From the NCBI GenBank assembly GCA_918797485.1, contig CAKKNE010000005.1, positions 1 to 64,000 of the forward strand: 64,000 nucleotides of DNA, read 5' to 3'. This document shows, in pieces, positions 1-64,000 of the stretch. How positions within the stretch are numbered: position 1 is the stretch's first letter; the number at the start of each line of letters is the position of its first letter. The DNA comes from Pelagomonas calceolata (lineage: Eukaryota > Sar > Pelagophyceae > Pelagomonadales > Pelagomonadaceae). The notes under the pieces were generated by a model. It was not told the origin of the DNA. It saw only the letters and a list, made by a program, of their open reading frames with translations, and did no database searches. Position numbers and translations under genes: made by a program.

Positions 1-2
1 CC

Positions 3-923
3 AGGTCGACGCCTGGCGGCCCCTGGGCGACGGCGCCGGCACGGAGCGCGCGGGCGACAGCGCGCAGCGAGACAGCAGCGGAGACGCACGCGCGGCACCG
101 GCAGCGGGCGAAAGCCGTGCTCGACGCCGCGGTCGCGCTGGGCTACGCAAAGAGCGGCGAGCAGTGCGCGAACCGCACGGAGGACTGCGCCGACTTATAT
201 CCGAACGACTACGCCGATTTCGTGTACGCCGGAGCGCCGCACGATCGAATTGATGTACTCATGGATTTGCACCTCTGGTGGCCAAAGGTTAAAAATGGTG
301 GCGTCCGTGGTCTGCGTGGAATCAAATTTTGTCACTGCGACTGCTCGATGGCGTGGAGCACAACCGAACTCGCGCAGGTCATGGCCGGCCACGACTATAC
401 GGAGCATCGCGAGCCGGCGCCGCACGCGTGGGCCTACGGCGCACCAGACGACGATGCGTGGCCCGAGCCTTTTGATGGGGATCATGCCGTGTCCGTCTCG
501 ATCGATGATAAAGGAGAGCAACCCGTCGAGACGCGGTTCGGCGAATCTAGGGTCGACGCGGCGCTCCGCTTCCTCGAGGGCCGCGATTTGTCGGGCGCGG
601 GCTGCGCGCGGGGCAACCAGACGTGCATGGCCGAGGCCCTCGTCGCGATGGACTGGGCGTCGCAGTATCCCGTGCGCGAGTTTCATGAGGGCGGCTTCAC
701 CGACCCATGCTTACCCGCGTTCGGGGTCAACGGCTGCGGCATGGCGTTCGACCCGCACACGGCGGGCGAGGACTGGTCCAAGCACCCGCGGGCGGTCCGC
801 GGCGCCGTCGACGACTTCTTCTCGGGGACGGCCTACGCCGCGCCCGACCTGCAGAAGTGCCCGCGGCAGGTCGTCGTGACGTACCGTGAGCGGGGGTGGA
901 ACTCGTGGATGGTGGCTAAGTAG
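3..923 (+). CDS. Class I SAM-dependent methyltransferase-like protein, 5' end outside the window
   Basis: The reading frame is open from the window edge, so the N-terminus is missing. The segment ADFVYAGAPHD, then LHLWWPKVKNGGV and, after an intron, MAGHDY matches the core of methyltransferase family 24 proteins, where the acidic strand is followed by a WLPKVRPGG-VLAGHDY stretch. The C-terminus VVVTYRERGWNSWMVAK also suits this family. Substrate unknown. The frame reads through 303-377, but removing it as an intron restores NGGVMAGHDY exactly, so those 25 codons are probably intronic. The methyltransferase call rests on motif recall; confidence is moderate. Confidence 0.65.
   Translation, partial: RSTPGGPWATAPARSARATARSETAAETHARHRQRAKAVLDAAVALGYAKSGEQCANRTEDCADLYPNDYADFVYAGAPHDRIDVLMDLHLWWPKVKNGGVRGLRGIKFCHCDCSMAWSTTELAQVMAGHDYTEHREPAPHAWAYGAPDDDAWPEPFDGDHAVSVSIDDKGEQPVETRFGESRVDAALRFLEGRDLSGAGCARGNQTCMAEALVAMDWASQYPVREFHEGGFTDPCLPAFGVNGCGMAFDPHTAGEDWSKHPRAVRGAVDDFFSGTAYAAPDLQKCPRQVVVTYRERGWNSWMVAK
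303..377 (+). mobile_element. Candidate decayed introner (intron) in the methyltransferase gene
   Basis: Intron GTCCGT...GCGCAG of 75 nt, a multiple of three. It contains GTGGAATCAAATTTTG, close to the introner end GTGTGGAAATCAA, and CTGCTCGATGGCGTGGAGC, found again inside the introner near 40660. GTC begins both the donor side and the following exon, as expected if the donor lies in a target duplication. The right inverted end is not recognisable, so this is an old or truncated copy. Confidence 0.5.
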
Positions 924-1053
924 GTGTGTATCAAATACCGACGCCGTGCAGACGTGTTCGCGTCGCGCGACGGCGTTTGTGAGTTGAAAATTCGGGTTTT
1001 TCAAGCCGAGTCAAGCCGCCGCGCAAGCCCAATAACTCACCGCAAAACGCAAG
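924..1053. other. Short intergenic spacer
   Basis: 130 bp between two genes on the same strand; no recognisable motif seen. Confidence 0.5.
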
Positions 1054-2193
1054 ATGATCCTCACAACATGCGCCGCCTGCGCCGCCCCACTGGCCCACGA
1101 CGCGCCGCGTTGCGTTAGATGTAAGTTGCGCTACTGCAACGCCACTTGCCAACATGACCACTGGCGCCGCGGCCACAAGCAGATGTGTAAGAAAATACAC
1201 CGCGGCGGCAACGCGGAGCAATACCACGCCGACAAAAAATACAAGGAGGCCGTCGCGGAGGCCGTCGAGGCGTGCGCGGACGACACGAAGGGCCAGACGT
1301 GTTATATTTGCACGCAAGCCCTCCATTGGAAAACGAAGGAGGGTCTCGTGCGCGGGTGCTCTTGCCGTGGGACGGCGGGCTTCGCGCACGTGTCGTGCCT
1401 GGCGGAGCAGGCGAAGATTTTGATGGACGAGGCCGAGGAGAACAATTTGGATGCCAAGGCGTTGAATGAGAGGTTTGAACGGTGGTACACGTGTAGCCTG
1501 TGTGAGCAACGGTACCACGGCGTCGTAATGAACGCACTCGGGTGGGCGTGCTGGAAGAAGTACGTGGGCCGGCCGGAGACGGACCAGCTTCGGCAAATAG
1601 CGATTTCGATTCTTGGTAACGGTTTACAAAATGCGGAACAATACGAGGAGGCGTTGTCCGTGCAAGAGGCGGAGTTGTCTATGCTGCGGCGACTTTGCGC
1701 ATCAGAACAGTCATTGCTCGATACTCAGAGCAATCTTGCGATTTCGTACCTTCAGCTTGAACGGCTCGAACAGGCCGTAAATGCGTTTCGAGGTGTATAT
1801 TCCGGACGTTTGAAGCTCGACGGCGAGGAACATGAGAACACCCTCATTGCGGCCAACAACTACGCGGACTCCCTTAATGGTCTCAAGCGCTTCAAAGAAG
1901 CCAAATCACTGTTGCGCAAAACGATGCCCGTAGCACGACGCGTTCTCGGAGAGGGGAATGAACACACGCTCAAGATGAGGTGGGTTTACGCGCGGGCGCT
2001 CTACTCGGACCCCGACGCCACGCTCGACGATGTCCGCGAGAGCGTGGAGACGCTCGAGGACGCTGAACGGATCGCGCGGCGCGTGCTCGGCGGCGCGCAC
2101 CCTATTACAAAAGAAATGGGGAACGACCTGGGAACTACGCGAGCCGTGCTCCTCCGCGCCTGCGAGACGCTGTCGCCGCCGGGGAGTGCCTAA
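1054..2193 (+). CDS. MYND zinc finger, RING-CH and TPR protein
   Basis: The 379-residue product starts with a MYND finger (residues 6-43: CAAC, CVRC, YCNATC, HWRRGHKQMC). A second Cys/His cluster at about 80-150 (CYIC, GCSCRGTAGFAHVSCL, WYTCSLCEQRY) has the C4HC3 order of RING-CH fingers of membrane-associated ubiquitin ligases. From about 185 on it has TPR units of kinesin-light-chain type (YEEALSVQEAEL, LDTQSNLAISYLQL, HENTLIAANNYADSL). MYND and TPR usually bind proteins and RING-CH recruits an E2, so a soluble ubiquitin ligase with a TPR substrate arm is the best inference. There is no membrane segment. ATG at 1054 opens directly on the MYND finger. Confidence 0.8.
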   Translation: MILTTCAACAAPLAHDAPRCVRCKLRYCNATCQHDHWRRGHKQMCKKIHRGGNAEQYHADKKYKEAVAEAVEACADDTKGQTCYICTQALHWKTKEGLVRGCSCRGTAGFAHVSCLAEQAKILMDEAEENNLDAKALNERFERWYTCSLCEQRYHGVVMNALGWACWKKYVGRPETDQLRQIAISILGNGLQNAEQYEEALSVQEAELSMLRRLCASEQSLLDTQSNLAISYLQLERLEQAVNAFRGVYSGRLKLDGEEHENTLIAANNYADSLNGLKRFKEAKSLLRKTMPVARRVLGEGNEHTLKMRWVYARALYSDPDATLDDVRESVETLEDAERIARRVLGGAHPITKEMGNDLGTTRAVLLRACETLSPPGSA

Positions 2194-2248
2194 GCCCAGT
2201 ACTAGCCCAAGATACTAGCCCCTGACTGAAAACTACACATAACCCTCC

Positions 2249-5200
2249 TTAGGTCGCCCACCCCGCCCCCGGCACCAGCCAGTCCGGGGCCGGCGGCGCG
2301 CCCCCCGACTTCTTCGACCCGGCCTCGGATTTTTTGCCACGCGACGACCGCGACCGCTTCGACCGCTTCGAGGATTTTGATTTTGTCGAGCCGCCGCTCG
2401 CCACGGAGCCGTCGTCCGGCGCGACCTTGGCCTTCTTGACGGAATCGTCGCTCTTCTTCCCCGCGAGGCGCTGTTGGAGTTTGCCGGCCCAGGAGTTGTC
2501 CACCACTACTTTAGGGGTGAAGTTCAATGGTGGTTTTGGTGCATCTAACAACATCTCGGCCATCTCGTCCAACGTCAGGACGCGGCCGGCCGCCCCGAGC
2601 GACAGATCCTTCAACTCCCCAGCAAATCTTTCCTTCATCAAACAGTTCTCGCACTTCTGGCCGCCCGTGCAGATGATGCACTCCATGTCCTTGCCGCCTC
2701 TCCCATACTTGTCGTACTCCAGGGCGAAGGTCTCCCGTTCCCTCAAAATGTCCGCATTCTGCGCGTCGCTCAAAATAGCGCGCTTGTAGACGCGGTTGAT
2801 GTCCGCCGGGTCCGACAGCGGTCGTATGATGGCCACGGTGCAGTGCTTGCCGCAGACTACTCTGCTACATCGTCCGACAGAACCCTGCACGCCGATGATC
2901 CCGAAGACCTCCAACTGCGCGAAATGGAGAAAGTTGAACCCTTCCAGCTGCACGCGGATGTACCGCGCCGAGATGTTCTCGGGGACGTGCCACGTCGTGC
3001 ATCTTTTATCCCTAGTGATCTGGTGCCGCGCCACACTTTGCCCGAGAGCGTTGATCAGGGAGGACCCGCCGACTTCGTCGGAGTAGGGCTTTTGCGACGC
3101 CATGATCCAGCACGGGACTAACCGAGAAGAATATTTGTCCCTAGCCATCGTCTGGTCCGGCGGCTCGTCCGTGCGGTTCCACAGCTTCACAATGTGCAAA
3201 TTCGCAAAATCGCCCAGGTCGACCTCCCACCAGGCTTGGGGGTCCTGTTGGGTGGACGTGCAGAGTTCTGGTGAACTACCATCACAATTTCCATCGACGG
3301 CCACATGAGCGTCCTGGCCGCCGTAGCAGCTTGATTGTCTTGCGGGTCTTCCTAAAGCCAAATTCCCAGGCCGCGAATAGATACAAGCGGCGAGCGTGGG
3401 CTCCGCCAAAAATCTAACTTTAGGATGGGCCGCGCAGCACCCGTCGTCGTTCATGCCCCAGCAGTAGAGCTCGCCCTCCGACGTCACGACGCCACTATGG
3501 GCGAATCCGGCAGAAGCCTGGACGGCCTGGACACTCGCGAGTTCGCCCATGACGCGATCAAAAGCCGGATGAAATAGACCTAAGACGGACGCCGAGCCGG
3601 CGGCGAAGACCTGGCCACCTTGTTTTTCCTTCATTCGATTCGTTCCCGTCCCGGTCCAGACTTCTTCAATTAATGTGACTGCTAGGGTATGGGCGTTGCC
3701 ACAAGACACATCTCCTATTCTATGGCCGGCCTCAAAGAGAGCGTCCACTCGTCGCGGGGACCAGTGCGTCGCCAGACCTTCCCTCCCAAGGCCTAGTCGG
3801 CCACCATCACCGCAGCCCCAGACGAACAGTTCACCATCAGTGGTGGTAGCCGCGGTGTGCGCCGCGCCGCAGGACACTGTCCTCAACAGGGGTCGGTTCT
3901 TCGGTCTTAGTGGCAGGTGGACCGGGAGTGAGGCGTAGCACTCCTCCTCTTTTGCCGCTAATCCTAAACCGAGCTTGCCGGAGGCCGCCGAGCCCCAGAC
4001 ATACAAGTCCCTCGACGTCGTCACGCAGGCCATGTGCGAGTAGCCGCAGGCTGTGGTCAACACTGGCGTCGAGGCCAATGCTTGCACGACGGTCGGTCGC
4101 GTCGCGTCCGCTCGCGGGTCCCCATTTTCCGTAATATCCAATCCTAGTCTCCCACCAGACCCGAGGCCCCACGTGTACAACGCTCCAGACTGATGCACCG
4201 CCGCAAAATGCTGCGCGCCGCCCGCTATTTGTTTTATGGCCGCGTAGCCCTGGGCTATTTTATGACCGGCACCCCTTGCCGTAATACCACCGGACTCAAT
4301 AACAATGGAGTTGCCACGAGCGGTCCTTTCCGGAGAAGTAGCTTCAGCGGCCTCCTTGACCTGCTGGCGCCAGGCCTCGTAGGCGTGCTCGCGCTTGGCG
4401 ATGTTTTCCACAACTTCCGTTTGTTTCTTTTGTCGGTCCCTCGCATCTTCTTCCGCTTGAATCTCGCGCAGGGGCGCCCACATCTTCGTGATGTCTACCA
4501 CTAACCTTTTTGCTAGAGCTACGCGTCGCACCTTCTTCAATTCCCTAATCTCTTCTTCGAGCTCGTGAATCCGCCGATGGGCCCGCTCGCCCAGCACCCG
4601 CTTCTCCAGCATGATATCTCTATGTAACAGATCACAAAGCATGAGCTTCGTCATCTCCTCGGGCTGCTTGCCCCGCACTTCTAGGGAGGTGACGATCCAG
4701 TTATAATCGACGTTTGGGAGGCACTCGTCGGCATAAAATTTTCTCCTGTCTACGTCGGGCGGTGGGGCCGACCACTTGCCGTAGTACGTCAAGACGACTT
4801 TCAGCGCTTCGCTGCCATCATTAAGTTCTCCTAGCTCGTCGACTTCTGGTGGGGGCGGCTCGGGCTTGAACCGCGTCCCTAGGAGTAATTGGGACCTTGG
4901 AGTCGTATCCCCGCGCCAGTGCGTCTGCCAGTGGGCGTCGGGCTCGATCTCGTACCACCAGTGGTCCGAACCGCCCCAGGTCCACAATTCCCCGAGGTCC
5001 GACTGTGCGAGTATCACCGTGTCACTGATGGCAGCATCATACACCCGCTTGCCCCACAGCTTCGCCGCATTTTCACCCACAACCAAATCATTAAACGGCG
5101 ACGACGCGAGCTCGTTCTTCAGCGCTTCCACGTCGATGGCGTCTTTTGTCTCCAATGAGTCCATCTTCCGGTCCGGGTCAAAGTCCGCCTTACCCGCGGT

Positions 5201-6223
5201 CACTCGTCGCGTCCAGAGCTTCTGCACGATTTCATGCGTCCCGTCCTTCTCGCCCTGGGCGCCGAACTGTCCTCTAGCACCCCGACCAAACACGTAGATC
5301 TGACCGGCCGCGTCCAGAGCCTTGCACAATTCAATCTGCGCCCGTCGCCTCGCATGCTTAATGTACTCGTTCTTCTGGTCGAGGATGGCCCGCCACGTCC
5401 GCCACCGCTCGGCCTCGGCCATGGCCCGCCGCTCCTGCTCCTCCTCTTCGTCTAGACATTTTTCTAAAATACGTTCGAGCTTCTTGCGGGAAGCGAATTT
5501 CGGCACGTCGACACCTCTGTCAGTAAGTTCCTTCTTCACGTCGGCGACAGCGAGCCAGATCTGTCTAAATTCGTCGTAGTCAATCTCCCCCGACTGATCT
5601 TTATCATACTTCAGGAACAACCGCTCCTGGTTCGCGTCAGACACCTCGAGCTTGAGGTACTCGAGCACGAAGTAGAACTCGTCCTCGTTAATATTGCCCG
5701 ACCCGTCCTCGTCGAACATCTCGAACGCGTCGATCGGTGTCAACAACGCGTTCGGCGCGAAGCCGATCGGGTTGCCGTTGTTCGGGTCGCAGGCAAACAA
5801 CGCGACGCGGAACTCCTCGAAGTCGATCTGGCCACTGTCGTCGACGTCGCACATCTTGAAGTACTTGACGGCCTTGGCGGAGGACATGTGTATTTTTAAC
5901 TTTTTGAGCATAACCTTAAATTCTTCCAGGTCGATTTCACCAGATCCATCGGTATCGAAGCGCTTGAACACTTCTTCCGGGGGCATTTTGGACCAGTCGA
6001 TGCCGTCGTCGTCGTCGTCGTCTTCCTCTTGCTGGGCCGCTTGGCGTCGCGTGCCGGTCGTCTCCGTATTTACTGTTTGGTCGTCCGCCGCGCCGGGGGC
6101 GCCGCCGACCATCCTATTACTGTTCTTCCAGGGGAGGAGCGAGCGGGGCCGGCGCGGTGCTTCGTCGTCGTTGGCATCGTCGTCGTCGTCGGGGCTCACG
6201 CGCCGCCGGCGTGTCCGCCTCAT
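2249..6223 (-). CDS. EF-hand, RCC1-repeat and discoidin-domain protein
   Basis: Counted from the first ATG of the open frame (at 6397; 1382 residues), there are four EF-hands at about 141-280 with good loops (DTDGSGEIDLEE, DVDDSGQIDFEE, DEDGSGNINEDE, DKDQSGEIDYDE). RCC1-type blades follow, with repeated YVWG/LYTWG...GRLGLG motifs at about 370-990, interrupted by a charged coiled coil. A discoidin (F5/8 C-like) domain with NLALGRPARQSS and YIRVQLEG lies at about 1000-1165, then a CIICTGGQKCENC cluster and a basic Ser/Lys tail. I chose the inner ATG at 6223 because the first 58 residues look non-coding. A Ca2+-responsive scaffold with a carbohydrate- or lipid-binding module is inferred. It is divergent from U1C. 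Confidence 0.8.
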   Translation of the reverse strand: MRRTRRRRVSPDDDDDANDDEAPRRPRSLLPWKNSNRMVGGAPGAADDQTVNTETTGTRRQAAQQEEDDDDDDGIDWSKMPPEEVFKRFDTDGSGEIDLEEFKVMLKKLKIHMSSAKAVKYFKMCDVDDSGQIDFEEFRVALFACDPNNGNPIGFAPNALLTPIDAFEMFDEDGSGNINEDEFYFVLEYLKLEVSDANQERLFLKYDKDQSGEIDYDEFRQIWLAVADVKKELTDRGVDVPKFASRKKLERILEKCLDEEEEQERRAMAEAERWRTWRAILDQKNEYIKHARRRAQIELCKALDAAGQIYVFGRGARGQFGAQGEKDGTHEIVQKLWTRRVTAGKADFDPDRKMDSLETKDAIDVEALKNELASSPFNDLVVGENAAKLWGKRVYDAAISDTVILAQSDLGELWTWGGSDHWWYEIEPDAHWQTHWRGDTTPRSQLLLGTRFKPEPPPPEVDELGELNDGSEALKVVLTYYGKWSAPPPDVDRRKFYADECLPNVDYNWIVTSLEVRGKQPEEMTKLMLCDLLHRDIMLEKRVLGERAHRRIHELEEEIRELKKVRRVALAKRLVVDITKMWAPLREIQAEEDARDRQKKQTEVVENIAKREHAYEAWRQQVKEAAEATSPERTARGNSIVIESGGITARGAGHKIAQGYAAIKQIAGGAQHFAAVHQSGALYTWGLGSGGRLGLDITENGDPRADATRPTVVQALASTPVLTTACGYSHMACVTTSRDLYVWGSAASGKLGLGLAAKEEECYASLPVHLPLRPKNRPLLRTVSCGAAHTAATTTDGELFVWGCGDGGRLGLGREGLATHWSPRRVDALFEAGHRIGDVSCGNAHTLAVTLIEEVWTGTGTNRMKEKQGGQVFAAGSASVLGLFHPAFDRVMGELASVQAVQASAGFAHSGVVTSEGELYCWGMNDDGCCAAHPKVRFLAEPTLAACIYSRPGNLALGRPARQSSCYGGQDAHVAVDGNCDGSSPELCTSTQQDPQAWWEVDLGDFANLHIVKLWNRTDEPPDQTMARDKYSSRLVPCWIMASQKPYSDEVGGSSLINALGQSVARHQITRDKRCTTWHVPENISARYIRVQLEGFNFLHFAQLEVFGIIGVQGSVGRCSRVVCGKHCTVAIIRPLSDPADINRVYKRAILSDAQNADILRERETFALEYDKYGRGGKDMECIICTGGQKCENCLMKERFAGELKDLSLGAAGRVLTLDEMAEMLLDAPKPPLNFTPKVVVDNSWAGKLQQRLAGKKSDDSVKKAKVAPDDGSVASGGSTKSKSSKRSKRSRSSRGKKSEAGSKKSGGAPPAPDWLVPGAGWAT

Positions 6224-6535
6224 GGTGGTCGGTGTGACACTGGGCCCAGGCAGCCCTTGCTGCGGGCCACAGGCGCGTCCGACGTCCGACAGCTGCCCTC
6301 GGCTGAAGCCCTCGGCCGGAGCCCTGCTCCTGGGCGCGTATAAGGCCGTAAAGGCTGCCCACCGGCCGCGCTGCGTATCTCTAGTATGTTTATGCACGCT
6401 AATAATCTCAGCCGAGCGCGACTCAGCGGGCGGCTATTGGGCGTCCACACGGCAAGCCAACGCGCTGAAAGAGACTCCCACGTTTATTTGCTGCTGCCAC
6501 GCGCAACATTAGCCCGGCGCCGCCCCTGCGCTGTG

Positions 6536-6545
6536 ATTATAAAGG
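6536..6545 (+). promoter_or_regulatory. TATA-like box of the U1C gene
   Basis: ATTATAAAGG about 85 bp before the U1C start codon, in an otherwise GC-rich stretch. Position and sequence fit a TATA box; no transcript data support it here. Confidence 0.4.
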
Positions 6546-6625
6546 CCGCCCCTCGCCGCCTGCCCTGGGCCCGCGCGCGCACTCGCGGCCCGCTGTCGCC
6601 GAGCACCCAAGCCCAACACACAACG

Positions 6626-7463
6626 ATGCCGCGTTATTTCTGTGATTATTGTGATGTGTACCTTACGCACGACTCCGCGCCCGGTCGAAAGCAGCACATC
6701 CGGGGCTGGAAGCATCGGAAAATGTGAAGCAGTACTACGAGCAGTACATGAAGCAGTTTTATGAACAAAATAGCGGCATGGGAATGATGCCTCCGGGTAT
6801 GGCGATGGGCTCGCTCGGAGCGCTGACCGCGGGCGCGCGCCCGTGGGTCTGCTCGGTCATCGCCGGGCGTCGCCCCACCATTAGCGCTCGTGGGCGCGCC
6901 CGGCTCGATCCCGCGGCCACCGCTCGGCTACCCGCGGCCGCCGCTGGGCGTGCCTCCCCCTATGGGGTCGATTCCTGTGTGGAAATCAACCAGTGTGTCG
7001 GCGTGCACCCGACAATTCTTCGCTAAGTCATTTCTCGGCAATGACGCGGCCGTCCTGGCTCGGTCGAGCGGCGAGGAACCGGCATCGCCACGCCATCGAG
7101 CAGGTGTAGCGTCGATGGCGTGGAGGACGACGCGATGATTCAGCACGAACGCGCCGTAAAATTTTGATTTCCACACAGGTCGATTCCTCCGCCGCCGCGG
7201 CCGCCGGGCTTTCCCCCCGGTATGGCCATGCCGGGCATGCCTCCGATGGGCTTCCCGCCGCCGCCGGGCTCGCAGCTGTGTGGAATCAACCAGCGAGCTA
7301 GGCTGTCTCATCACGTCGATGGCGTGGGGCGCCCGAAATTTTATTTCCACGCAGGCTCGATCCGCCACCGCCAGGATCCGTGCGCCACGGCGCCCGTTCC
7401 CCATGTCAGGCTTTCGGGAGGACCTCCTCCCCGCCGGGGCCGCCTCCGCCGCGCCCTCCCTAA
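6626..7463 (+). CDS. SNRPC: U1 small nuclear ribonucleoprotein C
   Basis: U1C binds the U1 snRNA/5' splice site duplex early in spliceosome assembly. The start [17 protein letters not shown] carries the C2H2 finger (C6, C9, H24, H30) with the typical CDYCD-YLTHDS and GWKHRK stretches. [15 protein letters not shown] follows, then a Pro/Gly/Met-rich tail ending [10 protein letters not shown] at TAA 7461-7463. The tail reads in one frame only after removing an ordinary intron (6797-6884) and two introners (6977-7178 and 7278-7354). Between HRKM and VKQYY at 6724 the frame is off by one base with no room for an intron; the codon for V starts on the last base of ATG, so one base seems to be missing. 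The gene ends tail to tail with the giant minus-strand gene, stops one base apart. Confidence 0.85.
6797..6884 (+). other. Ordinary spliceosomal intron in U1C
   Basis: GTATGG donor, CTGAC branch-point-like site at about 6820 and TTAG acceptor, 88 nt. Removing it moves the frame from MGMMPP to [17 protein letters not shown], which the flanking frames require. No terminal inverted repeat is seen. Confidence 0.6.
6977..7178 (+). mobile_element. Introner element 1 in U1C
   Basis: The element runs from GTGTGGAAATCAA to TTGATTTCCACAC, perfect 13-bp inverted ends, followed by the acceptor AG at 7177-7178. GTCGATTCCT stands directly before it (6967-6976) and directly after it (7179-7188), a 10-bp direct repeat that reads as a target-site duplication. 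Splicing from the upstream GTCGAT, or from the second GT of GTGTGG at 6979, keeps the proline-rich U1C frame. Inside is the shared core CGTCGATGGCGTGGAGG. Confidence 0.85.
7278..7354 (+). mobile_element. Introner element 2 in U1C, short copy
   Basis: GTGTGGAATCAACC at the left, ATTTCCACGCAG at the right, 77 nt. It shares CGATGGCGTGGGGCGCCCG with the element at 45859-46020. The flanking GGCTCG is repeated on both sides, a degenerate target duplication. With the donor at 7278 the exons join into a tail ending [10 protein letters not shown]. Confidence 0.75.
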
Positions 7464-7464
7464 A

Positions 7465-10400
7465 TCACCGGTTTCCCCGCGCGAGGAGGTCGAGCGTCAG
7501 GGCGATGGGCTGCAGCGTCGGCGCGGGCGTCGGCGGCGCGACGCACATGGCGCAGCGCGACGGCGGCGCGTCCGTCACGGCGGCGTCCAGCGCCGCGGCC
7601 GGATTACATTCGTAACCAGCGTCGCAGAAGACCATGTGGCGGCGCATCGCCCCGGGCACCGGAAGACGCCGCGCTCGATGATTGCGGAGCAGTGCCAGAC
7701 GGCGCTCGTCCGCGGTTTCGCACTCACGAGGGGCGAGCAACTATCCACGAGCTGCGCCGTGTCAAAGGCCTCCGCGGTGTAGTGGCGCTGCCGCTCCACG
7801 ACGAGCGGCTTGACGACACTTCCGAGACCGAGGCCCTCGAGGCAGAGCGCCTCCGTGTGCTCGCCCAGCAGTCTGTTCGCCTCCGGTGCGGCCCAGATAG
7901 CTTTCCCGGACTCAGCGTTCACGAAGGCTGGATCGTCGTAGTAAACGCATTGAGTCGCGGCCTCGGCCGCCGTCGTCGCGCCGCAGACTGGCGGCGCCGC
8001 GGCCTTGACGGAGACGAGGCCTCCCGCGTCGAAGACGTACACATACGCTTGGGCGGCCTCGACGTTCCCATGAATCCAAACGTGGTAGTCAGTGGCCCGA
8101 AAGGGCTTGATAGAGATAAACTCAAGACCTTCACCGGCAATGGTGTGGGTCGCGTCGCCACAGTTCGGCCTGCCCGCGCTCACCAAGCACCGCTCGTCGT
8201 CGTCGGCTCGAAAGCCTAGGCGCAAATCAAGGTCCGTGCCGGCCGTCGCCCACACGAGCGCGACGACAACTTCGTCGGCCGCCAGCTGGCCGGTCAAGGG
8301 TAGCAGCGCCGTGCCCGGGTGCGCGAGCGTCGCTTTTGTCGTACCCGCGCAAGCACCATCGCAAGTCGCTTCGACGAAGGCGCCGTCCGGGACAGTGCCA
8401 AAGAATGAAGCGTCAGCGGCGCTCGCACCACGGCGAAGCGGCGCCCGACGCCGCCGTATCCACAACGACTAAGCTGGAGCCGTCGACGAGGTCGAGACCA
8501 CACGTCCCGCTGACGGACTCGAGGCCCCCTTTGCGCGTACCGGCAGATAGACACACGACAGTGGCCGTCGCGGACGCAACGGGCGTCGTAGGCATGCTCG
8601 TGGTAGGTTGCGGTGTGGAAGGTTTCGATGTCGGCGCGGCCGTCGGCGCCGTGGACAGCGTCGGCGCCAACGACGGCGGCGCCGTCGGCGGCGGCGACGG
8701 TTGGGTCGTAGGCAGCGACGTCGGCGTCAATGACGGCGCGGGCGACGTAGGTGGCAGTGTCGACGGCATCGGCGACGGCGGTGTGGTCGGCAGCGGCGAC
8801 GGAGCCAGGGTCGGATTTGACGATGGCAGATTCGTAGGAGCGACCGAAGGCAGCGGCGACGGCGCGTGCGTAGGACTCGCAGACGTCGGTCCGGCGGTCG
8901 TCGGCGCGCGAGTCGGGCGCGGAGTTGGCACCTTGGGCGTCGGCGCCGCCGTCGTCGGGACGTAGGAGGGCGCATACGACGGCTTGAGCGAGGGCGCGGC
9001 GGTCGGCGCCGACGACGCCGGCGATGGCGTCGGCGCAAGCGTCGGGGCCGAGGTCGGCGTCAGCGTCGGCGCCGGCACCGGAAGCGCCGTCGGCGCAAGA
9101 GACGGCGCGGACGTCGGGATGGACGATGGCCGCGGCGTCGGGGTCACGCTCGGCGCTGGACTCGGTGCCGGTGTCGGCCGCACGGACGGCTGCGCTGAGG
9201 GCTGCGGCGTCGTCGGAGAGGCGGTCGAGGGAGGTGATGTCGAAGGGGGCAGCGTCGCCGAGCTTAGATAGGCGGCCCCCACAACGTGCGCCGAGACCGG
9301 TTGGTCGCAGGCGCAGGGCACGCCTTCGTACGCGTCGACGCGGAGCTCCGCGCCCGTCGCCGCGGGAAGCCCGGAGCAGGTCCCGTAGCCGCCCCCATAG
9401 ATGCGCGCGCCGGCCCAGCACTGGCACGTCGACGACGCCGAGTACTTCGCCGCGTAGATCGCGCAGAGGTCCACGCCGTGCGCCGCACAATATAACGCGG
9501 AGACGGGCGCGTGCGTCGTGCCGTCCGCGCAGTGGTCCCCGATCGAACTGTTGGACGACGAGGCCCAGTAGTAGCCCGAAGACGTAGGGAGGGCGGTGGC
9601 GCCGAGGACGACGCTCTTCGTGTACGTCGAGTAGCCCTCCTTGGAGAACGATAATGAGGCCGTGCTCCCGTGCTGGCGGACGTCGTAGGGCACCTCGATG
9701 GCGTAGGCGCCGTCGGTTTTTGTAGTGACGGCGTCCGCGTAGGCGCACCCGGCGCGCCGACCGACACCGAAGCGTCGCTCACGCCCGCCGCCCAGCAGTC
9801 GCCCCCGCAGCCCGCCTTGACGACTCTCCCATGAAACACGTGCGTGAGCTGCGTCGTCGCCTTGATTTTCAGATCATGGCTCACGCCCGCCACGGTGCAG
9901 ATGCCGCAACTTACGCCATCCAATGAAAACGTCAACGCGCGTCCCGTCGACGCACCCGGGGCAGAACTCGAAGGTCGCGAGCGCTTGCGCCACCGCGTCG
10001 GCCGCGCCCGCAGTTTGTACTAAGAGGTGCCGTTCGCATAAGAGGACGAGGTGACCAGGGAATTATCCGAGAAGGTCAAGGACCCGAAGCCGTCGACGGA
10101 CGCCCGCACGACGACGTCGCAGTCCTTGGCCCTCTCGTCACTCTGCAAAACGACGACGTTTTCGTACGTCTTGCACGCGCCCGACGTCGCCGCGACGTCA
10201 AAAACATCGGTGCTGCAGCCCGTCCAGCCCGTCGGGCAGGTGTCGGCGCCCCAGCCGGGGACCGCCGCGATCGCCGCGGCTTTACTCTGGCACGTCGCGA
10301 CGCCGTCGAGCTCCCTTATACAATTGTCGTCCGCCGGCTGATCGATCCAGCGCGCGCAGCCCTCGCAGCTCAGGGGTTGCAGGAACTGGTGCAGCGCCAT

Positions 10401-13400
10401 GACGCAGCCGTTCGAGGGGGCGCTCGTCGTCGGCGTCGACGACGGCTGCGGCGTCGTGGGCGCGGGCGTCGGCGTTACCGAAGGCGCGGGCGTCGGTCTT
10501 ACCGAAGGCGCGGGCGTCGGTCGCAAGCTAGGACTCACGGACGGGTGGGACGACGGCCGCGGCGAGGGCGCCGTCGGCGTCGACGACGGTTGTGCCGTCG
10601 GAAGCGACGTCGGCAGGGCCGTGGGCGCCGGGCAAGTCCCGTTCGCGTCCTCTTGCGCGACGCCGCAAGCCGTCGCGGCGCACGGCGTCTCGTAGAACAG
10701 GCTGCTCACGTGGTCGGGAAACCCGTCGTCGTCGTCGTCGATCGTCAGGACCATGTCGGCGTCGACGCACCAGCCGAGGTACTGGTCGAACGCCTTGGCG
10801 AATTGGAACATCGAGTGCATCCGCGTGACGCTGGGAAAGCTCCAGGCGCTGAGCGGCTGGTTGAATTTCGTGGCGTTTTTGAACATCCCGTCCATGGCCG
10901 TGACGCTGGCGAGGTTCCAGGCGTCTAGCGGTCTGTTGAATTTTATTGCGTCTGCGAACATCCAAGACATGTCCCCGACGTTGGAGATGTCCCAATCATT
11001 GAGCGACTGGTTGAAGGATCGTGCACCCTCGAACATCTCCTCTAGCCGCGTCACGCCGGAGACGTCCCACGCGCCGATGGCCTGGTTGAACGCGAAGGCC
11101 CAGTCGAACATCCCGTACATGTCCTTGACGTTGGAAACGTCCCAGTTGCCGATCGGCCGGTTGAACGCGAAGGCGTCTTCGAACATATATCTCATATCCG
11201 TGACGCTCTCGACCCGCCATTTGCCGATGTCTCGGTTGAACGACGAGGCGCCGAAGAACATATCATACATCGTCGTGACGCTAGAGGTATCCCACGCGCT
11301 AATGTCGTCGTTGAAGGAGGCGGCATGGGCGAAGAGAGCCTCCATGTCCGTCACCGCGCTGGTCACCCACGTCGAAATGTGGCCGTACGTCGCCTCGGCG
11401 GCCGCCGCGTCCGCGAGCCACGCCGCGACGGCCGTGCGGATGGTGGTGTCGTCCATGGCGTAGCCCGTGCAGCCATCTTGCGTGACGCCGCACGACGTCG
11501 CCGCGCACGGCGTCTCGTAGAACAGGCTGCTCACGTCGTCGGGCTGGTCGTTTATCGCCAGGACCATGTCGGCGTCCACGCACCAGCCGAGGTCCTGGTC
11601 GAACGCCTTGGCGTAGCGGAACATCGAGTGCATCCGCGTGACGCTGGGAAAGCTCCATTCACTCAACGGCTGGTTGAACGACGTAGCGTTGTGGAACATG
11701 CCGTCCATGGCCGTGACGCTGGCGGGGTTCCAGGCGTCTAGCGGTTTGTTGAACGCCGAGGCGTCTTGGAACATCCAAGACATGTCCGTGACGCTGGAAA
11801 TGTCCCAATCATTGAGCGACTGATTGAAGGATCGCGCCCCCAAGAACATGTCCTCGAGCGTCGTCACGCCCGAGGTATCCCACGCGCCGATGGCCTGGTT
11901 GAACGCGAAGGCGTCCTCGAACATTCCGTACATGTCCTCGACGTTGGAAACGTCCCAGCCGCCGATCGGTCGGTTGAACGCGTAGGCGTCGTCGAACATG
12001 TACTTCATCGACGTCACGCCAGAGACATCCCACGCGCCGATGTCCCCGTTGAATGACGGGGCGTCGAAGAACATATCATACATCGTCACGACGCTAGAGA
12101 CATTCCACGCGCCGAGGTCCTGATTGAAAGACGAGGCGCCGACGAACATGTAGTGCGTCGTAGTGACGCTAGAGGTATCCCATGCGCCGATGGGCTGGTC
12201 GAAGGCCGAGGCGTCTTCGAACATGAATTCCATCGTCGTGACCTTGTCGACTTGCCAGCCGCCGATCGGTCGGTTGAACGACGAGGCGCCCCAGAACATC
12301 TCATACATCGTCGTGACGCTAGAGGTATCCCACGCGCTAATGTCGTCGTTGAAGGAGGCGGCATGGGCGAAGAGAGCCTCCATGTCCGTCACCGCGCTGG
12401 TCCCCCACGTCGAAATGTGGCCATATAACGCCTCGGCGGCGGCCGCGTCCGCGAGCCACGCCGCGACGGCCGTTCTGATGTTGCCGTCGGTCATGACGTT
12501 GTTCACGGTCGGGCGCGGCGCGGGCACAGGCGTCGGCAGGGACGTGGGGACCGCCGACGGGGCGTAGCTCGGCGCGCCGGTCGTCGGACGGGACGTGGGC
12601 AGCGGCTTCGGGGCGTAGGACGGCGCGGGCGTCGCGGGCGTCGGCAGCGGCGTCGGCCGCGACGACGGCACGGCGGACGGCGTGGAAGTCGAGGGAAGCG
12701 GCGTCGGCGCCGGCACCGGCATGGACGTCGGCGCCGAGGTCGGCACGAGGGACGGCGCGCGCGACGGCGCCGCAGAAGGATGCGCGGTGGGTCTCGGCGA
12801 CGGCAGGCGCGAGGGCGCCGGCGATGGTTTCAAGGAAGGCGGCGACGAGCTTGGTGAAGAGGACGGCGCCGCCGTCGACGGACGCGCCGTCGACGGTATC
12901 GAGGACGGCATCGGCGACGGTAGGAATGATGGTTCCGGCGAAGGCTGGGATGTCGTAGGATACGGCGACACGGAGGGAGCCGGCGTGGGGTAGGGCCAGA
13001 ACTCCGTGATCGGTTCTAGTAAAACCCTGTCGTTGCCTTCGTCCACCAGATCCGTTGGAGGGAGCCTATCTAGTAAAGTGGCGTTCTCGAAGGGCGCGTA
13101 GTCGCAGGTCAGCACGCCTCGCGCTTCGTTCGGCGGGACCCGCTTTCCCGTAGAAGCGAGGAGCACGGACAGCCCAATCACGACGAGGGCCACGCCAAAC
13201 GACAGGGCGAGGGACCCGCTCACGGAGCTGTTCCGATGATGTAAAATACGTTTGCGGTCCCAACCATCGACGATCTTCGTGCGGACGTAGTGGGACGCCT
13301 TGACTAAGCCCATCAAAAGAATCAGCACGACTAACCCGCCGTAGACGAGGAAGAACCAGTTCGTCTCGATTAATACCTTCAGGGAGTTGCAACAGGGCCT

Positions 13401-15377
13401 TGAGTTGAGACACCCATAATAATCAACCTTGCAGCCACAACTCCCCTGCTCGTCGTCATATTCCCAGGCGAACACATTGGACGATGCGTCGTCGCACGTC
13501 ACGGACCAGCCTTCGCCCGCGCCTCTTACATAGGAAGAATGCCGCCGCGCGTCGGACGCGTACTTGCGACAGCCGAGCACCGCATCCCACCAGTCCTCGC
13601 CTAATAGTTGCACGACGTCGTCGCAGCGCCTCTCAATAAGCGGTGGCAAGCGCGCGACGGCGGCGACCATGAGGGCGAAGGCGATGAGTATGGACGGGAC
13701 GAGGAAGACGCCCATCCCCTCGAAGAGGGCTAATAGTCGAACGTTCTCGGTGTAACCGCCCCGCCACGCGACGGTACCAGAGAAGGCGGCGATCGCCGAT
13801 ATAATGACCGAGGCCCAGAGCGCACCATCAGAAGGCGCCGCGAACGCCGCGCCGTCCACCGCGTCTTTGTAACGCAGCGTGAGACTGGTAATGACGGCGC
13901 ACGCCATCGCAAGGATACTGAGGAACGCACCGCCCCACTCGAGGCCGCTCTGCACGGTCTCGTAGACCGTGATGATTTTTATGGTTGGCAATAGAGGCAG
14001 TAAGCCGAGTACGGCGAGGACCAACAGTGAGATCCCATGTCCTAGGAGCCAATTCATTAATTCCCGGCCGGCGGCGCCTTCCTCACCATCAAAGTACTCG
14101 GCGAAGCGCCCGGGCCGTCGTTCCGCGAGGTTCGCCGCGTGCGTCTCACCCAGCCGCCGGTTGGCTATCAAACCAGCGCCGCAGCCCAAGCATAGGATGG
14201 CGAGGAACAACCAGACATAAAGGCAGCACTCGAGCAGGCGCTGGCCCGGCGTGTCCGCGGGCGCCTCGACGCACTTGCCCTCTTCGTTGACCGCGCGCGC
14301 GACCTCGAGGGACGTCCCACCTTCCTTCAAGGCGCGCCGCGCCTCGTCCAGGCGGATCAGGCGGCGGAGCGGGGTCTCCTCCGCGAGCTGCTGGTGCGCG
14401 TGCGCGACGGGTCTCGGCTCGAAATAGGCCTCGAGGTCCCGCCGGACCCGGAGGCACGCGACGACGCAAACGGCGCCGACGAGAGCGTGCGCAAAACCTA
14501 GCAACGTGGGCGCGAGGAAGAGCGCCAGGTTCGACCGCCCGTAGCGCCAGGCGCCCGACGCGCCGAGCGCCCCACCACATAAGCAAAGTGCGGCGCCCAT
14601 CGCACCCAACACTACGATGGCCGGCTGGCGCTCGCGCACGTACTGCGCCGGCGTCTGCGTGCCGTCGAGCTTCGCCCGGTAGGGCTCGTAGGCGTCCTCG
14701 GCGGGCGCCTCCTTGCACTCCTCCCTATAAGGGGAAATCGGTGGCTCTGTATGTTCATCAGACGAGGACGAGGTATCGAGGGTCAGAGGAGGCGGCGCCT
14801 GCTCGTCGTGCTGGCGCACGGCCTCCCTTACGAGTTCGAGAGATTGATGAGCCTCCTTGCGGTGGCTCTCCCTCAAGGCGGATTGTGCAGCTTGATGAGC
14901 AGCCTCGCCGTCGTGCCGCGGCGTCCTCGGCGTTTCTTCTGCGGCGAGCTCGTCGTGTAGCTCCTGGTGCGCGTGCGCTAATGTAGCAAGCGTCTCGCGC
15001 TCGGCTGCCGCCTCTGCGCGATCCAAATCGCGTTCTATGCGACGCCGCGTCGACTTCGAGGGCGTGCTCTTTAGCACATTTTCTCTCGTTTTCGCGTAGG
15101 CCTCTTTTCTTTTACTGTGTTCCTTCTCCACCGTCTTCACGAAGGCCCGGTGCCGCGCGACGCTGCCGGGGCCCTGAGCTCTTGGTGTCGCGTCGCTCTC
15201 CTCATCCAAGGGATTGTGCACCGGTGCGTTTGTTAAGGGCGGCAGCTGCCTTGTGCGCGCGAGCTGCGCTAATGAACTACTGAGGTCCTGGCGGCGTCCT
15301 TCTTCCGCTAAATCAGCGAGGGCGCTGCGGACGTAGGTCCAGCCGGACGGCGCGACTTTCGCGACGCGCCGCGGCAT
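7465..15377 (-). CDS. Giant multi-membrane surface protein with Ser/Thr/Pro linkers and duplicated DUF285 blocks
   Basis: The main uninterrupted frame (10020-15377) gives 1785 residues. A charged cytosolic head of about 245 residues is followed by about nine hydrophobic helices between 250 and 760, for example AIVVLGAMGAALCLCGGAL and LALSFGVALVVIGLSVLLAS. Then come a PTPAPS-type linker, two blocks of 25-residue DUF285 repeats (MFxxAxxFNxxIxxWDxSxVTxM) and a second linker. Downstream frames to 7465 continue the same style: a carboxypeptidase-regulatory-like segment (TDGAYAIEVPY), a further PTPAPS stalk, a Cys-poor domain with LVWATAGTDLDLRL and a CDAGYEC/CAMC end. They are joined by one-base frame jumps near 9945, 9755, 8455 and 7700, so I take all as one gene. 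Adhesion or cell-surface sensing is inferred from DUF285 and the stalks. Confidence 0.65.
10750..12500 (-). repeat. Internal duplication of the DUF285 block
   Basis: Two long stretches inside the giant gene repeat each other. Each begins with an IRTAVAAWLADAAAAE unit, continues with GHISTW-TSAVTDMEALFAHA, carries six to eight DUF285 repeats, and ends with AKAFDQ-LGWCVDADMVL and SSLFYETPCAAT. The two copies are close to identical at both ends and differ in repeat number, indicating duplication followed by repeat gain or loss. Confidence 0.75.
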
Positions 15378-15708
15378 TTCTTTATGCTGTTGGCCCAGCG
15401 GGTCACTTGGCTTTGGTGTTTATGCTTATCCGTTAAGCCGCTGCATCGTTTGCGCGTGTGGTGCAGCGATGACGTGCTACTCCGCGCTTCTTATGATGCA
15501 AGGGCAGCCGGCGGCTGTGCAGGATTGCGCGCCTTTACGGTCGCGCTGCGCGCCCGTTGCGACGGCGGTTTGCGCCGGGTTCGCAGATCACCGACCCGAG
15601 TTACGCCTCTCCCCCGAGGTCCGGAGCCCTCGGATGACTATTGGCACGCTGCGGAAGGCTGGGACCGGCGTTCGCTGGTTTTCCGAGCCGCGACTCCAAA
15701 GTGGGAGT
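15378..15708. other. Intergenic stretch between the giant gene and the esterase gene
   Basis: Holds the likely 5' region of the giant gene. A plus-strand frame opens at 15384, but I see no conserved motif in it and it runs on into the antisense of the esterase gene, so I do not call a gene. Confidence 0.4.
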
Positions 15709-16992
15709 CTACAAGCCCGTACTATTACGACGCCACGACGACGCCGCCGCGGCTACGGGTACGCCGCCACTACGCCCCGACGACGAAAAGCACAGGAGGT
15801 GGTAGAGGAGCCGCGCCGTCAGGTGGTTGTACTTCGGCGCGAGGTGCAGACAGTCCAGCAGGCACGCGGCGCCCGTCTTCCGCCGGCAGCACTTGGCCTG
15901 CCGCGCCGTGACGGCGCCGTCGCACGCGTTTCGTTGAATCGGCGCGGTGCTCCCGGGATGCGCCCGCCAGTCGTCTCTGACGAGCTCGAAGAGGGGCAGC
16001 ACACTTCCACAACTCGTCTCCTTGACCACGGCCCGGAGCACGTCGTTGCGCCACCTTTGTTTAGGTAATGCGGCGTCGTGCGTTAACGCGTGGGACGAGC
16101 ACTTCAGCGGCCACGTCAAACAGTTCGAGGCGTAGGGCGGGCAGCCCCCGTCGTAGTTCAGCTGCATCATCTCCTCGTGCGTGCCTGTTGATACCGGAAA
16201 ATGCGTCGCGCTATTTTCGCGCCAAATGAGCGTCGCCCTTTTTCTATCTCTGCCGCGTTTCATCCAAGCGCAAAAGGACCGCAGGTCTCTCTCATATCGC
16301 GACGCGTTCTTGTAGTGCGGCCCGAAGCTCACTAAAATAACATCGCGCGGCCCGAACCTTACGGTCTCGTCGATGTCCTCTAATCGATCGAGGTCCACCC
16401 TTCCGAGCTTGAACCTCTCCAAGACCTCCATACCACTTTCCGTGAGCCGCCTCCGAAAGTCGCGCTGCTTCCAGTACCGAGGGTGGCGTTTTTTGGGACG
16501 TGCAATAAACTCTTCCTTTGATGGTGCCTTGTCCATGGAAAACACGTCGCCGTGCTCCGTCTTGGTCGCGGCGTGGCCCGCATGTCCTAACATACCTAAC
16601 AAGGCCTTGGAGACCTGCTCCGCGAGCGAGTCGCCCAGAAAGGCCAATCGTCGTCCTGAAAAGCACCTTCCGATCGCGCGTCGGCGGCCGAAGCGCCTTA
16701 ACCTACATTGATCCGGCAAATACTCGTGGACCGGCCGTTCGTAGGCCTCCGACGCGTCCGCTCTACGTAATCGTTCGGACTCCGTTTTGTCCCAGCCGTA
16801 CGCGTCGCCTCTGGCGAAGGGCGAGAGGCGCCAGGTACCGGGCAGGCCTTCACTTAAATCCGTGGCGTTGCAGGGTCTCAATGAACGGCGTTTGAGCTCG
16901 GCCTCCTGGAACTTGCGAATCTGATACATCCGTCTTGCATGCGCTAGCGTGAGGAGCAGCATGCACAGCATTCTGTTATTTATGCAGCCCAT
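15709..16992 (-). CDS. PC-esterase / trichome-birefringence-like protein
   Basis: From the inner ATG at 16992 the product starts MGCINNRMLCMLLLTLAHARRM, a signal anchor for the secretory pathway. The GDS block is RLAFLGDSLAEQVSKALL, and near the end DCLHLAPKYNHLTARLLYHLL gives the second conserved block, with the Asp and His expected of the Ser-His-Asp triad of the PMR5/TBL/PC-esterase family. Such proteins O-acetylate or de-acetylate cell-wall polysaccharides in the Golgi. The open frame starts upstream at 17070, but those residues look non-coding. After YHLL the frame may slip to an alternative end at 15770, so the last 25 residues are uncertain. Confidence 0.75.
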   Translation of the reverse strand: MGCINNRMLCMLLLTLAHARRMYQIRKFQEAELKRRSLRPCNATDLSEGLPGTWRLSPFARGDAYGWDKTESERLRRADASEAYERPVHEYLPDQCRLRRFGRRRAIGRCFSGRRLAFLGDSLAEQVSKALLGMLGHAGHAATKTEHGDVFSMDKAPSKEEFIARPKKRHPRYWKQRDFRRRLTESGMEVLERFKLGRVDLDRLEDIDETVRFGPRDVILVSFGPHYKNASRYERDLRSFCAWMKRGRDRKRATLIWRENSATHFPVSTGTHEEMMQLNYDGGCPPYASNCLTWPLKCSSHALTHDAALPKQRWRNDVLRAVVKETSCGSVLPLFELVRDDWRAHPGSTAPIQRNACDGAVTARQAKCCRRKTGAACLLDCLHLAPKYNHLTARLLYHLLCFSSSGRSGGVPVAAAASSWRRNSTGL

Positions 16993-17103
16993 CGCTGCGT
17001 CCGTCGCGGCATGTCGCTGTGGTTTTGCTCGGGGGTGCTCTGGTGGTGGTGTGACGGCTTTGGGCAGCACTGCTGCGTCGGCGGCGTCCGCAGCAAAGAC
17101 CTT

Positions 17104-17126
17104 GCTAGTGTCTTACTGGCCGCTAG
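17104..17126 (+). promoter_or_regulatory. CTAG-bracketed promoter element, copy 1
   Basis: GCTAG, TGTCTTAC, TGGC, CGCTAG. It lies about 110 bp before the inner start codon of the esterase gene (34 bp before the outermost ATG) and downstream of the stop at 17160. Confidence 0.55.
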
Positions 17127-17159
17127 ATAATAATGAGAGCTTATGATGACTTGGAAGCC

Positions 17160-17888
17160 CTACGCCGTCGCCGCGGCGCCCGGAGCGTTCAGTTCGGCGC
17201 GCAGAAACGCGACGCCCGTGGCGTTGGAGGGAAGGACGCTCGCGTAGCCGGGGCCGGGTTGCCAGATCTCGAAGGGGAGGTGTCGCTGGGAGTCGGGGTC
17301 CCATAGATATCCCGTGCGCGAGGAGTCCACCTTTTCGCAGGCGACGTAGCGTGCGCCCGGTAGTAATTGCCGGGCGAAGCGGGGCACCTGCGCCGCAAAA
17401 TGATCGAGCAGCGACTGCAGAGGGAGGTGCGGCATGAGGGTCATGTCCACGGCGGTCTTCGAAATCCGCACCGTGTCCGTCCCGACGACTGTGAGCGTCT
17501 GTAGCGCAAAGACGACGGGTTTGTCGACCTCGCAGCCGCAGAGACCTAGAGCGACGGCGTCCAGACCGCCGTTGGATGACGGTGACTCCCGGAAGAAATT
17601 CGCGATGTTCGTCAGGTCAGCCGGCGCCGGGGGCCGATCGCCGTCCGGGACCTCGGAGAGGTGGCGCAGATCGTATGAGTTGAGCTGGTCCCGGGCGCCG
17701 AACATAAAAAGGCGGACGCCCGCGAGGAGGGGGACGTGGTCGGCGGGGACAGACGCGGCCGCGGCGACCACGGGCGAAGGTTCGGTGCTCATCTCCATGG
17801 GCGCTGGCGCCGCGGCGGCGGGCGGCGGAGCGACGACAGGTGCCGGCGCGGGGGCGGTAGGACTCAGATGGCTTTTGTTGATGCTCAA
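17160..17888 (-). CDS. Unknown protein with Pro/Ala-rich N-terminus
   Basis: 242 residues. The first 50 are a low-complexity Ala/Pro stretch; the rest (AGVRLFMFGARDQLNSYDL ... VFALQTLTVVGTDTVRISK ... GYLWDPDSQRHLPFEIWQPG) has the hydrophobic pattern of one folded domain. I do not recognise the family. There are no membrane segments and no targeting motif. Codon use has the strong third-position GC of the neighbours, which supports it as real. It follows the same strand as the esterase gene but is separated from it by copy 1 of the CTAG element. Confidence 0.6.
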   Translation of the reverse strand: MSINKSHLSPTAPAPAPVVAPPPAAAAPAPMEMSTEPSPVVAAAASVPADHVPLLAGVRLFMFGARDQLNSYDLRHLSEVPDGDRPPAPADLTNIANFFRESPSSNGGLDAVALGLCGCEVDKPVVFALQTLTVVGTDTVRISKTAVDMTLMPHLPLQSLLDHFAAQVPRFARQLLPGARYVACEKVDSSRTGYLWDPDSQRHLPFEIWQPGPGYASVLPSNATGVAFLRAELNAPGAAATA

Positions 17889-18460
17889 GTGCGTTGCTTT
17901 TGCAGCTAGCGCTCGTGGCGTCGTTCTGCACTATCAGAGGATAATTTGTGACTACAACGACGCACCAACTCGCGCCGCAGACAAAGCTCTTTGCTTACTT
18001 TTGTGTGCCTCTATTGACTTGTAAAACGGGTTCGCGAGCCGCGCGATCCGTCCACGGCGTTGTTTTGCTCAAACGCAAGCCTCCGAGAGCTCAACAAAAA
18101 GAGAGCTCCGCTCAAAAACGCCAAACTGGCGATTCCCAAATCACGCGTGGACGGCATCCACCCGGCTAATACGCCCGCACACGATCGCCGAGACAGAAGG
18201 GAGGTGCAACTCGTGCACAACCGTGTCCATGTATCACTCTGCCGTAACGACTTGTCGAGATTTCAAGCCTGAGCCCTAAAAGCAATGCAGCCAATCGCTT
18301 GCCGGCATGTTTTAGCCGGCGGTTTCGGTACGCGAGAGGCGAAATGTAGTCGTGCGCGACGCCACCGCCGCGGTGCCCCCGCGGTCGCAGTTTGGAAGCG
18401 CGTCGCGAAGAGACGGCGGACGGCGCCGGCCCGGATGATCAATTGGTATGCGCACAGGCG
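17889..18460. other. Divergent intergenic region
   Basis: Promoter space between a minus-strand gene and the carrier gene. GC content is lower than in the genes. No CTAG element, repeat or RNA gene seen. Confidence 0.4.
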
Positions 18461-19330
18461 ATGGCCCCGTCCATCCTCACGAACCTCGGCTGCGCCGGCG
18501 GCGCCGCCGTGATCACGGTCACGTTCATCCACCCCATCGACACGGTGAAGACGCGTTTACAAGTGTCGGGCACCGGCAACGCGCGGAACTACGCGGAGTT
18601 GGGCCTGGCCGGCACGTGCTCGACGATCGCCAAGGAGGAGGGCATCGCCGCCTTCTGGAAGGGCATCCCCGCCGCGTGGATGCGCGAGGCGTCGTACACG
18701 TCGTTCCGGCTGGGCCTCTACGCGCCGCTCAAGCACGCGTTCGGGGCCGACAAGCCGGACTCGCCGTTCATCATGAAGTTCGCGGCGGGCGGCGCGAGCG
18801 GCGGCCTCGGCTCCATCGTCGGCAACCCCTTCGACATCCTCAAGACGAAGATGATGGCGTCCGAGACGGGTCTCGGATTGGGCGCGACCGCGTCGTCCAT
18901 CTACACCAACCAGGGCCTCATCGGCTTCTACAAGGGCATCGACGCGAACATCATGCGCGCGATCGTGAACAACGGCACGAAGATGGCCTGCTACGACACC
19001 TCGAAAGGCCTCGTCAAGGACTACGCCCCTTCTCCCTTGAACGAGGGCGTGCCCATGCAGGCCTTAGCGTCATTCATCGCGGGCTTCTTCATGACGTGCA
19101 CGGTCGCGCCCTTCGACATCTGCCGCACGCGGCTCATGAACCAGCCCGCGGACAAGCCCAAGGTTTATTTTAACCTCTTCGACACGTTCGCGAAGATCGC
19201 GACGCAGGAGGGGCCGCCGGCGCTCTGGCGCGGATTTATACCTATGTGGGCTAGAATCGCGCCGACGACGACCCTCCAGCTCCTCTTCTTCGAGAAGTTC
19301 TCCAAGTTGGCGGGCATCTCGGCGACGTAG
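18461..19330 (+). CDS. Mitochondrial carrier (SLC25), dicarboxylate/UCP-like
   Basis: 289 residues from the ATG at 18461, the usual carrier length. Three repeats each carry the signature PxDxxxTR/K: PIDTVKTR, PFDILKTK and PFDICRTR. Each repeat has a following glycine-rich stretch (GIAAFWKGIPAAWMREASY, LIGFYKGIDANIMR, PPALWRGFIPMWARIAP). The overall pattern fits the dicarboxylate/oxoglutarate/uncoupling-protein branch of the inner mitochondrial membrane; I cannot fix the substrate. No introns. The frame opens upstream at 18392, but the carrier fold starts at the chosen ATG. Confidence 0.88.
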   Translation: MAPSILTNLGCAGGAAVITVTFIHPIDTVKTRLQVSGTGNARNYAELGLAGTCSTIAKEEGIAAFWKGIPAAWMREASYTSFRLGLYAPLKHAFGADKPDSPFIMKFAAGGASGGLGSIVGNPFDILKTKMMASETGLGLGATASSIYTNQGLIGFYKGIDANIMRAIVNNGTKMACYDTSKGLVKDYAPSPLNEGVPMQALASFIAGFFMTCTVAPFDICRTRLMNQPADKPKVYFNLFDTFAKIATQEGPPALWRGFIPMWARIAPTTTLQLLFFEKFSKLAGISAT

Positions 19331-19374
19331 TCATACCCCCTCCTGCCCCCGTCTATAGTTCGATCTTGAAAACT

Positions 19375-21581
19375 TTACTCCTCTCTAGGCTCCCCGGGCC
19401 GGAACTTCTCGCGCGCGGCGTCCGTCACAAGCGTCCGCTTCGTGACGGCGGCCGCGCCCTTCGACGGGTGGTTCTCGTGGCCGGGCGTCCGAAGCGTCGC
19501 GTGCGCGGTGCAGGACGCCTGGAGCGTCAGGAAGCACGGCGCCGCCTCGTGGAGCTCGAACGCGACGCCCGCGCACGCCACGATGAAGTGCCACGGGTGC
19601 CGCCGTGTGCCGCGCACCCAGGCGATGGACTCTGCGAACTTGTCCGCGCTCTTATCGACGTGGACCTCGCAGCCGAACGACTCCGACATGACCAGCATCG
19701 GCGCGGAGATGTAGTCCTCGAGCGTCCGGCTCAGCGGGACGAGGCCCATCGCGTCGCGGAAGAGCGCGCGCATCCGCCCGAGCCGCGGGACGAAAATCCG
19801 TTCGAGCTCACACACCTTGAAGAGCAGCTCGACGACGTCGCGCTTGTACGTGGCGTCGCGCCGCCACTTCTCATCGCGGTGGCAGAACGTGTGGTACGCG
19901 TCGCGGCCGAGGTCCTGCTTGTGCGCGTTGTGCCGCCGGTCGTAGCGGATGCCCTCGCAGTACTGGGCGCCCTGGACCGCGTCGCGCGCGGCGCTGACGT
20001 AGCGCTTGGCCGGGTGACGGCGCGGTGGAACGCCGTGCGGCCCTCGGCGTCGAAGGCCGCGGCGACGGCGGCCGTCTCGCGGTCGAGGAACAAGGCCTTC
20101 ACCGTGACTTGTCGCGGCGGCACGGCGCGATTCACGACCAGCGTCGTCGTCCGTAGGAACGTGAAGCCGAGCGCGCGGCAGGCCGCCTCGTCCGGCGTGG
20201 CCTTCGTGTCGAGCATGTGCTTGGCGAGCGCCTCGCCCCCGCGGACGTCCTCGACCTCGACGACCGCGCAGCGGCCATGGAGCAGCTTCACCGCCAGGTC
20301 CGGCTCCTCGCCCAGCGCGTCCCGGCCGGCGCGGCTGAGCCTTTTCAACATGTCGGGCGACGTCTGGCGCCAGCGCGCCCTTTCGATCAGCTCGTCCGCC
20401 GCGCGCGACCCCGCGGGATGAATCGTGATCTGCGGCGCCCGCGGCGCGTCGTCCTGCGGCGCCGGCGGCGGCGCCGCCATGCGCGCGCGCAGATCGTCCA
20501 GGCGCGCGCGCTGGTTCTCCGTCACGGGCTCTTCCGCGAAGCCGGTGAGCGGCGGCGGGCGCGGCGCGACGGCGCCGAAGGGGTCCTCGTCGCCGTCGCT
20601 CTCGTTCTCCTCCGAGGGCTTGGGCTCGGGCTCGGCGAGCGCGCGCGCCAAGTTGCCACGGGCGCGCTCGAGCGCCGCCGCGTCGTCCGGCGGCGTTGGA
20701 GGCCGCGGGGGTTCGACCTCGTCCGTCGTTGGCAGCGCCGCCGCCGCCGCGTCCTCCGGCGACGGCGCGGGCGTCAGTGGCGATGGCGACGGCGATGTCA
20801 CCGACTCGTCTTCTATCTCCGACGGCGGCGGCAGCGGTGGCGCCCGCGCCGCGAGCGCGCGCGGGTTGGTCCCGAGCGCTCGCGCGCTGGTCCCCAGCGC
20901 GCGCGGATTGGTCCCGAGCGCGCGGGGATTGGTCCCGAGCTCGCGCGGCGTCGGCCGCCGCGCGGGCGCTGCTGGTGGCGGCGCCGGCGCCGCGGTCGGC
21001 GCGGCGGCCGCCGGAGCCGGCCGCGGCCGCTTCGGAGGGCTCTTGCGCTGCTTCGGTGGGCTCGGCACGGGCCGCTTCGGATGGCTTGGTCGCGGCGGCG
21101 ACGCCCGCCGACCGACCAGCTTCTCGATCGCGCGCTTGACGCCGTTGTCGTTACCTCGCCGCCGCACGCTGTTGATCACAACGACGGCGTTTGCCGGGAC
21201 GGTGTCGGGCGACGTGTTGCATTCCTTGCACGCGAGCGCGAGCTCGCCAAACGCGGTGACGCTGTCGTCGTAGGAGACGTCCGCGTCCTCGGCTACGCGC
21301 CGCGTCTTGTCCCAACCGCGTCGCACGGCCGCGAAGTCGAGGCCCGTGGCGTCCGTGATCGCCGCGAGGCTCGCCTCGACGTGCGCGGGATCGTCCTGCT
21401 GCGTGTGCCACCACAGCTTCTGCGGGTTCTGCGGCGCCGCCGCCGGCGCGTCCTCGGCAGACTGCTGCGACGACCATCGGTTGTCCTCCTGAGACCACGG
21501 CACCTCCGCCTCGCCGCTCGGCTGCGCTTCCATCGCATCCATGGCTGCCATGATCTCCTCGTCTTCCTGCGTGTTCGCCAT
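19375..21581 (-). CDS. Unknown large protein with hexamer repeats
   Basis: Starts MANTQEDEEIMAAMDAME at 21581. The N-terminal 150 residues look folded. The middle is Pro/Ala-rich with tandem RALGTNP repeats at about 20850-20950 and acidic patches. The C-terminal part (FTFLRTTTLVVNRAVPP ... VTVKALFLDRETAAVAAAF ... KRYVSAARDAVQGAQYCEG ... MLVMSESFGCEVHVDKSAD) is again a folded domain of about 280 residues. I do not recognise any family. The frame jumps by one base near 20015, inside CACCCGGCC, and both sides are clearly coding, so I take it as one gene. Confidence 0.6.
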
Positions 21582-21874
21582 CCTGTCGCAGCGCGGCCGG
21601 GCGCGCTGCGCCTGCAGCTCTGCAGCTCTGAACGCTGAACGCGCTAGATACGAGCTGTATCTCAACGCGCGGTTGAGAGCGCGGTACCGCAGCGATAGCG
21701 GCACTGCTGGAGGAGCAGCGCGTGTGTTCTTGCCCTCAGCGCTGAGCTTATCAGGCTCAATCACGACGGCCTGGAGATCGGTTCGGCTTGTGGGTAAGCT
21801 TGCTTTTGGCGCGCATGCGCTCTGGCACAGCTCTCGCGCGTGCCGGCGGTCCTCCGTGAGGCGTCGCGCTGCTT

Positions 21875-21897
21875 GCTAGTGTCTTACATGCCGCTAG
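21875..21897 (+). promoter_or_regulatory. CTAG-bracketed promoter element, copy 2
   Basis: GCTAG, TGTCTTAC, ATGC, CGCTAG in the divergent spacer between the unknown minus-strand gene and the EXS gene, about 290 bp from each start codon. Confidence 0.55.
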
Positions 21898-22100
21898 CTA
21901 AGCACAGTCGACTGTGGCAAAATTTTACGCCATAACAGCGTCGGCCTGGCATCCGAGGCTATTCTGAGCTTGGCACAGTACCGTCGCAGCAGTCTCAGCA
22001 CATCAGCGCTGCGAGTTGGCACTCTAGCAAGCCACAAGCTGTTGTCTCAAGGCGTGGGTCGGCTTGCATCGGCTATAAGGGCTGGGACCAGAGAGGCGCG

Positions 22101-22163
22101 AACGCCGTCGACGCGGCGACAAAAAAAACGCCGTCGACGCGGCTACAAGACGCCGTCGACGCG
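22101..22163. repeat. Three tandem copies of ACGCCGTCGACGCG before the EXS start codon
   Basis: The 14-bp unit with the SalI-like palindrome GTCGAC recurs three times within 63 bp, ending 13 bp before ATG 22176, probably in the 5' UTR. The same core occurs inside several introns of the window. Confidence 0.5.
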
Positions 22164-22175
22164 TAGGAAACAACC

Positions 22176-23781
22176 ATGGCCACCGGCACGCACGCCGCGC
22201 GCGGCGAGCTCGCTTTGTTAGGAGCTTTGAGTATAGCCTTCGCCACGCTCACGCTCCGAGAAGCGAGCCCGCACGACGCCTTCGAAGTGATATCGAGGTT
22301 ATTTTGGCGGTCGGCGTCAGCACGCCCTCCCATCCTCTTGGTGGTCATACTCGTAGGATGGGCGGGCGTCGTGCACTGCGGCCAAGTAGCCGGGTTAAGG
22401 CTCTCGAGAGCTTTGGGCGAGGGCGTGTTATCACCAAGAATCATTCTGCGGAGCGCTTTGGGTTTATTGGATGTGATACTGCTCTGTCGGCTGGTACCCT
22501 TCGTGGCCCAAGTGGTCTTCGAGACGGAGCACTTCGGGCGGTGGTGTTTGTTCTTCGATCTAGTGGCGTACGCCGCATGCATCCTACTCCTAGCGGCGCC
22601 ACCTCTGCTTGTTGTGGTAGTGATGAAGCGGGTTATTCCAGTGAAAGGTGTAAGGCCCACCAGCGCTACGACCACGGCTGGCTGTTGCAGACGGCCCACG
22701 GTCGAAGTTCATTGCTGAGAACTCTGATAGAATCTTTATGCGCGCCGTTCGCGCCCGTGGCGTTCTGGCACGTCATCGTGGCCGACTATGTGCGGACTCG
22801 GCGTCCCGCGGTGCTGCGGTGCCTTCACGCCATCGACGCGCGTCGTCGCCATCTCCTGATGAAGTGGGTGGTCTCCTTTTCGATTTTGAGCGATTCGGAC
22901 CACGTCGGGGCTGCGCGGCGTGTCAGAGAGAGAGAGAGAGCGTCTTCGTGAGACCACGCCGCCGCGACGCCGTCGATGCGGCGGTCTCGTGACATGATCT
23001 CGACACAGGCCACGAGCATGGCCAAGGCACTCGGTGACGTCCACGTCACGGGTTGTGTCGCGTGGTACGCCGGTATTTCACCGGCCTACTCCCACCTCAC
23101 AACAGATACGCACGGCGTCTTCTGGGAGGAGACCAGAGGGCTTGCGTCACGTCCGAATTAAACGCGTGGGCGCTGGCCTTGCCCTTCTGGTGTCGTTTAT
23201 TTCAATGCCTATCGGTACTACGACGTACGGGCGAGCCCAAGAACTTCTGGAACGCCGTGAAATACGCGACGGCGTTTCCTCTCGTCTATGCGGGGTACCT
23301 GGACCGACTCGCGCCGACCGATCAAACTCGTAGATTAGTAGTGTTGACGGCCTGTGTGCAATCCTCCGCAACCTTCGCCTGGGACCTGTGCATGGACTGG
23401 GGCCTCTTCAAGAAGCGGCGAGGGGGATTACTCTGTGGCATCTTCGAGGTCGACCAGATGAGGGAGCCGAAATCACTCGTTTTTTCGAAACGTAGCGATA
23501 TGTTTATATATGCTGCTTATGCCGGTCTGGTGCTCTTCAACTTCAGTCTGAGGTTTGCCTGGGCTTTGGCGGTGTTCGGTCACGTGTCGACGCGCGGCAT
23601 GGGCATGTTGTCGTTTGAAATTGCGGAATTGGCGAGGAGGACGGTCTGGGCGTTGTTTCGCATCGAGTGGGAGTATCATGAAAAAGGATGGCCCCTCGAT
23701 ACCGACTCAGATAACGAGGAGACGGAACAGCTCGTGGAGATGGTCGAGAAGGGCGGGGCGCGGAGCGCTTCTGAAGATTGA
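22176..23781 (+). CDS. EXS-domain membrane protein (XPR1/SYG1/ERD1 family)
   Basis: The N-terminal half has hydrophobic helices (ELALLGALSIAFATLTL, PPILLVVILVGWAGVV, PPLLVVVVMKRVI). The EXS signature follows: FWHVIVADY joined to ATSMAKALGDVHVTGC, then WALALPFWCRLFQC, NFWNAVKYATAFPLVYAG, WDLCMDWGLF and an acidic tail after RRTVWALFRIEWEY. EXS proteins export phosphate or act in Golgi protein retention; no SPX domain precedes it here, which favours an ERD1-like form. The intron 22790-23008 is needed to join VADY to ATSM. One-base frame breaks remain near 22650 and 23125, the latter in GGGAGGAGACC. Confidence 0.75.
22790..23008 (+). other. Intron in the EXS gene, possible introner relic
   Basis: GTGCGG donor, CGACACAG acceptor, 219 nt; splicing joins the conserved EXS residues exactly. 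Inside are CACGCCATCGACGCG and GCCGTCGATGCGGCG, the core seen in the introners, and an AG dinucleotide run at about 22926-22941. Inverted ends are weak at best. Confidence 0.65.
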
Positions 23782-23851
23782 GTAAGGGTCAAAGTATAAA
23801 CGGTGTGAGTGAGCCGCGGCGACGGCGTCCATGCGACCGACTCTTTTTGGC

Positions 23852-23897
23852 TAAGGCTAAGGCTAGTTACGTCGCAGGGTTCCCCGTACCCCTCCCG
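23852..23897 (-). mobile_element. Retroelement 3' tail, fragment
   Basis: Reads on the minus strand as GGGAGGGGTACGGGG, CCCTGCGACGTAACTAGC and two CTTAGC hexamers. It matches the 3' end of the element at 47690-48556. Only the last 46 bp are present. Confidence 0.5.
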
Positions 23898-23926
23898 CTC
23901 CCCCCGGGCCCACCCGTCCGGCTGGA

Positions 23927-25722
23927 CTAGGCGACGTCGTCCGGGTCCAGGTCGACCTTCGTCGCCCCACACATGGCGCACGCCAGGAAGCCCGCCTCGG
24001 CCTCTACGTGCCGGTAGGTGCACGCGGGGCAGGTCCACGAGTTTTCGCCCTCGGCCGCGGCGTCGTTCGCTGGCGATTGCGGCGGCGGCGCGGCGGCGGG
24101 CGGCGCGGCCGGCGACGCGGGCGGGGCGACCGGCGAAGAAGGCGCCGGCGCCGGCGCCGCGCCGGCCTCGCGGTCTTCCATCGCGTCGATTAGCGCCAAA
24201 GTACCGGGCGACGCCGGCGGCGCCTCGTCCAAGTTGCGCATCCCCCCGCTATGGCGACGGCGCCCGGCGACGCGGGCGGCGCGGCCGCGACGCGGGGCTT
24301 CTTCTGCGTTACGAACGGCTCCATGCCGCTTGGCTTTTTAGGTGCCCGCGGCGGCGGCACCGGCGGCGGCTTCTGCTTCTGCATATACCGATCCATGCCC
24401 TTGGGCGCCGGCGCCGGCGCCGCCGCGGACGGCGGCGGCGAGGGGGCGCGGCTGCCTCGCGCGAGGAACCGGTCCATAGCGCCCTGCGGCTCCCGCGCCT
24501 CGAAACAGCCGTCGCGGTGCCAGACGCGACACGCACGCGCCGCATTGACCGCGTTCTTGGCGATGGTCCACGCGTGAGCTTGGCTGAGGCACGGAAACTC
24601 GCGCAGGAGGTCCGCCTCGACCGTGTCGGCCGACGCGAGTGGCCCAAGCGGCTCGAAAGGGCGGCACGTCGCTGCGCCCCGCAGGGCCGCGTCCCAGGAC
24701 CGGTTCTCCTCGGCAATGTAGTCTAGCGTCGCCTGTACCCCGTTGCGCGGCAGGCACAGTAACACGTCTTCGAACCATCGGATGAGATCATCTCCTCTCA
24801 ATGACGTCGCCAGGGAAACCGGCCGGCGTTCTAGGAGGGCGGGCGCAATCGGCATGAGCTCCACCAGTTTGGCGCGCAACCACTCGACGGACCTCAATTT
24901 GGCGACACGCACGAGGACGTCCATGATGTCGCGGCGCCAGTCTCGGTGCGAGCGAAGCCGTTGGAGCTTGAGCGCAAGATTTCCGAGCTTCATGGCCGCG
25001 TGTAGATGCTTGTTCGTGGCGCCGATGGAGTCCATGCCTGCTATCACGTCGAAGATGCCTGGGTTTTCGGCGTCGTACCGATTGAGTTCGGGCAGCACTA
25101 ATATTTGAGTAAAGAACAGGACGTCGCCCGTGAGCGAGAGGCGCCGGTCATCAGGGTCCACAATGCGCACCCCCATGATGCTGACCTGATTCTTGATTGT
25201 GTCGTTTAATACAGCGTCGACGCCCTTCCGACCACTACCACCTATGTCTTTGGCCTGAAACGCCATGCCCTCGTTTGCCAACCTATCGAAATCGACCACA
25301 TCTCCTGAGTCGCCCAAACCCCGTGCCAATGGGTTGCCGTACACTCCAAGCAAGTTCAATTTGTAGAGCGCGGCGGCCACCGCCTCGCCGTGCGCGCCAT
25401 CATAGCTCTCGCAGAGCACGTAGTTCCACTTTTTGCATAATCGGAAAAAGATCTCTTGAGCCCGCATGAGTTCTCCATCCCAGCCCCAGGAGCGCTCGGC
25501 GCCCTCGCCGCACGCAATGACCTGCGCGCCACTTAAGTGCCGTCGCCTGATCTCGCCGAGCGCTGCGACGCAGTAGGCAGCTTTGATCTTGTCGTCGTCG
25601 TACGGGGGCTTGCCGAAGAGCGTTTTCAAGGTGTCTGCGTCCTTCGTGTGGTTGAAGACTTCCGCAGCGAGGTCAAAGAACAGTATCAGGCCGCCGACAA
25701 ACCTTCGCCGCCCGCCGACTTC
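23927..25722 (-). CDS. Unknown protein with C-terminal RanBP2-type zinc finger, 5' exon not found
   Basis: The frame opens at 25722 without an ATG, with VGGLILFFDLAAEVFNHTK followed by a helical domain of about 480 residues (KIKAAYCVAALGEIRRRHL ... WRRDIMDVLVRVAKLRSVE). A Pro/Ala/Lys-rich linker with KGMDRYMQKQK and SGMEPFVTQKK motifs leads to a RanBP2-type finger, SWTCPACTYRHVEAEAGFL-ACAMCGA, at the C-terminus (stop at 23927). Such fingers bind Ran, ubiquitin or RNA. I do not recognise the main domain. The frame jumps at a run of six G at about 24245, a typical homopolymer indel. A retroelement relic ends exactly where the exon begins, with a usable CTAG acceptor. Confidence 0.6.
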
Positions 25723-25851
25723 CTAGTGGGCGGAGCCCCTGGGGGGGAGACACCGCGCGTCGCCGATTCATCGGCGGCGGGCGCGGGCCGCTTCTTTCAT
25801 AACAGCGTACCTCCTTCTAAGCAGAACCGCCTCGGCAAACCCCCCCGAACA
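25723..25851 (-). mobile_element. Retroelement 3' fragment directly upstream of the zinc-finger gene
   Basis: On the minus strand this matches 48353-48481 almost base for base, from TGTTCGGGGGGGTTTGCC to CCGCCCACTAG. It stops at the open frame of the gene at 23927-25722 and carries no longer 3' tail. Confidence 0.6.
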
Positions 25852-25877
25852 TAGCTAGTCAGTAATGCGTGTACTTG

Positions 25878-25900
25878 GCTAGTGTCTTACAGGACGCTAG
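25878..25900 (+). promoter_or_regulatory. CTAG-bracketed promoter element, copy 3
   Basis: GCTAG, TGTCTTAC, AGGA, CGCTAG, about 200 bp before the start codon of the lectin gene. Confidence 0.55.
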
Positions 25901-26101
25901 ACTCCAGGCTCTCGGTCACTTTGTTTTTTGGCCTGTACGCACGGTTTCACGCTAGGAAATTACCCACAGTTCTCGCAGCCTCTCACTTGAGTCGGCTCCA
26001 GCCTCTGTTAAGTTGGCGTGCGCTTAAAGGACCCTCAGGCCGAGGGACACAATATCTCTGCAGCACGCGCTGTTCACTGGAGACGCGTCACGCACACAAA
26101 A

Positions 26102-26899
26102 ATGGCCACGAAGAACCCCTTAGGCACGGCCCTCATCGACGACCTCCCGCCCGAAGAGGTCCCGTCGGGGAACAGCGGCTACGCGCCGCCGCCCGTCTCC
26201 TACGCGCCGCCACCGAGAAGAAACTTCATACAAGCCTTCCTCCAGCAGCACATTATCGTGCTCTACCTCATGTCCTTCGTGGGCTTTGTCATCGCCTGCT
26301 CGGCGATGTCGAAGGTTAATGGTATAGCAGCCAATAGAAACGGCAACGGGCCGAAGCCGGGCCCGGACGGCCGGGGCAAGGGCGGCGGCGGCGGCAAGCA
26401 GAGCCACTGGCTGGACCGGTGCCAGTACATGGGCGAAGCTTTATATGGCGATCCCGTCTATGAATACAACGGCCACCACTACCAGATCGTGGGCGGCAAC
26501 TGGGCGCAGATCACGTGGCGCCAGGCCGAGATGGATGCTTGGGGGAGATGCTATGGCGGTGTCCCAGGGTACCTCGCCACGGTCGACGACGCGGCCGAGA
26601 ACGCGTTTCTGCTCGGGAAGATGCTGGCCCACCAGGGCTTCGCGTCGGGCAACGCCGGCTGGATCGGGGCCAACGACATGACGAACGAGGGGACCTTCGA
26701 GTGGCTGGACGGTTTTAAGGGCGGCAGCGTCTTCTATCGAGATGGGCAGCCGGTCGCGGGCGCTTACAGCAACTTTGCGGAAGGAGAACCGGACGAGAAC
26801 GGCGAGGAGGACTGCGTCGAGATGTACGCGACGGGCCAGTGGAACGACGACAGTTGCTACAAGCGGCGCCAGTTCTTCTTCGTCGAGTACGACGCGTGA
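26102..26899 (+). CDS. Type II membrane protein with C-type lectin domain
   Basis: 265 residues from ATG 26102. A short cytosolic Pro-rich head, one membrane helix at about 49-67 (IIVLYLMSFVGFVIACSAM), a Gly/Lys linker and a C-type lectin domain at about 115-262. The domain shows AQITWRQAEMDAW, GYLATVDDAAENAFLL, GWIGANDMTNEGTFEW, the EPDENGEEDCVEMY calcium-site region and the WNDDSC end. The lectin fold binds carbohydrate, usually with Ca2+; an EPD-type loop leans to mannose-like sugars. Single exon. Copy 3 of the CTAG element lies upstream. Confidence 0.88.
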   Translation: MATKNPLGTALIDDLPPEEVPSGNSGYAPPPVSYAPPPRRNFIQAFLQQHIIVLYLMSFVGFVIACSAMSKVNGIAANRNGNGPKPGPDGRGKGGGGGKQSHWLDRCQYMGEALYGDPVYEYNGHHYQIVGGNWAQITWRQAEMDAWGRCYGGVPGYLATVDDAAENAFLLGKMLAHQGFASGNAGWIGANDMTNEGTFEWLDGFKGGSVFYRDGQPVAGAYSNFAEGEPDENGEEDCVEMYATGQWNDDSCYKRRQFFFVEYDA

Positions 26900-26989
26900 T
26901 CGTTCTTCCCTTCCCTGTATCCTGATGATGATTAAGTACGCCTCCCTTGTAGATTTCGTGGGGCTGGACGTCTGATCGATGGCGTGAGG

Positions 26990-27026
26990 GGCTGCACATC
27001 AGGCGTTCCGAGTTTGCTTGCTAGTG
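26990..27026 (+). repeat. Left direct repeat of a gene-free segment
   Basis: GGCTGCA, then GCGTTCCGAGTTT and GCTTGCTAGTG. It repeats at 28627-28662 with small differences. It includes the left arm of a CTAG element whose right arm is absent here. Confidence 0.55.
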
Positions 27027-28626
27027 ATTATTCACCGTCCGTGTGGTCGTCCGCCTAGATCATTTCTTCATCCCGTCGATGTTACGGTGCTAGTACTAGT
27101 GGGCGGAGCCCCTGGGGGGGAGACACCGCGCGTCGCCGATTCATCGGCGATCATTTCTTCACGCAGGGAGGAAATAATACCTAGCGTGTCGACATACTAG
27201 CAAATTCAAAGATACGCTTCGATAGCGTCAAAAGAATGACCCAAATTCAGAATATATCCTGGTCGTTCGCCGCGACCAAATATTTCAGAGTAGCGGCCCG
27301 GGAACATACCCTCGCGCCTCCCGGAAGGCACCGCCCGCGACATTCGCGGATGAGTCTTACGGCTCGCCAAAGTAGACCCGCGCTTGACGCCGCCATCCAC
27401 CGTCCAGATAGTACATTATATCAACTCCAGCCCAGTTTTCATACAAGTTCGACGGAACCGGAGCCGACGGCGCGCTCGGAGGGCGGGAAAAAATTTACTG
27501 GACAACTCTCGCGTTTATGTTCGTTTCCTTCCGTTTGTTGGTGGTAGAGTCCATTTCGGCCGAATCAGTGACTACTGAGCTATTTTAGATTACCCGTTAG
27601 AGCCGCGCGAAACAGCGACTCCACGACCCCAGGTTTATGTGTAGAGGGGCTCAAGACCTAGACCCGCGAGTATCAGCGACGCCACCATCCAGATGGATCA
27701 TAACGCCGTCGTTCTATCCACAATCGACTGACTTGCCCGTTCTCCGCGGACGACGGTGCGGAGACGGAGCACCGGAAAGGCCCCAGACGGGTGGTTTATA
27801 AAGTAAATTTGCGTTTCAGGCGCTTTAGTTGTGGGACGGGCCAGATAACTGGCCTGAGCGTGTACTACATTGCTCGAGACCCCACGATGCTCCGCGCGGC
27901 TCGGCCAACTCGCGAGCCCACGATCTTGCTTTAAACGGGCAAATTACTTGGACCTGGGCCCATCAGCCCGTGTACCATCACCATGGACCATGACGCGATC
28001 ATTTGTTTCATGATCGACGGACTTACGCGAGGTCCAGATAAAGATGTTCACGTCCCGAGCGTGGGCAGCCAAAAGTACCCTTCTTATAATGTAGATGTCA
28101 TATACTTGTAATTGACTATCGCTGGGGTAGTATGGGGTCCAACGAGACCGCTACGGCGACTACTGGGGGCCCTCGGGTAATTGACGTTTTTGACGGGAAC
28201 GGGGCGCCATCGGGTCCAAATTATTTACTTTTTGTGGATGTAGATCGGCTCGCGGACTCCCTCCGGGATAGGTCTGGGGTCGGGTAGTCGCCTACGCCGC
28301 ATGCGCCCGTGCTTGGAGCTCCCCAGAGAGCTCTGGATCGAAATCTTTGGCAAATCATGGCCAATACATCAGTAGCGCAAAGGACCATGGGAGATGTATC
28401 TCACTCTGGAAGCGGCGGCGTAGGCGGCGTAGGCGATTGCACATGTCTAGTAGCGACCCAAAATGGCTTCCGGGAGACCTCAGGACCACGAATTGACAGG
28501 ATTCCACCTACGCGCCCGCCATGGCGGGGTCGTCAATATCGCGAATTAAAAAAATTCCTTTTTTGGCCCCCAGGAAGTGTCCCATTGATCTCTTTGGACC
28601 ATTAGCGAACTGAACGGTACTCAAAC
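27027..28626. other. Gene-free, lower-GC segment between direct repeats
   Basis: About 1.6 kb with visibly lower GC than its surroundings, no frame over about 100 codons and no conserved protein motif. It contains one retroelement fragment (27074-27151). It could be an old insertion, a duplication of promoter sequence or a non-coding transcript region; nothing in the sequence decides. Confidence 0.5.
27074..27151 (-). mobile_element. Retroelement 3' fragment inside the gene-free segment
   Basis: Minus-strand match to 48433-48500: the CGATGAATCGGCG end of the coding part, the GTGTCTCCCCCCCAGGGG block, and on through the CACCGTAACATCGAC stretch. Confidence 0.55.
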
Positions 28627-28662
28627 GGCTGCATGCCGCGTTCCGAGTTTGGCTTGCTAGTG
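28627..28662 (+). repeat. Right direct repeat of the gene-free segment
   Basis: GGCTGCA, GCGTTCCGAGTTT, GGCTTGCTAGTG; partner of 26990-27026. Here the CTAG element is complete. Confidence 0.55.
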
Positions 28663-28679
28663 TCTCTACAGGCCGCTAG
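28656..28679 (+). promoter_or_regulatory. CTAG-bracketed promoter element, copy 4
   Basis: GCTAG, TGTCTCTAC, AGGC, CGCTAG, about 170 bp before the FAD oxidoreductase start codon. It has one extra base in the core. Confidence 0.55.
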
Positions 28680-28847
28680 CTTCACCTTTGCGGACGAGAC
28701 TCGGCGCAGCGGTCGAAATAGCGCGTGGCAGCCTCGTCACGCTTTGCTTTTAGAGCGCTGCGACTGCTGCTTCAAAAGAATTGAGCGCTGCGCCTTGTGC
28801 GCTACGAAACAAGCCACTGCAGAACTTGTGCTGCAGCAGCTGAGACC

Positions 28848-30266
28848 ATGCTCCGCCGCGCCGCCGCCGCGACCGCGCGCGGCATCCGTCAAGCGTCGAC
28901 GCCGCCGCAGCGCACAGATGCGATCGTCGTCGGAGCGGGCCTCGTCGGCGTCAGCACCGCGTCGCGCCTCGCCGACGCCGGCCTGCGAGTCCTCTGCGTC
29001 ACGCGGCACCCGCCGTGCTCCTACACGTCGGCCGTCTCGACGGAATGCTACCGCGACTTCTGGCCGAGCCGCGAGATGGCGGAGTTAATGTCGCGGTCCA
29101 TCGACCTGATGGAAGCGACCGCGCAAGCAGGGATCGGCCTGACGCGGCGCGGCTACGCCTACTGCGCGCGGCAGCCGGAAACGCTCGCGAAGGCCGTGGC
29201 CGAGTGCGAGGACCTCGGTGGAGTGAGGCACCACGCGACGCTCGCCGCGTATGAGCCGTCGCCGAGCGGGGTTTTAAACCTGGACGCCGTCGACGCGCTG
29301 CCCGCGGGCTTCGACGTGCTCCACGGAGATGCGGCAAGGCAAGCCTTCCCAGCTTTGGCGGAGGACGTCGTGGGCGTCGTGCACGCGCGGCGCGCGGGCT
29401 GGGTCGACTCGGGCCGCTACGCCGCCGAGCTCGTCGCTCGGGCGAAGGCGGTGGGCGTCACGTTTGTGGCGGGGTGCGTCGACGGCGTCGAGTGCGAAGG
29501 CGGCGCCGTCGCGGGCGTCCGGGTCGACGGGCGCCCCGTCGCGACGTCGACGCTGGTGAACTGCGCGGGGCCCTACCTGACGCATATACATGGGATGGTC
29601 TCGGCGCCGGAGCTGCCGGTTGCAAACGAGGTCCACGCGAAGTGCATCTTCAGAGATGCGTTGCGGACCGTGCCTCGGAACGCGCCCATGCTCATCTCCC
29701 TCGACTCTACGAGAATTATGGACGACGACGGGCTCGAGGACGCCTTCGGCGCTGCAACAGCGGCGAAGCTCACGGGACTGGCGCCCGCGGGTGTCCACCT
29801 CCGCCCCTGGGGCGACGAACATATTCTGTTGCTGTGGGATTACTGGCATGCCGATTGTGACGTCGAGGAGCCGCCCGTCGATGTGCCAAGCTTCGACGCG
29901 GACCTCTACCCGGAAGTTTGCTTAAGAGGGCTCGCGGGCTTCATACCAGGGTTGCGGGCGTACGTCGACGGCGAGAGCGAGCGACCACTGATCGACGGCG
30001 GCTATTATACCCAGACGCCCGAGAACCGACCGCTGATCGGGCCCGGCGGCGTCCCGGGGTATTACGTGAATGGGGCCTTTGCTGGGTTTGGGTTGATGGC
30101 TGCTGAGGCCGCCGGTGAGCTCTGCGCGGCGCACGTTTTGGGGAACACGCTGCCTTCTTATGCCTCGGCGTTCGTCCCCCCTCATGTACGCTGGACCCGG
30201 CCTACCCGCTCTATATTGGGTCTCGCGGGGCGGGTCGATATGCTTTGGTGTTGTTGTTGCGTGTAA
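28848..30266 (+). CDS. FAD-dependent oxidoreductase, DAO family
   Basis: ATG at 28848 begins a basic, Ala-rich leader (MLRRAAAATARGIRQAS) that fits a mitochondrial presequence. The Rossmann motif is DAIVVGAGLVGVSTASRLAD with a GxGxxG fingerprint. Substrate-domain landmarks include HARRAGWVDSGRYAAELV and, near the end, RPLIGPGGVPGYYVNGAF-GFGLM, the second FAD contact of the DAO/FOXRED1/sarcosine-dehydrogenase family. Substrate unknown. After YASAF a run of six C precedes a switch of frame: one extra C would continue into TLDPAYPLY, the DPAY end typical of the family, so the printed last 25 residues are probably wrong. Confidence 0.83.
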   Translation: MLRRAAAATARGIRQASTPPQRTDAIVVGAGLVGVSTASRLADAGLRVLCVTRHPPCSYTSAVSTECYRDFWPSREMAELMSRSIDLMEATAQAGIGLTRRGYAYCARQPETLAKAVAECEDLGGVRHHATLAAYEPSPSGVLNLDAVDALPAGFDVLHGDAARQAFPALAEDVVGVVHARRAGWVDSGRYAAELVARAKAVGVTFVAGCVDGVECEGGAVAGVRVDGRPVATSTLVNCAGPYLTHIHGMVSAPELPVANEVHAKCIFRDALRTVPRNAPMLISLDSTRIMDDDGLEDAFGAATAAKLTGLAPAGVHLRPWGDEHILLLWDYWHADCDVEEPPVDVPSFDADLYPEVCLRGLAGFIPGLRAYVDGESERPLIDGGYYTQTPENRPLIGPGGVPGYYVNGAFAGFGLMAAEAAGELCAAHVLGNTLPSYASAFVPPHVRWTRPTRSILGLAGRVDMLWCCCCV

Positions 30267-30477
30267 GTTTTGTGATGGTTTTGGCGGTCGTCTGGCCTGA
30301 GAAATGAGGTTGCTTGAGAGCATTTTCATGAAAGCTTGAGAGCGAGTTCAGCTTAGCCCAGAACAACTTGCACCGGTCACACCGACGCGAAAGGTTCGGA
30401 AGTAGTCACTAGTCACAAGTCTCCTAAACAGCCAACACATCAGCTCGCACAGTGAAACCGCTCTGTGAAAAACTACA

Positions 30478-33090
30478 ATGAACAGCTTGGACTCGTGGCT
30501 CGCCGCAACCATAGGCAACCCGGCCCGGCGCGCCGCCGTCCGCGCCTGCGTCGATTCACTCGACGACTTCCGGGCGGTCGAGCTCGTCGACCTCGAAGAA
30601 ACGATCGGCCTCGCGCGGTGGCCCGTGATCTCGCGGCGCCGCTTCGTCGAGGCCTGGAAGCGGCTGTGCGCCGAGCGCGCGCCGGTCGTCGCCGCGGCGA
30701 CGACGACGTCGCGCGACGCCTCGACGCAGACGGACGCGTCGCCGCCGGCGGCCGCGGCGCCGGCCGCGCCGCAGCCGCCGGCCGCGACGCCGAGTGTCGG
30801 GGCGCCCAAGCAGCGCGGCCCGTCGCTTGGCCCGCGCGACGAGCTCGGCCGCTTCCCGTGCCCGGCCGGCTGCCCGCGGACCTTTGCTCACGCGCCGGCG
30901 GCGGTGCAGCACGGCAAGGCGTGCGCGGGCGGGACCCGGCCCCCGAGCATCGGGACAAGTCTAAAGCGCGTCCCTCGCGCCGACTTCGAAGCGTGGCTGG
31001 CCGACCGCAAGACGCGCTGGCGCGCGGCGCGAGGCTACGTGCCGCCGCCGCCGCCGCCGCCGCCGCGGTCCGTCCCCAAATGCCGCGCGCGGCCGCGGCC
31101 CCAGCGCGTGTTCGTCCCCGGCGATCGCGTCATATCGCGCGCGAACGCGAGCCTGGGCACGGTCATCACAGCTCGCGAGGGAGGCCTCCCGCGGGGCGAC
31201 GGGGTCGTCGTGAGGCTCGACGGCCCCGAAGGCCTCGTGGTGATCTTCCCACCCGACGTCGGCGGCGACCGGCTCGTCGGGCCCATTGGCCGCGTGGCGA
31301 TGGCCGGCGCGCCTCCGGCGCCGGCCGCCGCTCCACTGACCGATGCCGGCCGCGTGACGCCGCCGCCGTCAAGGAAATTGCCCGAAGGGCCGCTGCCGCC
31401 GAAGAAGCGGCGCAAGCACCAGCCCGTTGAACCGCGGCCGCACCTCGGCTCGATCACCAACGCGGCGCATAGCCACGGCGCTGGACGAGGGCACGGTCTC
31501 TCACATCCTCTCCTACTTGCGGACACTTGGCGCGGCGCCGGGCCGCGTGTACACACTCACCACGTCGGTTTCGCCGACGCCGCAGGACACGCTGTCGTTG
31601 AAAGCGGTGCTCGCGCCGTTCCGCTCGCGGGTAATTAAGTGCCCGAGCGCCGCGCACCCATCGCTGGAAGCAGCCGTCGCCGCGGCGCGGGATCGCGACG
31701 TGGTGCTTTTGACCGAGTCCGTGCAACTGGAAGCGCCGATTACCGCGCCGCTTTTCAACCTGATCATCGCCGCGGCGACACGGCGCCGCTACGGCGCCGC
31801 TAAGAAGGACGAACGCGAGACGATTTGCCAGCCCGGGCAGCAGTACCATCTCGAAGACGTGACGGGGCCGCCATATACACAAGTTTCGCCGCGCGGCGAG
31901 GTCTTGAACATCCGCATCAACGATCGACACGATGATACGCCCCAGCCTCAAGCGGTCTTCTTCCGGGTTAGGACGACGACTCTCTTGGCGCTTGCATTCA
32001 ATGATTTCGCGAGAAGGAAGGGTGTGGATGCGGCGTCAGTCGAGTTCCGCTTTGATGGTGAGAGGATCCGAGGCGACCAAACTGTGGCGGACGCCGGCCT
32101 GGCAGACGGGGCGCAGATAAACGCCACGTGGACAGATAACGAGGTCATGGTCACCGTCAATGCGGAGGCCTTCCCAAGGAAAGTGGAGGGCACAGTAGCC
32201 GTGCCCTTGCCCGCGATCACAGCCTCGGGTTCGGCCGTGAAGCTCTCGCTGTACGGCATCGCGTGGGTCGGTCACCGCGGCGGTGTTGTAAACACGCCCC
32301 CGGAACTCGCCGCAGACGACGGGAATGGTCTGCAAGTCCACGATGAGCACTCTCAATCCGTGGTGTTTGCGGGCGTTCACGCGTTAGACGGTGCGACCGT
32401 GTACGTAGAGAATTGCTGGTTCGCGGACCAGACCGTGGCGCTGAAAGTTACTGATGGCGCCTGGCTCGCTGCGGTTGACGTGACCTTCAATAGGAGCGTC
32501 TACGGTGTTTTGGTGGAGGGCGGCGGCACTGCTAGAACCGACGTTGGTGGTGAATTATTTCGCAAGGGCGGCGGCACCGTTTGTGGCGTTATCAACTGCC
32601 TGTTCAACGGCGACCACTACCATGCAATTCAAGTGACGGACGGCGCGCGCGCCGAAGTGCGCTGGTGCCACATGGATAACTGCCTCATCGCCGGCATGGG
32701 GGTCGATGGCCCCCACACTTTTCTGGCGGTCGACATAGAAAAAGGGCCCTCGAGGACGACATATATGTCGCGCGCGCGAACCGTTGCCGAGGGCGGCGAA
32801 TATTGGCCCATGCGCTTCGCGCTTCGTCAAGGCGGCACGATCAGAGGCCTCGCCAGGGAAGCTCTCAAATACGGGTGGATGACCAATGCACATACGACCG
32901 CAGAGCCGGACAGCGATTCGTCGTTCGAGGACCGCTTGAGGGCCCTCGCGGCCGACGAAACATTCAAGGTCCATTGCCCGGAGGACGGCGAGTTCGGCTG
33001 CATGTTTCGCAAGGGGCCCGAGCACGAAGACGACGCCGGGCGCGGGAAGGCCGCTGGGGCTGATCGTCCCGGCCCGTGCTACCTAGTAAG
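30478..33090 (+). CDS. Zinc-finger, SUMO-like and beta-helix protein
   Basis: Two frames, 30478 to about 31465 and about 31465 to about 33090, read as one gene with a one-base jump near ATAGCCACGG. The first part has a helical N-terminus (MNSLDSWLAATIGNPARRA), a CPAGC...HGKAC finger at about 124-150 and a tudor-like strand region (FVPGDRVISRANASLGTVI). The second has LDEGTVSHILSYL, a SUMO/Rad60-like ubiquitin fold (FFRVRTTTLLALAFNDFARR ... VEFRFDGERI) and a right-handed beta-helix with repeated short strands (GATVYVENCWFADQTVALKV). No protease, ligase or catalytic motif is seen. The end is uncertain: the frame runs on antisense into the next gene, and the real stop is probably the TAG/TAA cluster near 33085. 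Confidence 0.6.
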
Positions 33091-33112
33091 ACTATTTATA
33101 ACACAAATATCA

Positions 33113-34426
33113 TTACTTCCAGTCCCGCCGCCAGCTCTCCCGGTCCCACTCGCCGTACTTCTTCTTCGTCTCCTGTTTTTCCTCCCGTTTAAAGTTGACG
33201 GCCGTCCGCTGCCGTTTGACGTTCGCGGAACGTTTTTTGTCGTCCTGGAAGTCCTGCCACATCCCCACGCGCGCGCCGCGCCGGTCGTCCGTGTTCCACT
33301 GCTTCTCGAACAATTTCTCGTCGGCCTCCTTTTTTTCCGCTTCCGCGGCCTGGTCCCGCTCGCGCTGCTGCTGGACCCGGTTATGTTCCTCCACATCCCT
33401 CCGCTTCATTTCATTTTGCGCAAAAGTCTTGGCCACCTCCTTCTGCAGGGCTTCCTCCTCCGGTGGCAACGTGGCAGGGTCCACGCCCTTCGACAGCTTA
33501 AAAGCCCTTTCTTGCCGACACCTTTCTCGGGCGCCCTCGATCACGAGGATCGTCCGGTCGCGCTTCTTTTCATCAGATAACTTGGCATACGCATCTTTCA
33601 CGGCCTCGAACGCTTGCTTGGCTTGCTCGGAACCGCCATTTTTATCAGGATGACATAAGACACTCATCTTCTTGTATCTGTTCTTTATATCATCTGGTGT
33701 GGCATCGGTATCTAACACGAGGACTCGGAACGGATCTAGGTTCTTGAACTGCGCGTGCTTGTCCGTGAGGCGCGCGACGTGGTCCGCACCTTTCCCTAAT
33801 TTCTGTTTTTGATATTTTTCCGTGATGGGATTCGTCTCGAGCTTTTTCTTCCGAGCTCTCTGGACTTTGTCGTCCTCGAGCACCCCGAAGAAGTCCTTCA
33901 ATTGCTCCTCGTTCCGCGCGTCTTCCCGCCTTTTCGCTTCGTCGGCGGCGTCCCTTCGACGTTTCTCCTCGGCTTCCCTTTCCTTGCGTTTTTCATCTTC
34001 AATTCGCTCCTTCGTTTGTTGCGCTTCGCCGTCCTTCGCCGCCTGCAGGGCTTTTTCGTAGGCCTCGTTGCCGGGGTCCAGCTGCAGCGCCTTCCGCCAG
34101 GTCGCTTGGGCGGTGATGTACCGCGTCAGGGCGTGCTCGGCCGTCGCGCGTCTTGCTAAAGCCTTGGGCCACTGCGGGTCCAACCGTACGGCCTCTTCGG
34201 CGTCCTTGAAGGCCTTGGAGACGTGGCTCATCGCGAGGTACGCGCCCGAGCGGTTCGAGTAGAGGACGGCATTCGACGGGTCCAGCGCTATCGCCTCAGA
34301 AAAGGCTTGCACGGCGCCCTCGTAGTCCCGCTCCTTGAATTTCGCGTTGCCGCGGTTCTTATATTCTAGAGCATGCGCGGCGGCGTAGTCCTCCGACGAT
34401 TCGTTGGGTGGCGGCGCGTCGGCCAT
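33113..34426 (-). CDS. TPR-DnaJ fusion related to DNAJC8/SPF31
   Basis: 437 residues, single exon. Three TPR units of Hop/STI1 type lie at about 17-120 (NRGNAKFKERDYEGAVQAF, VLYSNRSGAYLAM, PQWPKALARRATAEHAL). A Lys/Glu coiled coil follows, then a J domain at about 230-295 (PFRVLVLDTDATPDDIKNR, SVLCHPDKN). The part after the J domain, with KTFAQNEMKRRDVEEHNR and GARVGMWQDFQDDKK, matches the C-terminal region of DNAJC8 (SPF31), a spliceosome-associated J protein; the J domain keeps HPD. TPR heads are not part of DNAJC8 in animals as far as I know. A link between Hsp70/Hsp90 chaperones and splicing complexes is inferred. Confidence 0.82.
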   Translation of the reverse strand: MADAPPPNESSEDYAAAHALEYKNRGNAKFKERDYEGAVQAFSEAIALDPSNAVLYSNRSGAYLAMSHVSKAFKDAEEAVRLDPQWPKALARRATAEHALTRYITAQATWRKALQLDPGNEAYEKALQAAKDGEAQQTKERIEDEKRKEREAEEKRRRDAADEAKRREDARNEEQLKDFFGVLEDDKVQRARKKKLETNPITEKYQKQKLGKGADHVARLTDKHAQFKNLDPFRVLVLDTDATPDDIKNRYKKMSVLCHPDKNGGSEQAKQAFEAVKDAYAKLSDEKKRDRTILVIEGARERCRQERAFKLSKGVDPATLPPEEEALQKEVAKTFAQNEMKRRDVEEHNRVQQQRERDQAAEAEKKEADEKLFEKQWNTDDRRGARVGMWQDFQDDKKRSANVKRQRTAVNFKREEKQETKKKYGEWDRESWRRDWK

Positions 34427-34957
34427 CGTTTACGGCTGCGGCGCGCGGCGGCTGCACAGCAGCACGAAAGCTGTGCCTCTATACGCGGCCACGCTGCTCG
34501 GGCGTCGTCTGATTCTCACAGCAGTCGAACGGCCGCAAGTCTAAGAGATACTGAAGCAGCGCTGCGACGCGTTGGGACCGCCCGCAACGCCTGTTTTTTG
34601 GCGTTTTTGCTGTGCGAAACCCGTGCACAAAGCCGTCTCGGCCCCAGCCACAAAAAATACTGAATTCGCGCTCAGCGACGTGTCTGTCGTGGTTTCGAGG
34701 AGTCGTGAGTCCCTTACCGCAAATGGCTGAGGAGGGACAAGCAGCTGAGCGAGACCAAACTTTGCGTCCAAATACGCGCATCTGTACATTGCAAGCACTG
34801 TGACAGCAGAAGTAGCTTTCAAACGCTAGCAATTGAACGACTCCCAAGCGGCGCTTAGAACTGCAACGCTGCAAGGATAATCAGGCAGTGCAATCTACAG
34901 CATAGCCAATACGCACGCCGCCGCAAGCACTCGAAAAAGCAATCAGCAAGCAACGAC
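34427..34957. other. Divergent intergenic region
   Basis: Promoter space shared by the TPR-DnaJ gene and the eIF4E gene. Lower GC; AAAAAATACTGAATTC near 34650 is AT-rich. No CTAG element is present here. Confidence 0.4.
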
Positions 34958-35638
34958 ATGGCCGCCGCCGCCCCGCCGCGACGACGCCTAGGACCGCCGA
35001 GCCTCCGCCGCGCGGCGTCCAACGGCCCATTGGGAGACGCCGCCGCCGACCGCGCGTTACCCGTCGCAATAGATGGCGACCCTTCCAAGGAAACGGCGCT
35101 AGATAGCGACCACTGGACCTTCTGGGGGCGCGGGCAGCGACCGCCGGAACGCGGTTCGAAAAATGCCTGGGCGTCCGAGCCGCTGCACAAAATCCGCACC
35201 GCGGAGGCCTTTTTCAGATTACATGGTGCCTTGGAAAAACCTTCGACGCTGGGCAACGGCGCGACCTACCAGCTCTTCCGGAACGACGTCGAGCCGACGT
35301 GGGAGGACCCCTCAAACGCGAACGGCGGAGAATGGTCCATACCGTTGGAACGAAGTGCCGACTTGGACGACCAGTGGAAGCGGTTGTGTTTAGCTGCTAT
35401 CGGTGGTCAATTGACGCCGTCCGCGGAGGACGCGGATCTGGACGAGGTGTGCGGCTGTTCTCTGTCCCTCAAGAAGGGCGGGAGTCTGCGACTAGGCGTG
35501 TGGACGAAGCACAGAACGGATGAAGTGAGCCAACGGGCCGTCGCCGAGAACATTCGCAGAGTACTTTCGCTCCAGAAGGAAGTGGCCTTAACGTACGCGC
35601 CGCACGACTCGAAGGGCGACGCGCTCTACACGTCCTAG
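34958..35638 (+). CDS. EIF4E: Translation initiation factor eIF4E family
   Basis: 226 residues, single exon. Cap-binding landmarks are HWTFWGRG at the first strand, then IRTAEAFFRLHGALEKPS for the first helix, and FRNDVEPTWEDPSNANGGEW, where the second cap-stacking Trp and the Glu that pairs with m7G lie. The first cap-stacking Trp is less clear than in animal eIF4E, so an eIF4E2/4EHP-like or algal-class protein is possible. It binds the mRNA cap and eIF4G in the cytosol. It converges on the kinase gene with 52 bp between stops. Confidence 0.85.
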   Translation: MAAAAPPRRRLGPPSLRRAASNGPLGDAAADRALPVAIDGDPSKETALDSDHWTFWGRGQRPPERGSKNAWASEPLHKIRTAEAFFRLHGALEKPSTLGNGATYQLFRNDVEPTWEDPSNANGGEWSIPLERSADLDDQWKRLCLAAIGGQLTPSAEDADLDEVCGCSLSLKKGGSLRLGVWTKHRTDEVSQRAVAENIRRVLSLQKEVALTYAPHDSKGDALYTS

Positions 35639-35690
35639 GTAGGTACTAGTAGCGTGAACGAACGTACTAAGAACGGGAGGCCCCTACACC

Positions 35691-36418
35691 TCAGAACAGG
35701 TCCCCCTTCGCCAGCTTGTTGGCCAGGATGATCCCCTTGACCTTGCCCTTGAACTTGCGCCTCGCGTTGAACTTCTTCATCGTGTCCAGCGTCTTCGCGA
35801 GGTTTCTGGAAATGAGCTCGTGGTCGCCGACCATGAACCAGGGGTGTCTCAGGGCCTGGGAGGCCGTCAGCCGCTTGTCGGGGTCGACGACGAGCATCTT
35901 TTTGATCAAATCCTTGGCGTCGTCCGAGACCTGGTCCCAGTACTGGGGGTCGAAGGCGTAGTCCGCGGCCTTGATCTTGCGGTACAAGACGGCGTGGTTG
36001 TCGTCGTGGAACCTGCGCGGGCGGCAGCGCGTCGACCTCCACGCCCCACGTCGTCGAGCTGGCGTCGCGTCGATGACGTTATGCTTCGGCAGACGCGCGG
36101 CGAGTCGGCGACGAATCGACGCGACGCCTCCGTGCCGGTCCCTCGCCGCGATGGGGCCGGCGCAGTCGCGTCGTCGTCGCCGCGAAATAACTCGGACGCG
36201 GCGCCGCGCGGCGGGTAGCCCCCGAGCAGAATGTAGACAATAACTCCACACGACCACATGTCGACGGCCGTGCCGTACTTCTTGCCCTTGAGGATCTCCG
36301 GAGCAACATAGCCGGGCGTACCACATTGGGTATCTAAGGATTTGCCCTCGACCTTCTTGGCGAAGCCAAAATCCGCGAGCTTGATATCAAAGTCGTTGAA
36401 CGGCGACTTCAGTAACAA

Positions 36419-36452
<34 letters not shown>

Positions 36453-36865
36453 CGGTGGTGCAGGTACGCGAGCGCGTCGAGCAATATGCGAACTAATCCC
36501 CGCGCGTCCATCTCGTTATAAAAGGTCTTCTTGACGATCCTTTCAAACAGCTCGCCGCCCTCCATGAGCTCGATGGCCATGTAGTAGTACCGCTTTTCGT
36601 CGAAGAAATCATATAATTTGACAATGTTCGGGTGGTCCACCGACCGTAGGACCGCGACCTCCTCGTGCAACGAGTCAATATCCTCCTGCTTCAATTCCCC
36701 GTTCTTGGAGATGCACTTGACGGCCACTTTGGTCCCTTCGTTGGACGTCGCGAGGATGACTCTACTGAAGGCGCCCGTGCCGAGCTCCTTATCATCTAAA
36801 TTGTACTTCCTTGCAAACTCAGAATTCGCGTCGGCGCGCTCGCCCGACCCGCCGGCCTTGGAGCC
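35691..36865 (-). CDS. Ca2+/calmodulin-dependent-type protein kinase, first exon not found
   Basis: A complete kinase core after splicing: P-loop ELGTGAFSRVILATS, VAVK lysine, HRDLKPEN catalytic loop, DFGFA, GTPGYVAPE and GGYPPFHDDN. The C-terminal MKKFNARRKFKGKVKG segment is the autoinhibitory/calmodulin-binding kind seen in CaMKI and CDPKs. No EF-hands follow before the stop at 35691, so it is CaMK-like rather than CDPK. The intron at 36013-36197 joins GGYPP to FHDD. The exon opens at 36865 after CAG, preceded by a pyrimidine-poor tract, and has no ATG, so an upstream exon in 36.9-37.3 kb is expected but not identified. Confidence 0.82.
36013..36197 (-). other. Intron in the kinase gene, possible introner relic
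   Basis: With donor GTCCGAG the exon gains RGAA between GGYPP and FHDD; a GC donor 12 nt earlier would restore the kinase consensus exactly. Acceptor GCGCAG. The inside has CATCGACGCG and GACGTGGGGCGTGGAGG, like the introner core. The 12-nt offset is the same as in the introners of FTR and the acyltransferase. Confidence 0.6.
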
Positions 36866-37635
36866 CTGCGTTGTTTTGTGTGAGTGGGAGCGCTCTCTCG
36901 GTCGCGCGCGCGGTCCACGGCGTCGTACGCGCGTCCGGGCTCTCGGCGCTCTCGCTCTCTCTCTCGCGCTCTCTCATGTATGCGGTCCGCGCGCGGCGGG
37001 CCGCTTGCGCAGGCCGGCGTTCGCGCGCGCGCCTTTGCGTCTGTCCGGCCCGCGGGCCGCGTCGCGCCCGGCGCCGGCATTTATACGGGCCGCGCGCACG
37101 GATGCGGTCCGCGGGCCGCGGCGCGCAGGCCGCCGGCGCCCCGACGGCCGCGCGGCACCAGAAACAGCTCGAAACAGCTCGTGGCTCCACTTGCTGTTTT
37201 TACGGCAGGCGTCGACGCGCCGTTGATATCACACGCGGCGGCGCACGCCACAGCCCATCGCTCACTTCTCAGACCGCGACCAGCAGAGCTGTGCACCACA
37301 GCTGCGTCCCTGGCCTGCTCTGCCTTTGGCTTTCAGGGCATTGCTGCTAGTGTGTCACAGGCCGCTAGCCCGCACAAGCCCCTCCCCAAAGGACGCAGTA
37401 TATCAGTCAGACCACGCTTCGTTTTTGAATCACCATCCCGAGCTAGCGCCCGACTCGTCCAGCAGCCGTCGAGAGGACACATTGTGGGCCGTCTAACGTA
37501 GCCAATCAGCAAGCACCAAGGCAGCCAACGCAAGGAAGAGAGCGAGCCAGGCCTGCAGCCAAGCCGGGGCAGCAAGCTCAGCAGCAGCGCGCAAGCAGGG
37601 CAGCAGCCAGCTAGCCAGGGCAGAGGCAGCCACCC
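36866..37635. other. Intergenic/5' region between kinase and Na+/H+ exchanger
   Basis: Probably holds the missing kinase first exon and two promoters. A CT-rich run with repeated CTCTCGCTCT lies at about 36940-36975. A CTAG element is at 37346-37368. No further gene can be supported. Confidence 0.4.
37346..37368 (+). promoter_or_regulatory. CTAG-bracketed promoter element, copy 5
   Basis: GCTAG, TGTGTCAC, AGGC, CGCTAG, about 270 bp before the exchanger start codon. The core differs by two bases from the consensus. Confidence 0.5.
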
Positions 37636-40425
37636 ATGCGGCCGGCGCTCCGCCTGCTCCTCGCGGCCGCCTTTGTGATACCCATCAATTCAGATGAGGA
37701 CGCCTGCGCCGTTATACTGAAGGAGGAGGCCTCTCGACGCGCGTGCGCCGCGCTCGCCACGCACGGCCTCCTGCCGCGGCGCGCCCTGGGAACAGCCACG
37801 CACGCCCCTCATCCGCACGAGGAGCACCACGAGGAGCACCACGAGGCGCACACGTACGAGGCGGGCGTGTATTTTGGCGCTTCGCTACTGATCGGAGCCT
37901 TATGTTTGTTCATCATCAGCCGCTTTTATCAAGCGGTGCCCTACACGATGGCCGTGTTTGTCATTGGTTTAGTATTAGCCTTGGTGGACCACGCGACGGA
38001 AGAAAGGTTATTAGGGGTCTATTCTAGATCTATGGGTCGATGGCGCCGCATGAACCCCGAACTGCTCTTATGTGGTTTTCTACCTTTGTTATTATTTGGA
38101 GATGCCATGCAGATCAATTTACATACCTTCTACACGAAGATGTACCGGTGGCTTGCTGCTCGCGACCGCGGGAGTGTTGATCTCGACCTTTGCCACCGCC
38201 TATTTTGCAGCTTTATTACCCTACGAGTGGAGCTGGTTCTTCCGGTGCATGTTCGGCTCGATCGCCGCAGCGACGGACCCCGTAGCAGTCGTAGCTTTGC
38301 TGAATGCGTTGGGCGCGTCCCCCGGCCTCACGATGACCATCACCGGAGAGTCGCTTTTTAATGATGGCACGGCCATGGTCTTGTTTTTACTGTTCGATTC
38401 TCTAGCCCAAAAACACAAGAAGTACATCTCTGGGGCGGGAAACCCGCCCTACGAGGTTATCGAGTTCTTTGCAAGGATGGTCCTTGGAGGTTGTTTTATT
38501 GGATTGGCCTTTGGCGGCGCGGCGTTGCTGTGTCTACGGTTGTGCCAGCGCAAGTTCGACGAGGTCTCGACGACATTGCAAATAACAACAACAATCATAG
38601 TAGCGTATGCCTCGTTCTACTTCTCGGAAATCGCCTGCGGGTGTTCGGGAGTGTTAGCTACCGTGATGGCCGCCCTCTGTGTGGCGAGGTACGGCTGGGT
38701 CTACGTCGACGAGGCGCACACGGTGCACGCGGTCTGGGAGTTTCTCGAGCACGTGGGAAATACCGTGGTATTCATGCTCGCCGGCTCCCTGACGGGCAAG
38801 ATCGTCTGCGAGAACTGGAAGGACTCTGGGGGTAAGGGTGATTGGCTGGACGTGGCCGACTTCGGCTGGTTACTATTTACGTGGTTCGCTTTGGTGATCA
38901 TAAGATGTTTGACCATTGCCATGCTCTGGCCGCTCTTGAAATGGTTGGAACAGCGGTATAGTCATGCGCACCAACTCGAGTGGAAGGACGGCGTCGTGAT
39001 GGCCTGGGGCGGGCTTCGGGGCGCTGTTGGACTAGCTCTCGCATTGGTCGTGCAGGAAGAACGGGCCCATTCGGATGAAGCGAAGAGTGCGGAACAGTTA
39101 CTCTTTTTAGTGAGTGGAATTGCTATGTTAACACTATTAATAAATGGGTGGTCCTGCAAGGCGTTACTGGACTACCTGGGCATGACCGTTGAGAGTAGTG
39201 ACACGAGGCACGTGAGAGCCTACGCGAAAGGCAGCGGCCCATGCCGCGGCCATCGCGTTGCACGACATCGTGGCGAAATATGGACTGGACGTCCACGGCG
39301 CCGCGCAAGTCGAGAAGAGTCAACTGCAAAGGCAAGCGACGCAGCGCTGGAACCGCGTCCGGGCGGCCACACGACTAGGCGTCGTGCAGGAAGCCTTGGC
39401 CTACGACACGGGTGTTTATGGAGGCAACGTTGGCGAGGACGACTTGGACGCCGCTGATAGGGAAGCTCGCACGGAAAACAACGAACAGGTCCTCCAGAGG
39501 ATGCGGGGCATGTTTTTGAGAGCTCTCAAGGCCGAGTTCTGGGAGATGATCGAGAAGGGCTTGGTGCCCGCGGTTCCTTCGCCCGCGCAAATATTGCCGT
39601 TTTTCGTGTGGCGTCGAGCTGCAAAATGTGCACACGAAATTGCATCATTTTGAAGTGGTCCTGAGGAAGAGTACGGAGTCGATCCCGATTTATTCGCAAA
39701 TCGAGAAATGTGTGGAGTTGTTCGTGTCCTGCTCGAAGGGCTGGAGAAGCGAGGCTGTTTAGGTGATAGGATCATATCTTCGCTGTCTCATTGGTCGACC
39801 GCAACTGAGCGTTATTATTTAATAACGGCCTTCCATGCGGCCTATATGAGGACCTCAAAGCATCTGGACGAGGTGTTTGCGTTCTTTGTACAGAGTTCGG
39901 CCTTTGCCGTTGATGCCCGCGAGCAATTCAAGGAGGAGATCGATTCGCAAATAAAACAATGTGAAGATGAGGCGGCGAAGTTGCCGGCGCATGCGCGGGC
40001 TCGAGTCGACGCTCTACTCGCTGGCGGAGGTGGTCTTGGTGGGCGTCAAGCACCACATCTTCGAGGGCTTCCACCGCAAAGGGATCATCACGTCCAAAGA
40101 CCGGGATGAGCTCGGCGAGGGCCTCATGCAGCTCGAGCACCACCTCGAGAACTGTCGGGAATTTGCCCAGGCGGAGTTTCGACGAGCGGCGCGCGCGAGC
40201 CAGCGGCATTTATCCTTAAGACGGGGCGCTTCACGCGTGGCCGACATCGAGGCCTCGTCCATAAAACAGGAGCTCACGGTCATCGACCAACTGCAGGATT
40301 CGATTATGGACCGGCGCGCGGGCGTGACGGCCGCGGCGGCGACGGCCGCTTCGCCTCAGGCCGGGCGGGCGCTGGCCCACATGGAGCGGGCCCAGGACCT
40401 GTCGGGGCGGCACCTGACGCACTGA
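37636..40425 (+). CDS. Na+/H+ exchanger, CPA1 family
   Basis: Signal-peptide-like start MRPALRLLLAAAFVIP, a His/Glu-rich loop, then the exchanger core: LLLCGFLPLLLFGDAMQ, AATDPVAVVALLNALGASP with the ion-binding Asp, GESLFNDGTAMVLF and WGGLRGAVGLALAL. A long soluble tail of about 400 residues is rich in helices (ALHDIVAKYGLDVHG ... RIISSLSHWSTATERYYL ... IKQELTVIDQLQD). It exchanges H+ for Na+ or K+ at a membrane; the long tail resembles plant SOS1 and NHE8 types. The frame jumps by one base near 38150, 39235, 39613, 39735 and 40000, always between clearly coding parts. Five breaks in one gene could also mean a decaying copy. Confidence 0.75.
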
Positions 40426-40463
40426 AATTCATTACCTAATGTGTATAATACCGAACGAAAATC

Positions 40464-41131
40464 TTACTGCGGGGGAGGCTTAAAATTCGCCGTCAGCTCT
40501 TCAACCTCGGCGAGCCCGATCTCGTCGGAGTCGCCCGCGAAGCCGTGCTCCTCGGGCAGGAAGAGCATGCAGTGGCACTCGTGGCGCTCGCGCCTGTGTG
40601 GATATCAAATTTCGGGCGCCCCACGCCATCGACGCGACGTCGTCCCCGTACTGCATCTGCTCGATGGCGTGGAGCTTCCACGCCATCGACGCGAGGTTGC
40701 ATCCATTCTGCGTCCGCTCGATGGCGAGATAACCTAACTCTGTTTGATGTCCACGCCGGCTCGCGCATGGGCACGCAGGGGCAGTTCCAATACCCCGACT
40801 TCGCTTCCGCCTCCTTGTCGACGTAGTTGCGGCAGGGGCAGAGCGGCGCGCCCAAGGCTGCCTTGTGTTCGGCCAGGCCGCGGATGACGACCGCAGGGAC
40901 AGAAGGTTCCGAGCAGTATTTGGTCCCCGACACTTTGACGTAGCGGTTGCTGAAGGCCGTCATCGCCGCGAGGGCCTTTTGCACGGGGACGGGCGTGTCG
41001 TCGTCCGCCGCGGGGTCCGACGACGAGCTCCGCAGCACTGTCCTGGCGTTATGTCGGGAGAGCGCGTAAAAGCCGCTGGCGGGCTGCAAGAGGAGCGCGG
41101 CGAGGGTCCACCGCTGGCGGCGCCGCGCCAT
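40464..41131 (-). CDS. ftrB: Ferredoxin-thioredoxin reductase catalytic subunit, nuclear and plastid-targeted
   Basis: The catalytic subunit reduces plastid thioredoxin with electrons from ferredoxin, using a 4Fe-4S cluster and a redox disulfide. The cysteines are all present: YCSEPS, then APLCPCRNY, YWNCPCVPMRE and, after an intron, ECHCMLFL. The start MARRRQRWTLAALLLQPASGFYAL is a signal peptide with an F at the predicted cleavage site (ASGF), the bipartite plastid presequence of heterokonts, followed by a Ser-rich transit part. The intron at 40594-40754 is an introner; the second exon ends EVEELTANFKPPPQ at 40464. The CTAG element at 41315 lies about 185 bp upstream. Confidence 0.88.
40594..40754 (-). 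mobile_element. Introner in the FTR gene
   Basis: On the minus strand GTGGACATCAAA ... TTTGATATCCACACAG, inverted ends with one mismatch. GCGCGAGC stands on both sides (40759-40766 and 40586-40593), an exact 8-bp target duplication. A GT donor at 40754 adds four residues (PARE); a GC donor at the duplication edge would give the consensus CVPMRERHECHC. The inside holds a hairpin at 40661-40689, CGATGGCGTGGA facing TCCACGCCATCG. Confidence 0.85.
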
Positions 41132-41314
41132 GGGTGATTTTTCTCTGCCTTGCTGAAGCTGGGCAGTGTAGCGCTGGCTGGGTCTGAGAATGCGGTTAAT
41201 TGTGTGCGCCGCTGCCCACTGCAACGAGGAGTCCTGTGGATACCGTGGCCAGTATAGAAGCGGCCAGCGCTGGCGTTTGACGGCTCAGAGCGCGTTTTGG
41301 CAGCAGCAACCAAT

Positions 41315-41337
41315 GCTAGTGTCTTACAGGACGCTAG
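41315..41337 (+). promoter_or_regulatory. CTAG-bracketed promoter element, copy 6
   Basis: GCTAG, TGTCTTAC, AGGA, CGCTAG, about 185 bp upstream of the FTR start codon and just after the stop of the next minus-strand gene. Confidence 0.55.
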
Positions 41338-41375
41338 CCACAACGTTTTGCATCGGGAGGCCATGCATGTGCAAA

Positions 41376-42425
41376 TTACCGTACCCCGTCCCCGCCATCG
41401 CCGCGAGCCGGTCGCTTGAAGAACCCTCCCTCCGGGCAGTCGTCCCGCCCGAAGCCCGGCGACCACCACCACGAGTCGCCGAGTTGGCACGGGTACGTGT
41501 TGCCCGCGTAGCGGCCGTGGATCGGCGCGCGGTGCTCCGAAATGGCCGGGCCGGCGCGCAGGATCGAGGCAATGACCGAAAACGAGGAGCCGTGGACCGC
41601 TAATATCCCCACGTGCGCCATCGCCCGCAGGTCGCCGAGGGGGCTCCGGCCCTCGTGGGACGACGACGGTGCGGGGCCCGAGGCTCTGGACGATTTTGAT
41701 CGTGTCGCCGGAGCGCTCGCCGAAGACCACGACCGTCGCGTTGCTCCCGGCCAGCAAGTCGTGCAATTTCTCTCGCGTAGCGCTCCAGGTGCCCCAGCGC
41801 CGCGCCTCCCTCCGGCACGCGGACGTGGACGCCGACGGCGCGGCCGTAGCCTTCGGGCGCCGGCCCCGCGTCGAACGCCGCGCGCCACTCCTCAGCTACT
41901 GCTCGCCGCGCCTTCTGACACGTGGCGTTCGTCCGGAAATCTGGCGGCGGAGGCACGTCGCCGCAGAGCCGCGTCAACTCGTCCTGGCAGTTGTCGCGGC
42001 GGATTGATGCACGAGCGGTGGGATAGATCGCGTGGGCGACGCCGTAGACTGCTGCTTTCGCCTCGACGCCGCCCTGGTGCGAGGCGCCCGCAGGTCGACC
42101 AGGATCGTTCACGTAGCAGTACGCGGCCGGTTCTAAGGTCAACGTGCGCACCGTGCCCTAGAAGGAGCTGAACGACTTTAGGGTCCCCGTACGCAGCGGT
42201 GAAATGAAGGAGCGTAACTCCATAATCCTCGTGTCTTTTGTTGGCGTCCCAACCAGCATCTAGAAAATCGCGCACGGCCTCGACGTCATTCATGAACGAG
42301 ACGTCGCCCTTCTGAAGTGCCGAAACCACCGCGTCCATTTTCTCCTGAAGATTACCGCTGCGTCGCGCGTCGCTTCGCGCCAGAGCCGCGCCGACGGCGA
42401 CGATCAAGCACCGCCACATGACCAT
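41376..42425 (-). CDS. Ankyrin-repeat plus glycosyltransferase-like secretory protein, frame-broken
   Basis: The start MVMWRCLIVAVGAALARS is a signal peptide. An ankyrin part follows (VRDFLDAGWDANKRHEDYG, TLLHFTAAYGDPKVVQLLL). After a frame jump near 42150 comes a Cys-containing part (RDNCQDELTRLCGDVPPPP ... NATCQKARRAVAEEW) with GRAVGVHVRVPEG, then NATVVVFGERSGDTIKIV, MAHVGILAVHGSSFSVIAS and YPCQLGDSWWWSPGF. The HVRVPEG and HGSSFS-type motifs recall fucosyl- or other Golgi glycosyltransferases, but the match is loose. At least three one-base frame changes are needed. It could be two genes; I favour one because the spacing leaves no promoter. Confidence 0.5.
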
Positions 42426-42608
42426 GGTGACTAGCCTAGCTCTTAATCCCTCGCGACCGCGGCGAAGCCGCTAAGCCTCGAAAGCGCCTTGTTATGAACC
42501 CTTATCGGTACCGCGCCGGCACAGATATCTGCAGACTAGCGCGGATAGCGCCAAGAAAAATTCTGAAAACCCGATTTGTTGGCGGAACAAACTCTTTTTA
42601 CACAACAT
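42426..42608. other. Spacer
   Basis: 183 bp between two minus-strand genes; no motif recognised. Confidence 0.4.
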
Positions 42609-43991
42609 CTACGACGACTTCGCCGCATCCAACATCCCCTCGACGTCAGAAAACTTCGCCCGCGGCGCCCCGTTCCTCGCGTTCGCCTTCTCGACCCCAT
42701 CGATCCGACGCCAGTCGGCCCACGACGTGCCCTCCCCATAACCGGCAACACCACTAGCAGCCAGGTCCTCGAGCACGGCCGCGGCCGTCTCGCGCGCGTC
42801 GGCGACGTTCGAGCCGACGATGCCCGTCGGCCCGCGCTTCACCCATCCCGAGCAATACAACTTCGGCGCGACGCGACTGCCGACCTGGGCGTAGGTCCCC
42901 GCCGGGCCGTCTTGAGGCCTGGCGCGCCTGCCGTCGGGGCAGGGCGGGCTCGCCGTGTAGCCGACGGCGCAGACCGCCAGATCGCATTCTATGCTTTCGA
43001 GGACGCCGGTGCCCACGGCTGTCTGCGCATTCACATCACCCTCCAAGACGCACTTCTCGAAGACGACCGCTCCCAGACGGCCCTTGGCTCCTTCCTCGAA
43101 GGCCACGGGCCGCCTCAGAAACCGGAGGTGCACCTCCCGCTCCGCGGTATTCGTCGAAGCAGCGACCTGATCGAGGAACTTGCGCTTGCGTTTCAGTGGT
43201 CGTGCTTTCCCTTCTTCTATTGACGCTTCCGTGTCGCCCGCTTCCAGTTCGGCGGGATCGATGACCAGGGCGGCGTTCTCGAGCTCCGTGAGCTCGCGGA
43301 CCTCTTTCGTCGTAAAGGCCGCCTGCGTCGCGCCGCGCCGCCCGACGACGTGTATAAGACGCTTCGACGGGAGCCTCTGCAGCGCCTCAAAGGCTGTTGA
43401 ATGGATGTCGGTCGCGTCGAGATGCGATGAAGGCGCGGCTAACAAGCGCGCGCAATCTAAAGCAACGTTGCCGTGGCCTATGATGACGCTTCGGAGCTGG
43501 TCGCTCACGTCAGGTAACTGTAAATGGGAAAACGTCGGCTCAGCGTTGTACCAACCGACGAAGGCCCGCGCGTTGACGACACCTTCCAGTTCCGCGCCGG
43601 GCAGGTCCAACTTCCTCGCTAAATCGCAGCCCGTCGCCACGACGACGGCATCATATAGATTCATGAGGTCGTTTAGAGGTACTACGGGACCGGTATGAGA
43701 TGGGGCATCAGCCGGATGCCCGACGAAGACGTGGCCCGCGTACGAGAACCTCTCTGATGTCGCGACCTCTTCAAAGTCGTCCTGCACGCTCTTCACCTCG
43801 GGATGGTCGGGCGCGACGCCGTACCTTACCAACCCGAAAGGTGTCGGCCACCTATCGAGGATCGTGACGTGTACATTTTTGCTGTCCCTCAGGAGGTACT
43901 TCGCCGTGTAGAAGCCGCCCGGGCCGCTTCCGACGACGGCGACGCGCGGCGACGGCGTGCTGCTGAAGGCTCGGCGTGTGAGGCGCAGCAT
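42609..43991 (-). CDS. FDXR: NADPH:adrenodoxin oxidoreductase, mitochondrial
   Basis: 460 residues, single exon, normal length for the family. Leader MLRLTRRAFSSTPSPR is an arginine-rich mitochondrial presequence. FAD site VAVVGSGPGGFYTAKYLL, then PTPFGLVRYGVAPDHPEVK, the family hallmark. NADPH site VIIGHGNVALDCARLL and HVVGRRGATQAAFTTKE. Near the end SGWVKRGPTGIVGSNVADA closes the FAD site. It passes electrons from NADPH to mitochondrial ferredoxin for Fe-S cluster and haem synthesis. Confidence 0.93.
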   Translation of the reverse strand: MLRLTRRAFSSTPSPRVAVVGSGPGGFYTAKYLLRDSKNVHVTILDRWPTPFGLVRYGVAPDHPEVKSVQDDFEEVATSERFSYAGHVFVGHPADAPSHTGPVVPLNDLMNLYDAVVVATGCDLARKLDLPGAELEGVVNARAFVGWYNAEPTFSHLQLPDVSDQLRSVIIGHGNVALDCARLLAAPSSHLDATDIHSTAFEALQRLPSKRLIHVVGRRGATQAAFTTKEVRELTELENAALVIDPAELEAGDTEASIEEGKARPLKRKRKFLDQVAASTNTAEREVHLRFLRRPVAFEEGAKGRLGAVVFEKCVLEGDVNAQTAVGTGVLESIECDLAVCAVGYTASPPCPDGRRARPQDGPAGTYAQVGSRVAPKLYCSGWVKRGPTGIVGSNVADARETAAAVLEDLAASGVAGYGEGTSWADWRRIDGVEKANARNGAPRAKFSDVEGMLDAAKSS

Positions 43992-44358
43992 TTGCTGTGG
44001 TCTGCTGCTTGCTGCAGCGCACGCGTGCCGAGGCGGTTTTCTGCGGTTCGCAGCGGTACTGAGTGGTCTCGGTGGAGCCCTGACGTCCCGTCCTTTCAGC
44101 GCTAATGCCTCCGCGTATTAGTATGGGGGTGGCAGGCCAAGTCTCAGTGGGTGAGGCCAAAGCGGGTTCTCGATGCGCGTGGCTCGTACAGTCATCTTGA
44201 GACCTCGTTGTATCAATGACAAACGGGAAAACAAGCGTCGCAGCTCTTCATTTCAAAAACCCGACCGCAAAAAAAATCGCTGAGCGACGATCAATAATCA
44301 CGCTGTAGCAGCCGTAATTTGACACTAGACAGTCGTCGAGCAAGTCAGAGAAGGCATC
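43992..44358. other. Divergent intergenic region
   Basis: Between the FDXR gene (minus) and the ubiquitin-eS30 gene (plus). AT content is higher than in the genes, with CAAAAAAAATCGC near 44270. No repeat or CTAG element seen. Confidence 0.4.
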
Positions 44359-45265
<907 letters not shown>

Positions 45266-45284
45266 AAACCACATCAACTTAGTA

Positions 45285-47465
45285 TCACAGAGTAAACGTC
45301 GGCGCCTGCGCCCCTCGACCCGCGGCCTCGAAGGGCAGTCTGACCAGAGGCGAGTCGAACGCGTCGCGCTTGCGCTCCTCGACCAGCCACGCTATACACG
45401 ACTCCACGGAGCTCCGGGACTGCGCATAGATTTGTGAACATGCGTCCCGGTCCGACGCGTCCACGTCACTGGTAGAAATCGGCTCGCCGAAGCGAAAATA
45501 AAACCGCCGCGGGTTCGTGGGCACGGCCAGCGGAAAGCGGAAGTCCTCCGTGCGGTTCGCCCAGCGCCGCGCCGACGGAATGTTCGGCTGCTCGCCGGTT
45601 TTGTCGCGCAGAAAGGTCACGGAGTCCGCCGCGCCCACCGCCCCAAAGGGCACGATCAGCGCGTCAAACTTGGCCGCCGCCCGCACGAAGTCCGTCTCCT
45701 CGGGCCAGAACAACTTGTTGTTCTCACCCTTGCCATGATTTGATTCTCTGACACCGCCCGGGAACAACAACACGCACTCGTCGCGCTGCAGTAAGCGTAT
45801 GAAATTCCGCGGCGTCACTTCCACGGCCCCGAACTTCTGGAAGAAGGACTCGTCGCCTGTGTGTAAATCAACCAGTGAGTTAGGTATTGCCATCGAACCG
45901 ACGCAGTCACCGCGACTAACTCGCGTCCATGGCCTAAAAACTCCACGCCATCGAGCTGATGCACTTACAGGGACGAAGTTGCGTCGATGGCGTGGGGCGC
46001 CCGAAATTTGATTTCCACACAGCTCGTTGCCCTGGCCCGTAAACGAGTCGCGGCGTCTCCCGTCGTTCCACCAATTGGGCGACGGCCGCGGCCCCTGTTG
46101 TTGGTTACCGTCTATTAGGGAAGGCGCGTTCGTCGCCACCGGGTGCGCCAATCCCCTTATGAGTAGGTCGCGGTCCCGCAAAAATTCGTCCACCAGTATG
46201 GAGAGATCAGCACCAAACAACTGGTGGTTGCCCACGAGCAGGACCGGTCGTCCCTGTTGGGGCGAGGGCACGCCTCGTAACCCTTCGACCACTCTCCCTT
46301 CAACGGTCGAGAAGAACTTCGGCGACACGAGCCGCCTCAAGGGGTCCACGACGCTGTCGCGCGTTTCTTTGATCTGCGTCGCGTTGGGCCTCACGAAGTC
46401 GTCGACTGCTCTTTGCGCTTTCTTAAGCTTGCGCGCGCGGATCTCGGCCCCATAGAGTGCTTTGGAGCTTCTCAAACACTGACCGAAGTCGAGGCGCTGC
46501 GGGTCTACAAGGACCGCGTGGCCGCCGCCCCGCAAGGTGATGGCTTCCGCATCGAGTTCCTTCTTCAGTCGTTGCGCTTCGTCCTTGGATGGTAGAAACC
46601 GATCATCTTCCCCACAGATGACCAAGAACTTGGTCGAGCGCCCCTTTCTTCTGAGGCGCCACAACCTTTCATTCGTCTTGGCACAACCACCATCGAGCCA
46701 ATTTTCTACTCGATGCTTCAGCGTTTCCGGAGGGACCAAGTCAGCCAAAGCCTGGGCGCCATTGACAGCTCTTTCTAGTCCCGAGAAATCGAGCGCGTCG
46801 AGAACTCTTGCAGAGACTTCGAGACCATGGACCGTCCGACGCTAGTAAACCGACGGCGGCGCCGATCGCGCCCGCGTAGGCGACGCCTTCTGCCGAGGAC
46901 ACTAATCTACCGCCGAGGGGCCAGGGGCGTCCTATCATAAGAGGTGGCCGGGTTGACTAGTACGACGCGCTCTTAGTTTGTCTATTTGTCTGGAGTCGCT
47001 CAGCTTCAGCGCGGCCGCGGTGGCGATGAGTCCGCCCATCGACTCGCCCGCCAGGATACCGCCCTTGTCTCGCACGAATTGTGACACCGCTTCCACCACT
47101 TCATCAAACGAACTCCGATCCTCCCCGTCGACCCAGCAGTACCACGGGTCGTAGGCATTCTCAATTAAGTTCGGGAGCTGCGCCGCGACGGAGATACCTC
47201 TAAATTCGATGCCCGGGACGTAGAGCAGCGGCTCCCTTTCTACATCGTCGTCGGCGTCGAGGACGCGCGTGAAGCGCACGTTGCCTATTTTTAAGGTGGC
47301 TTCCCTTTGTAGTATCGCCTCGGCGCTGTCGAACATCTCGGTCGTCGTCGTCGACGTCGCTCCGAGGCGGTGCAGCGCCGCGTGGCGCTCCAATGCCGCG
47401 TGACGGCGTGGTGCGGTGAATGCAGTGCATGAGCTGACGAGGAGCAGCAGCCATTTGTGCGCCAT
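45285..47465 (-). CDS. Plastid alpha/beta hydrolase-acyltransferase, phytyl ester synthase-like
   Basis: Start MAHKWLLLLVSSCTAFTAPRR is a signal peptide with the CTAFTAP cleavage motif of heterokont plastid import. The first half is an alpha/beta hydrolase (LLYVPGIEFRG, nucleophile elbow GGILAGESMGGLIA, later FLVICGEDDRFLPS and GGGHAVL). The second half is an MGAT/DGAT2-type acyltransferase (VLLVGNHQLFGADLSILVDE, then VTPRNFIRLL and CVLLFPGGVRES). This two-domain order is that of plant PES1/PES2, which make phytyl esters and triacylglycerol in the plastid. Frame jumps near 46960 and 46815 separate clearly coding parts. An introner lies between GQG and DESFFQKFG. Confidence 0.8.
45859..46020 (-). 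mobile_element. Introner in the acyltransferase gene, opposite orientation
   Basis: On the gene strand it runs GTGTGGAAATCAAATTTCGG ... CTGGTTGATTTACACAC then AG. Compared with the U1C copies the interior is reversed, the GGGCGCC block now next to the donor side. Flanks GGCAACGAG and GGCGACGAG form a 9-bp target duplication with one mismatch. Using the GT at 46018 keeps the frame and adds NELC. Confidence 0.85.
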
Positions 47466-47645
47466 TGCTCAAATTGTGGGCTGAGGTGTTTTGGCTATGC
47501 AGGTTTTTTGGGGCTAGCTTGGCCGCACTGCTCTCAAGAATGCAAGCAAAGCGTCTTTTGGAGCACCTGTGCGCGCCACGCGTTGCAAATTACAGCGGTA
47601 ACACGCCAAAACACGCCAATGCCAGCTTTAACAAAAAGCATCGCG

Positions 47646-47668
47646 CTAGCGGCCAGTAAGACACTAGC
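47646..47668 (-). promoter_or_regulatory. CTAG-bracketed promoter element, copy 7
   Basis: Minus-strand reading GCTAG, TGTCTTAC, TGGC, CGCTAG, about 180 bp upstream of the acyltransferase start codon. Confidence 0.55.
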
Positions 47669-47689
47669 GGCGCGAACCGGGAGGGCCTG

Positions 47690-48556
47690 GTGATCCAGTT
47701 ATGCACCGAGGGGCTCGGTGGAGAGCAGGTGCAGAAAGTCTGGGATTCTTTAACTGACGCGGACGGGGGCGACCTCGAAGGGAGCATAGTCCCGGACATC
47801 GCCATCGAGAACGTCCTCTACGACGTCAAAACCGTCGCGGCGACGACCGAGCATTACGCGCCGGGCCATATCGAGGCCTACATGAGGGCGGAGCACAAGC
47901 GCGGTAATGCGCCGGTTGATAGACGCGCCCGTCTCGTGAACGGGCAGTACCTGAAAAAGGCCCACAAGCTGGATATGAAGTACAACTCGGTCGGGGGCGT
48001 CGAGTGCGGTCCGATGGAGAACGCCATCCGGAGCCGCGGCGAGGTTTGTGGTCTCGCGTTCGGCAGCGCCGGCGAGGCGTCCGCGGACGTCCATCGCCTC
48101 GCACGCGTCTGCGCCGACGAGATCGCCGGCAAGCAGTTCCGAAAGGGCCTGATCGACGCTGATTCGGTCGAGGACGCGGCGGCCATGATTCAGGCCCAGA
48201 TCTACCGGGAGTGGGGCGTGGCGATTGTCAAGGGTCGGGCCGAGTGTCTACTGGCTTTGTTGGAATGTACGGTACCGAACGCGTCGCGCCGGTCCAAGGT
48301 CGCCTGCGGGAAGTCGCGGGACAAGTTGATTGAACGGGCGAACGTTGCACATTGTTCGGGGGGGTTTGCCGAGGCGGTTCAGCTTAGAAGGAGGTACGCT
48401 GCTATGAAAGAAGCGGCCCGCGCCCGCCGCCGATGAATCGGCGACGCGCGGTGTCTCCCCCCCAGGGGCTCCGCCCACTAGTCCTAGCACCGTAACATCG
48501 ACTCTCGCAGGGAGGGGTACGGGGGACCCTGCGACGTAACTAGCCTGAGCCTGAGC
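47690..48556 (+). mobile_element. Retroelement 3' fragment with coding end and tail
   Basis: The open frame 47690-48436 encodes the end of an element protein: a PDIAIE...LYDVKTV segment like a PD-(D/E)xK nuclease site, RRARLVNGQYLKKAHKLD, and GLAFGSAGEASADVHRLARV, a pattern common at the end of algal reverse-transcriptase-type proteins. The following 120 bp end in repeats of CTGAGC. The last part of the frame and the tail recur at 25723-25851, 27074-27151, 51030-51150 and 23852-23897. It looks 5'-truncated, as left by target-primed insertion. The exact family is uncertain; it may be recent because the frame is still open. Confidence 0.6.
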
Positions 48557-48678
48557 GAACTGCTCGATCGAACTGCTCGCACGGGTCTGTGCGCCGCAGA
48601 AACGCCAAACACCGCGAACGCCGCCGCAGTGATTGAAAGAAAGCCTATACTTAGCGCGCCCGCCCCCATCAAAACGAA

Positions 48679-49264
48679 TCAGCCGCGCGCGAGCGTCGCG
48701 GAGCTGATATGTCCGCGGTCCGCGGGGTTGATGATGAGGTCGTTGTTCGGCAGCCAGGCAGCGCTGGCACCGCGTGTCGAGGCCGGGCTCGTCGTGGATC
48801 ATGTAGACCTCGCCGATCATGCCCGTGGCACTTCTCCCACGGTCGACCTTCCGCTTGGCGCCGGCGGGCCGGTCCGGCACGGCAGGCTCGCCATTGAAGC
48901 GGCCGAACGTATCTCCAAAGGTCGTGGAGTACTGGCCCACCGGCCTTTCGGGGGCGGGTGCTCTCCAGGTGAACCCAGTGCCATCTCCAGGGTTGACACT
49001 GAGCGCCATCGCTTCAAAAACATTCCCTTTCTGGGACATGTTAAACGTCGAGTCCGTGCCTCGGATGCCGCGGCGCTGCATCCTTGCTGCTCTCGTCATG
49101 GCGGCGTCCTTCGGCGGGGACTTGGACGGCACGGGGAACGCGTCGCCCGAAGTGGTGTTGTACGAGCGGTAGCCGTAGTCCACGAGCACGCCTTCCAGGG
49201 GCTCAGCTCTATCCTCGGACCAATTGCCGACCATTACGCGGGGGTCGCGGTAGACGTTGGTCAT
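48679..49264 (-). CDS. Small unknown protein, possible microtubule-associated type
   Basis: From ATG 49264: MTNVYRDPRVMVGNWSEDRA, then DYGYRSYNTTSGDAFP, RGTDSTFNMSQKGNVFEAMA and VGQYSTTFGDTFGRFNG, ending after a one-base jump near 48775 with WLPNNDLIINPADRGHISS. Short repeats of the shape YxTTxGxxF are reminiscent of ciliary microtubule inner proteins, and pelagophyte swimmers have flagella, but this is only a suggestion. No membrane or targeting signal. Confidence 0.55.
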
Positions 49265-49652
49265 GGTGGTACGCGGTGCTGTTCTAGCGCTGGGGCAGCT
49301 TGTATGGGTCTTGGGGCAGCGACGGCGGGCCGGCGCGGCGGAGATTGCGAGAGGCGCTGCGAGTTACTAGGATACCTATTGTTTGAAAAGCTACTAGCAT
49401 TCCGACGGGCGGAGCCTTGCTCGAGCCGTATCGGCCGGGCCTTGCGGCGCCGGGACGCCGTCGACGCGTCCGCCGTCGCGCGGGGCGATTCGGACGCGCG
49501 CGCGGCGGCGGCGGCCGGCGACGGGGCCGGACGCCACCATAGGTATTCGCTCCACCGAGCGCCCGAACCCCGCGCATTGGCCGGCGGCGCCTCACGCAGT
49601 CGCACAAGTAAATCACCAGCCACCCTTACGCCGGCGGGGAGGTGCGCGCGGC
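49265..49652. other. Intergenic stretch
   Basis: Upstream of the small gene and downstream of the RRM gene. Only shadow frames; no motif recognised. Confidence 0.4.
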
Positions 49653-50777
49653 CTAGTCCTCCTTGTCGTCGTCCTTGGCCGAGTCCTTGGACGCGGACCG
49701 GTCGCGGCGCCTACGACCGCGGGACCGCGACCGCGACCGGTCGCGGTGGCGGTCCGGGTCCGCACCGTGGCCGCCGCCCCCGAAGCCCGGCTCCGGTCTT
49801 CTGAAAGACGGGTCGTCGTAGGCCGAGGGCCGCGGGCCGTGGCGGCCGTCGGCGCTCGACCACGTCCGGTTGAGGTCGTCAATACGAATACCTTCTCGTT
49901 GGAGCTCGCTGCGGATGTCGTCGGCCACTCTATAATCCTTGGCGACGCGGGCTTTCTCTCTTTCTATCAAGCGCGCGCGGATGTCGTGGTCGCTGAGGCC
50001 GCGGCCGCCTCCGCCTCCGCCGCCGTAGCCCCCTCCATAGCCCTGCGGCGGGCCCCCGCCGTAGCCACCACCGTAACCTCCGCCGCCGTAGCCTCCATAG
50101 CCCCCCTGGGGCGGCCCGCCACCATATCCACCTCCATAGCCGCCTCCATAGCCGCCGCCGCCGCCGCCCCAGCCCGGGCCGCCGTAGCCGCCTCCACCAT
50201 AACCGCCACCGTAGCCGCCGCCGCCGTGACCACCACCGCCGAAGCCCGCACCCCCGCGATTGCCCTCGCGGTCGTACCGGACCACTAAAGGCCGCCCGTC
50301 CCCGCTCCCGATGTTCTTGTTGTGGAACTCGTCGATCGCCTTCTCCGCCTCCTTCGGATCGCTAAATTCCACAACTCCAAAGCCGCGGCTCCGACCTGTG
50401 CGGCCGTCCATCTTCACGATGCTATCGACGATCGTTCCGCAGCTCTTGAACGTGTCCGCGAGCTGCTCGGTGGTCATCTCGTAAGGTAAGTTTCCTACAT
50501 ATAATCGGGCCGCGCCGCCGAAGGCCCGCGTCGGGTTGCCGGACGGCTGGTTCTCAGCTCGGCCGCGGGACCGGCTTCGAGAACGAGAGCGGCGTCTTCT
50601 CGACGAGCGCTTCCTGCTTCTTGACCGGCTGCGGTCCTTCTTGCGGCGCGAGCGGCTGCGGCTCCTGCTGCGCGAGCGGCTCTTGCTGCCGTCGTCGGCC
50701 TTCTCGGCGCTCTTGGAGCGCGACCGGCTCTTGCTCTTCGAGACCGACGAGGCGTCGGAGTCGTCGTCCCGGGCCAT
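49653..50777 (-). CDS. RS/RRM glycine-rich RNA-binding protein with a CysRS-like helix
   Basis: Start MARDDDSDASSVSKSKSRS at 50777. An RS domain at about 10-85, one RRM at about 95-170 (RNP2 LYVGNL, RNP1 SRGFGVVEF), a YGGG-rich stretch at about 175-270, then LSDHDIRARLIEREKARVAK and DYRVADDIRSELQREGIRID, and an RS-rich tail. The RS/RRM pair marks a splicing regulator or heterogeneous nuclear protein. The segment after the glycine-rich part resembles the last helical hairpin of cysteinyl-tRNA synthetase (RxxARxxxDxxxADxIRxxLxxxGIxLxD), an unusual module here. Earlier ATGs in frame are not supported by conserved sequence. Confidence 0.85.
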   Translation of the reverse strand: MARDDDSDASSVSKSKSRSRSKSAEKADDGSKSRSRSRSRSRSRRKKDRSRSRSRKRSSRRRRSRSRSRSRGRAENQPSGNPTRAFGGAARLYVGNLPYEMTTEQLADTFKSCGTIVDSIVKMDGRTGRSRGFGVVEFSDPKEAEKAIDEFHNKNIGSGDGRPLVVRYDREGNRGGAGFGGGGHGGGGYGGGYGGGGYGGPGWGGGGGGYGGGYGGGYGGGPPQGGYGGYGGGGYGGGYGGGPPQGYGGGYGGGGGGGRGLSDHDIRARLIEREKARVAKDYRVADDIRSELQREGIRIDDLNRTWSSADGRHGPRPSAYDDPSFRRPEPGFGGGGHGADPDRHRDRSRSRSRGRRRRDRSASKDSAKDDDKED

Positions 50778-51029
50778 TTTTTGCTTGGTGTGTCGCGGCG
50801 CCGGCGTAGAGCTGTGTAGAGCTGTGCCTGTTAAGGAGCTGGATATGTCTGCTGCTACGGCACGCGCGGTTGTGACGACGTGTGAGCAGTAAGATCTGGA
50901 TCCACCGCCAGTGCTCTGTGAATGTGTGAGTCGCTGCTTGCTCACACGTGGAGCAATGGCGCTCGCGATAGAGGCCCGCGAAGATGTGAAACCAGCGCAA
51001 CAGAGGTACTAGAAAAAATGTCCCAGCAC

Positions 51030-51150
51030 TTGTTCCGAGGGTTTGCCGAGGCTGTTCTGCATAGAAGGAGGTGTGCTGTTATGAAAAATCGCGGCACGCG
51101 CCCGCCGCCGATGAATCGCGACGCGCGGCTAGTCCTAGCACCGTAACAAT
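51030..51150 (+). mobile_element. Diverged retroelement 3' fragment
   Basis: Matches 48353-48500 with several differences and an internal gap; ends CTAGTCCTAGCACCGTAAC. It lies between the RRM gene and the LRR gene. Confidence 0.55.
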
Positions 51151-51168
51151 AAGACAACAAATCCCAAC

Positions 51169-54100
51169 TTACCGCCTACCGGGCCGCCTCCGCGCCGCCG
51201 GCTTCCTTTTCCCCATGTTCTTCTTCTTCTCCATGGCCGCCTTCTTGATAGCTCTAGATCGTTCTTCCTCCGCCTCCCGAGCGGCGCGGTCGATCGCGAT
51301 CCACACGGCTCGCAATTCGTTCTCCGTCATCATGCAGCACTCATACGCCTCGCGCGCCGCAGCGCCCTCCTTCTCCTGGCGTTCGAGTTCAGCGGCCTTC
51401 GCGGCAGCTTCCTCCTCGCGTCTTTTACGCTCTTCAATAATTTCCAAATCATACCTAGCTTTCCGCCAAGCAAGTTCGGCCGTCGACCGATCAATTAGTG
51501 CTTTATTATAAGCGACAACCGCATCTTCATCATTTCGACGGTCGATCTCCGCCTTTTCTATAGCATCATGTTCTGCTTTCCGCCGAGCCAGCCACCGTCG
51601 TCGCTTCGACCGACCCTCGACATCCAGGGCCTTGATCTCATGTCTACGTCGATAACATAACCCTTCCGCCGTTTGTAAATAACATCTATCGTTCTCCGGA
51701 AGGTCGCACTTCATGAGTCGTATCGATTGCACGCCCCGGTCGCATTCCCTCCGCAACTCGACTAGATCCAATGGTTGTAGTGCTTTGTTGACATCTCTAT
51801 GTAAGTTATCTAAGTCGAACTCCTTCAAAGGCCACAGGTCAGCTCGTTTCAGCTCGATGCGCCAGGCTTTTTGGCAGTCTCGACTAGCCTGGGGGAACTG
51901 TCCTAATGATAATCGTGCTCGGGCCCGCAACGCTAGGGAAGGCGCGTGGTCCTTCCTCGCTAACAACGCTTGGTTCAGGTCTTCCACAGCCTTGCGCGCG
52001 TCGCCTCGCCTGAGGGAAGCGGAACCGCGCGCGTGCAGGATCTCGACGGCTACATTCCTAGGTTCTTGGAAGGCCATGTTGTCCTCACCTTGTATATCGC
52101 CGTCTTCTCTCCGTAGCTCGACATCGATCTTACGGCCTCGTCCAAAGCTAACTGCGCCTTGATCAAGTCGGCGTCGATCGCCGCGTCGAGCTTGCCGGGC
52201 GACTTGTGCGACAAATTGCTTCCGAGGGACGGTGCCAATCGACCCGGAGATCTGGAGTTGAGGGCTCGTCGCGATAGCCTCAAGCCTGACGTATCCGTCG
52301 CCACGGTGCTATCCATGAGCGACGGGTCCTGTAGGGATGATTGCGCCAATGTCGCATCGACGGAATCCTCAGGAAAGATCCCCATCTGCATCGCTTTCCT
52401 TTCAGCTAGTTTACGAGCTGCTTCGATCTTGTCCTCCTCGTCCTGTCTGCGTTTCCTTTCCGCGTCAGCCACTAATTTTTTTTTCGCTCAAGGCTCGCGC
52501 CACATAGGCTGCGCCCAGATGGAAATGGTGCGAGAAGTTCGCTGTATCTGGTTCATCTACAAGTAGTCTAGCATGCTTCTCCGCCGCTCTACTGAGAGGT
52601 TCCACCGCATCGAGGGGCTCGCCGCGCTCGAGCCGCTCCGTCCCTCGCGACGAGCCTTGCAAGACCATCAACCTCCTCGCCTTTCTCGCGTCCCTAGAAG
52701 GGTCCTCTTCATCTAATTCAATAGGCTCGTCGAACTCCGCGGCCCCGACGTGTATCGACTGGGCTCTATCCCTCAACAGATAGAACGGCTCGAGGGCATC
52801 TTCGGGCCTCGCACAACACGGGTTGTGCGAGAAGGTCAAGGAGCGTAGTTGCGGCAAGTCAGCCAACTCTTCCGGCAGCTGGTCCATCTCGTTGAAGTCC
52901 AAAGCAAGCACCTCCAACGACTGGACGCTGTCTAACCGGCCGGCTTCCACGCCCTTGGTCGTGAGGAGGTTGTGGTCTATGCGTACCGTGAACAATTCCC
53001 CACAGCCCTTAAAACAGTTCTGCGGTAGGAGCGTGAGTTGATTGTGCGAATAATTTAAAGATTGCAGCTTGTTCAGCCTGCCCAACCGCTGCGGGAAGTT
53101 CACCAAACGATTGTGCGACAGATCCAAGGATGTGAGCGACACGAGCGACTCGATGGCCTTCTCGTCGATGGTCTCGAACAGATTGTAACTAAGATCTAAC
53201 GTTTTCAATCTAAACATGGTCGCGAAGCCTTTCGGCGTGGAGATGAGTTTGTTGTGTCTCAGCGAGAGTAGTTCTAGCAGGCGGCACTGCGTCACGCCCT
53301 TGTCTAGAGTTTCTAACGCGTTGTTTTCTAAGTACACTGACTTAACTTGGCGCATGTCCCCTATTCGCATACTGGTCGAAGTGATGGCGTTGTTTCTTAC
53401 GGAGATGCTTTCCAGCTTCTTCGCTAGACCGACGGCGAAGCCATCGCTCAATGCTTCGAGCTTATTGTCGTCTAGTAAAAAGGACGTGCAGTTCATTAGA
53501 TCAAGTGTCTGTGGCAATTCTATCAATAAATTGTTTCGACAATCCACACTTTCTAACGCCGTCATCTTCGCCAGATCATCCGGTAGCTTCTCGAGCTGGT
53601 TATGAGAAACGTCCAACGACGCCAGACTCTCGAGCTTACCCCAGTCGCATCCGTTCAAGTCGGGCTCGCCGATGCCTTCTTGCTTGTCCTGGTCGGCGCT
53701 CTGCGCGATCTTGCAGGGGGCCATGACTTTTAGTTGGTTATGCGAGACCTGCGCGGGACGCGTGGGCGCTCGTGCGGCGGCGTCGACGGCGTCACGTTCA
53801 AATTTGTTTCGAAACGCCGCGTCGCGGACATTCAACGAAGCTAATTGTTGTAGTTGGTCCAATTGGTTCGGCCACTTGGTCAGTTGATTTTTGGACACAT
53901 CTAAATGGGTCAGTGCCGAAAGCATGCCGGGTCCCACGGCCCAGACCCGCGTTTGCTGGAGGAGTTCGAGGTCGCCGACCTGCACCGGTAATTCCCTGAA
54001 CTGATTTTGTGACAGGTCCCAGTACTGGAGTTGTTCGAGTCGGTAGACATTGCCCGGGAACCAGCCTATTCTATTGCGCGCACAGGCGAACCACGTGAGT

Positions 54101-54960
54101 TCTTCCAGTTCCTCCAGCTCTTTGGGTAATGATCTCAATTGGTTGCCCGACACATCAAGCTTTTCTAGGGAAGCTAGACCGCCGATGTCCGGCACGAGGC
54201 GCGTGATGCTGTTGTCCGACACATCTAAATGGGTCAAGGTCTCAATAGCCAAAGCGCGAAACGAGATGCGAGCCATTTTCAGTCCAGAGAGGTCCAGAGT
54301 ATCGGTCTCGGGCGTATCCTCAGCTTTATCTATTCTCTTCTGGGCCTCGCTCCGGGGGTACTCGCGGGGCATCAACCCCAGGTCGTCTGATGACATCGAT
54401 CTTGTTCTTCTTCTAGTAGAACCACTACCAATCGATTCCCGTTCACTATCGTCGTCCGACTCGAGCTCGACGACGGCCGTCTCGGCCAAGATCCGGCCGT
54501 CGCTAGACACTAACCGTTGCGTGCCCGGCTCGATGTCCTGCGATCCCAGTAGTAGAGGCTTCGTCCAGGACGTCTGGCCCGTTTGGGCATTATAGTAGTA
54601 GTAATTTTGACTATGTTCATCGTAGACCTTGGAGACGACACTTGCAACCAATCTTCGCACGGTCCTCAGGAATTTGAGTCGTCGCCAGGCGCACTGCATG
54701 TAAATAGCCGCTTGCTCGTCCGTGAACGTCGGAGCCACGTCGCCGAGGTCCCGCCACAGCAAAGGCGCGGGCCGCTTCCAGCTGGCTTCATCGGTCACCG
54801 TATTGTAGTAGTAGTAGATCTGCTGGACGGGGTCGAAGATCTTCTCCCAGACCGCCTTGAGTTCTAGGTAGGTGCGCTCCCTCACTAGACTGCGGCGCCA
54901 CAAGCTCTGGATCTTCAGGACGGCGGCGTTGCCGACGGCGTAGTTGATCTCGTCGGCCAT
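51169..54960 (-). CDS. IQ/WW/leucine-rich-repeat/TPR scaffold protein
   Basis: Start MADEINYAVGNAAVLKIQSL at 54960. Two IQ motifs (VLKIQSLWRRSLVRER, IYMQCAWRRLKFLR) alternate with two WW domains (WEKIFDPVQQIYYYYNTVTD, then VYDEHSQNYYYYNAQTGQTS). After a Ser-rich linker come about 20 leucine-rich repeats of LTHLDVSDNSITRLVP type, then TPR-like helices (AVEDLNQALLARKDHAP) and a long Arg/Glu coiled coil. An 81-nt intron at 53749-53829 interrupts one repeat. Frame breaks occur at a run of A near 52478 and near 52090. IQ motifs suggest calmodulin binding. A scaffold role is inferred; no enzyme domain is visible. Confidence 0.75.
53749..53829 (-). other. In-frame intron within an LRR, possible second introner type
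   Basis: GTCCGCGAC ... CCCGCGCAG, 81 nt. Removing it restores LASLNVSHNQL, a regular repeat. Inside are TTTCGAAAC, a palindrome, and GACGCCGTCGACGCC. GTC stands at the donor and again at the start of the next exon. Confidence 0.65.
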
Positions 54961-55135
54961 GGCTGCGGCTTGTTTACGTTGCCATCGTCGGTTCACGCTG
55001 CGGGGCAGCCTCTTTTTGGCCGCAGCGGCGGCGCTTCGGGCTGCCTTGCGCCTAGTGTGTCTCACTATAGGTCCTCAGGCTTGCGGAGGCGTCGGGCGCG
55101 AGGACTGCGTGCCTCGGACGTATGCGGATTTGCTC

Positions 55136-55158
55136 GCTAGTGTCTTACAGGCCGCTAG
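55136..55158 (+). promoter_or_regulatory. CTAG-bracketed promoter element, copy 8
   Basis: GCTAG, TGTCTTAC, AGGC, CGCTAG between the divergent LRR and F-box genes, about 150-175 bp from each start codon. Confidence 0.55.
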
Positions 55159-55310
55159 CCATCTAGCCATTGGGTCTTGCAAAAAAGGAGAGGCAATTAT
55201 AGCTCGCTGATCGAACCATTGCTGTAGCTAAGCGCTGCAAAAGAACACCTGCAAAGGCATCTTCGCAGCGCCGCGGCTCATACTCTGAAACGCATTCATG
55301 CGAGAGTGCA

Positions 55311-56375
55311 ATGGCTGACCCGGGTGGCCTCAATCACTCACTTGCCAGGCTCAAGCTCTCGCTCGGCGGCAACGGCTTCGAGGACGCGTTGGCCGCGTTC
55401 GTGGCGAAGGCGCGCAATGCAAACGAGCGGTGCGCGGAGCCGCCTCTTCTTAGCGAGTTGCCAGACGACGTGCTGATCCAGCTCCTTGCCACCGCGCCGC
55501 CGGAAGCTATTGCAGCGCTAGCATGCGTTGCCAAGCGCTACGCGGATGTGTGCGAGCGCGCGGGCTGGGCGTGCGCCGCGCGACGGTTCGGCCGCCGCAC
55601 GAATGCGCCCTTCGGCGGCGGCGGCGCGCACTGGACCGCCCTCGCCTGGGTACCACGCGACGCTACCCGCCGCCCGTTTGACGAAGACGCTTTCTCATTT
55701 GGTCTGGGCGCGCTGCCACCACACGATCTTGCCGATGCGTTCTTCTGGGCAGAGTTTTTCCCCTGGCACGATGCACCTGATAACAGGTGGAATGAATGCC
55801 TGGCGCTGGAAGCGACGCTCTGCCATGGGCGCGTCGTGCGCGATCCTGACGGCGTCCTCGACGATCGTGCGGTCGGGCCCGAAGTTGTTCTCACTGGCTC
55901 CCTAAGGGGTGAGCAGCGGGCTAGGCGTATGGCCAATGCAAGCGCCGTCCGTATCATGGGCGTGCTCCGGTCGCGCGTGGTCGTCCTCTACGCGTGGGAC
56001 TCGCCAGATTATGGTCATGAGAAGGCCGAGGGCGAGTGGCCCGAGAGCTGGGACGCCGAAGATTGGGACGAAACCGTCGCGGCCGTCCAGATCCAGACCC
56101 CATATCCCTGCATTTGGGATAACAATGACCCCGATCGGGTGATCACTCTGCACGCGACGTACGGCATGGACGTCTCCTCGCCCCACGCCCCGAATGCTCT
56201 CTTCTCGATCAGAGGGGATTTCCCGGTTCCAGCAGAGCGCCGAGTTTACTCGGCGACAAGTTCTATTGATAGAGGATATCGCAATCGCACCTTTTCTCTT
56301 AGCGGTGACCTGTCGATCCGGCTCAAGGTCCCGATGCAGGTGTGGGGCTACGTCCGAGCCTGGAGAAATGTCTAA
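55311..56375 (+). CDS. F-box-like protein
   Basis: 354 residues, single exon. Residues about 45-90 (LLSELPDDVLIQLLATAPPE, then AIAALACVAKRYADVCERAG) have the pattern of an F-box, which binds SKP1 in SCF ubiquitin ligases. The remaining 260 residues are rich in Trp and acidic residues (HWTALAWVPRDATRRPF, FFWAEFFPWHDAPDNRW, EWPESWDAEDWDETVAAVQI) and form an unrecognised substrate domain. No known repeats. Convergent with the PH gene, 27 bp between stops. Confidence 0.72.
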   Translation: MADPGGLNHSLARLKLSLGGNGFEDALAAFVAKARNANERCAEPPLLSELPDDVLIQLLATAPPEAIAALACVAKRYADVCERAGWACAARRFGRRTNAPFGGGGAHWTALAWVPRDATRRPFDEDAFSFGLGALPPHDLADAFFWAEFFPWHDAPDNRWNECLALEATLCHGRVVRDPDGVLDDRAVGPEVVLTGSLRGEQRARRMANASAVRIMGVLRSRVVVLYAWDSPDYGHEKAEGEWPESWDAEDWDETVAAVQIQTPYPCIWDNNDPDRVITLHATYGMDVSSPHAPNALFSIRGDFPVPAERRVYSATSSIDRGYRNRTFSLSGDLSIRLKVPMQVWGYVRAWRNV

Positions 56376-56402
56376 GAATGTTGTTCACAATTCTTATTCT
56401 TA

Positions 56403-57527
56403 CTACCGCGGCGGCGGCTGCGGCGGGTCGTCGTCGCGCGCCAACAGCTCCCCAAGGCGCCTCCGGCAGGACGCCACGAGCGGCTCCTCCGGATCGAGGC
56501 CGCCGGCGACCGCGCGCGCGGCCGCGTCGCCTAGAGCCGACGCGTCGTCGCTGCAGGCCGCCAGGGCCTTTTCCAGCTCCGCGCGCGCGTCGTCCGTCTT
56601 CACGAGGAAGTCTACTCTAGTACGTGCTGCTATCAGTAAATCGTCGTCGTAGTCGGCGCCCGCGCCGATCACGGCGTCGACGGCCGCTTCCAGCGCGCAG
56701 GCGTCTGTCGACGCGATGAGCCCGCGCAAATCGTCCCGCTTCTTTGGCAGAGACGGGTCGGACGGCGCTGGAGGCGGCCGCGGCGCCAGAGCTTTTACAC
56801 CGTTGGTCGCCGCGCGGATTCCGGCCATCTTCAGCGGACCGGGAATCGCGAGTCGGTTGATGGCCATGATCTTCTCGCGTTTTGAGGTTTCGCTGTGGCT
56901 CAGGATGGCGTCGATGTCATGAGTTTCTGATCTAGGTGTTTCCACGGTCGCCGGATGGGGCGCTAACGGCAATGTGGCGGGCATCGGTGGTGATGCTGCC
57001 CTTACAGAAGGCCGCGTCCGCTGCGACGCCATCGACGCGCGCACCGCGGGGTAGTCATCATCATCAATTGAAGACACGCTCTCCTGCCTCCCGCCTGAAC
57101 TGCGTGGAGTGTGAGGCGCGGCCCAGGCCTCGTTCGAGGACCGCGACATGGCCTCCGCGTCGCCCCGCAACCGGCGGAGGCACGCATCCAAAGCTTCGAG
57201 CCAGTTGGCAAAATCTCTAGGAGACTCCGCTCGGACCTTGAAAGTTTTCCTTGATCTACCATGAGCATCTTGGACGTCCCAGAGTTCAAAATAGTGCGTC
57301 GCCTCGCCCGGCTTCGGCCGGTGGCGGCCGCGCATGCTCACTGTCTCGGGCACGCGCACCGACGATTTCGCGGAGAGCCGCACGGTGCCCTTCTGATCCA
57401 TCAAAGAGGGGTCCGCGTAGTAGTGGAGCTCGCACGTGTCGTTCTCGAGCAGGAACCAGCGTCGCTTCCAATTCCTACGCAGGCCGACCACCGAGCCGCC
57501 CTTTTTCAGCAGGAAGGAACTGACCAT
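56403..57527 (-). CDS. PH-domain protein
   Basis: 374 residues. PH domain at about 1-118: SSFLLKKGGSVVGLRRNWKR, RWFLLENDTCELHYYADP, and the closing helix RDFANWLEALDACLRRLRG with its conserved Trp. The basic K-R-W residues after the first strands fit phosphoinositide binding at membranes. The rest is a Ser/Pro linker and a C-terminal helical part (ACALEAAVDAVIGAGADYDD) of unknown role. Single exon. Confidence 0.82.
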   Translation of the reverse strand: MVSSFLLKKGGSVVGLRRNWKRRWFLLENDTCELHYYADPSLMDQKGTVRLSAKSSVRVPETVSMRGRHRPKPGEATHYFELWDVQDAHGRSRKTFKVRAESPRDFANWLEALDACLRRLRGDAEAMSRSSNEAWAAPHTPRSSGGRQESVSSIDDDDYPAVRASMASQRTRPSVRAASPPMPATLPLAPHPATVETPRSETHDIDAILSHSETSKREKIMAINRLAIPGPLKMAGIRAATNGVKALAPRPPPAPSDPSLPKKRDDLRGLIASTDACALEAAVDAVIGAGADYDDDLLIAARTRVDFLVKTDDARAELEKALAACSDDASALGDAAARAVAGGLDPEEPLVASCRRRLGELLARDDDPPQPPPR

Positions 57528-57801
57528 GCCTGCGGCTTCGCGGGCAGCCTATGGCTGGTTTCTGTTCAAGCTTCGATCGATGGGGGATGGTTCCGTGCAG
57601 TATGACGATCGATGGTGCGCTGTAAGTGCTTGTTGTGCTCGGGCAGCTTGATTGGTGGCCAGTGCTCGATCGTCGCGGGGCGCGACCCGCACGCAGGCGT
57701 CTCCGCGGCGGCGGCGTTGAGCTCCCGGTGCACGAGTACGGGGGTCGCGCTCGCTCGCCGCGGCGACCGCGAGGCGCGCGGCCGGCGGCGCTCGCGTCCT
57801 A

Positions 57802-58143
57802 GTGGCGTCGGCCGCCGGGAAGGCTCGTCGCACCCCGAGCGGGTCGCGGGGCCCAGGAAACGTCGGGTCACGCACCGGCTGCGTGACCCCCCCCTCGCCG
57901 TTGAGGCGAGGCCGCGAAGGAGAAGCTCTCCCAAAATTCGGCAGCCAAAACAACGACCTGGGAGTGAACCTGCCGTCGCACAACGAACTCAACCAGCTGC
58001 TCGCGCACGCGGAGCTGGGCATCGACGCCGAGCAACACCTCCGGGCTCGGCCCCTCGCGCCGTGGCGCCTGCACACCTGGCTCCCCGCGGCGTGGAAGCG
58101 CATGCACGACGACGCCCGAGCGCCGCTCTGTGAGCTCGCGTGA
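57802..58143 (+). CDS. Possible small gene, unknown
   Basis: The last 70 codons (LGVNLPSHNELNQLLAHAEL ... PWRLHTWLPAAWKRMHDDA) have nearly all G or C in third position, as real genes here do, and end at TGA 58141-58143. The part before about 57920 looks non-coding, so the true start or an upstream exon is unknown. No family recognised. Confidence 0.35.
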   Translation: MASAAGKARRTPSGSRGPGNVGSRTGCVTPPSPLRRGREGEALPKFGSQNNDLGVNLPSHNELNQLLAHAELGIDAEQHLRARPLAPWRLHTWLPAAWKRMHDDARAPLCELA

Positions 58144-58196
58144 GACTGATATAGTGTGTATAGTGTGTATAGTAGAGTTTTGAGAAAGAACACTTA

Positions 58197-58311
58197 CTAA
58201 TAATCGTCGCCGCCGCCGCCGTCGCCGAACATGTCCATGCCGCCGCCCATGTCGACCTCTTCCTCCTCCTCCTCTTCCTTCTTCTCCTCCTCGGCCGCCG
58301 CGGCCCCGCCG

Positions 58312-58346
<35 letters not shown>

Positions 58347-58592
58347 CGATCCCGGCGCGCCGCACATGCAGTCGAGGTCGCCGGCGAGCGTCGCCGCCTT
58401 CGAGAACACCGACACCCAGTGCGGCGCGACCGAGAGGCCCGCGGCCTTCAGCACGGCCTCGAACTTCTCGGGCGCGAACTTGTCGTCGCCCTCGCCGCAC
58501 TGGTCGAGGACCAGCGCGGCGAGCGCGACGGCCTGCTCGTCCTTGTTCTGGTCCGCGAAGGACCAGGCCTTGGGGGCTTCTTCTTCCGCCAT
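58197..58592 (-). CDS. RPLP1: Large-subunit acidic ribosomal protein P1
   Basis: 131 residues, single exon. The N-terminal dimer domain (EQAVALAALVLDQCGEGDDK, FEAVLKAAGLSVAPHWVSVF) has P1 spacing. A run of fourteen Gly, Ala/Glu/Lys hinge and an acidic end MDMFGD follow. In most eukaryotes the end is SDDDMGFGLFD; here it is MGGGMDMFGDGGGGDDY, so the elongation-factor-binding tip is altered and extended. It sits on the ribosomal stalk. Confidence 0.88.
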
Positions 58593-60126
58593 CTTTGTGT
58601 CGCCTTAAAAGACCTTTGAGCCTCGACGAGGCACTCGACCGCGTCTGTGCGCGAGTCAAGCGGTACCTACGGTTGCGAGGGGTGAGCTGCTTGCGTTTCG
58701 TGCGGCGCGCGAGCCTTTGTGTGTGTGCGGTGCGCGCGCGGCCGGCGAGGCACGTTTGCTCGTAAGCTGGAGTGCGCGCGCGGCCGGCGAGGCACCGCTT
58801 GCTCGTAAGCTGGCTGCTGCCTTGTTTGGGTGCCGTGCGGCCGCCGGCGTGCAGCGATTCGAGCCACCGAGCAGCGATGGGTTGTCAGTAAGACGGTGCG
58901 ACGAGCGATTGCGTCCGGTTTTGCGTAGCGGCTCTGTTAGACGCACCAAAAGACGGCGATGTCAAAGCGAGGCAAAATGGACAAAGGCCCGCGAGCCGCC
59001 CGCGAAGCCCTCCAGGCGAGCGCTCCAGCCGTGCGAGGTCTCGCTCAGACCGCTGGCAAAAGCAACAGGGCAAAACGCCCAGTCTCGCCCCGACGCGCGG
59101 CCACACGACTGCTTTAGGTCATCTTGGTTGTATAAGAACAAACTAAAGTTGCGGAACCGCGGCTTGGTCGGCGCGAACGACGCGCCGCCCGTCTCGGATC
59201 CGCGACGTTCGATGCCGCGGCGAAGCGGCGGCGGGCGGACGCACCTTAAGCGGCGATGTCGAGCCTCGCTGCTCACTAGAGTACGCCGGGCCGCCGAAGC
59301 AGCCCTCTCGGACGCCAGGAGAGACCCGTGCGGCGAGCTGGGGGAGAACCCTCGAGCTCGGGACGCGTTGGACGGCTGAAATCAAAACTCGTTTAAACTC
59401 GCTGCAACTCGTCGAGCGCTCGCAGGTCGTCGCGGGCTGCCGTTCTGACGTCCAGACGGGTGTCGAGACGCTTATTAGGGGCTGCCTAGTTCCACCAATC
59501 TACACTCAAAATGTTGCTGGGCTGGTGAGGAGCCGCGTGGATAAGAACGCCTCCACGCGCCAACTAGCCCACGTGTAACAGATAGGACACGTTTAGGGCG
59601 CGGGCGAAGACGTTCTGCAGCGCTGGTGTCGCTGAGCGAATTCAAATCGGCTCAGCGGGCCCCCAAACAAGTTTAAAGCGCCTCGATTCGCGGCGCACCT
59701 CCAGGGTAGCGCCCAGGGCCCCGATTGAAAAAGGGGCCCGCAGCAAACATCTAAAGAAGTAGCGGCGCGCACCACGACCGCCGCGGGCCCGACAGCACCA
59801 TTTTAAACACGGCCCAAGGCTACTCGCCGTACGGCGCGCCTTCGCCCACGGCGGCGGGCGGCCTCGGCGGCCCGGCGCCCCTCGACGACGGCGGCTGGGA
59901 GGCCGCGTGCGCGCTCGGCGTCCGACGTCCGCCGAGGGGCCTTTCTTGTCATGGAGAGTCTGTCGCGCCGGCGCGCGTTCGAACGGCGGCGCTCGAGGAA
60001 ACTCTAGGATGGCCTTCCGACGGCCGTCCACTCGCGTTCCAACGCGTCCACACGCCGTCGACGATTTGTATACTACACAGGCGCCGCGCCCAGCAACCGC
60101 AAAGTCGCCAGGCCTACGCCGACTCG
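58593..60126. other. Long intergenic region
   Basis: About 1.5 kb without a supportable gene. A plus-strand frame at 58717-59379 has no conserved motif and irregular codon use. Holds the promoter of the P1 gene and the 5' region of the cold-shock/LOTUS gene. Confidence 0.4.
58730..58813. repeat. Two tandem copies of a 41-42 bp unit
   Basis: GTGCGCGCGCGGCCGGCGAG, GCACG or GCACCG, and TTGCTCGTAAGCTGG, repeated at 58730-58770 and 58772-58813, about 140-220 bp upstream of the P1 start codon. Confidence 0.7.
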
Positions 60127-62345
60127 ATGGCTTTGGCGGCCGCCTACGGCCGCCCGCCCGAGCCGCGCTACGAGCAGCCGGCGCCCACTTACGGGGATCC
60201 GGGGCCCTATCGGGCCCAGGAGCCGCTTCCTTCTCAGTTAGCGCGACCGGCAAAAAAGAAGCGGCCGCGAAGAAAGCACGGCGAGCTCGCGCGGGGCATC
60301 GTCCGAAGGCGCGAGGACTGGGACGACCACTGCCTCATCGAGATGGACGACGGGTGCGTTTCCTGTGTTTGTCAACTTCAAGGCGCCTTCAACTCACAAT
60401 GGTGTGGGGCTTGCGGCGGCCGGCGCGCGGCGCGCGCATTGCCGGCGACGGCGCGGTGGCGCTGGTGTGAACTGGTGTGAACTGGTGGCCTCGCGTCACC
60501 GGCGCGCGCCGCGGCGCCGTCGACGCGCCGTCGTTTCTATGACGGTGTCGGCTCGACGGCGTGGCGGTTTTGCGACGTTGGCGCCATCGACGCGACGTCG
60601 TTCCCACGGCGTCGCCTCGATGGCGTCGAGGTGGACTTACCGTTGTGCGCGCCGTCGCCGCGCGCACACAACACACAACACACGCCGTCGCCGCACTACC
60701 ACGACGCGAAAAGCGAACGCGTCCATCCCGACACAGGTTCGAGGACGTCTTCTGCCACCGCCACCGCTGCCAGGGCAAGCAATTGCCCGAGCAAGGGCAG
60801 GTCGTCGACTTCAAGCTCCATCTCTCCTCGAAAAGTCTGTGCTGGCAGAGCGGCTTCGTGACCTGGGAGGAGGGCGACATGGCCGAGCTCAAGCGGCCCG
60901 AGCCGCCGTTGGACATCCCGCGAGCGCCGCCGCGCGTGCCGGAGCCGCGGACGTGGGCGCCGCCTCCCCAAAGACAGGCGCCGTACGGCGGCTACTACGA
61001 CCAGCGGCCGCGAGCGTCGTCCTTCGACGATCGGCGGGCGCGACTGCCGTCTGATCTCTCAGATGGTGTGACGGAAAGCTCGTACGCCTCGGATACGCCG
61101 TGGGGCTACCAACAGCCACCGCCAAGACCGTCGCCGGCGGAGTTCGCGGATCGCGGGGCCGCGTCACTACTCGCGACGCTCGACGCGCCGGCCTGGACGC
61201 CGCAGCAAAGACCACAACGGCCGGCACCGCGGCCCGACACGGAGCTCGCGTCGGACCTGCGGCAGCTGGGCCTCGCCGAACAGAGACCGCCTCCAAGACA
61301 GCCGGACCCGTCGCCGCCGTGGTTGGCGGGCATGCTCGACGAACCGGCGCAGCAGCCGCTCGGCGCCTTCGACCGCCCAGCAGCGGCGCAGCCGCCGCCG
61401 CCGCCCGGTCTAGCTGAAGCGGAGCCGACCTGGGCCTCCGCCGCGACGCGGCCCGCCGGCGCGCCGCCTTTACCAAGACCGCGGGCCTCGTCGGTGTCGT
61501 CCTCGGTCGCGTCCGACGGTGCTTCCGCTCTGGATCGCATCGCGCTCAAGGTCGTGCCCGTGGACGAGCAGAAGACGCCCTGGCTCGCGACGGCGGACTT
61601 ACCCGCTAGAAGAGCAGCCCCGATCGAGCAGCTCCGGGCCCACACGCAAAGCGCCGTCGAGGCCGGGAATGCTTCCGCTATACAAAAGCTCAAGCGGCGA
61701 AGAGAAACGCGAAAGCGCGCGAAACGCGGCGACCATTGTAGGGTCGAGGTGCGACCGCGCGACGGCGGCGGCGTCTTCGTGAGTGCTTATGGTGTCAACG
61801 CCGCGGGCGCGGGCGCCGCGCTCCGACGCATGCTCACGGCCAATGCCGCTCTACTGGCCGGGCGCGACGTCGACGCCACGGCCGACGACACCCCCGAAAC
61901 GCGCCAGAACCTAGGCTGGGCCGAGCTCGTTGCCCAACTCCGGTCGATACTGGCGCGGGGCGAGTCCCGCGGCATCTGCTGCAACCACCTGTCCAGAGCG
62001 TTCGAGCGGGACTTCGGTTCAGCATTGGTCGAGACGCTCTTCGGCGACTACGAGTCCCTGGCCGCATTACTGAGAGCGCCTCAACTCAAAGACGTCGTCA
62101 CGCTCGTCGAGCAGCCGGGCCGGCCCGACCTCATGGTGCGCCTCGCTCAGACAGAGACGCCGGAGCGGGCCCAGCCGGCGGTCCGCGAGGCCCTACGTTC
62201 ATTAGGCTTAGAAAGGTACGAGGCCACCTTCGCGCGCGAGGACGTGAGCGTGCAAACTTTGGTGCGCATGACGGACGACGACCTGGCAGCTCTAGGCTTA
62301 CCAAAAGGGCCGCGGGTGCAGATCCTGGCCTGGGCGAGCCGCTGA
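60127..62345 (+). CDS. Cold-shock-like, LOTUS-like and SAM domain protein
   Basis: Exon 1 ends in HCLIEMDDG; exon 2 begins FEDVFCHRHRCQGKQLPEQG. Together GELARGIVRRREDWDDH to FVTWEEGDMAEL has the G.I...DVF.H..LP.G.V.F pattern of a cold-shock fold. A Pro-rich disordered part of about 250 residues follows. Then a basic segment (KLKRRRETRKRAKRGDH), a winged-helix LOTUS-like domain (LVAQLRSILARGESRGICCN ... DYESLAALLRAPQLKDVVTL) and a SAM domain at the end (RSLGLERYEATFAREDVSVQ). These folds bind RNA or form RNP assemblies, so an RNA-granule role is inferred. Confidence 0.75.
60354..60736 (+). other. Intron in the cold-shock/LOTUS gene, possible introner relic
   Basis: GTGCGT donor, GACACAG acceptor, 383 nt, phase 2; splicing gives DDGFEDVF. 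Inside: GCCATCGACGCGACGTCG and CTCGATGGCGTCGAGG, the introner core, and GTGTTTGTC near the donor against CCGACAC at the end, weak inverted ends. Confidence 0.7.
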
Positions 62346-63041
62346 CTGATATCAACCCTATGTATGTGCCGCGGGCTCCAGGCCTCCGGCGAAAAACGAC
62401 CCCCCCCCATCGAGTCCCCCGCGCGGCGGCGATATGCTGCCGTGGACGGGACACCTATTAATAACCCCTATTATCTCGTGAATCTTTTTTGCCTTCGTCG
62501 ATGGCGTGCTTGCCCCGATCCATTCCACGTGGAACCCGATCCGGCGTCGTCGTCTGGCGCCGAGGTATATATGAATAGTTTACTTCGGATGCCTGAGAAA
62601 CCCGTTTTTCCGCCTTACTTATTGGCCGAGACCCCTCCCTAGGCGCCGCGATAGTTCCCAGGCGCTAGTATGTCTTACTTGCCGCTAGCTTTACAGCTTT
62701 ACCAAGAGACAAAGATTAATTGGGGTTACGCAGTGCGGGCCCACAGCTAGCCGGCGACGCGTTAACTGTTAGCCGGAACCCTCCTGCGTGACAGCTTTCA
62801 GCTCCGCAGACCAGCGCTCGCCTCCGCCCGCCGGAGAGAGCCGCTGCCTTGTCGAAACTTCGGCAGGTCTCAAGCGGACAGAGCGGCCGCGCGCGCCAGC
62901 CAGGGCGTGCGCTCAGCTCAGCTCGGGAGACAGACGCCGCGAGCCGCCGCGCGTCTACGAGGGGCGCCGCCGACCGCGGTCAGCCCTCCGGGACGCACGA
63001 TAGGCAACGACAGCAGCAAATCGTCGGGCCAGCCGGCAAAC
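62346..63041. other. Intergenic region before the SNF7 gene
   Basis: Contains copy 9 of the CTAG element and probably the 5' UTR of the SNF7 gene. No gene supported. Confidence 0.4.
62664..62688 (+). promoter_or_regulatory. CTAG-bracketed promoter element, copy 9
   Basis: GCTAG, TATGTCTTAC, TTGC, CGCTAG; two extra bases before the core. About 355 bp before the SNF7 start codon. Confidence 0.5.
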
Positions 63042-63722
63042 ATGAACCTCTTCGGGCGGCGGCGGTCGAAGCCGCGGGGCGCCCCGGCGTCCAAGGACCC
63101 GGCGCAGACGATCGTGTCGTTGCGGGGCACCCTCGACACGTTGGAAAAGCGCCAGGCCCACCTCGACAAGCAAATCGCCAAGCAGGTCGCGGAGGCCAAG
63201 GCGAAGATGGCCAAAAAGGACAAGCGCGGCGCTTTATTTTGCCTTAAAAAGAAGAAGATGTACGAAGCGGAAATCGAGAAACTGAACGGCGCGCGCCTGA
63301 CCCTCGAGTCGCAGATCATCGCGCTCGAGGGCACGGTGACGAATGCGGACACCGTCGCGGCGATGAAATCGGGAGCGACCGCCATGAAGCACGCGCGGGC
63401 TGATGTCGACGCCGACGCCGTGGGTGATTTGATGGACGACATCCAGGAGGAGATGGCCACCGCCGACGAGATCTCGGCGGCGATCAGCGCTCCTGGCGGC
63501 GATTTGTTGGGAGATGACGAGCTGCTCGACGAGCTCAACGAGCTCGAGGAGCACGAGCTCGAAAGTCAATTATTGGACGCGCCGCCGATCCCCGTGGCGC
63601 CCCTGCCCGATGCACCGCTCTCAATGCCTGCGGTTCCGACGCAGCCGCCGGCCGCACCCGCGAAACAGGAAGATGCGGATCTCGCCGCGCTGCGGGAGCT
63701 CGAGGCGGCGATGGCGATGTAG
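63042..63722 (+). CDS. ESCRT-III subunit SNF7/CHMP4
   Basis: 226 residues from ATG 63042. Basic N-terminus MNLFGRRRSKPRG, helices 1-2 (IVSLRGTLDTLEKRQAHLDK ... AKMAKKDKRGALFCLKKKKM), then YEAEIEKLNGARLTLESQI and an acidic C-terminal half (DDIQEEMATADEISAAIS). The family usually ends with an acidic regulatory helix binding ALIX; the Pro-rich stretch before LAALRELEAAMAM fits. It polymerises on membranes in endosomal sorting, abscission and membrane repair. Upstream in-frame residues from 62907 look like UTR. Confidence 0.88.
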   Translation: MNLFGRRRSKPRGAPASKDPAQTIVSLRGTLDTLEKRQAHLDKQIAKQVAEAKAKMAKKDKRGALFCLKKKKMYEAEIEKLNGARLTLESQIIALEGTVTNADTVAAMKSGATAMKHARADVDADAVGDLMDDIQEEMATADEISAAISAPGGDLLGDDELLDELNELEEHELESQLLDAPPIPVAPLPDAPLSMPAVPTQPPAAPAKQEDADLAALRELEAAMAM

Positions 63723-64000
63723 TCCTCGGAGTAACGATTGACCTTTGTAGCTCGTGTCTTTTCGCGCGCAGCCGTGTTTGCTCTTACTACCCCTAGTCTA
63801 ACCCTTAAGATGGATAAGATGGATGTTACATCGGCCTGCAAGAGTCTACCGCGCTGGTGCCGGGAGGGGGGAAGCGGGCAGCAGAAGGAAACCTAAAACC
63901 CCCCGCATGCAGCAGTTTCTCCCTGAAGTACTGCGTAAAGCGCAGATTAGTCGTCGTTCGAGGCTCTCGACGTAGAATATCCATCAGCATAGGTCCTTGA
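63723..64000. other. 3' end of the window
   Basis: Probably the 3' UTR of the SNF7 gene and spacer; no gene seen. Confidence 0.4.

What the first reader, a model, noticed from the sequence alone, without database searches (positions are those of the whole stretch)
6967..46030. Introners with inverted ends and target duplications in three genes
Elements at 6977-7178, 7278-7354, 40594-40754 and 45859-46020 share ends GTGTGGAAATCAA/TTGATTTCCACAC, an inner CGATGGCGTGG core, and direct repeats of 8-10 bp (GTCGATTCCT, GCGCGAGC, GGCRACGAG). Each sits where protein homology demands an intron. This is the signature of DNA-transposon-made introns reported for Aureococcus (Huff and colleagues, 2016); here several can be read in one window.
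Basis: partly seen in the sequence, partly recalled or inferred. Interest (0 to 1): 0.75.

Follow-up and report, generated by a model that had tools for sequence, protein, structure and literature searches.

The report
Jumping DNA that makes introns
Four copies of a short jumping-DNA element sit inside three genes of a tiny ocean alga, and the sequence indicates that each is cut out of the message as an intron; intron-making elements of this kind were already known.

Summary
The four elements are MITE-like, with 15-bp inverted repeats CTGTGTGGAAATCAA/TTGATTTCCACACAG and 8-bp target duplications. This is a family of known kind (Huff-type introners).

The mechanism was tested from sequence. The first target copy supplies the donor (GT or GC); the inverted repeat supplies the acceptor on either strand (CACACAG, with a branch-point-like TTGAT). 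Removal is exact. In a sample of 84 elements, 44 had confident reading frames; all 42 of these that end in AG fit (GT 27, GC 15). Genome-wide, 49 of 1731 exact ends fall in a class that allows no such donor on either strand (798 expected), and 8 in a second such class (175 expected). In ferredoxin-thioredoxin reductase, exact removal restores an ungapped CPCVPMRERHECHCML motif.

Not found in the papers searched: the donors pair with the canonical U1 RNA no better than random GT/GC sites in neighbouring exons. This bears on a published puzzle about GC-AG introns in Aureococcus. No transposase with these ends was found (four families searched). No RNA reads or other strains were available.

The parts
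6967..7178 (+). Introner 1 as an intron: target copy 6967-6974 (GTCGATTC, GT donor) plus element 6975-7178; second target copy 7179-7186 stays in the exon. In the U1-C-like gene.
   Evidence: Boundaries and target copies; C1 copy of the gene reads into a proline-rich tail in the matching frames
7268..7354 (+). Introner 2 as an intron: target copy 7268-7275 (GCTCGCAG, GC donor) plus element 7276-7354; second copy 7355-7362 (5 of 8 match). Same gene.
   Evidence: C1 copy keeps one frame across it. Not among the 84 sampled elements (an indel in its end hid it from the script)
40594..40766 (-). Introner 3 as an intron: element 40594-40758 plus target copy 40759-40766 (sense GCGCGAGC, GC donor); second copy 40586-40593 stays in the exon. 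In ferredoxin-thioredoxin reductase.
45857..46030 (-). Introner 4 as an intron: element 45857-46022 plus target copy 46023-46030 (sense GCAACGAG, GC donor); second copy 45849-45856. In an acyltransferase-like gene.
   Evidence: confident frame (as C1 copy L003)
6626..7463 (+). Gene for a U1-C-like protein of the U1 snRNP (zf-U1 at the N-terminus), host of introners 1 and 2
   Evidence: zf-U1 62.8 bits over residues 1-33; frames; 3' end read from the sequence
40464..41131 (-). Ferredoxin-thioredoxin reductase catalytic chain, host of introner 3
   Evidence: FeThRed_B 122.2 bits; 1dj7 145.7 bits
45285..46841 (-). Acyltransferase-like gene (part), host of introner 4; the open frame also runs through the introner
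   Evidence: PF01553 21.2 bits, below its cut-off of 23
312..379 (-). Probable decayed introner remnant, one recognisable end
   Evidence: profile hit E=4e-4, sequence shown
36026..36200 (.). Weak similarity to the introner core, no ends recognised
   Evidence: profile hits E=1.5e-6 and 4.9e-5 with high composition bias
60570..60682 (.). Weak similarity to the introner core, no ends recognised
   Evidence: profile hits E=0.0014 and 0.0044

Best explanation
These are copies of a non-autonomous cut-and-paste DNA transposon (MITE) that survives almost only as introns. Insertion duplicates 8 bp of target. If that 8-mer begins with GT or GC on the coding strand, its first copy becomes the 5' splice site. 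The inverted repeat reads TTGATTTCCACACAG at the 3' end whichever strand is transcribed, giving a branch-point-like TTGAT, a short pyrimidine stretch and the AG. Intron = first target copy + whole element; the second copy restores the exon, so the protein is unchanged. Shown from sequence: anatomy, target duplications, frame preservation, the GY rule, both orientations, the restored reductase motif. Inferred: splicing in the cell, the branch point, and a transposase acting in trans (not found).
For: Frames: 43 of 44 confident insertions preserve frame if the intron is target copy + element; the exception (L065) has its AG one base later and shows the frame shift that predicts. Donor: 42 of 42 confident insertions ending in AG have GT (27) or GC (15) at the first target base, background 18.6%, p=2e-31. 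82 of all 84 have GY on at least one strand; random 8-mers 31.7%. Genome-wide: 49 of 1731 ends in the class H......D (798 expected) and 8 in GR.....D (175 expected). The GY end follows the gene strand, not element orientation: 20 against 17, 7 unassigned. Reductase: exact removal aligns ungapped to 1dj7, 145.7 bits, against 137.3 with 12 extra bases. Phase 21/9/12 in 42, expected fractions 0.46/0.19/0.35 from GY supply with GT weighted 4.9 from the same data.
Against: No RNA evidence. Of the 40 sampled elements without confident frames, 9 do not fit. Of the window's four elements only number 4 is in the confident set. The sample was baited mainly with exact ends, so it favours young copies. 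The codon model was trained on open frames of the same loci. The broad Pfam reductase profile prefers the +12 product by 1.8 bits (124.0 against 122.2). Target duplications ending in AC are enriched too (9 of 42, 5.7% expected, p=5e-4), so some of the GY signal may be a palindromic target preference of the transposase.
Confidence: 0.93

Rival explanations
1. Same element, but spliced at the GT inside the inverted repeat (CTGT^GTGG...CACACAG^), leaving 12 extra bases (4 amino acids), as Gozashti 2022 show for one Aureococcus sp. family.
For: It also preserves frame, so frame alone cannot exclude it. Published for a family named Aureococcus sp. (PMC9860276, passage). Pfam reductase profile scores it 1.8 bits higher.
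Against: It needs no GT or GC in the target copy, yet 42 of 42 have one and genome-wide counts agree. In the reductase it puts four residues into the CPCVPMRERHECHCML motif and loses 8.4 bits against 1dj7.
Confidence: 0.04
2. The GY rule reflects target choice by the transposase rather than selection by splicing.
For: Target copies lean to a palindrome-like G....C with AC at the end enriched (9 of 42 against 5.7%, p=5e-4).
Against: The rule is one-sided: GY on the coding strand 42 of 42, on the other strand 12 of 42 (19.3% expected, p=0.10), and does not follow element orientation. A preference for G at the ends alone would leave many GR flanks; 8 of 1731 seen in the class counted, 175 expected by composition. 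It also does not explain frame preservation.
Confidence: 0.1
3. The donor is set by an RNA hairpin: paired inverted repeats hide the GTs inside the element and leave only the 8-nt target copy exposed.
For: The intron of introner 1 folds so, -90.5 kcal/mol, z=-3.68, 0 of 200 shuffles as stable. Donors carry no U1 signal beyond GY.
Against: No compensation in the repeats: 37 single changes (27 mismatch, 10 G-U) and 3 double changes, all mismatched. Any inverted repeat folds; only one intron was folded. A variant of the main explanation, not exclusive of it.
Confidence: 0.25
4. Ordinary repeats retained in transcripts, or remnants in pseudogenes, with no splicing.
For: The frame through introner 4 is open; the window's U1-C copy has a broken frame.
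Against: Frames on both sides stay coding and in register in 43 of 44; the C1 copy of U1-C is open at that place.
Confidence: 0.02

Closest known systems
Introners of Aureococcus anophagefferens (Huff, Zilberman and Roy 2016; recalled, paper not held)
   Same: Short non-autonomous DNA transposons in a pelagophyte; one splice site carried, the other from the duplicated target; exact removal; intron length near 210 bp (as cited in PMC9481584); high share of GC donors: 39.6% of A. anophagefferens introns (PMC3033335), here 15 of 42.
   Different: Whether the end sequences are related could not be checked; no Aureococcus sequence was available.
Introner-length introns of Pelagomonas calceolata (Guerin et al. 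2022, PMC9481584, passages and outline)
   Same: Very probably the same elements: same genome by size, contig count and duplication.
   Different: The passages seen give only the length peak; ends, target duplications and splice rule are not in them. Supplementary Note 3 was not readable.
Aureococcus sp. TARA introner family 4 (Gozashti et al. 2022, PMC9860276, passages)
   Same: 8-bp target duplication; introner in a pelagophyte.
   Different: There both splice sites are in the element and 12 bp are added; here the donor is in the target copy and nothing is added.
Amoebophrya introners (PMC7789003, passages)
   Same: Inverted repeats near the intron ends, direct repeats at the borders, hairpins proposed.
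   Different: Largely non-canonical splice sites and diverse repeats there; GY-AG and one constant inverted repeat here.

Membership tests
Huff-type introner | Same repeat forms introns in many genes | tested here: met
   1731 exact ends in the genome; 44 sampled insertions with confident coding frames on both sides
Huff-type introner | Target duplication flanks each copy | tested here: met
   75 of 84 match at 6 or more of 8 bases; mean 6.96 against 3.37 shuffled
Huff-type introner | One splice site from the element, the other from the duplicated target, exact removal | tested here: met
   42 of 42 GY and in frame; reductase motif. Sequence evidence only
Huff-type introner | Spliced in RNA | not testable with these tools
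   no RNA reads
Huff-type introner | Inserted between nucleosomes | not tested
   18 exon lengths between neighbouring introners listed, too few to judge
Aureococcus sp. family 4 type (+12 bp) | Both splice sites in the element, 12 bp added | tested here: not met
   target-copy GY in 42 of 42; +12 product loses 8.4 bits against 1dj7; Pfam profile alone points the other way by 1.8 bits
TIR DNA transposon, MITE | Inverted repeats, constant-length target duplication, no transposase inside | tested here: met
   15-bp repeats, 8-bp duplications, 52-217 bp long
hAT superfamily | hAT transposase in an element with the same ends | tested here: inconclusive
   1 hAT match in the genome; its element has other ends, and no introner end with up to 3 mismatches lies in the 8 kb around it. 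The 8-bp duplication alone would allow hAT (recalled)
P-element, KDZ or MULE | Transposase of that family in the genome | tested here: inconclusive
   0 matches for PF21787 and PF18758, but controls were silent too; 0 for PF10551 with 3 controls ringing

The most novel reading that the evidence does not exclude
Donor choice in these introns does not depend on U1 base pairing. A spliceosome with a canonical U1 RNA accepts any GT or GC that sits 8 nt outside the inverted-repeat stem and ignores the GTs inside it, so the transposon's acceptor module or RNA hairpin, not the donor sequence, defines the intron. That would account for the excess of GC-AG introns and the information deficit reported for pelagophyte introns.
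Probability: 0.3. Interest if true: 0.75.

Novelty: new member of a known kind. Interest (0 to 1): 0.45.

Why it matters
Transposons that become introns are a leading explanation of mass intron gain. Here one assembly shows the survival rule in numbers: copies with intact ends sit almost only where one strand can splice them out. The surviving donors carry no visible signal beyond GT or GC, with GT favoured about fivefold over GC relative to supply (27:15 against 0.050:0.136). That makes a published puzzle testable: why algae with an ordinary U1 RNA use so many GC donors (PMC3033335).

Tried and rejected
Splicing at CT^GTGTGG (10 extra bases) breaks frame and is rejected by 43 of 44 frames. 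Splicing at CTGT^GTGG (+12) was my first hypothesis (note); it keeps frame but fails the GY rule and the reductase motif. Between I relaxed the frame-confidence thresholds: 27 of 27 fitted before (of 63 elements, 58 of which fitted in all), 43 of 44 after.

Autonomous partner: four Pfam transposase families searched in the own genome. Merlin-type and other transposases were not searched; the last two genome searches went to the GY counts.

Viral collection: 0 matches to the 20-base end; 43 loci with the 15-base end, 0 of 43 with a second end in opposite orientation at up to 2 mismatches; taken as chance.

Stem compensation: not supported. Nucleosome spacing: too few data. Native introns of this genome were not collected, so donors were compared with random exonic GY sites only.

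Papers seen: PMC9481584 outline and passages; PMC9860276 passages; PMC3033335, PMC7789003, PMC13326754 and PMC3488318 passages. Others: search listings only. Huff 2016 was not held, so what it says is recalled. That the ends and donor rule of these elements are not described in print rests only on searches of an open-access library; no supplement was read.

Full report
What is there. The four elements are real. With full inverted repeats (CTGTGTGGAAATCAA / TTGATTTCCACACAG) they span 6975-7178, 7276-7354, 40594-40758 and 45857-46022; the 8-bp target copies match at 8, 5, 8 and 7 of 8 bases. The end occurs 7 times in the window with up to two mismatches, 0.69 expected.

Where it is. The window is the first 64 kb of contig C5 of a genome of 32,445,274 bases in 8 contigs. 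This agrees with Pelagomonas calceolata RCC100: 32.4 Mb in six nuclear contigs plus plastid and mitochondrial contigs, with a 393-kb near-identical duplication at the ends of contigs 1 and 5 (PMC9481584, passages). Three C1 loci that carry introners 1, 2 and 4 (two of the loci overlap) align to the window at 98.6 to 99.3%. The species name is thus an inference. The same paper reports an intron length peak near 210 bp, which it calls characteristic of Aureococcus introner elements.

How many. The exact 13-base end occurs 859 times forward and 872 reverse; the reversed control 0 times. An element can contribute two ends, and the C1/C5 duplication counts some twice. One family has a 203-bp majority form: 33 copies, median pairwise divergence 7.4%, median identity to the majority 95.6%. 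Shorter forms share the ends, and many share the CGATGGCGTGG core.

The splice rule. From the loci and from the window I took 84 distinct elements with at least 250 bases on each side. Introner 3 entered from the window, 1 and 4 from C1 copies; introner 2 was missed because of an indel in its end. Codon usage gave confident frames on both sides of 44; of the window's elements only number 4 is among them. In 43 of 44 the frame is kept if the intron equals first target copy plus element. The exception, L065, ends CACACAA before a G, so its AG lies one base later, and the frame shift seen is the one expected. L067 (ending CACACAC) fits with donor and acceptor both moved two bases. Of the 40 without confident frames, 31 fit and 9 do not. 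All 42 confident insertions that end in AG start with GT (27) or GC (15), background 18.6%, p=2e-31; the other strand shows GY in 12 of 42, 19.3% expected. Of all 84, 82 have GY on at least one strand; random 8-mers of the same DNA do so in 31.7%.

Genome-wide. Of the 1731 exact ends, 49 have a flanking 8-mer that neither begins with G nor ends with C, 798 expected from composition. Another 8 begin with GA or GG and do not end with C, 175 expected. These two classes cannot offer GY on either strand at the expected place. Two smaller classes of that kind were not counted. The GY end follows the gene strand and not element orientation (20 against 17, 7 unassigned), which points to selection by splicing. 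Target copies ending in AC are also enriched (9 of 42, 5.7% expected), so the transposase may add a palindromic preference.

Homology. In ferredoxin-thioredoxin reductase the exactly spliced product aligns without a gap over 108 residues to 1dj7, through CPCVPMRERHECHCMLFL, at 145.7 bits. Splicing at the GT inside the repeat adds four residues there and gives 137.3 bits. Against this, the broad Pfam profile scores the +12 product 1.8 bits higher (124.0 against 122.2); the unspliced frame scores 89.8. The U1-C-like gene (zf-U1) reads into a continuous proline-rich tail on the C1 copy in the frames expected for exact removal of introners 1 and 2. The acyltransferase-like gene has only a sub-threshold Pfam hit, so its support is frame.

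The acceptor module. In 81 of 84 elements a YTNAY motif has its A followed by exactly 11 nt of intron, because it lies in the repeat itself (TTGATTTCCACACAG). As the ends are inverted repeats, both strands carry a branch-point-like motif, pyrimidines and AG, which can explain why both orientations are found. The branch point is inferred.

Donors and U1. Two U1 RNA genes were found, both with the canonical 5' end AUACUUACCUG. They score 64.3 and 58.0 bits, under the Rfam cut-off of 69.5, with E-values of 1e-14 and 1e-12; at the loose limit used (E up to 1), three control genomes also rang. Matches of introner donors to CAGGTAAGT are 3.56 of 9 for GT and 2.60 for GC; random GT and GC sites in the flanking exons give 3.48 and 2.58 (p=0.38 and 0.51). 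So no donor signal beyond GY is visible in this sample of 42. Iwata and Gotoh 2011 reported 39.6% GC-AG introns in Aureococcus anophagefferens, the largest information deficit of their 61 species and a canonical U1 5' end, and called the GC abundance an enigma (PMC3033335, passages). Donor co-option gives such a pattern directly; Huff 2016 may already say so (not held).

Hairpin idea. The intron of introner 1 folds with its inverted repeats paired and the 8-nt target copy free (-90.5 kcal/mol, z=-3.68). Changes in the repeats show no compensation (37 single: 27 mismatch, 10 G-U; 3 double, all mismatch). The idea stays open.

Mobiliser. No transposase with these ends was found in four families searched. 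One hAT element, with its own ends, lies at L025:3049-6699. KDZ and P-element searches were silent in the controls too; MULE was absent while 3 controls rang.

Relatives. A contig filed as Spirochaeta MAG MED672 (L116) carries the end and a 108-bp introner with a perfect GTCGGCCG duplication. It is probably misbinned pelagophyte DNA.

Verdict. A real introner family of the kind known from Aureococcus, already hinted at for this species. What is added is the quantified GY rule and the lack of U1 signal in the donors.

Noticed in passing
L025:3049-6699 (G000:C4:4499549-4503199): A hAT transposon with a 721-aa open frame (Dimer_Tnp_hAT 22.3 bits), a perfect 20-bp inverted repeat starting CAGGGCAGCAG and an exact 8-bp duplication TTGCTCGC. 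Its ends are unlike the introner ends.
   Followed up: partly
window 6626-6760: The U1-C-like gene, whose product helps U1 recognise donors, itself carries two introners. The window copy has a broken frame after the zinc finger; the C1 copy is open there. C1 and C5 differ mostly by gaps here (9 mismatches, 29 gap openings in 3 kb), which may be sequencing errors.
   Followed up: partly
L116 (NZGT01000054.1): A contig of a bacterial MAG (Spirochaeta sp. MED672) holds pelagophyte-type introners; probably misbinned DNA and a wild relative of this genome.
   Followed up: partly
G000:C2:2597514-2598264: Four introner ends in under 1 kb whose flanks (GGGAATAT twice, AGGAGCAT twice) break the GY rule; perhaps a small repeat array.
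   Followed up: no
L114:14-85: An introner with exact duplication GCGAGGAC lies about 1.4 kb upstream of one of the two U1 RNA genes.
   Followed up: no
window 45857-46030: Introner 4 (174 nt as an intron) has no stop in the host frame, so retention would add 58 residues rather than end the protein.
   Followed up: no
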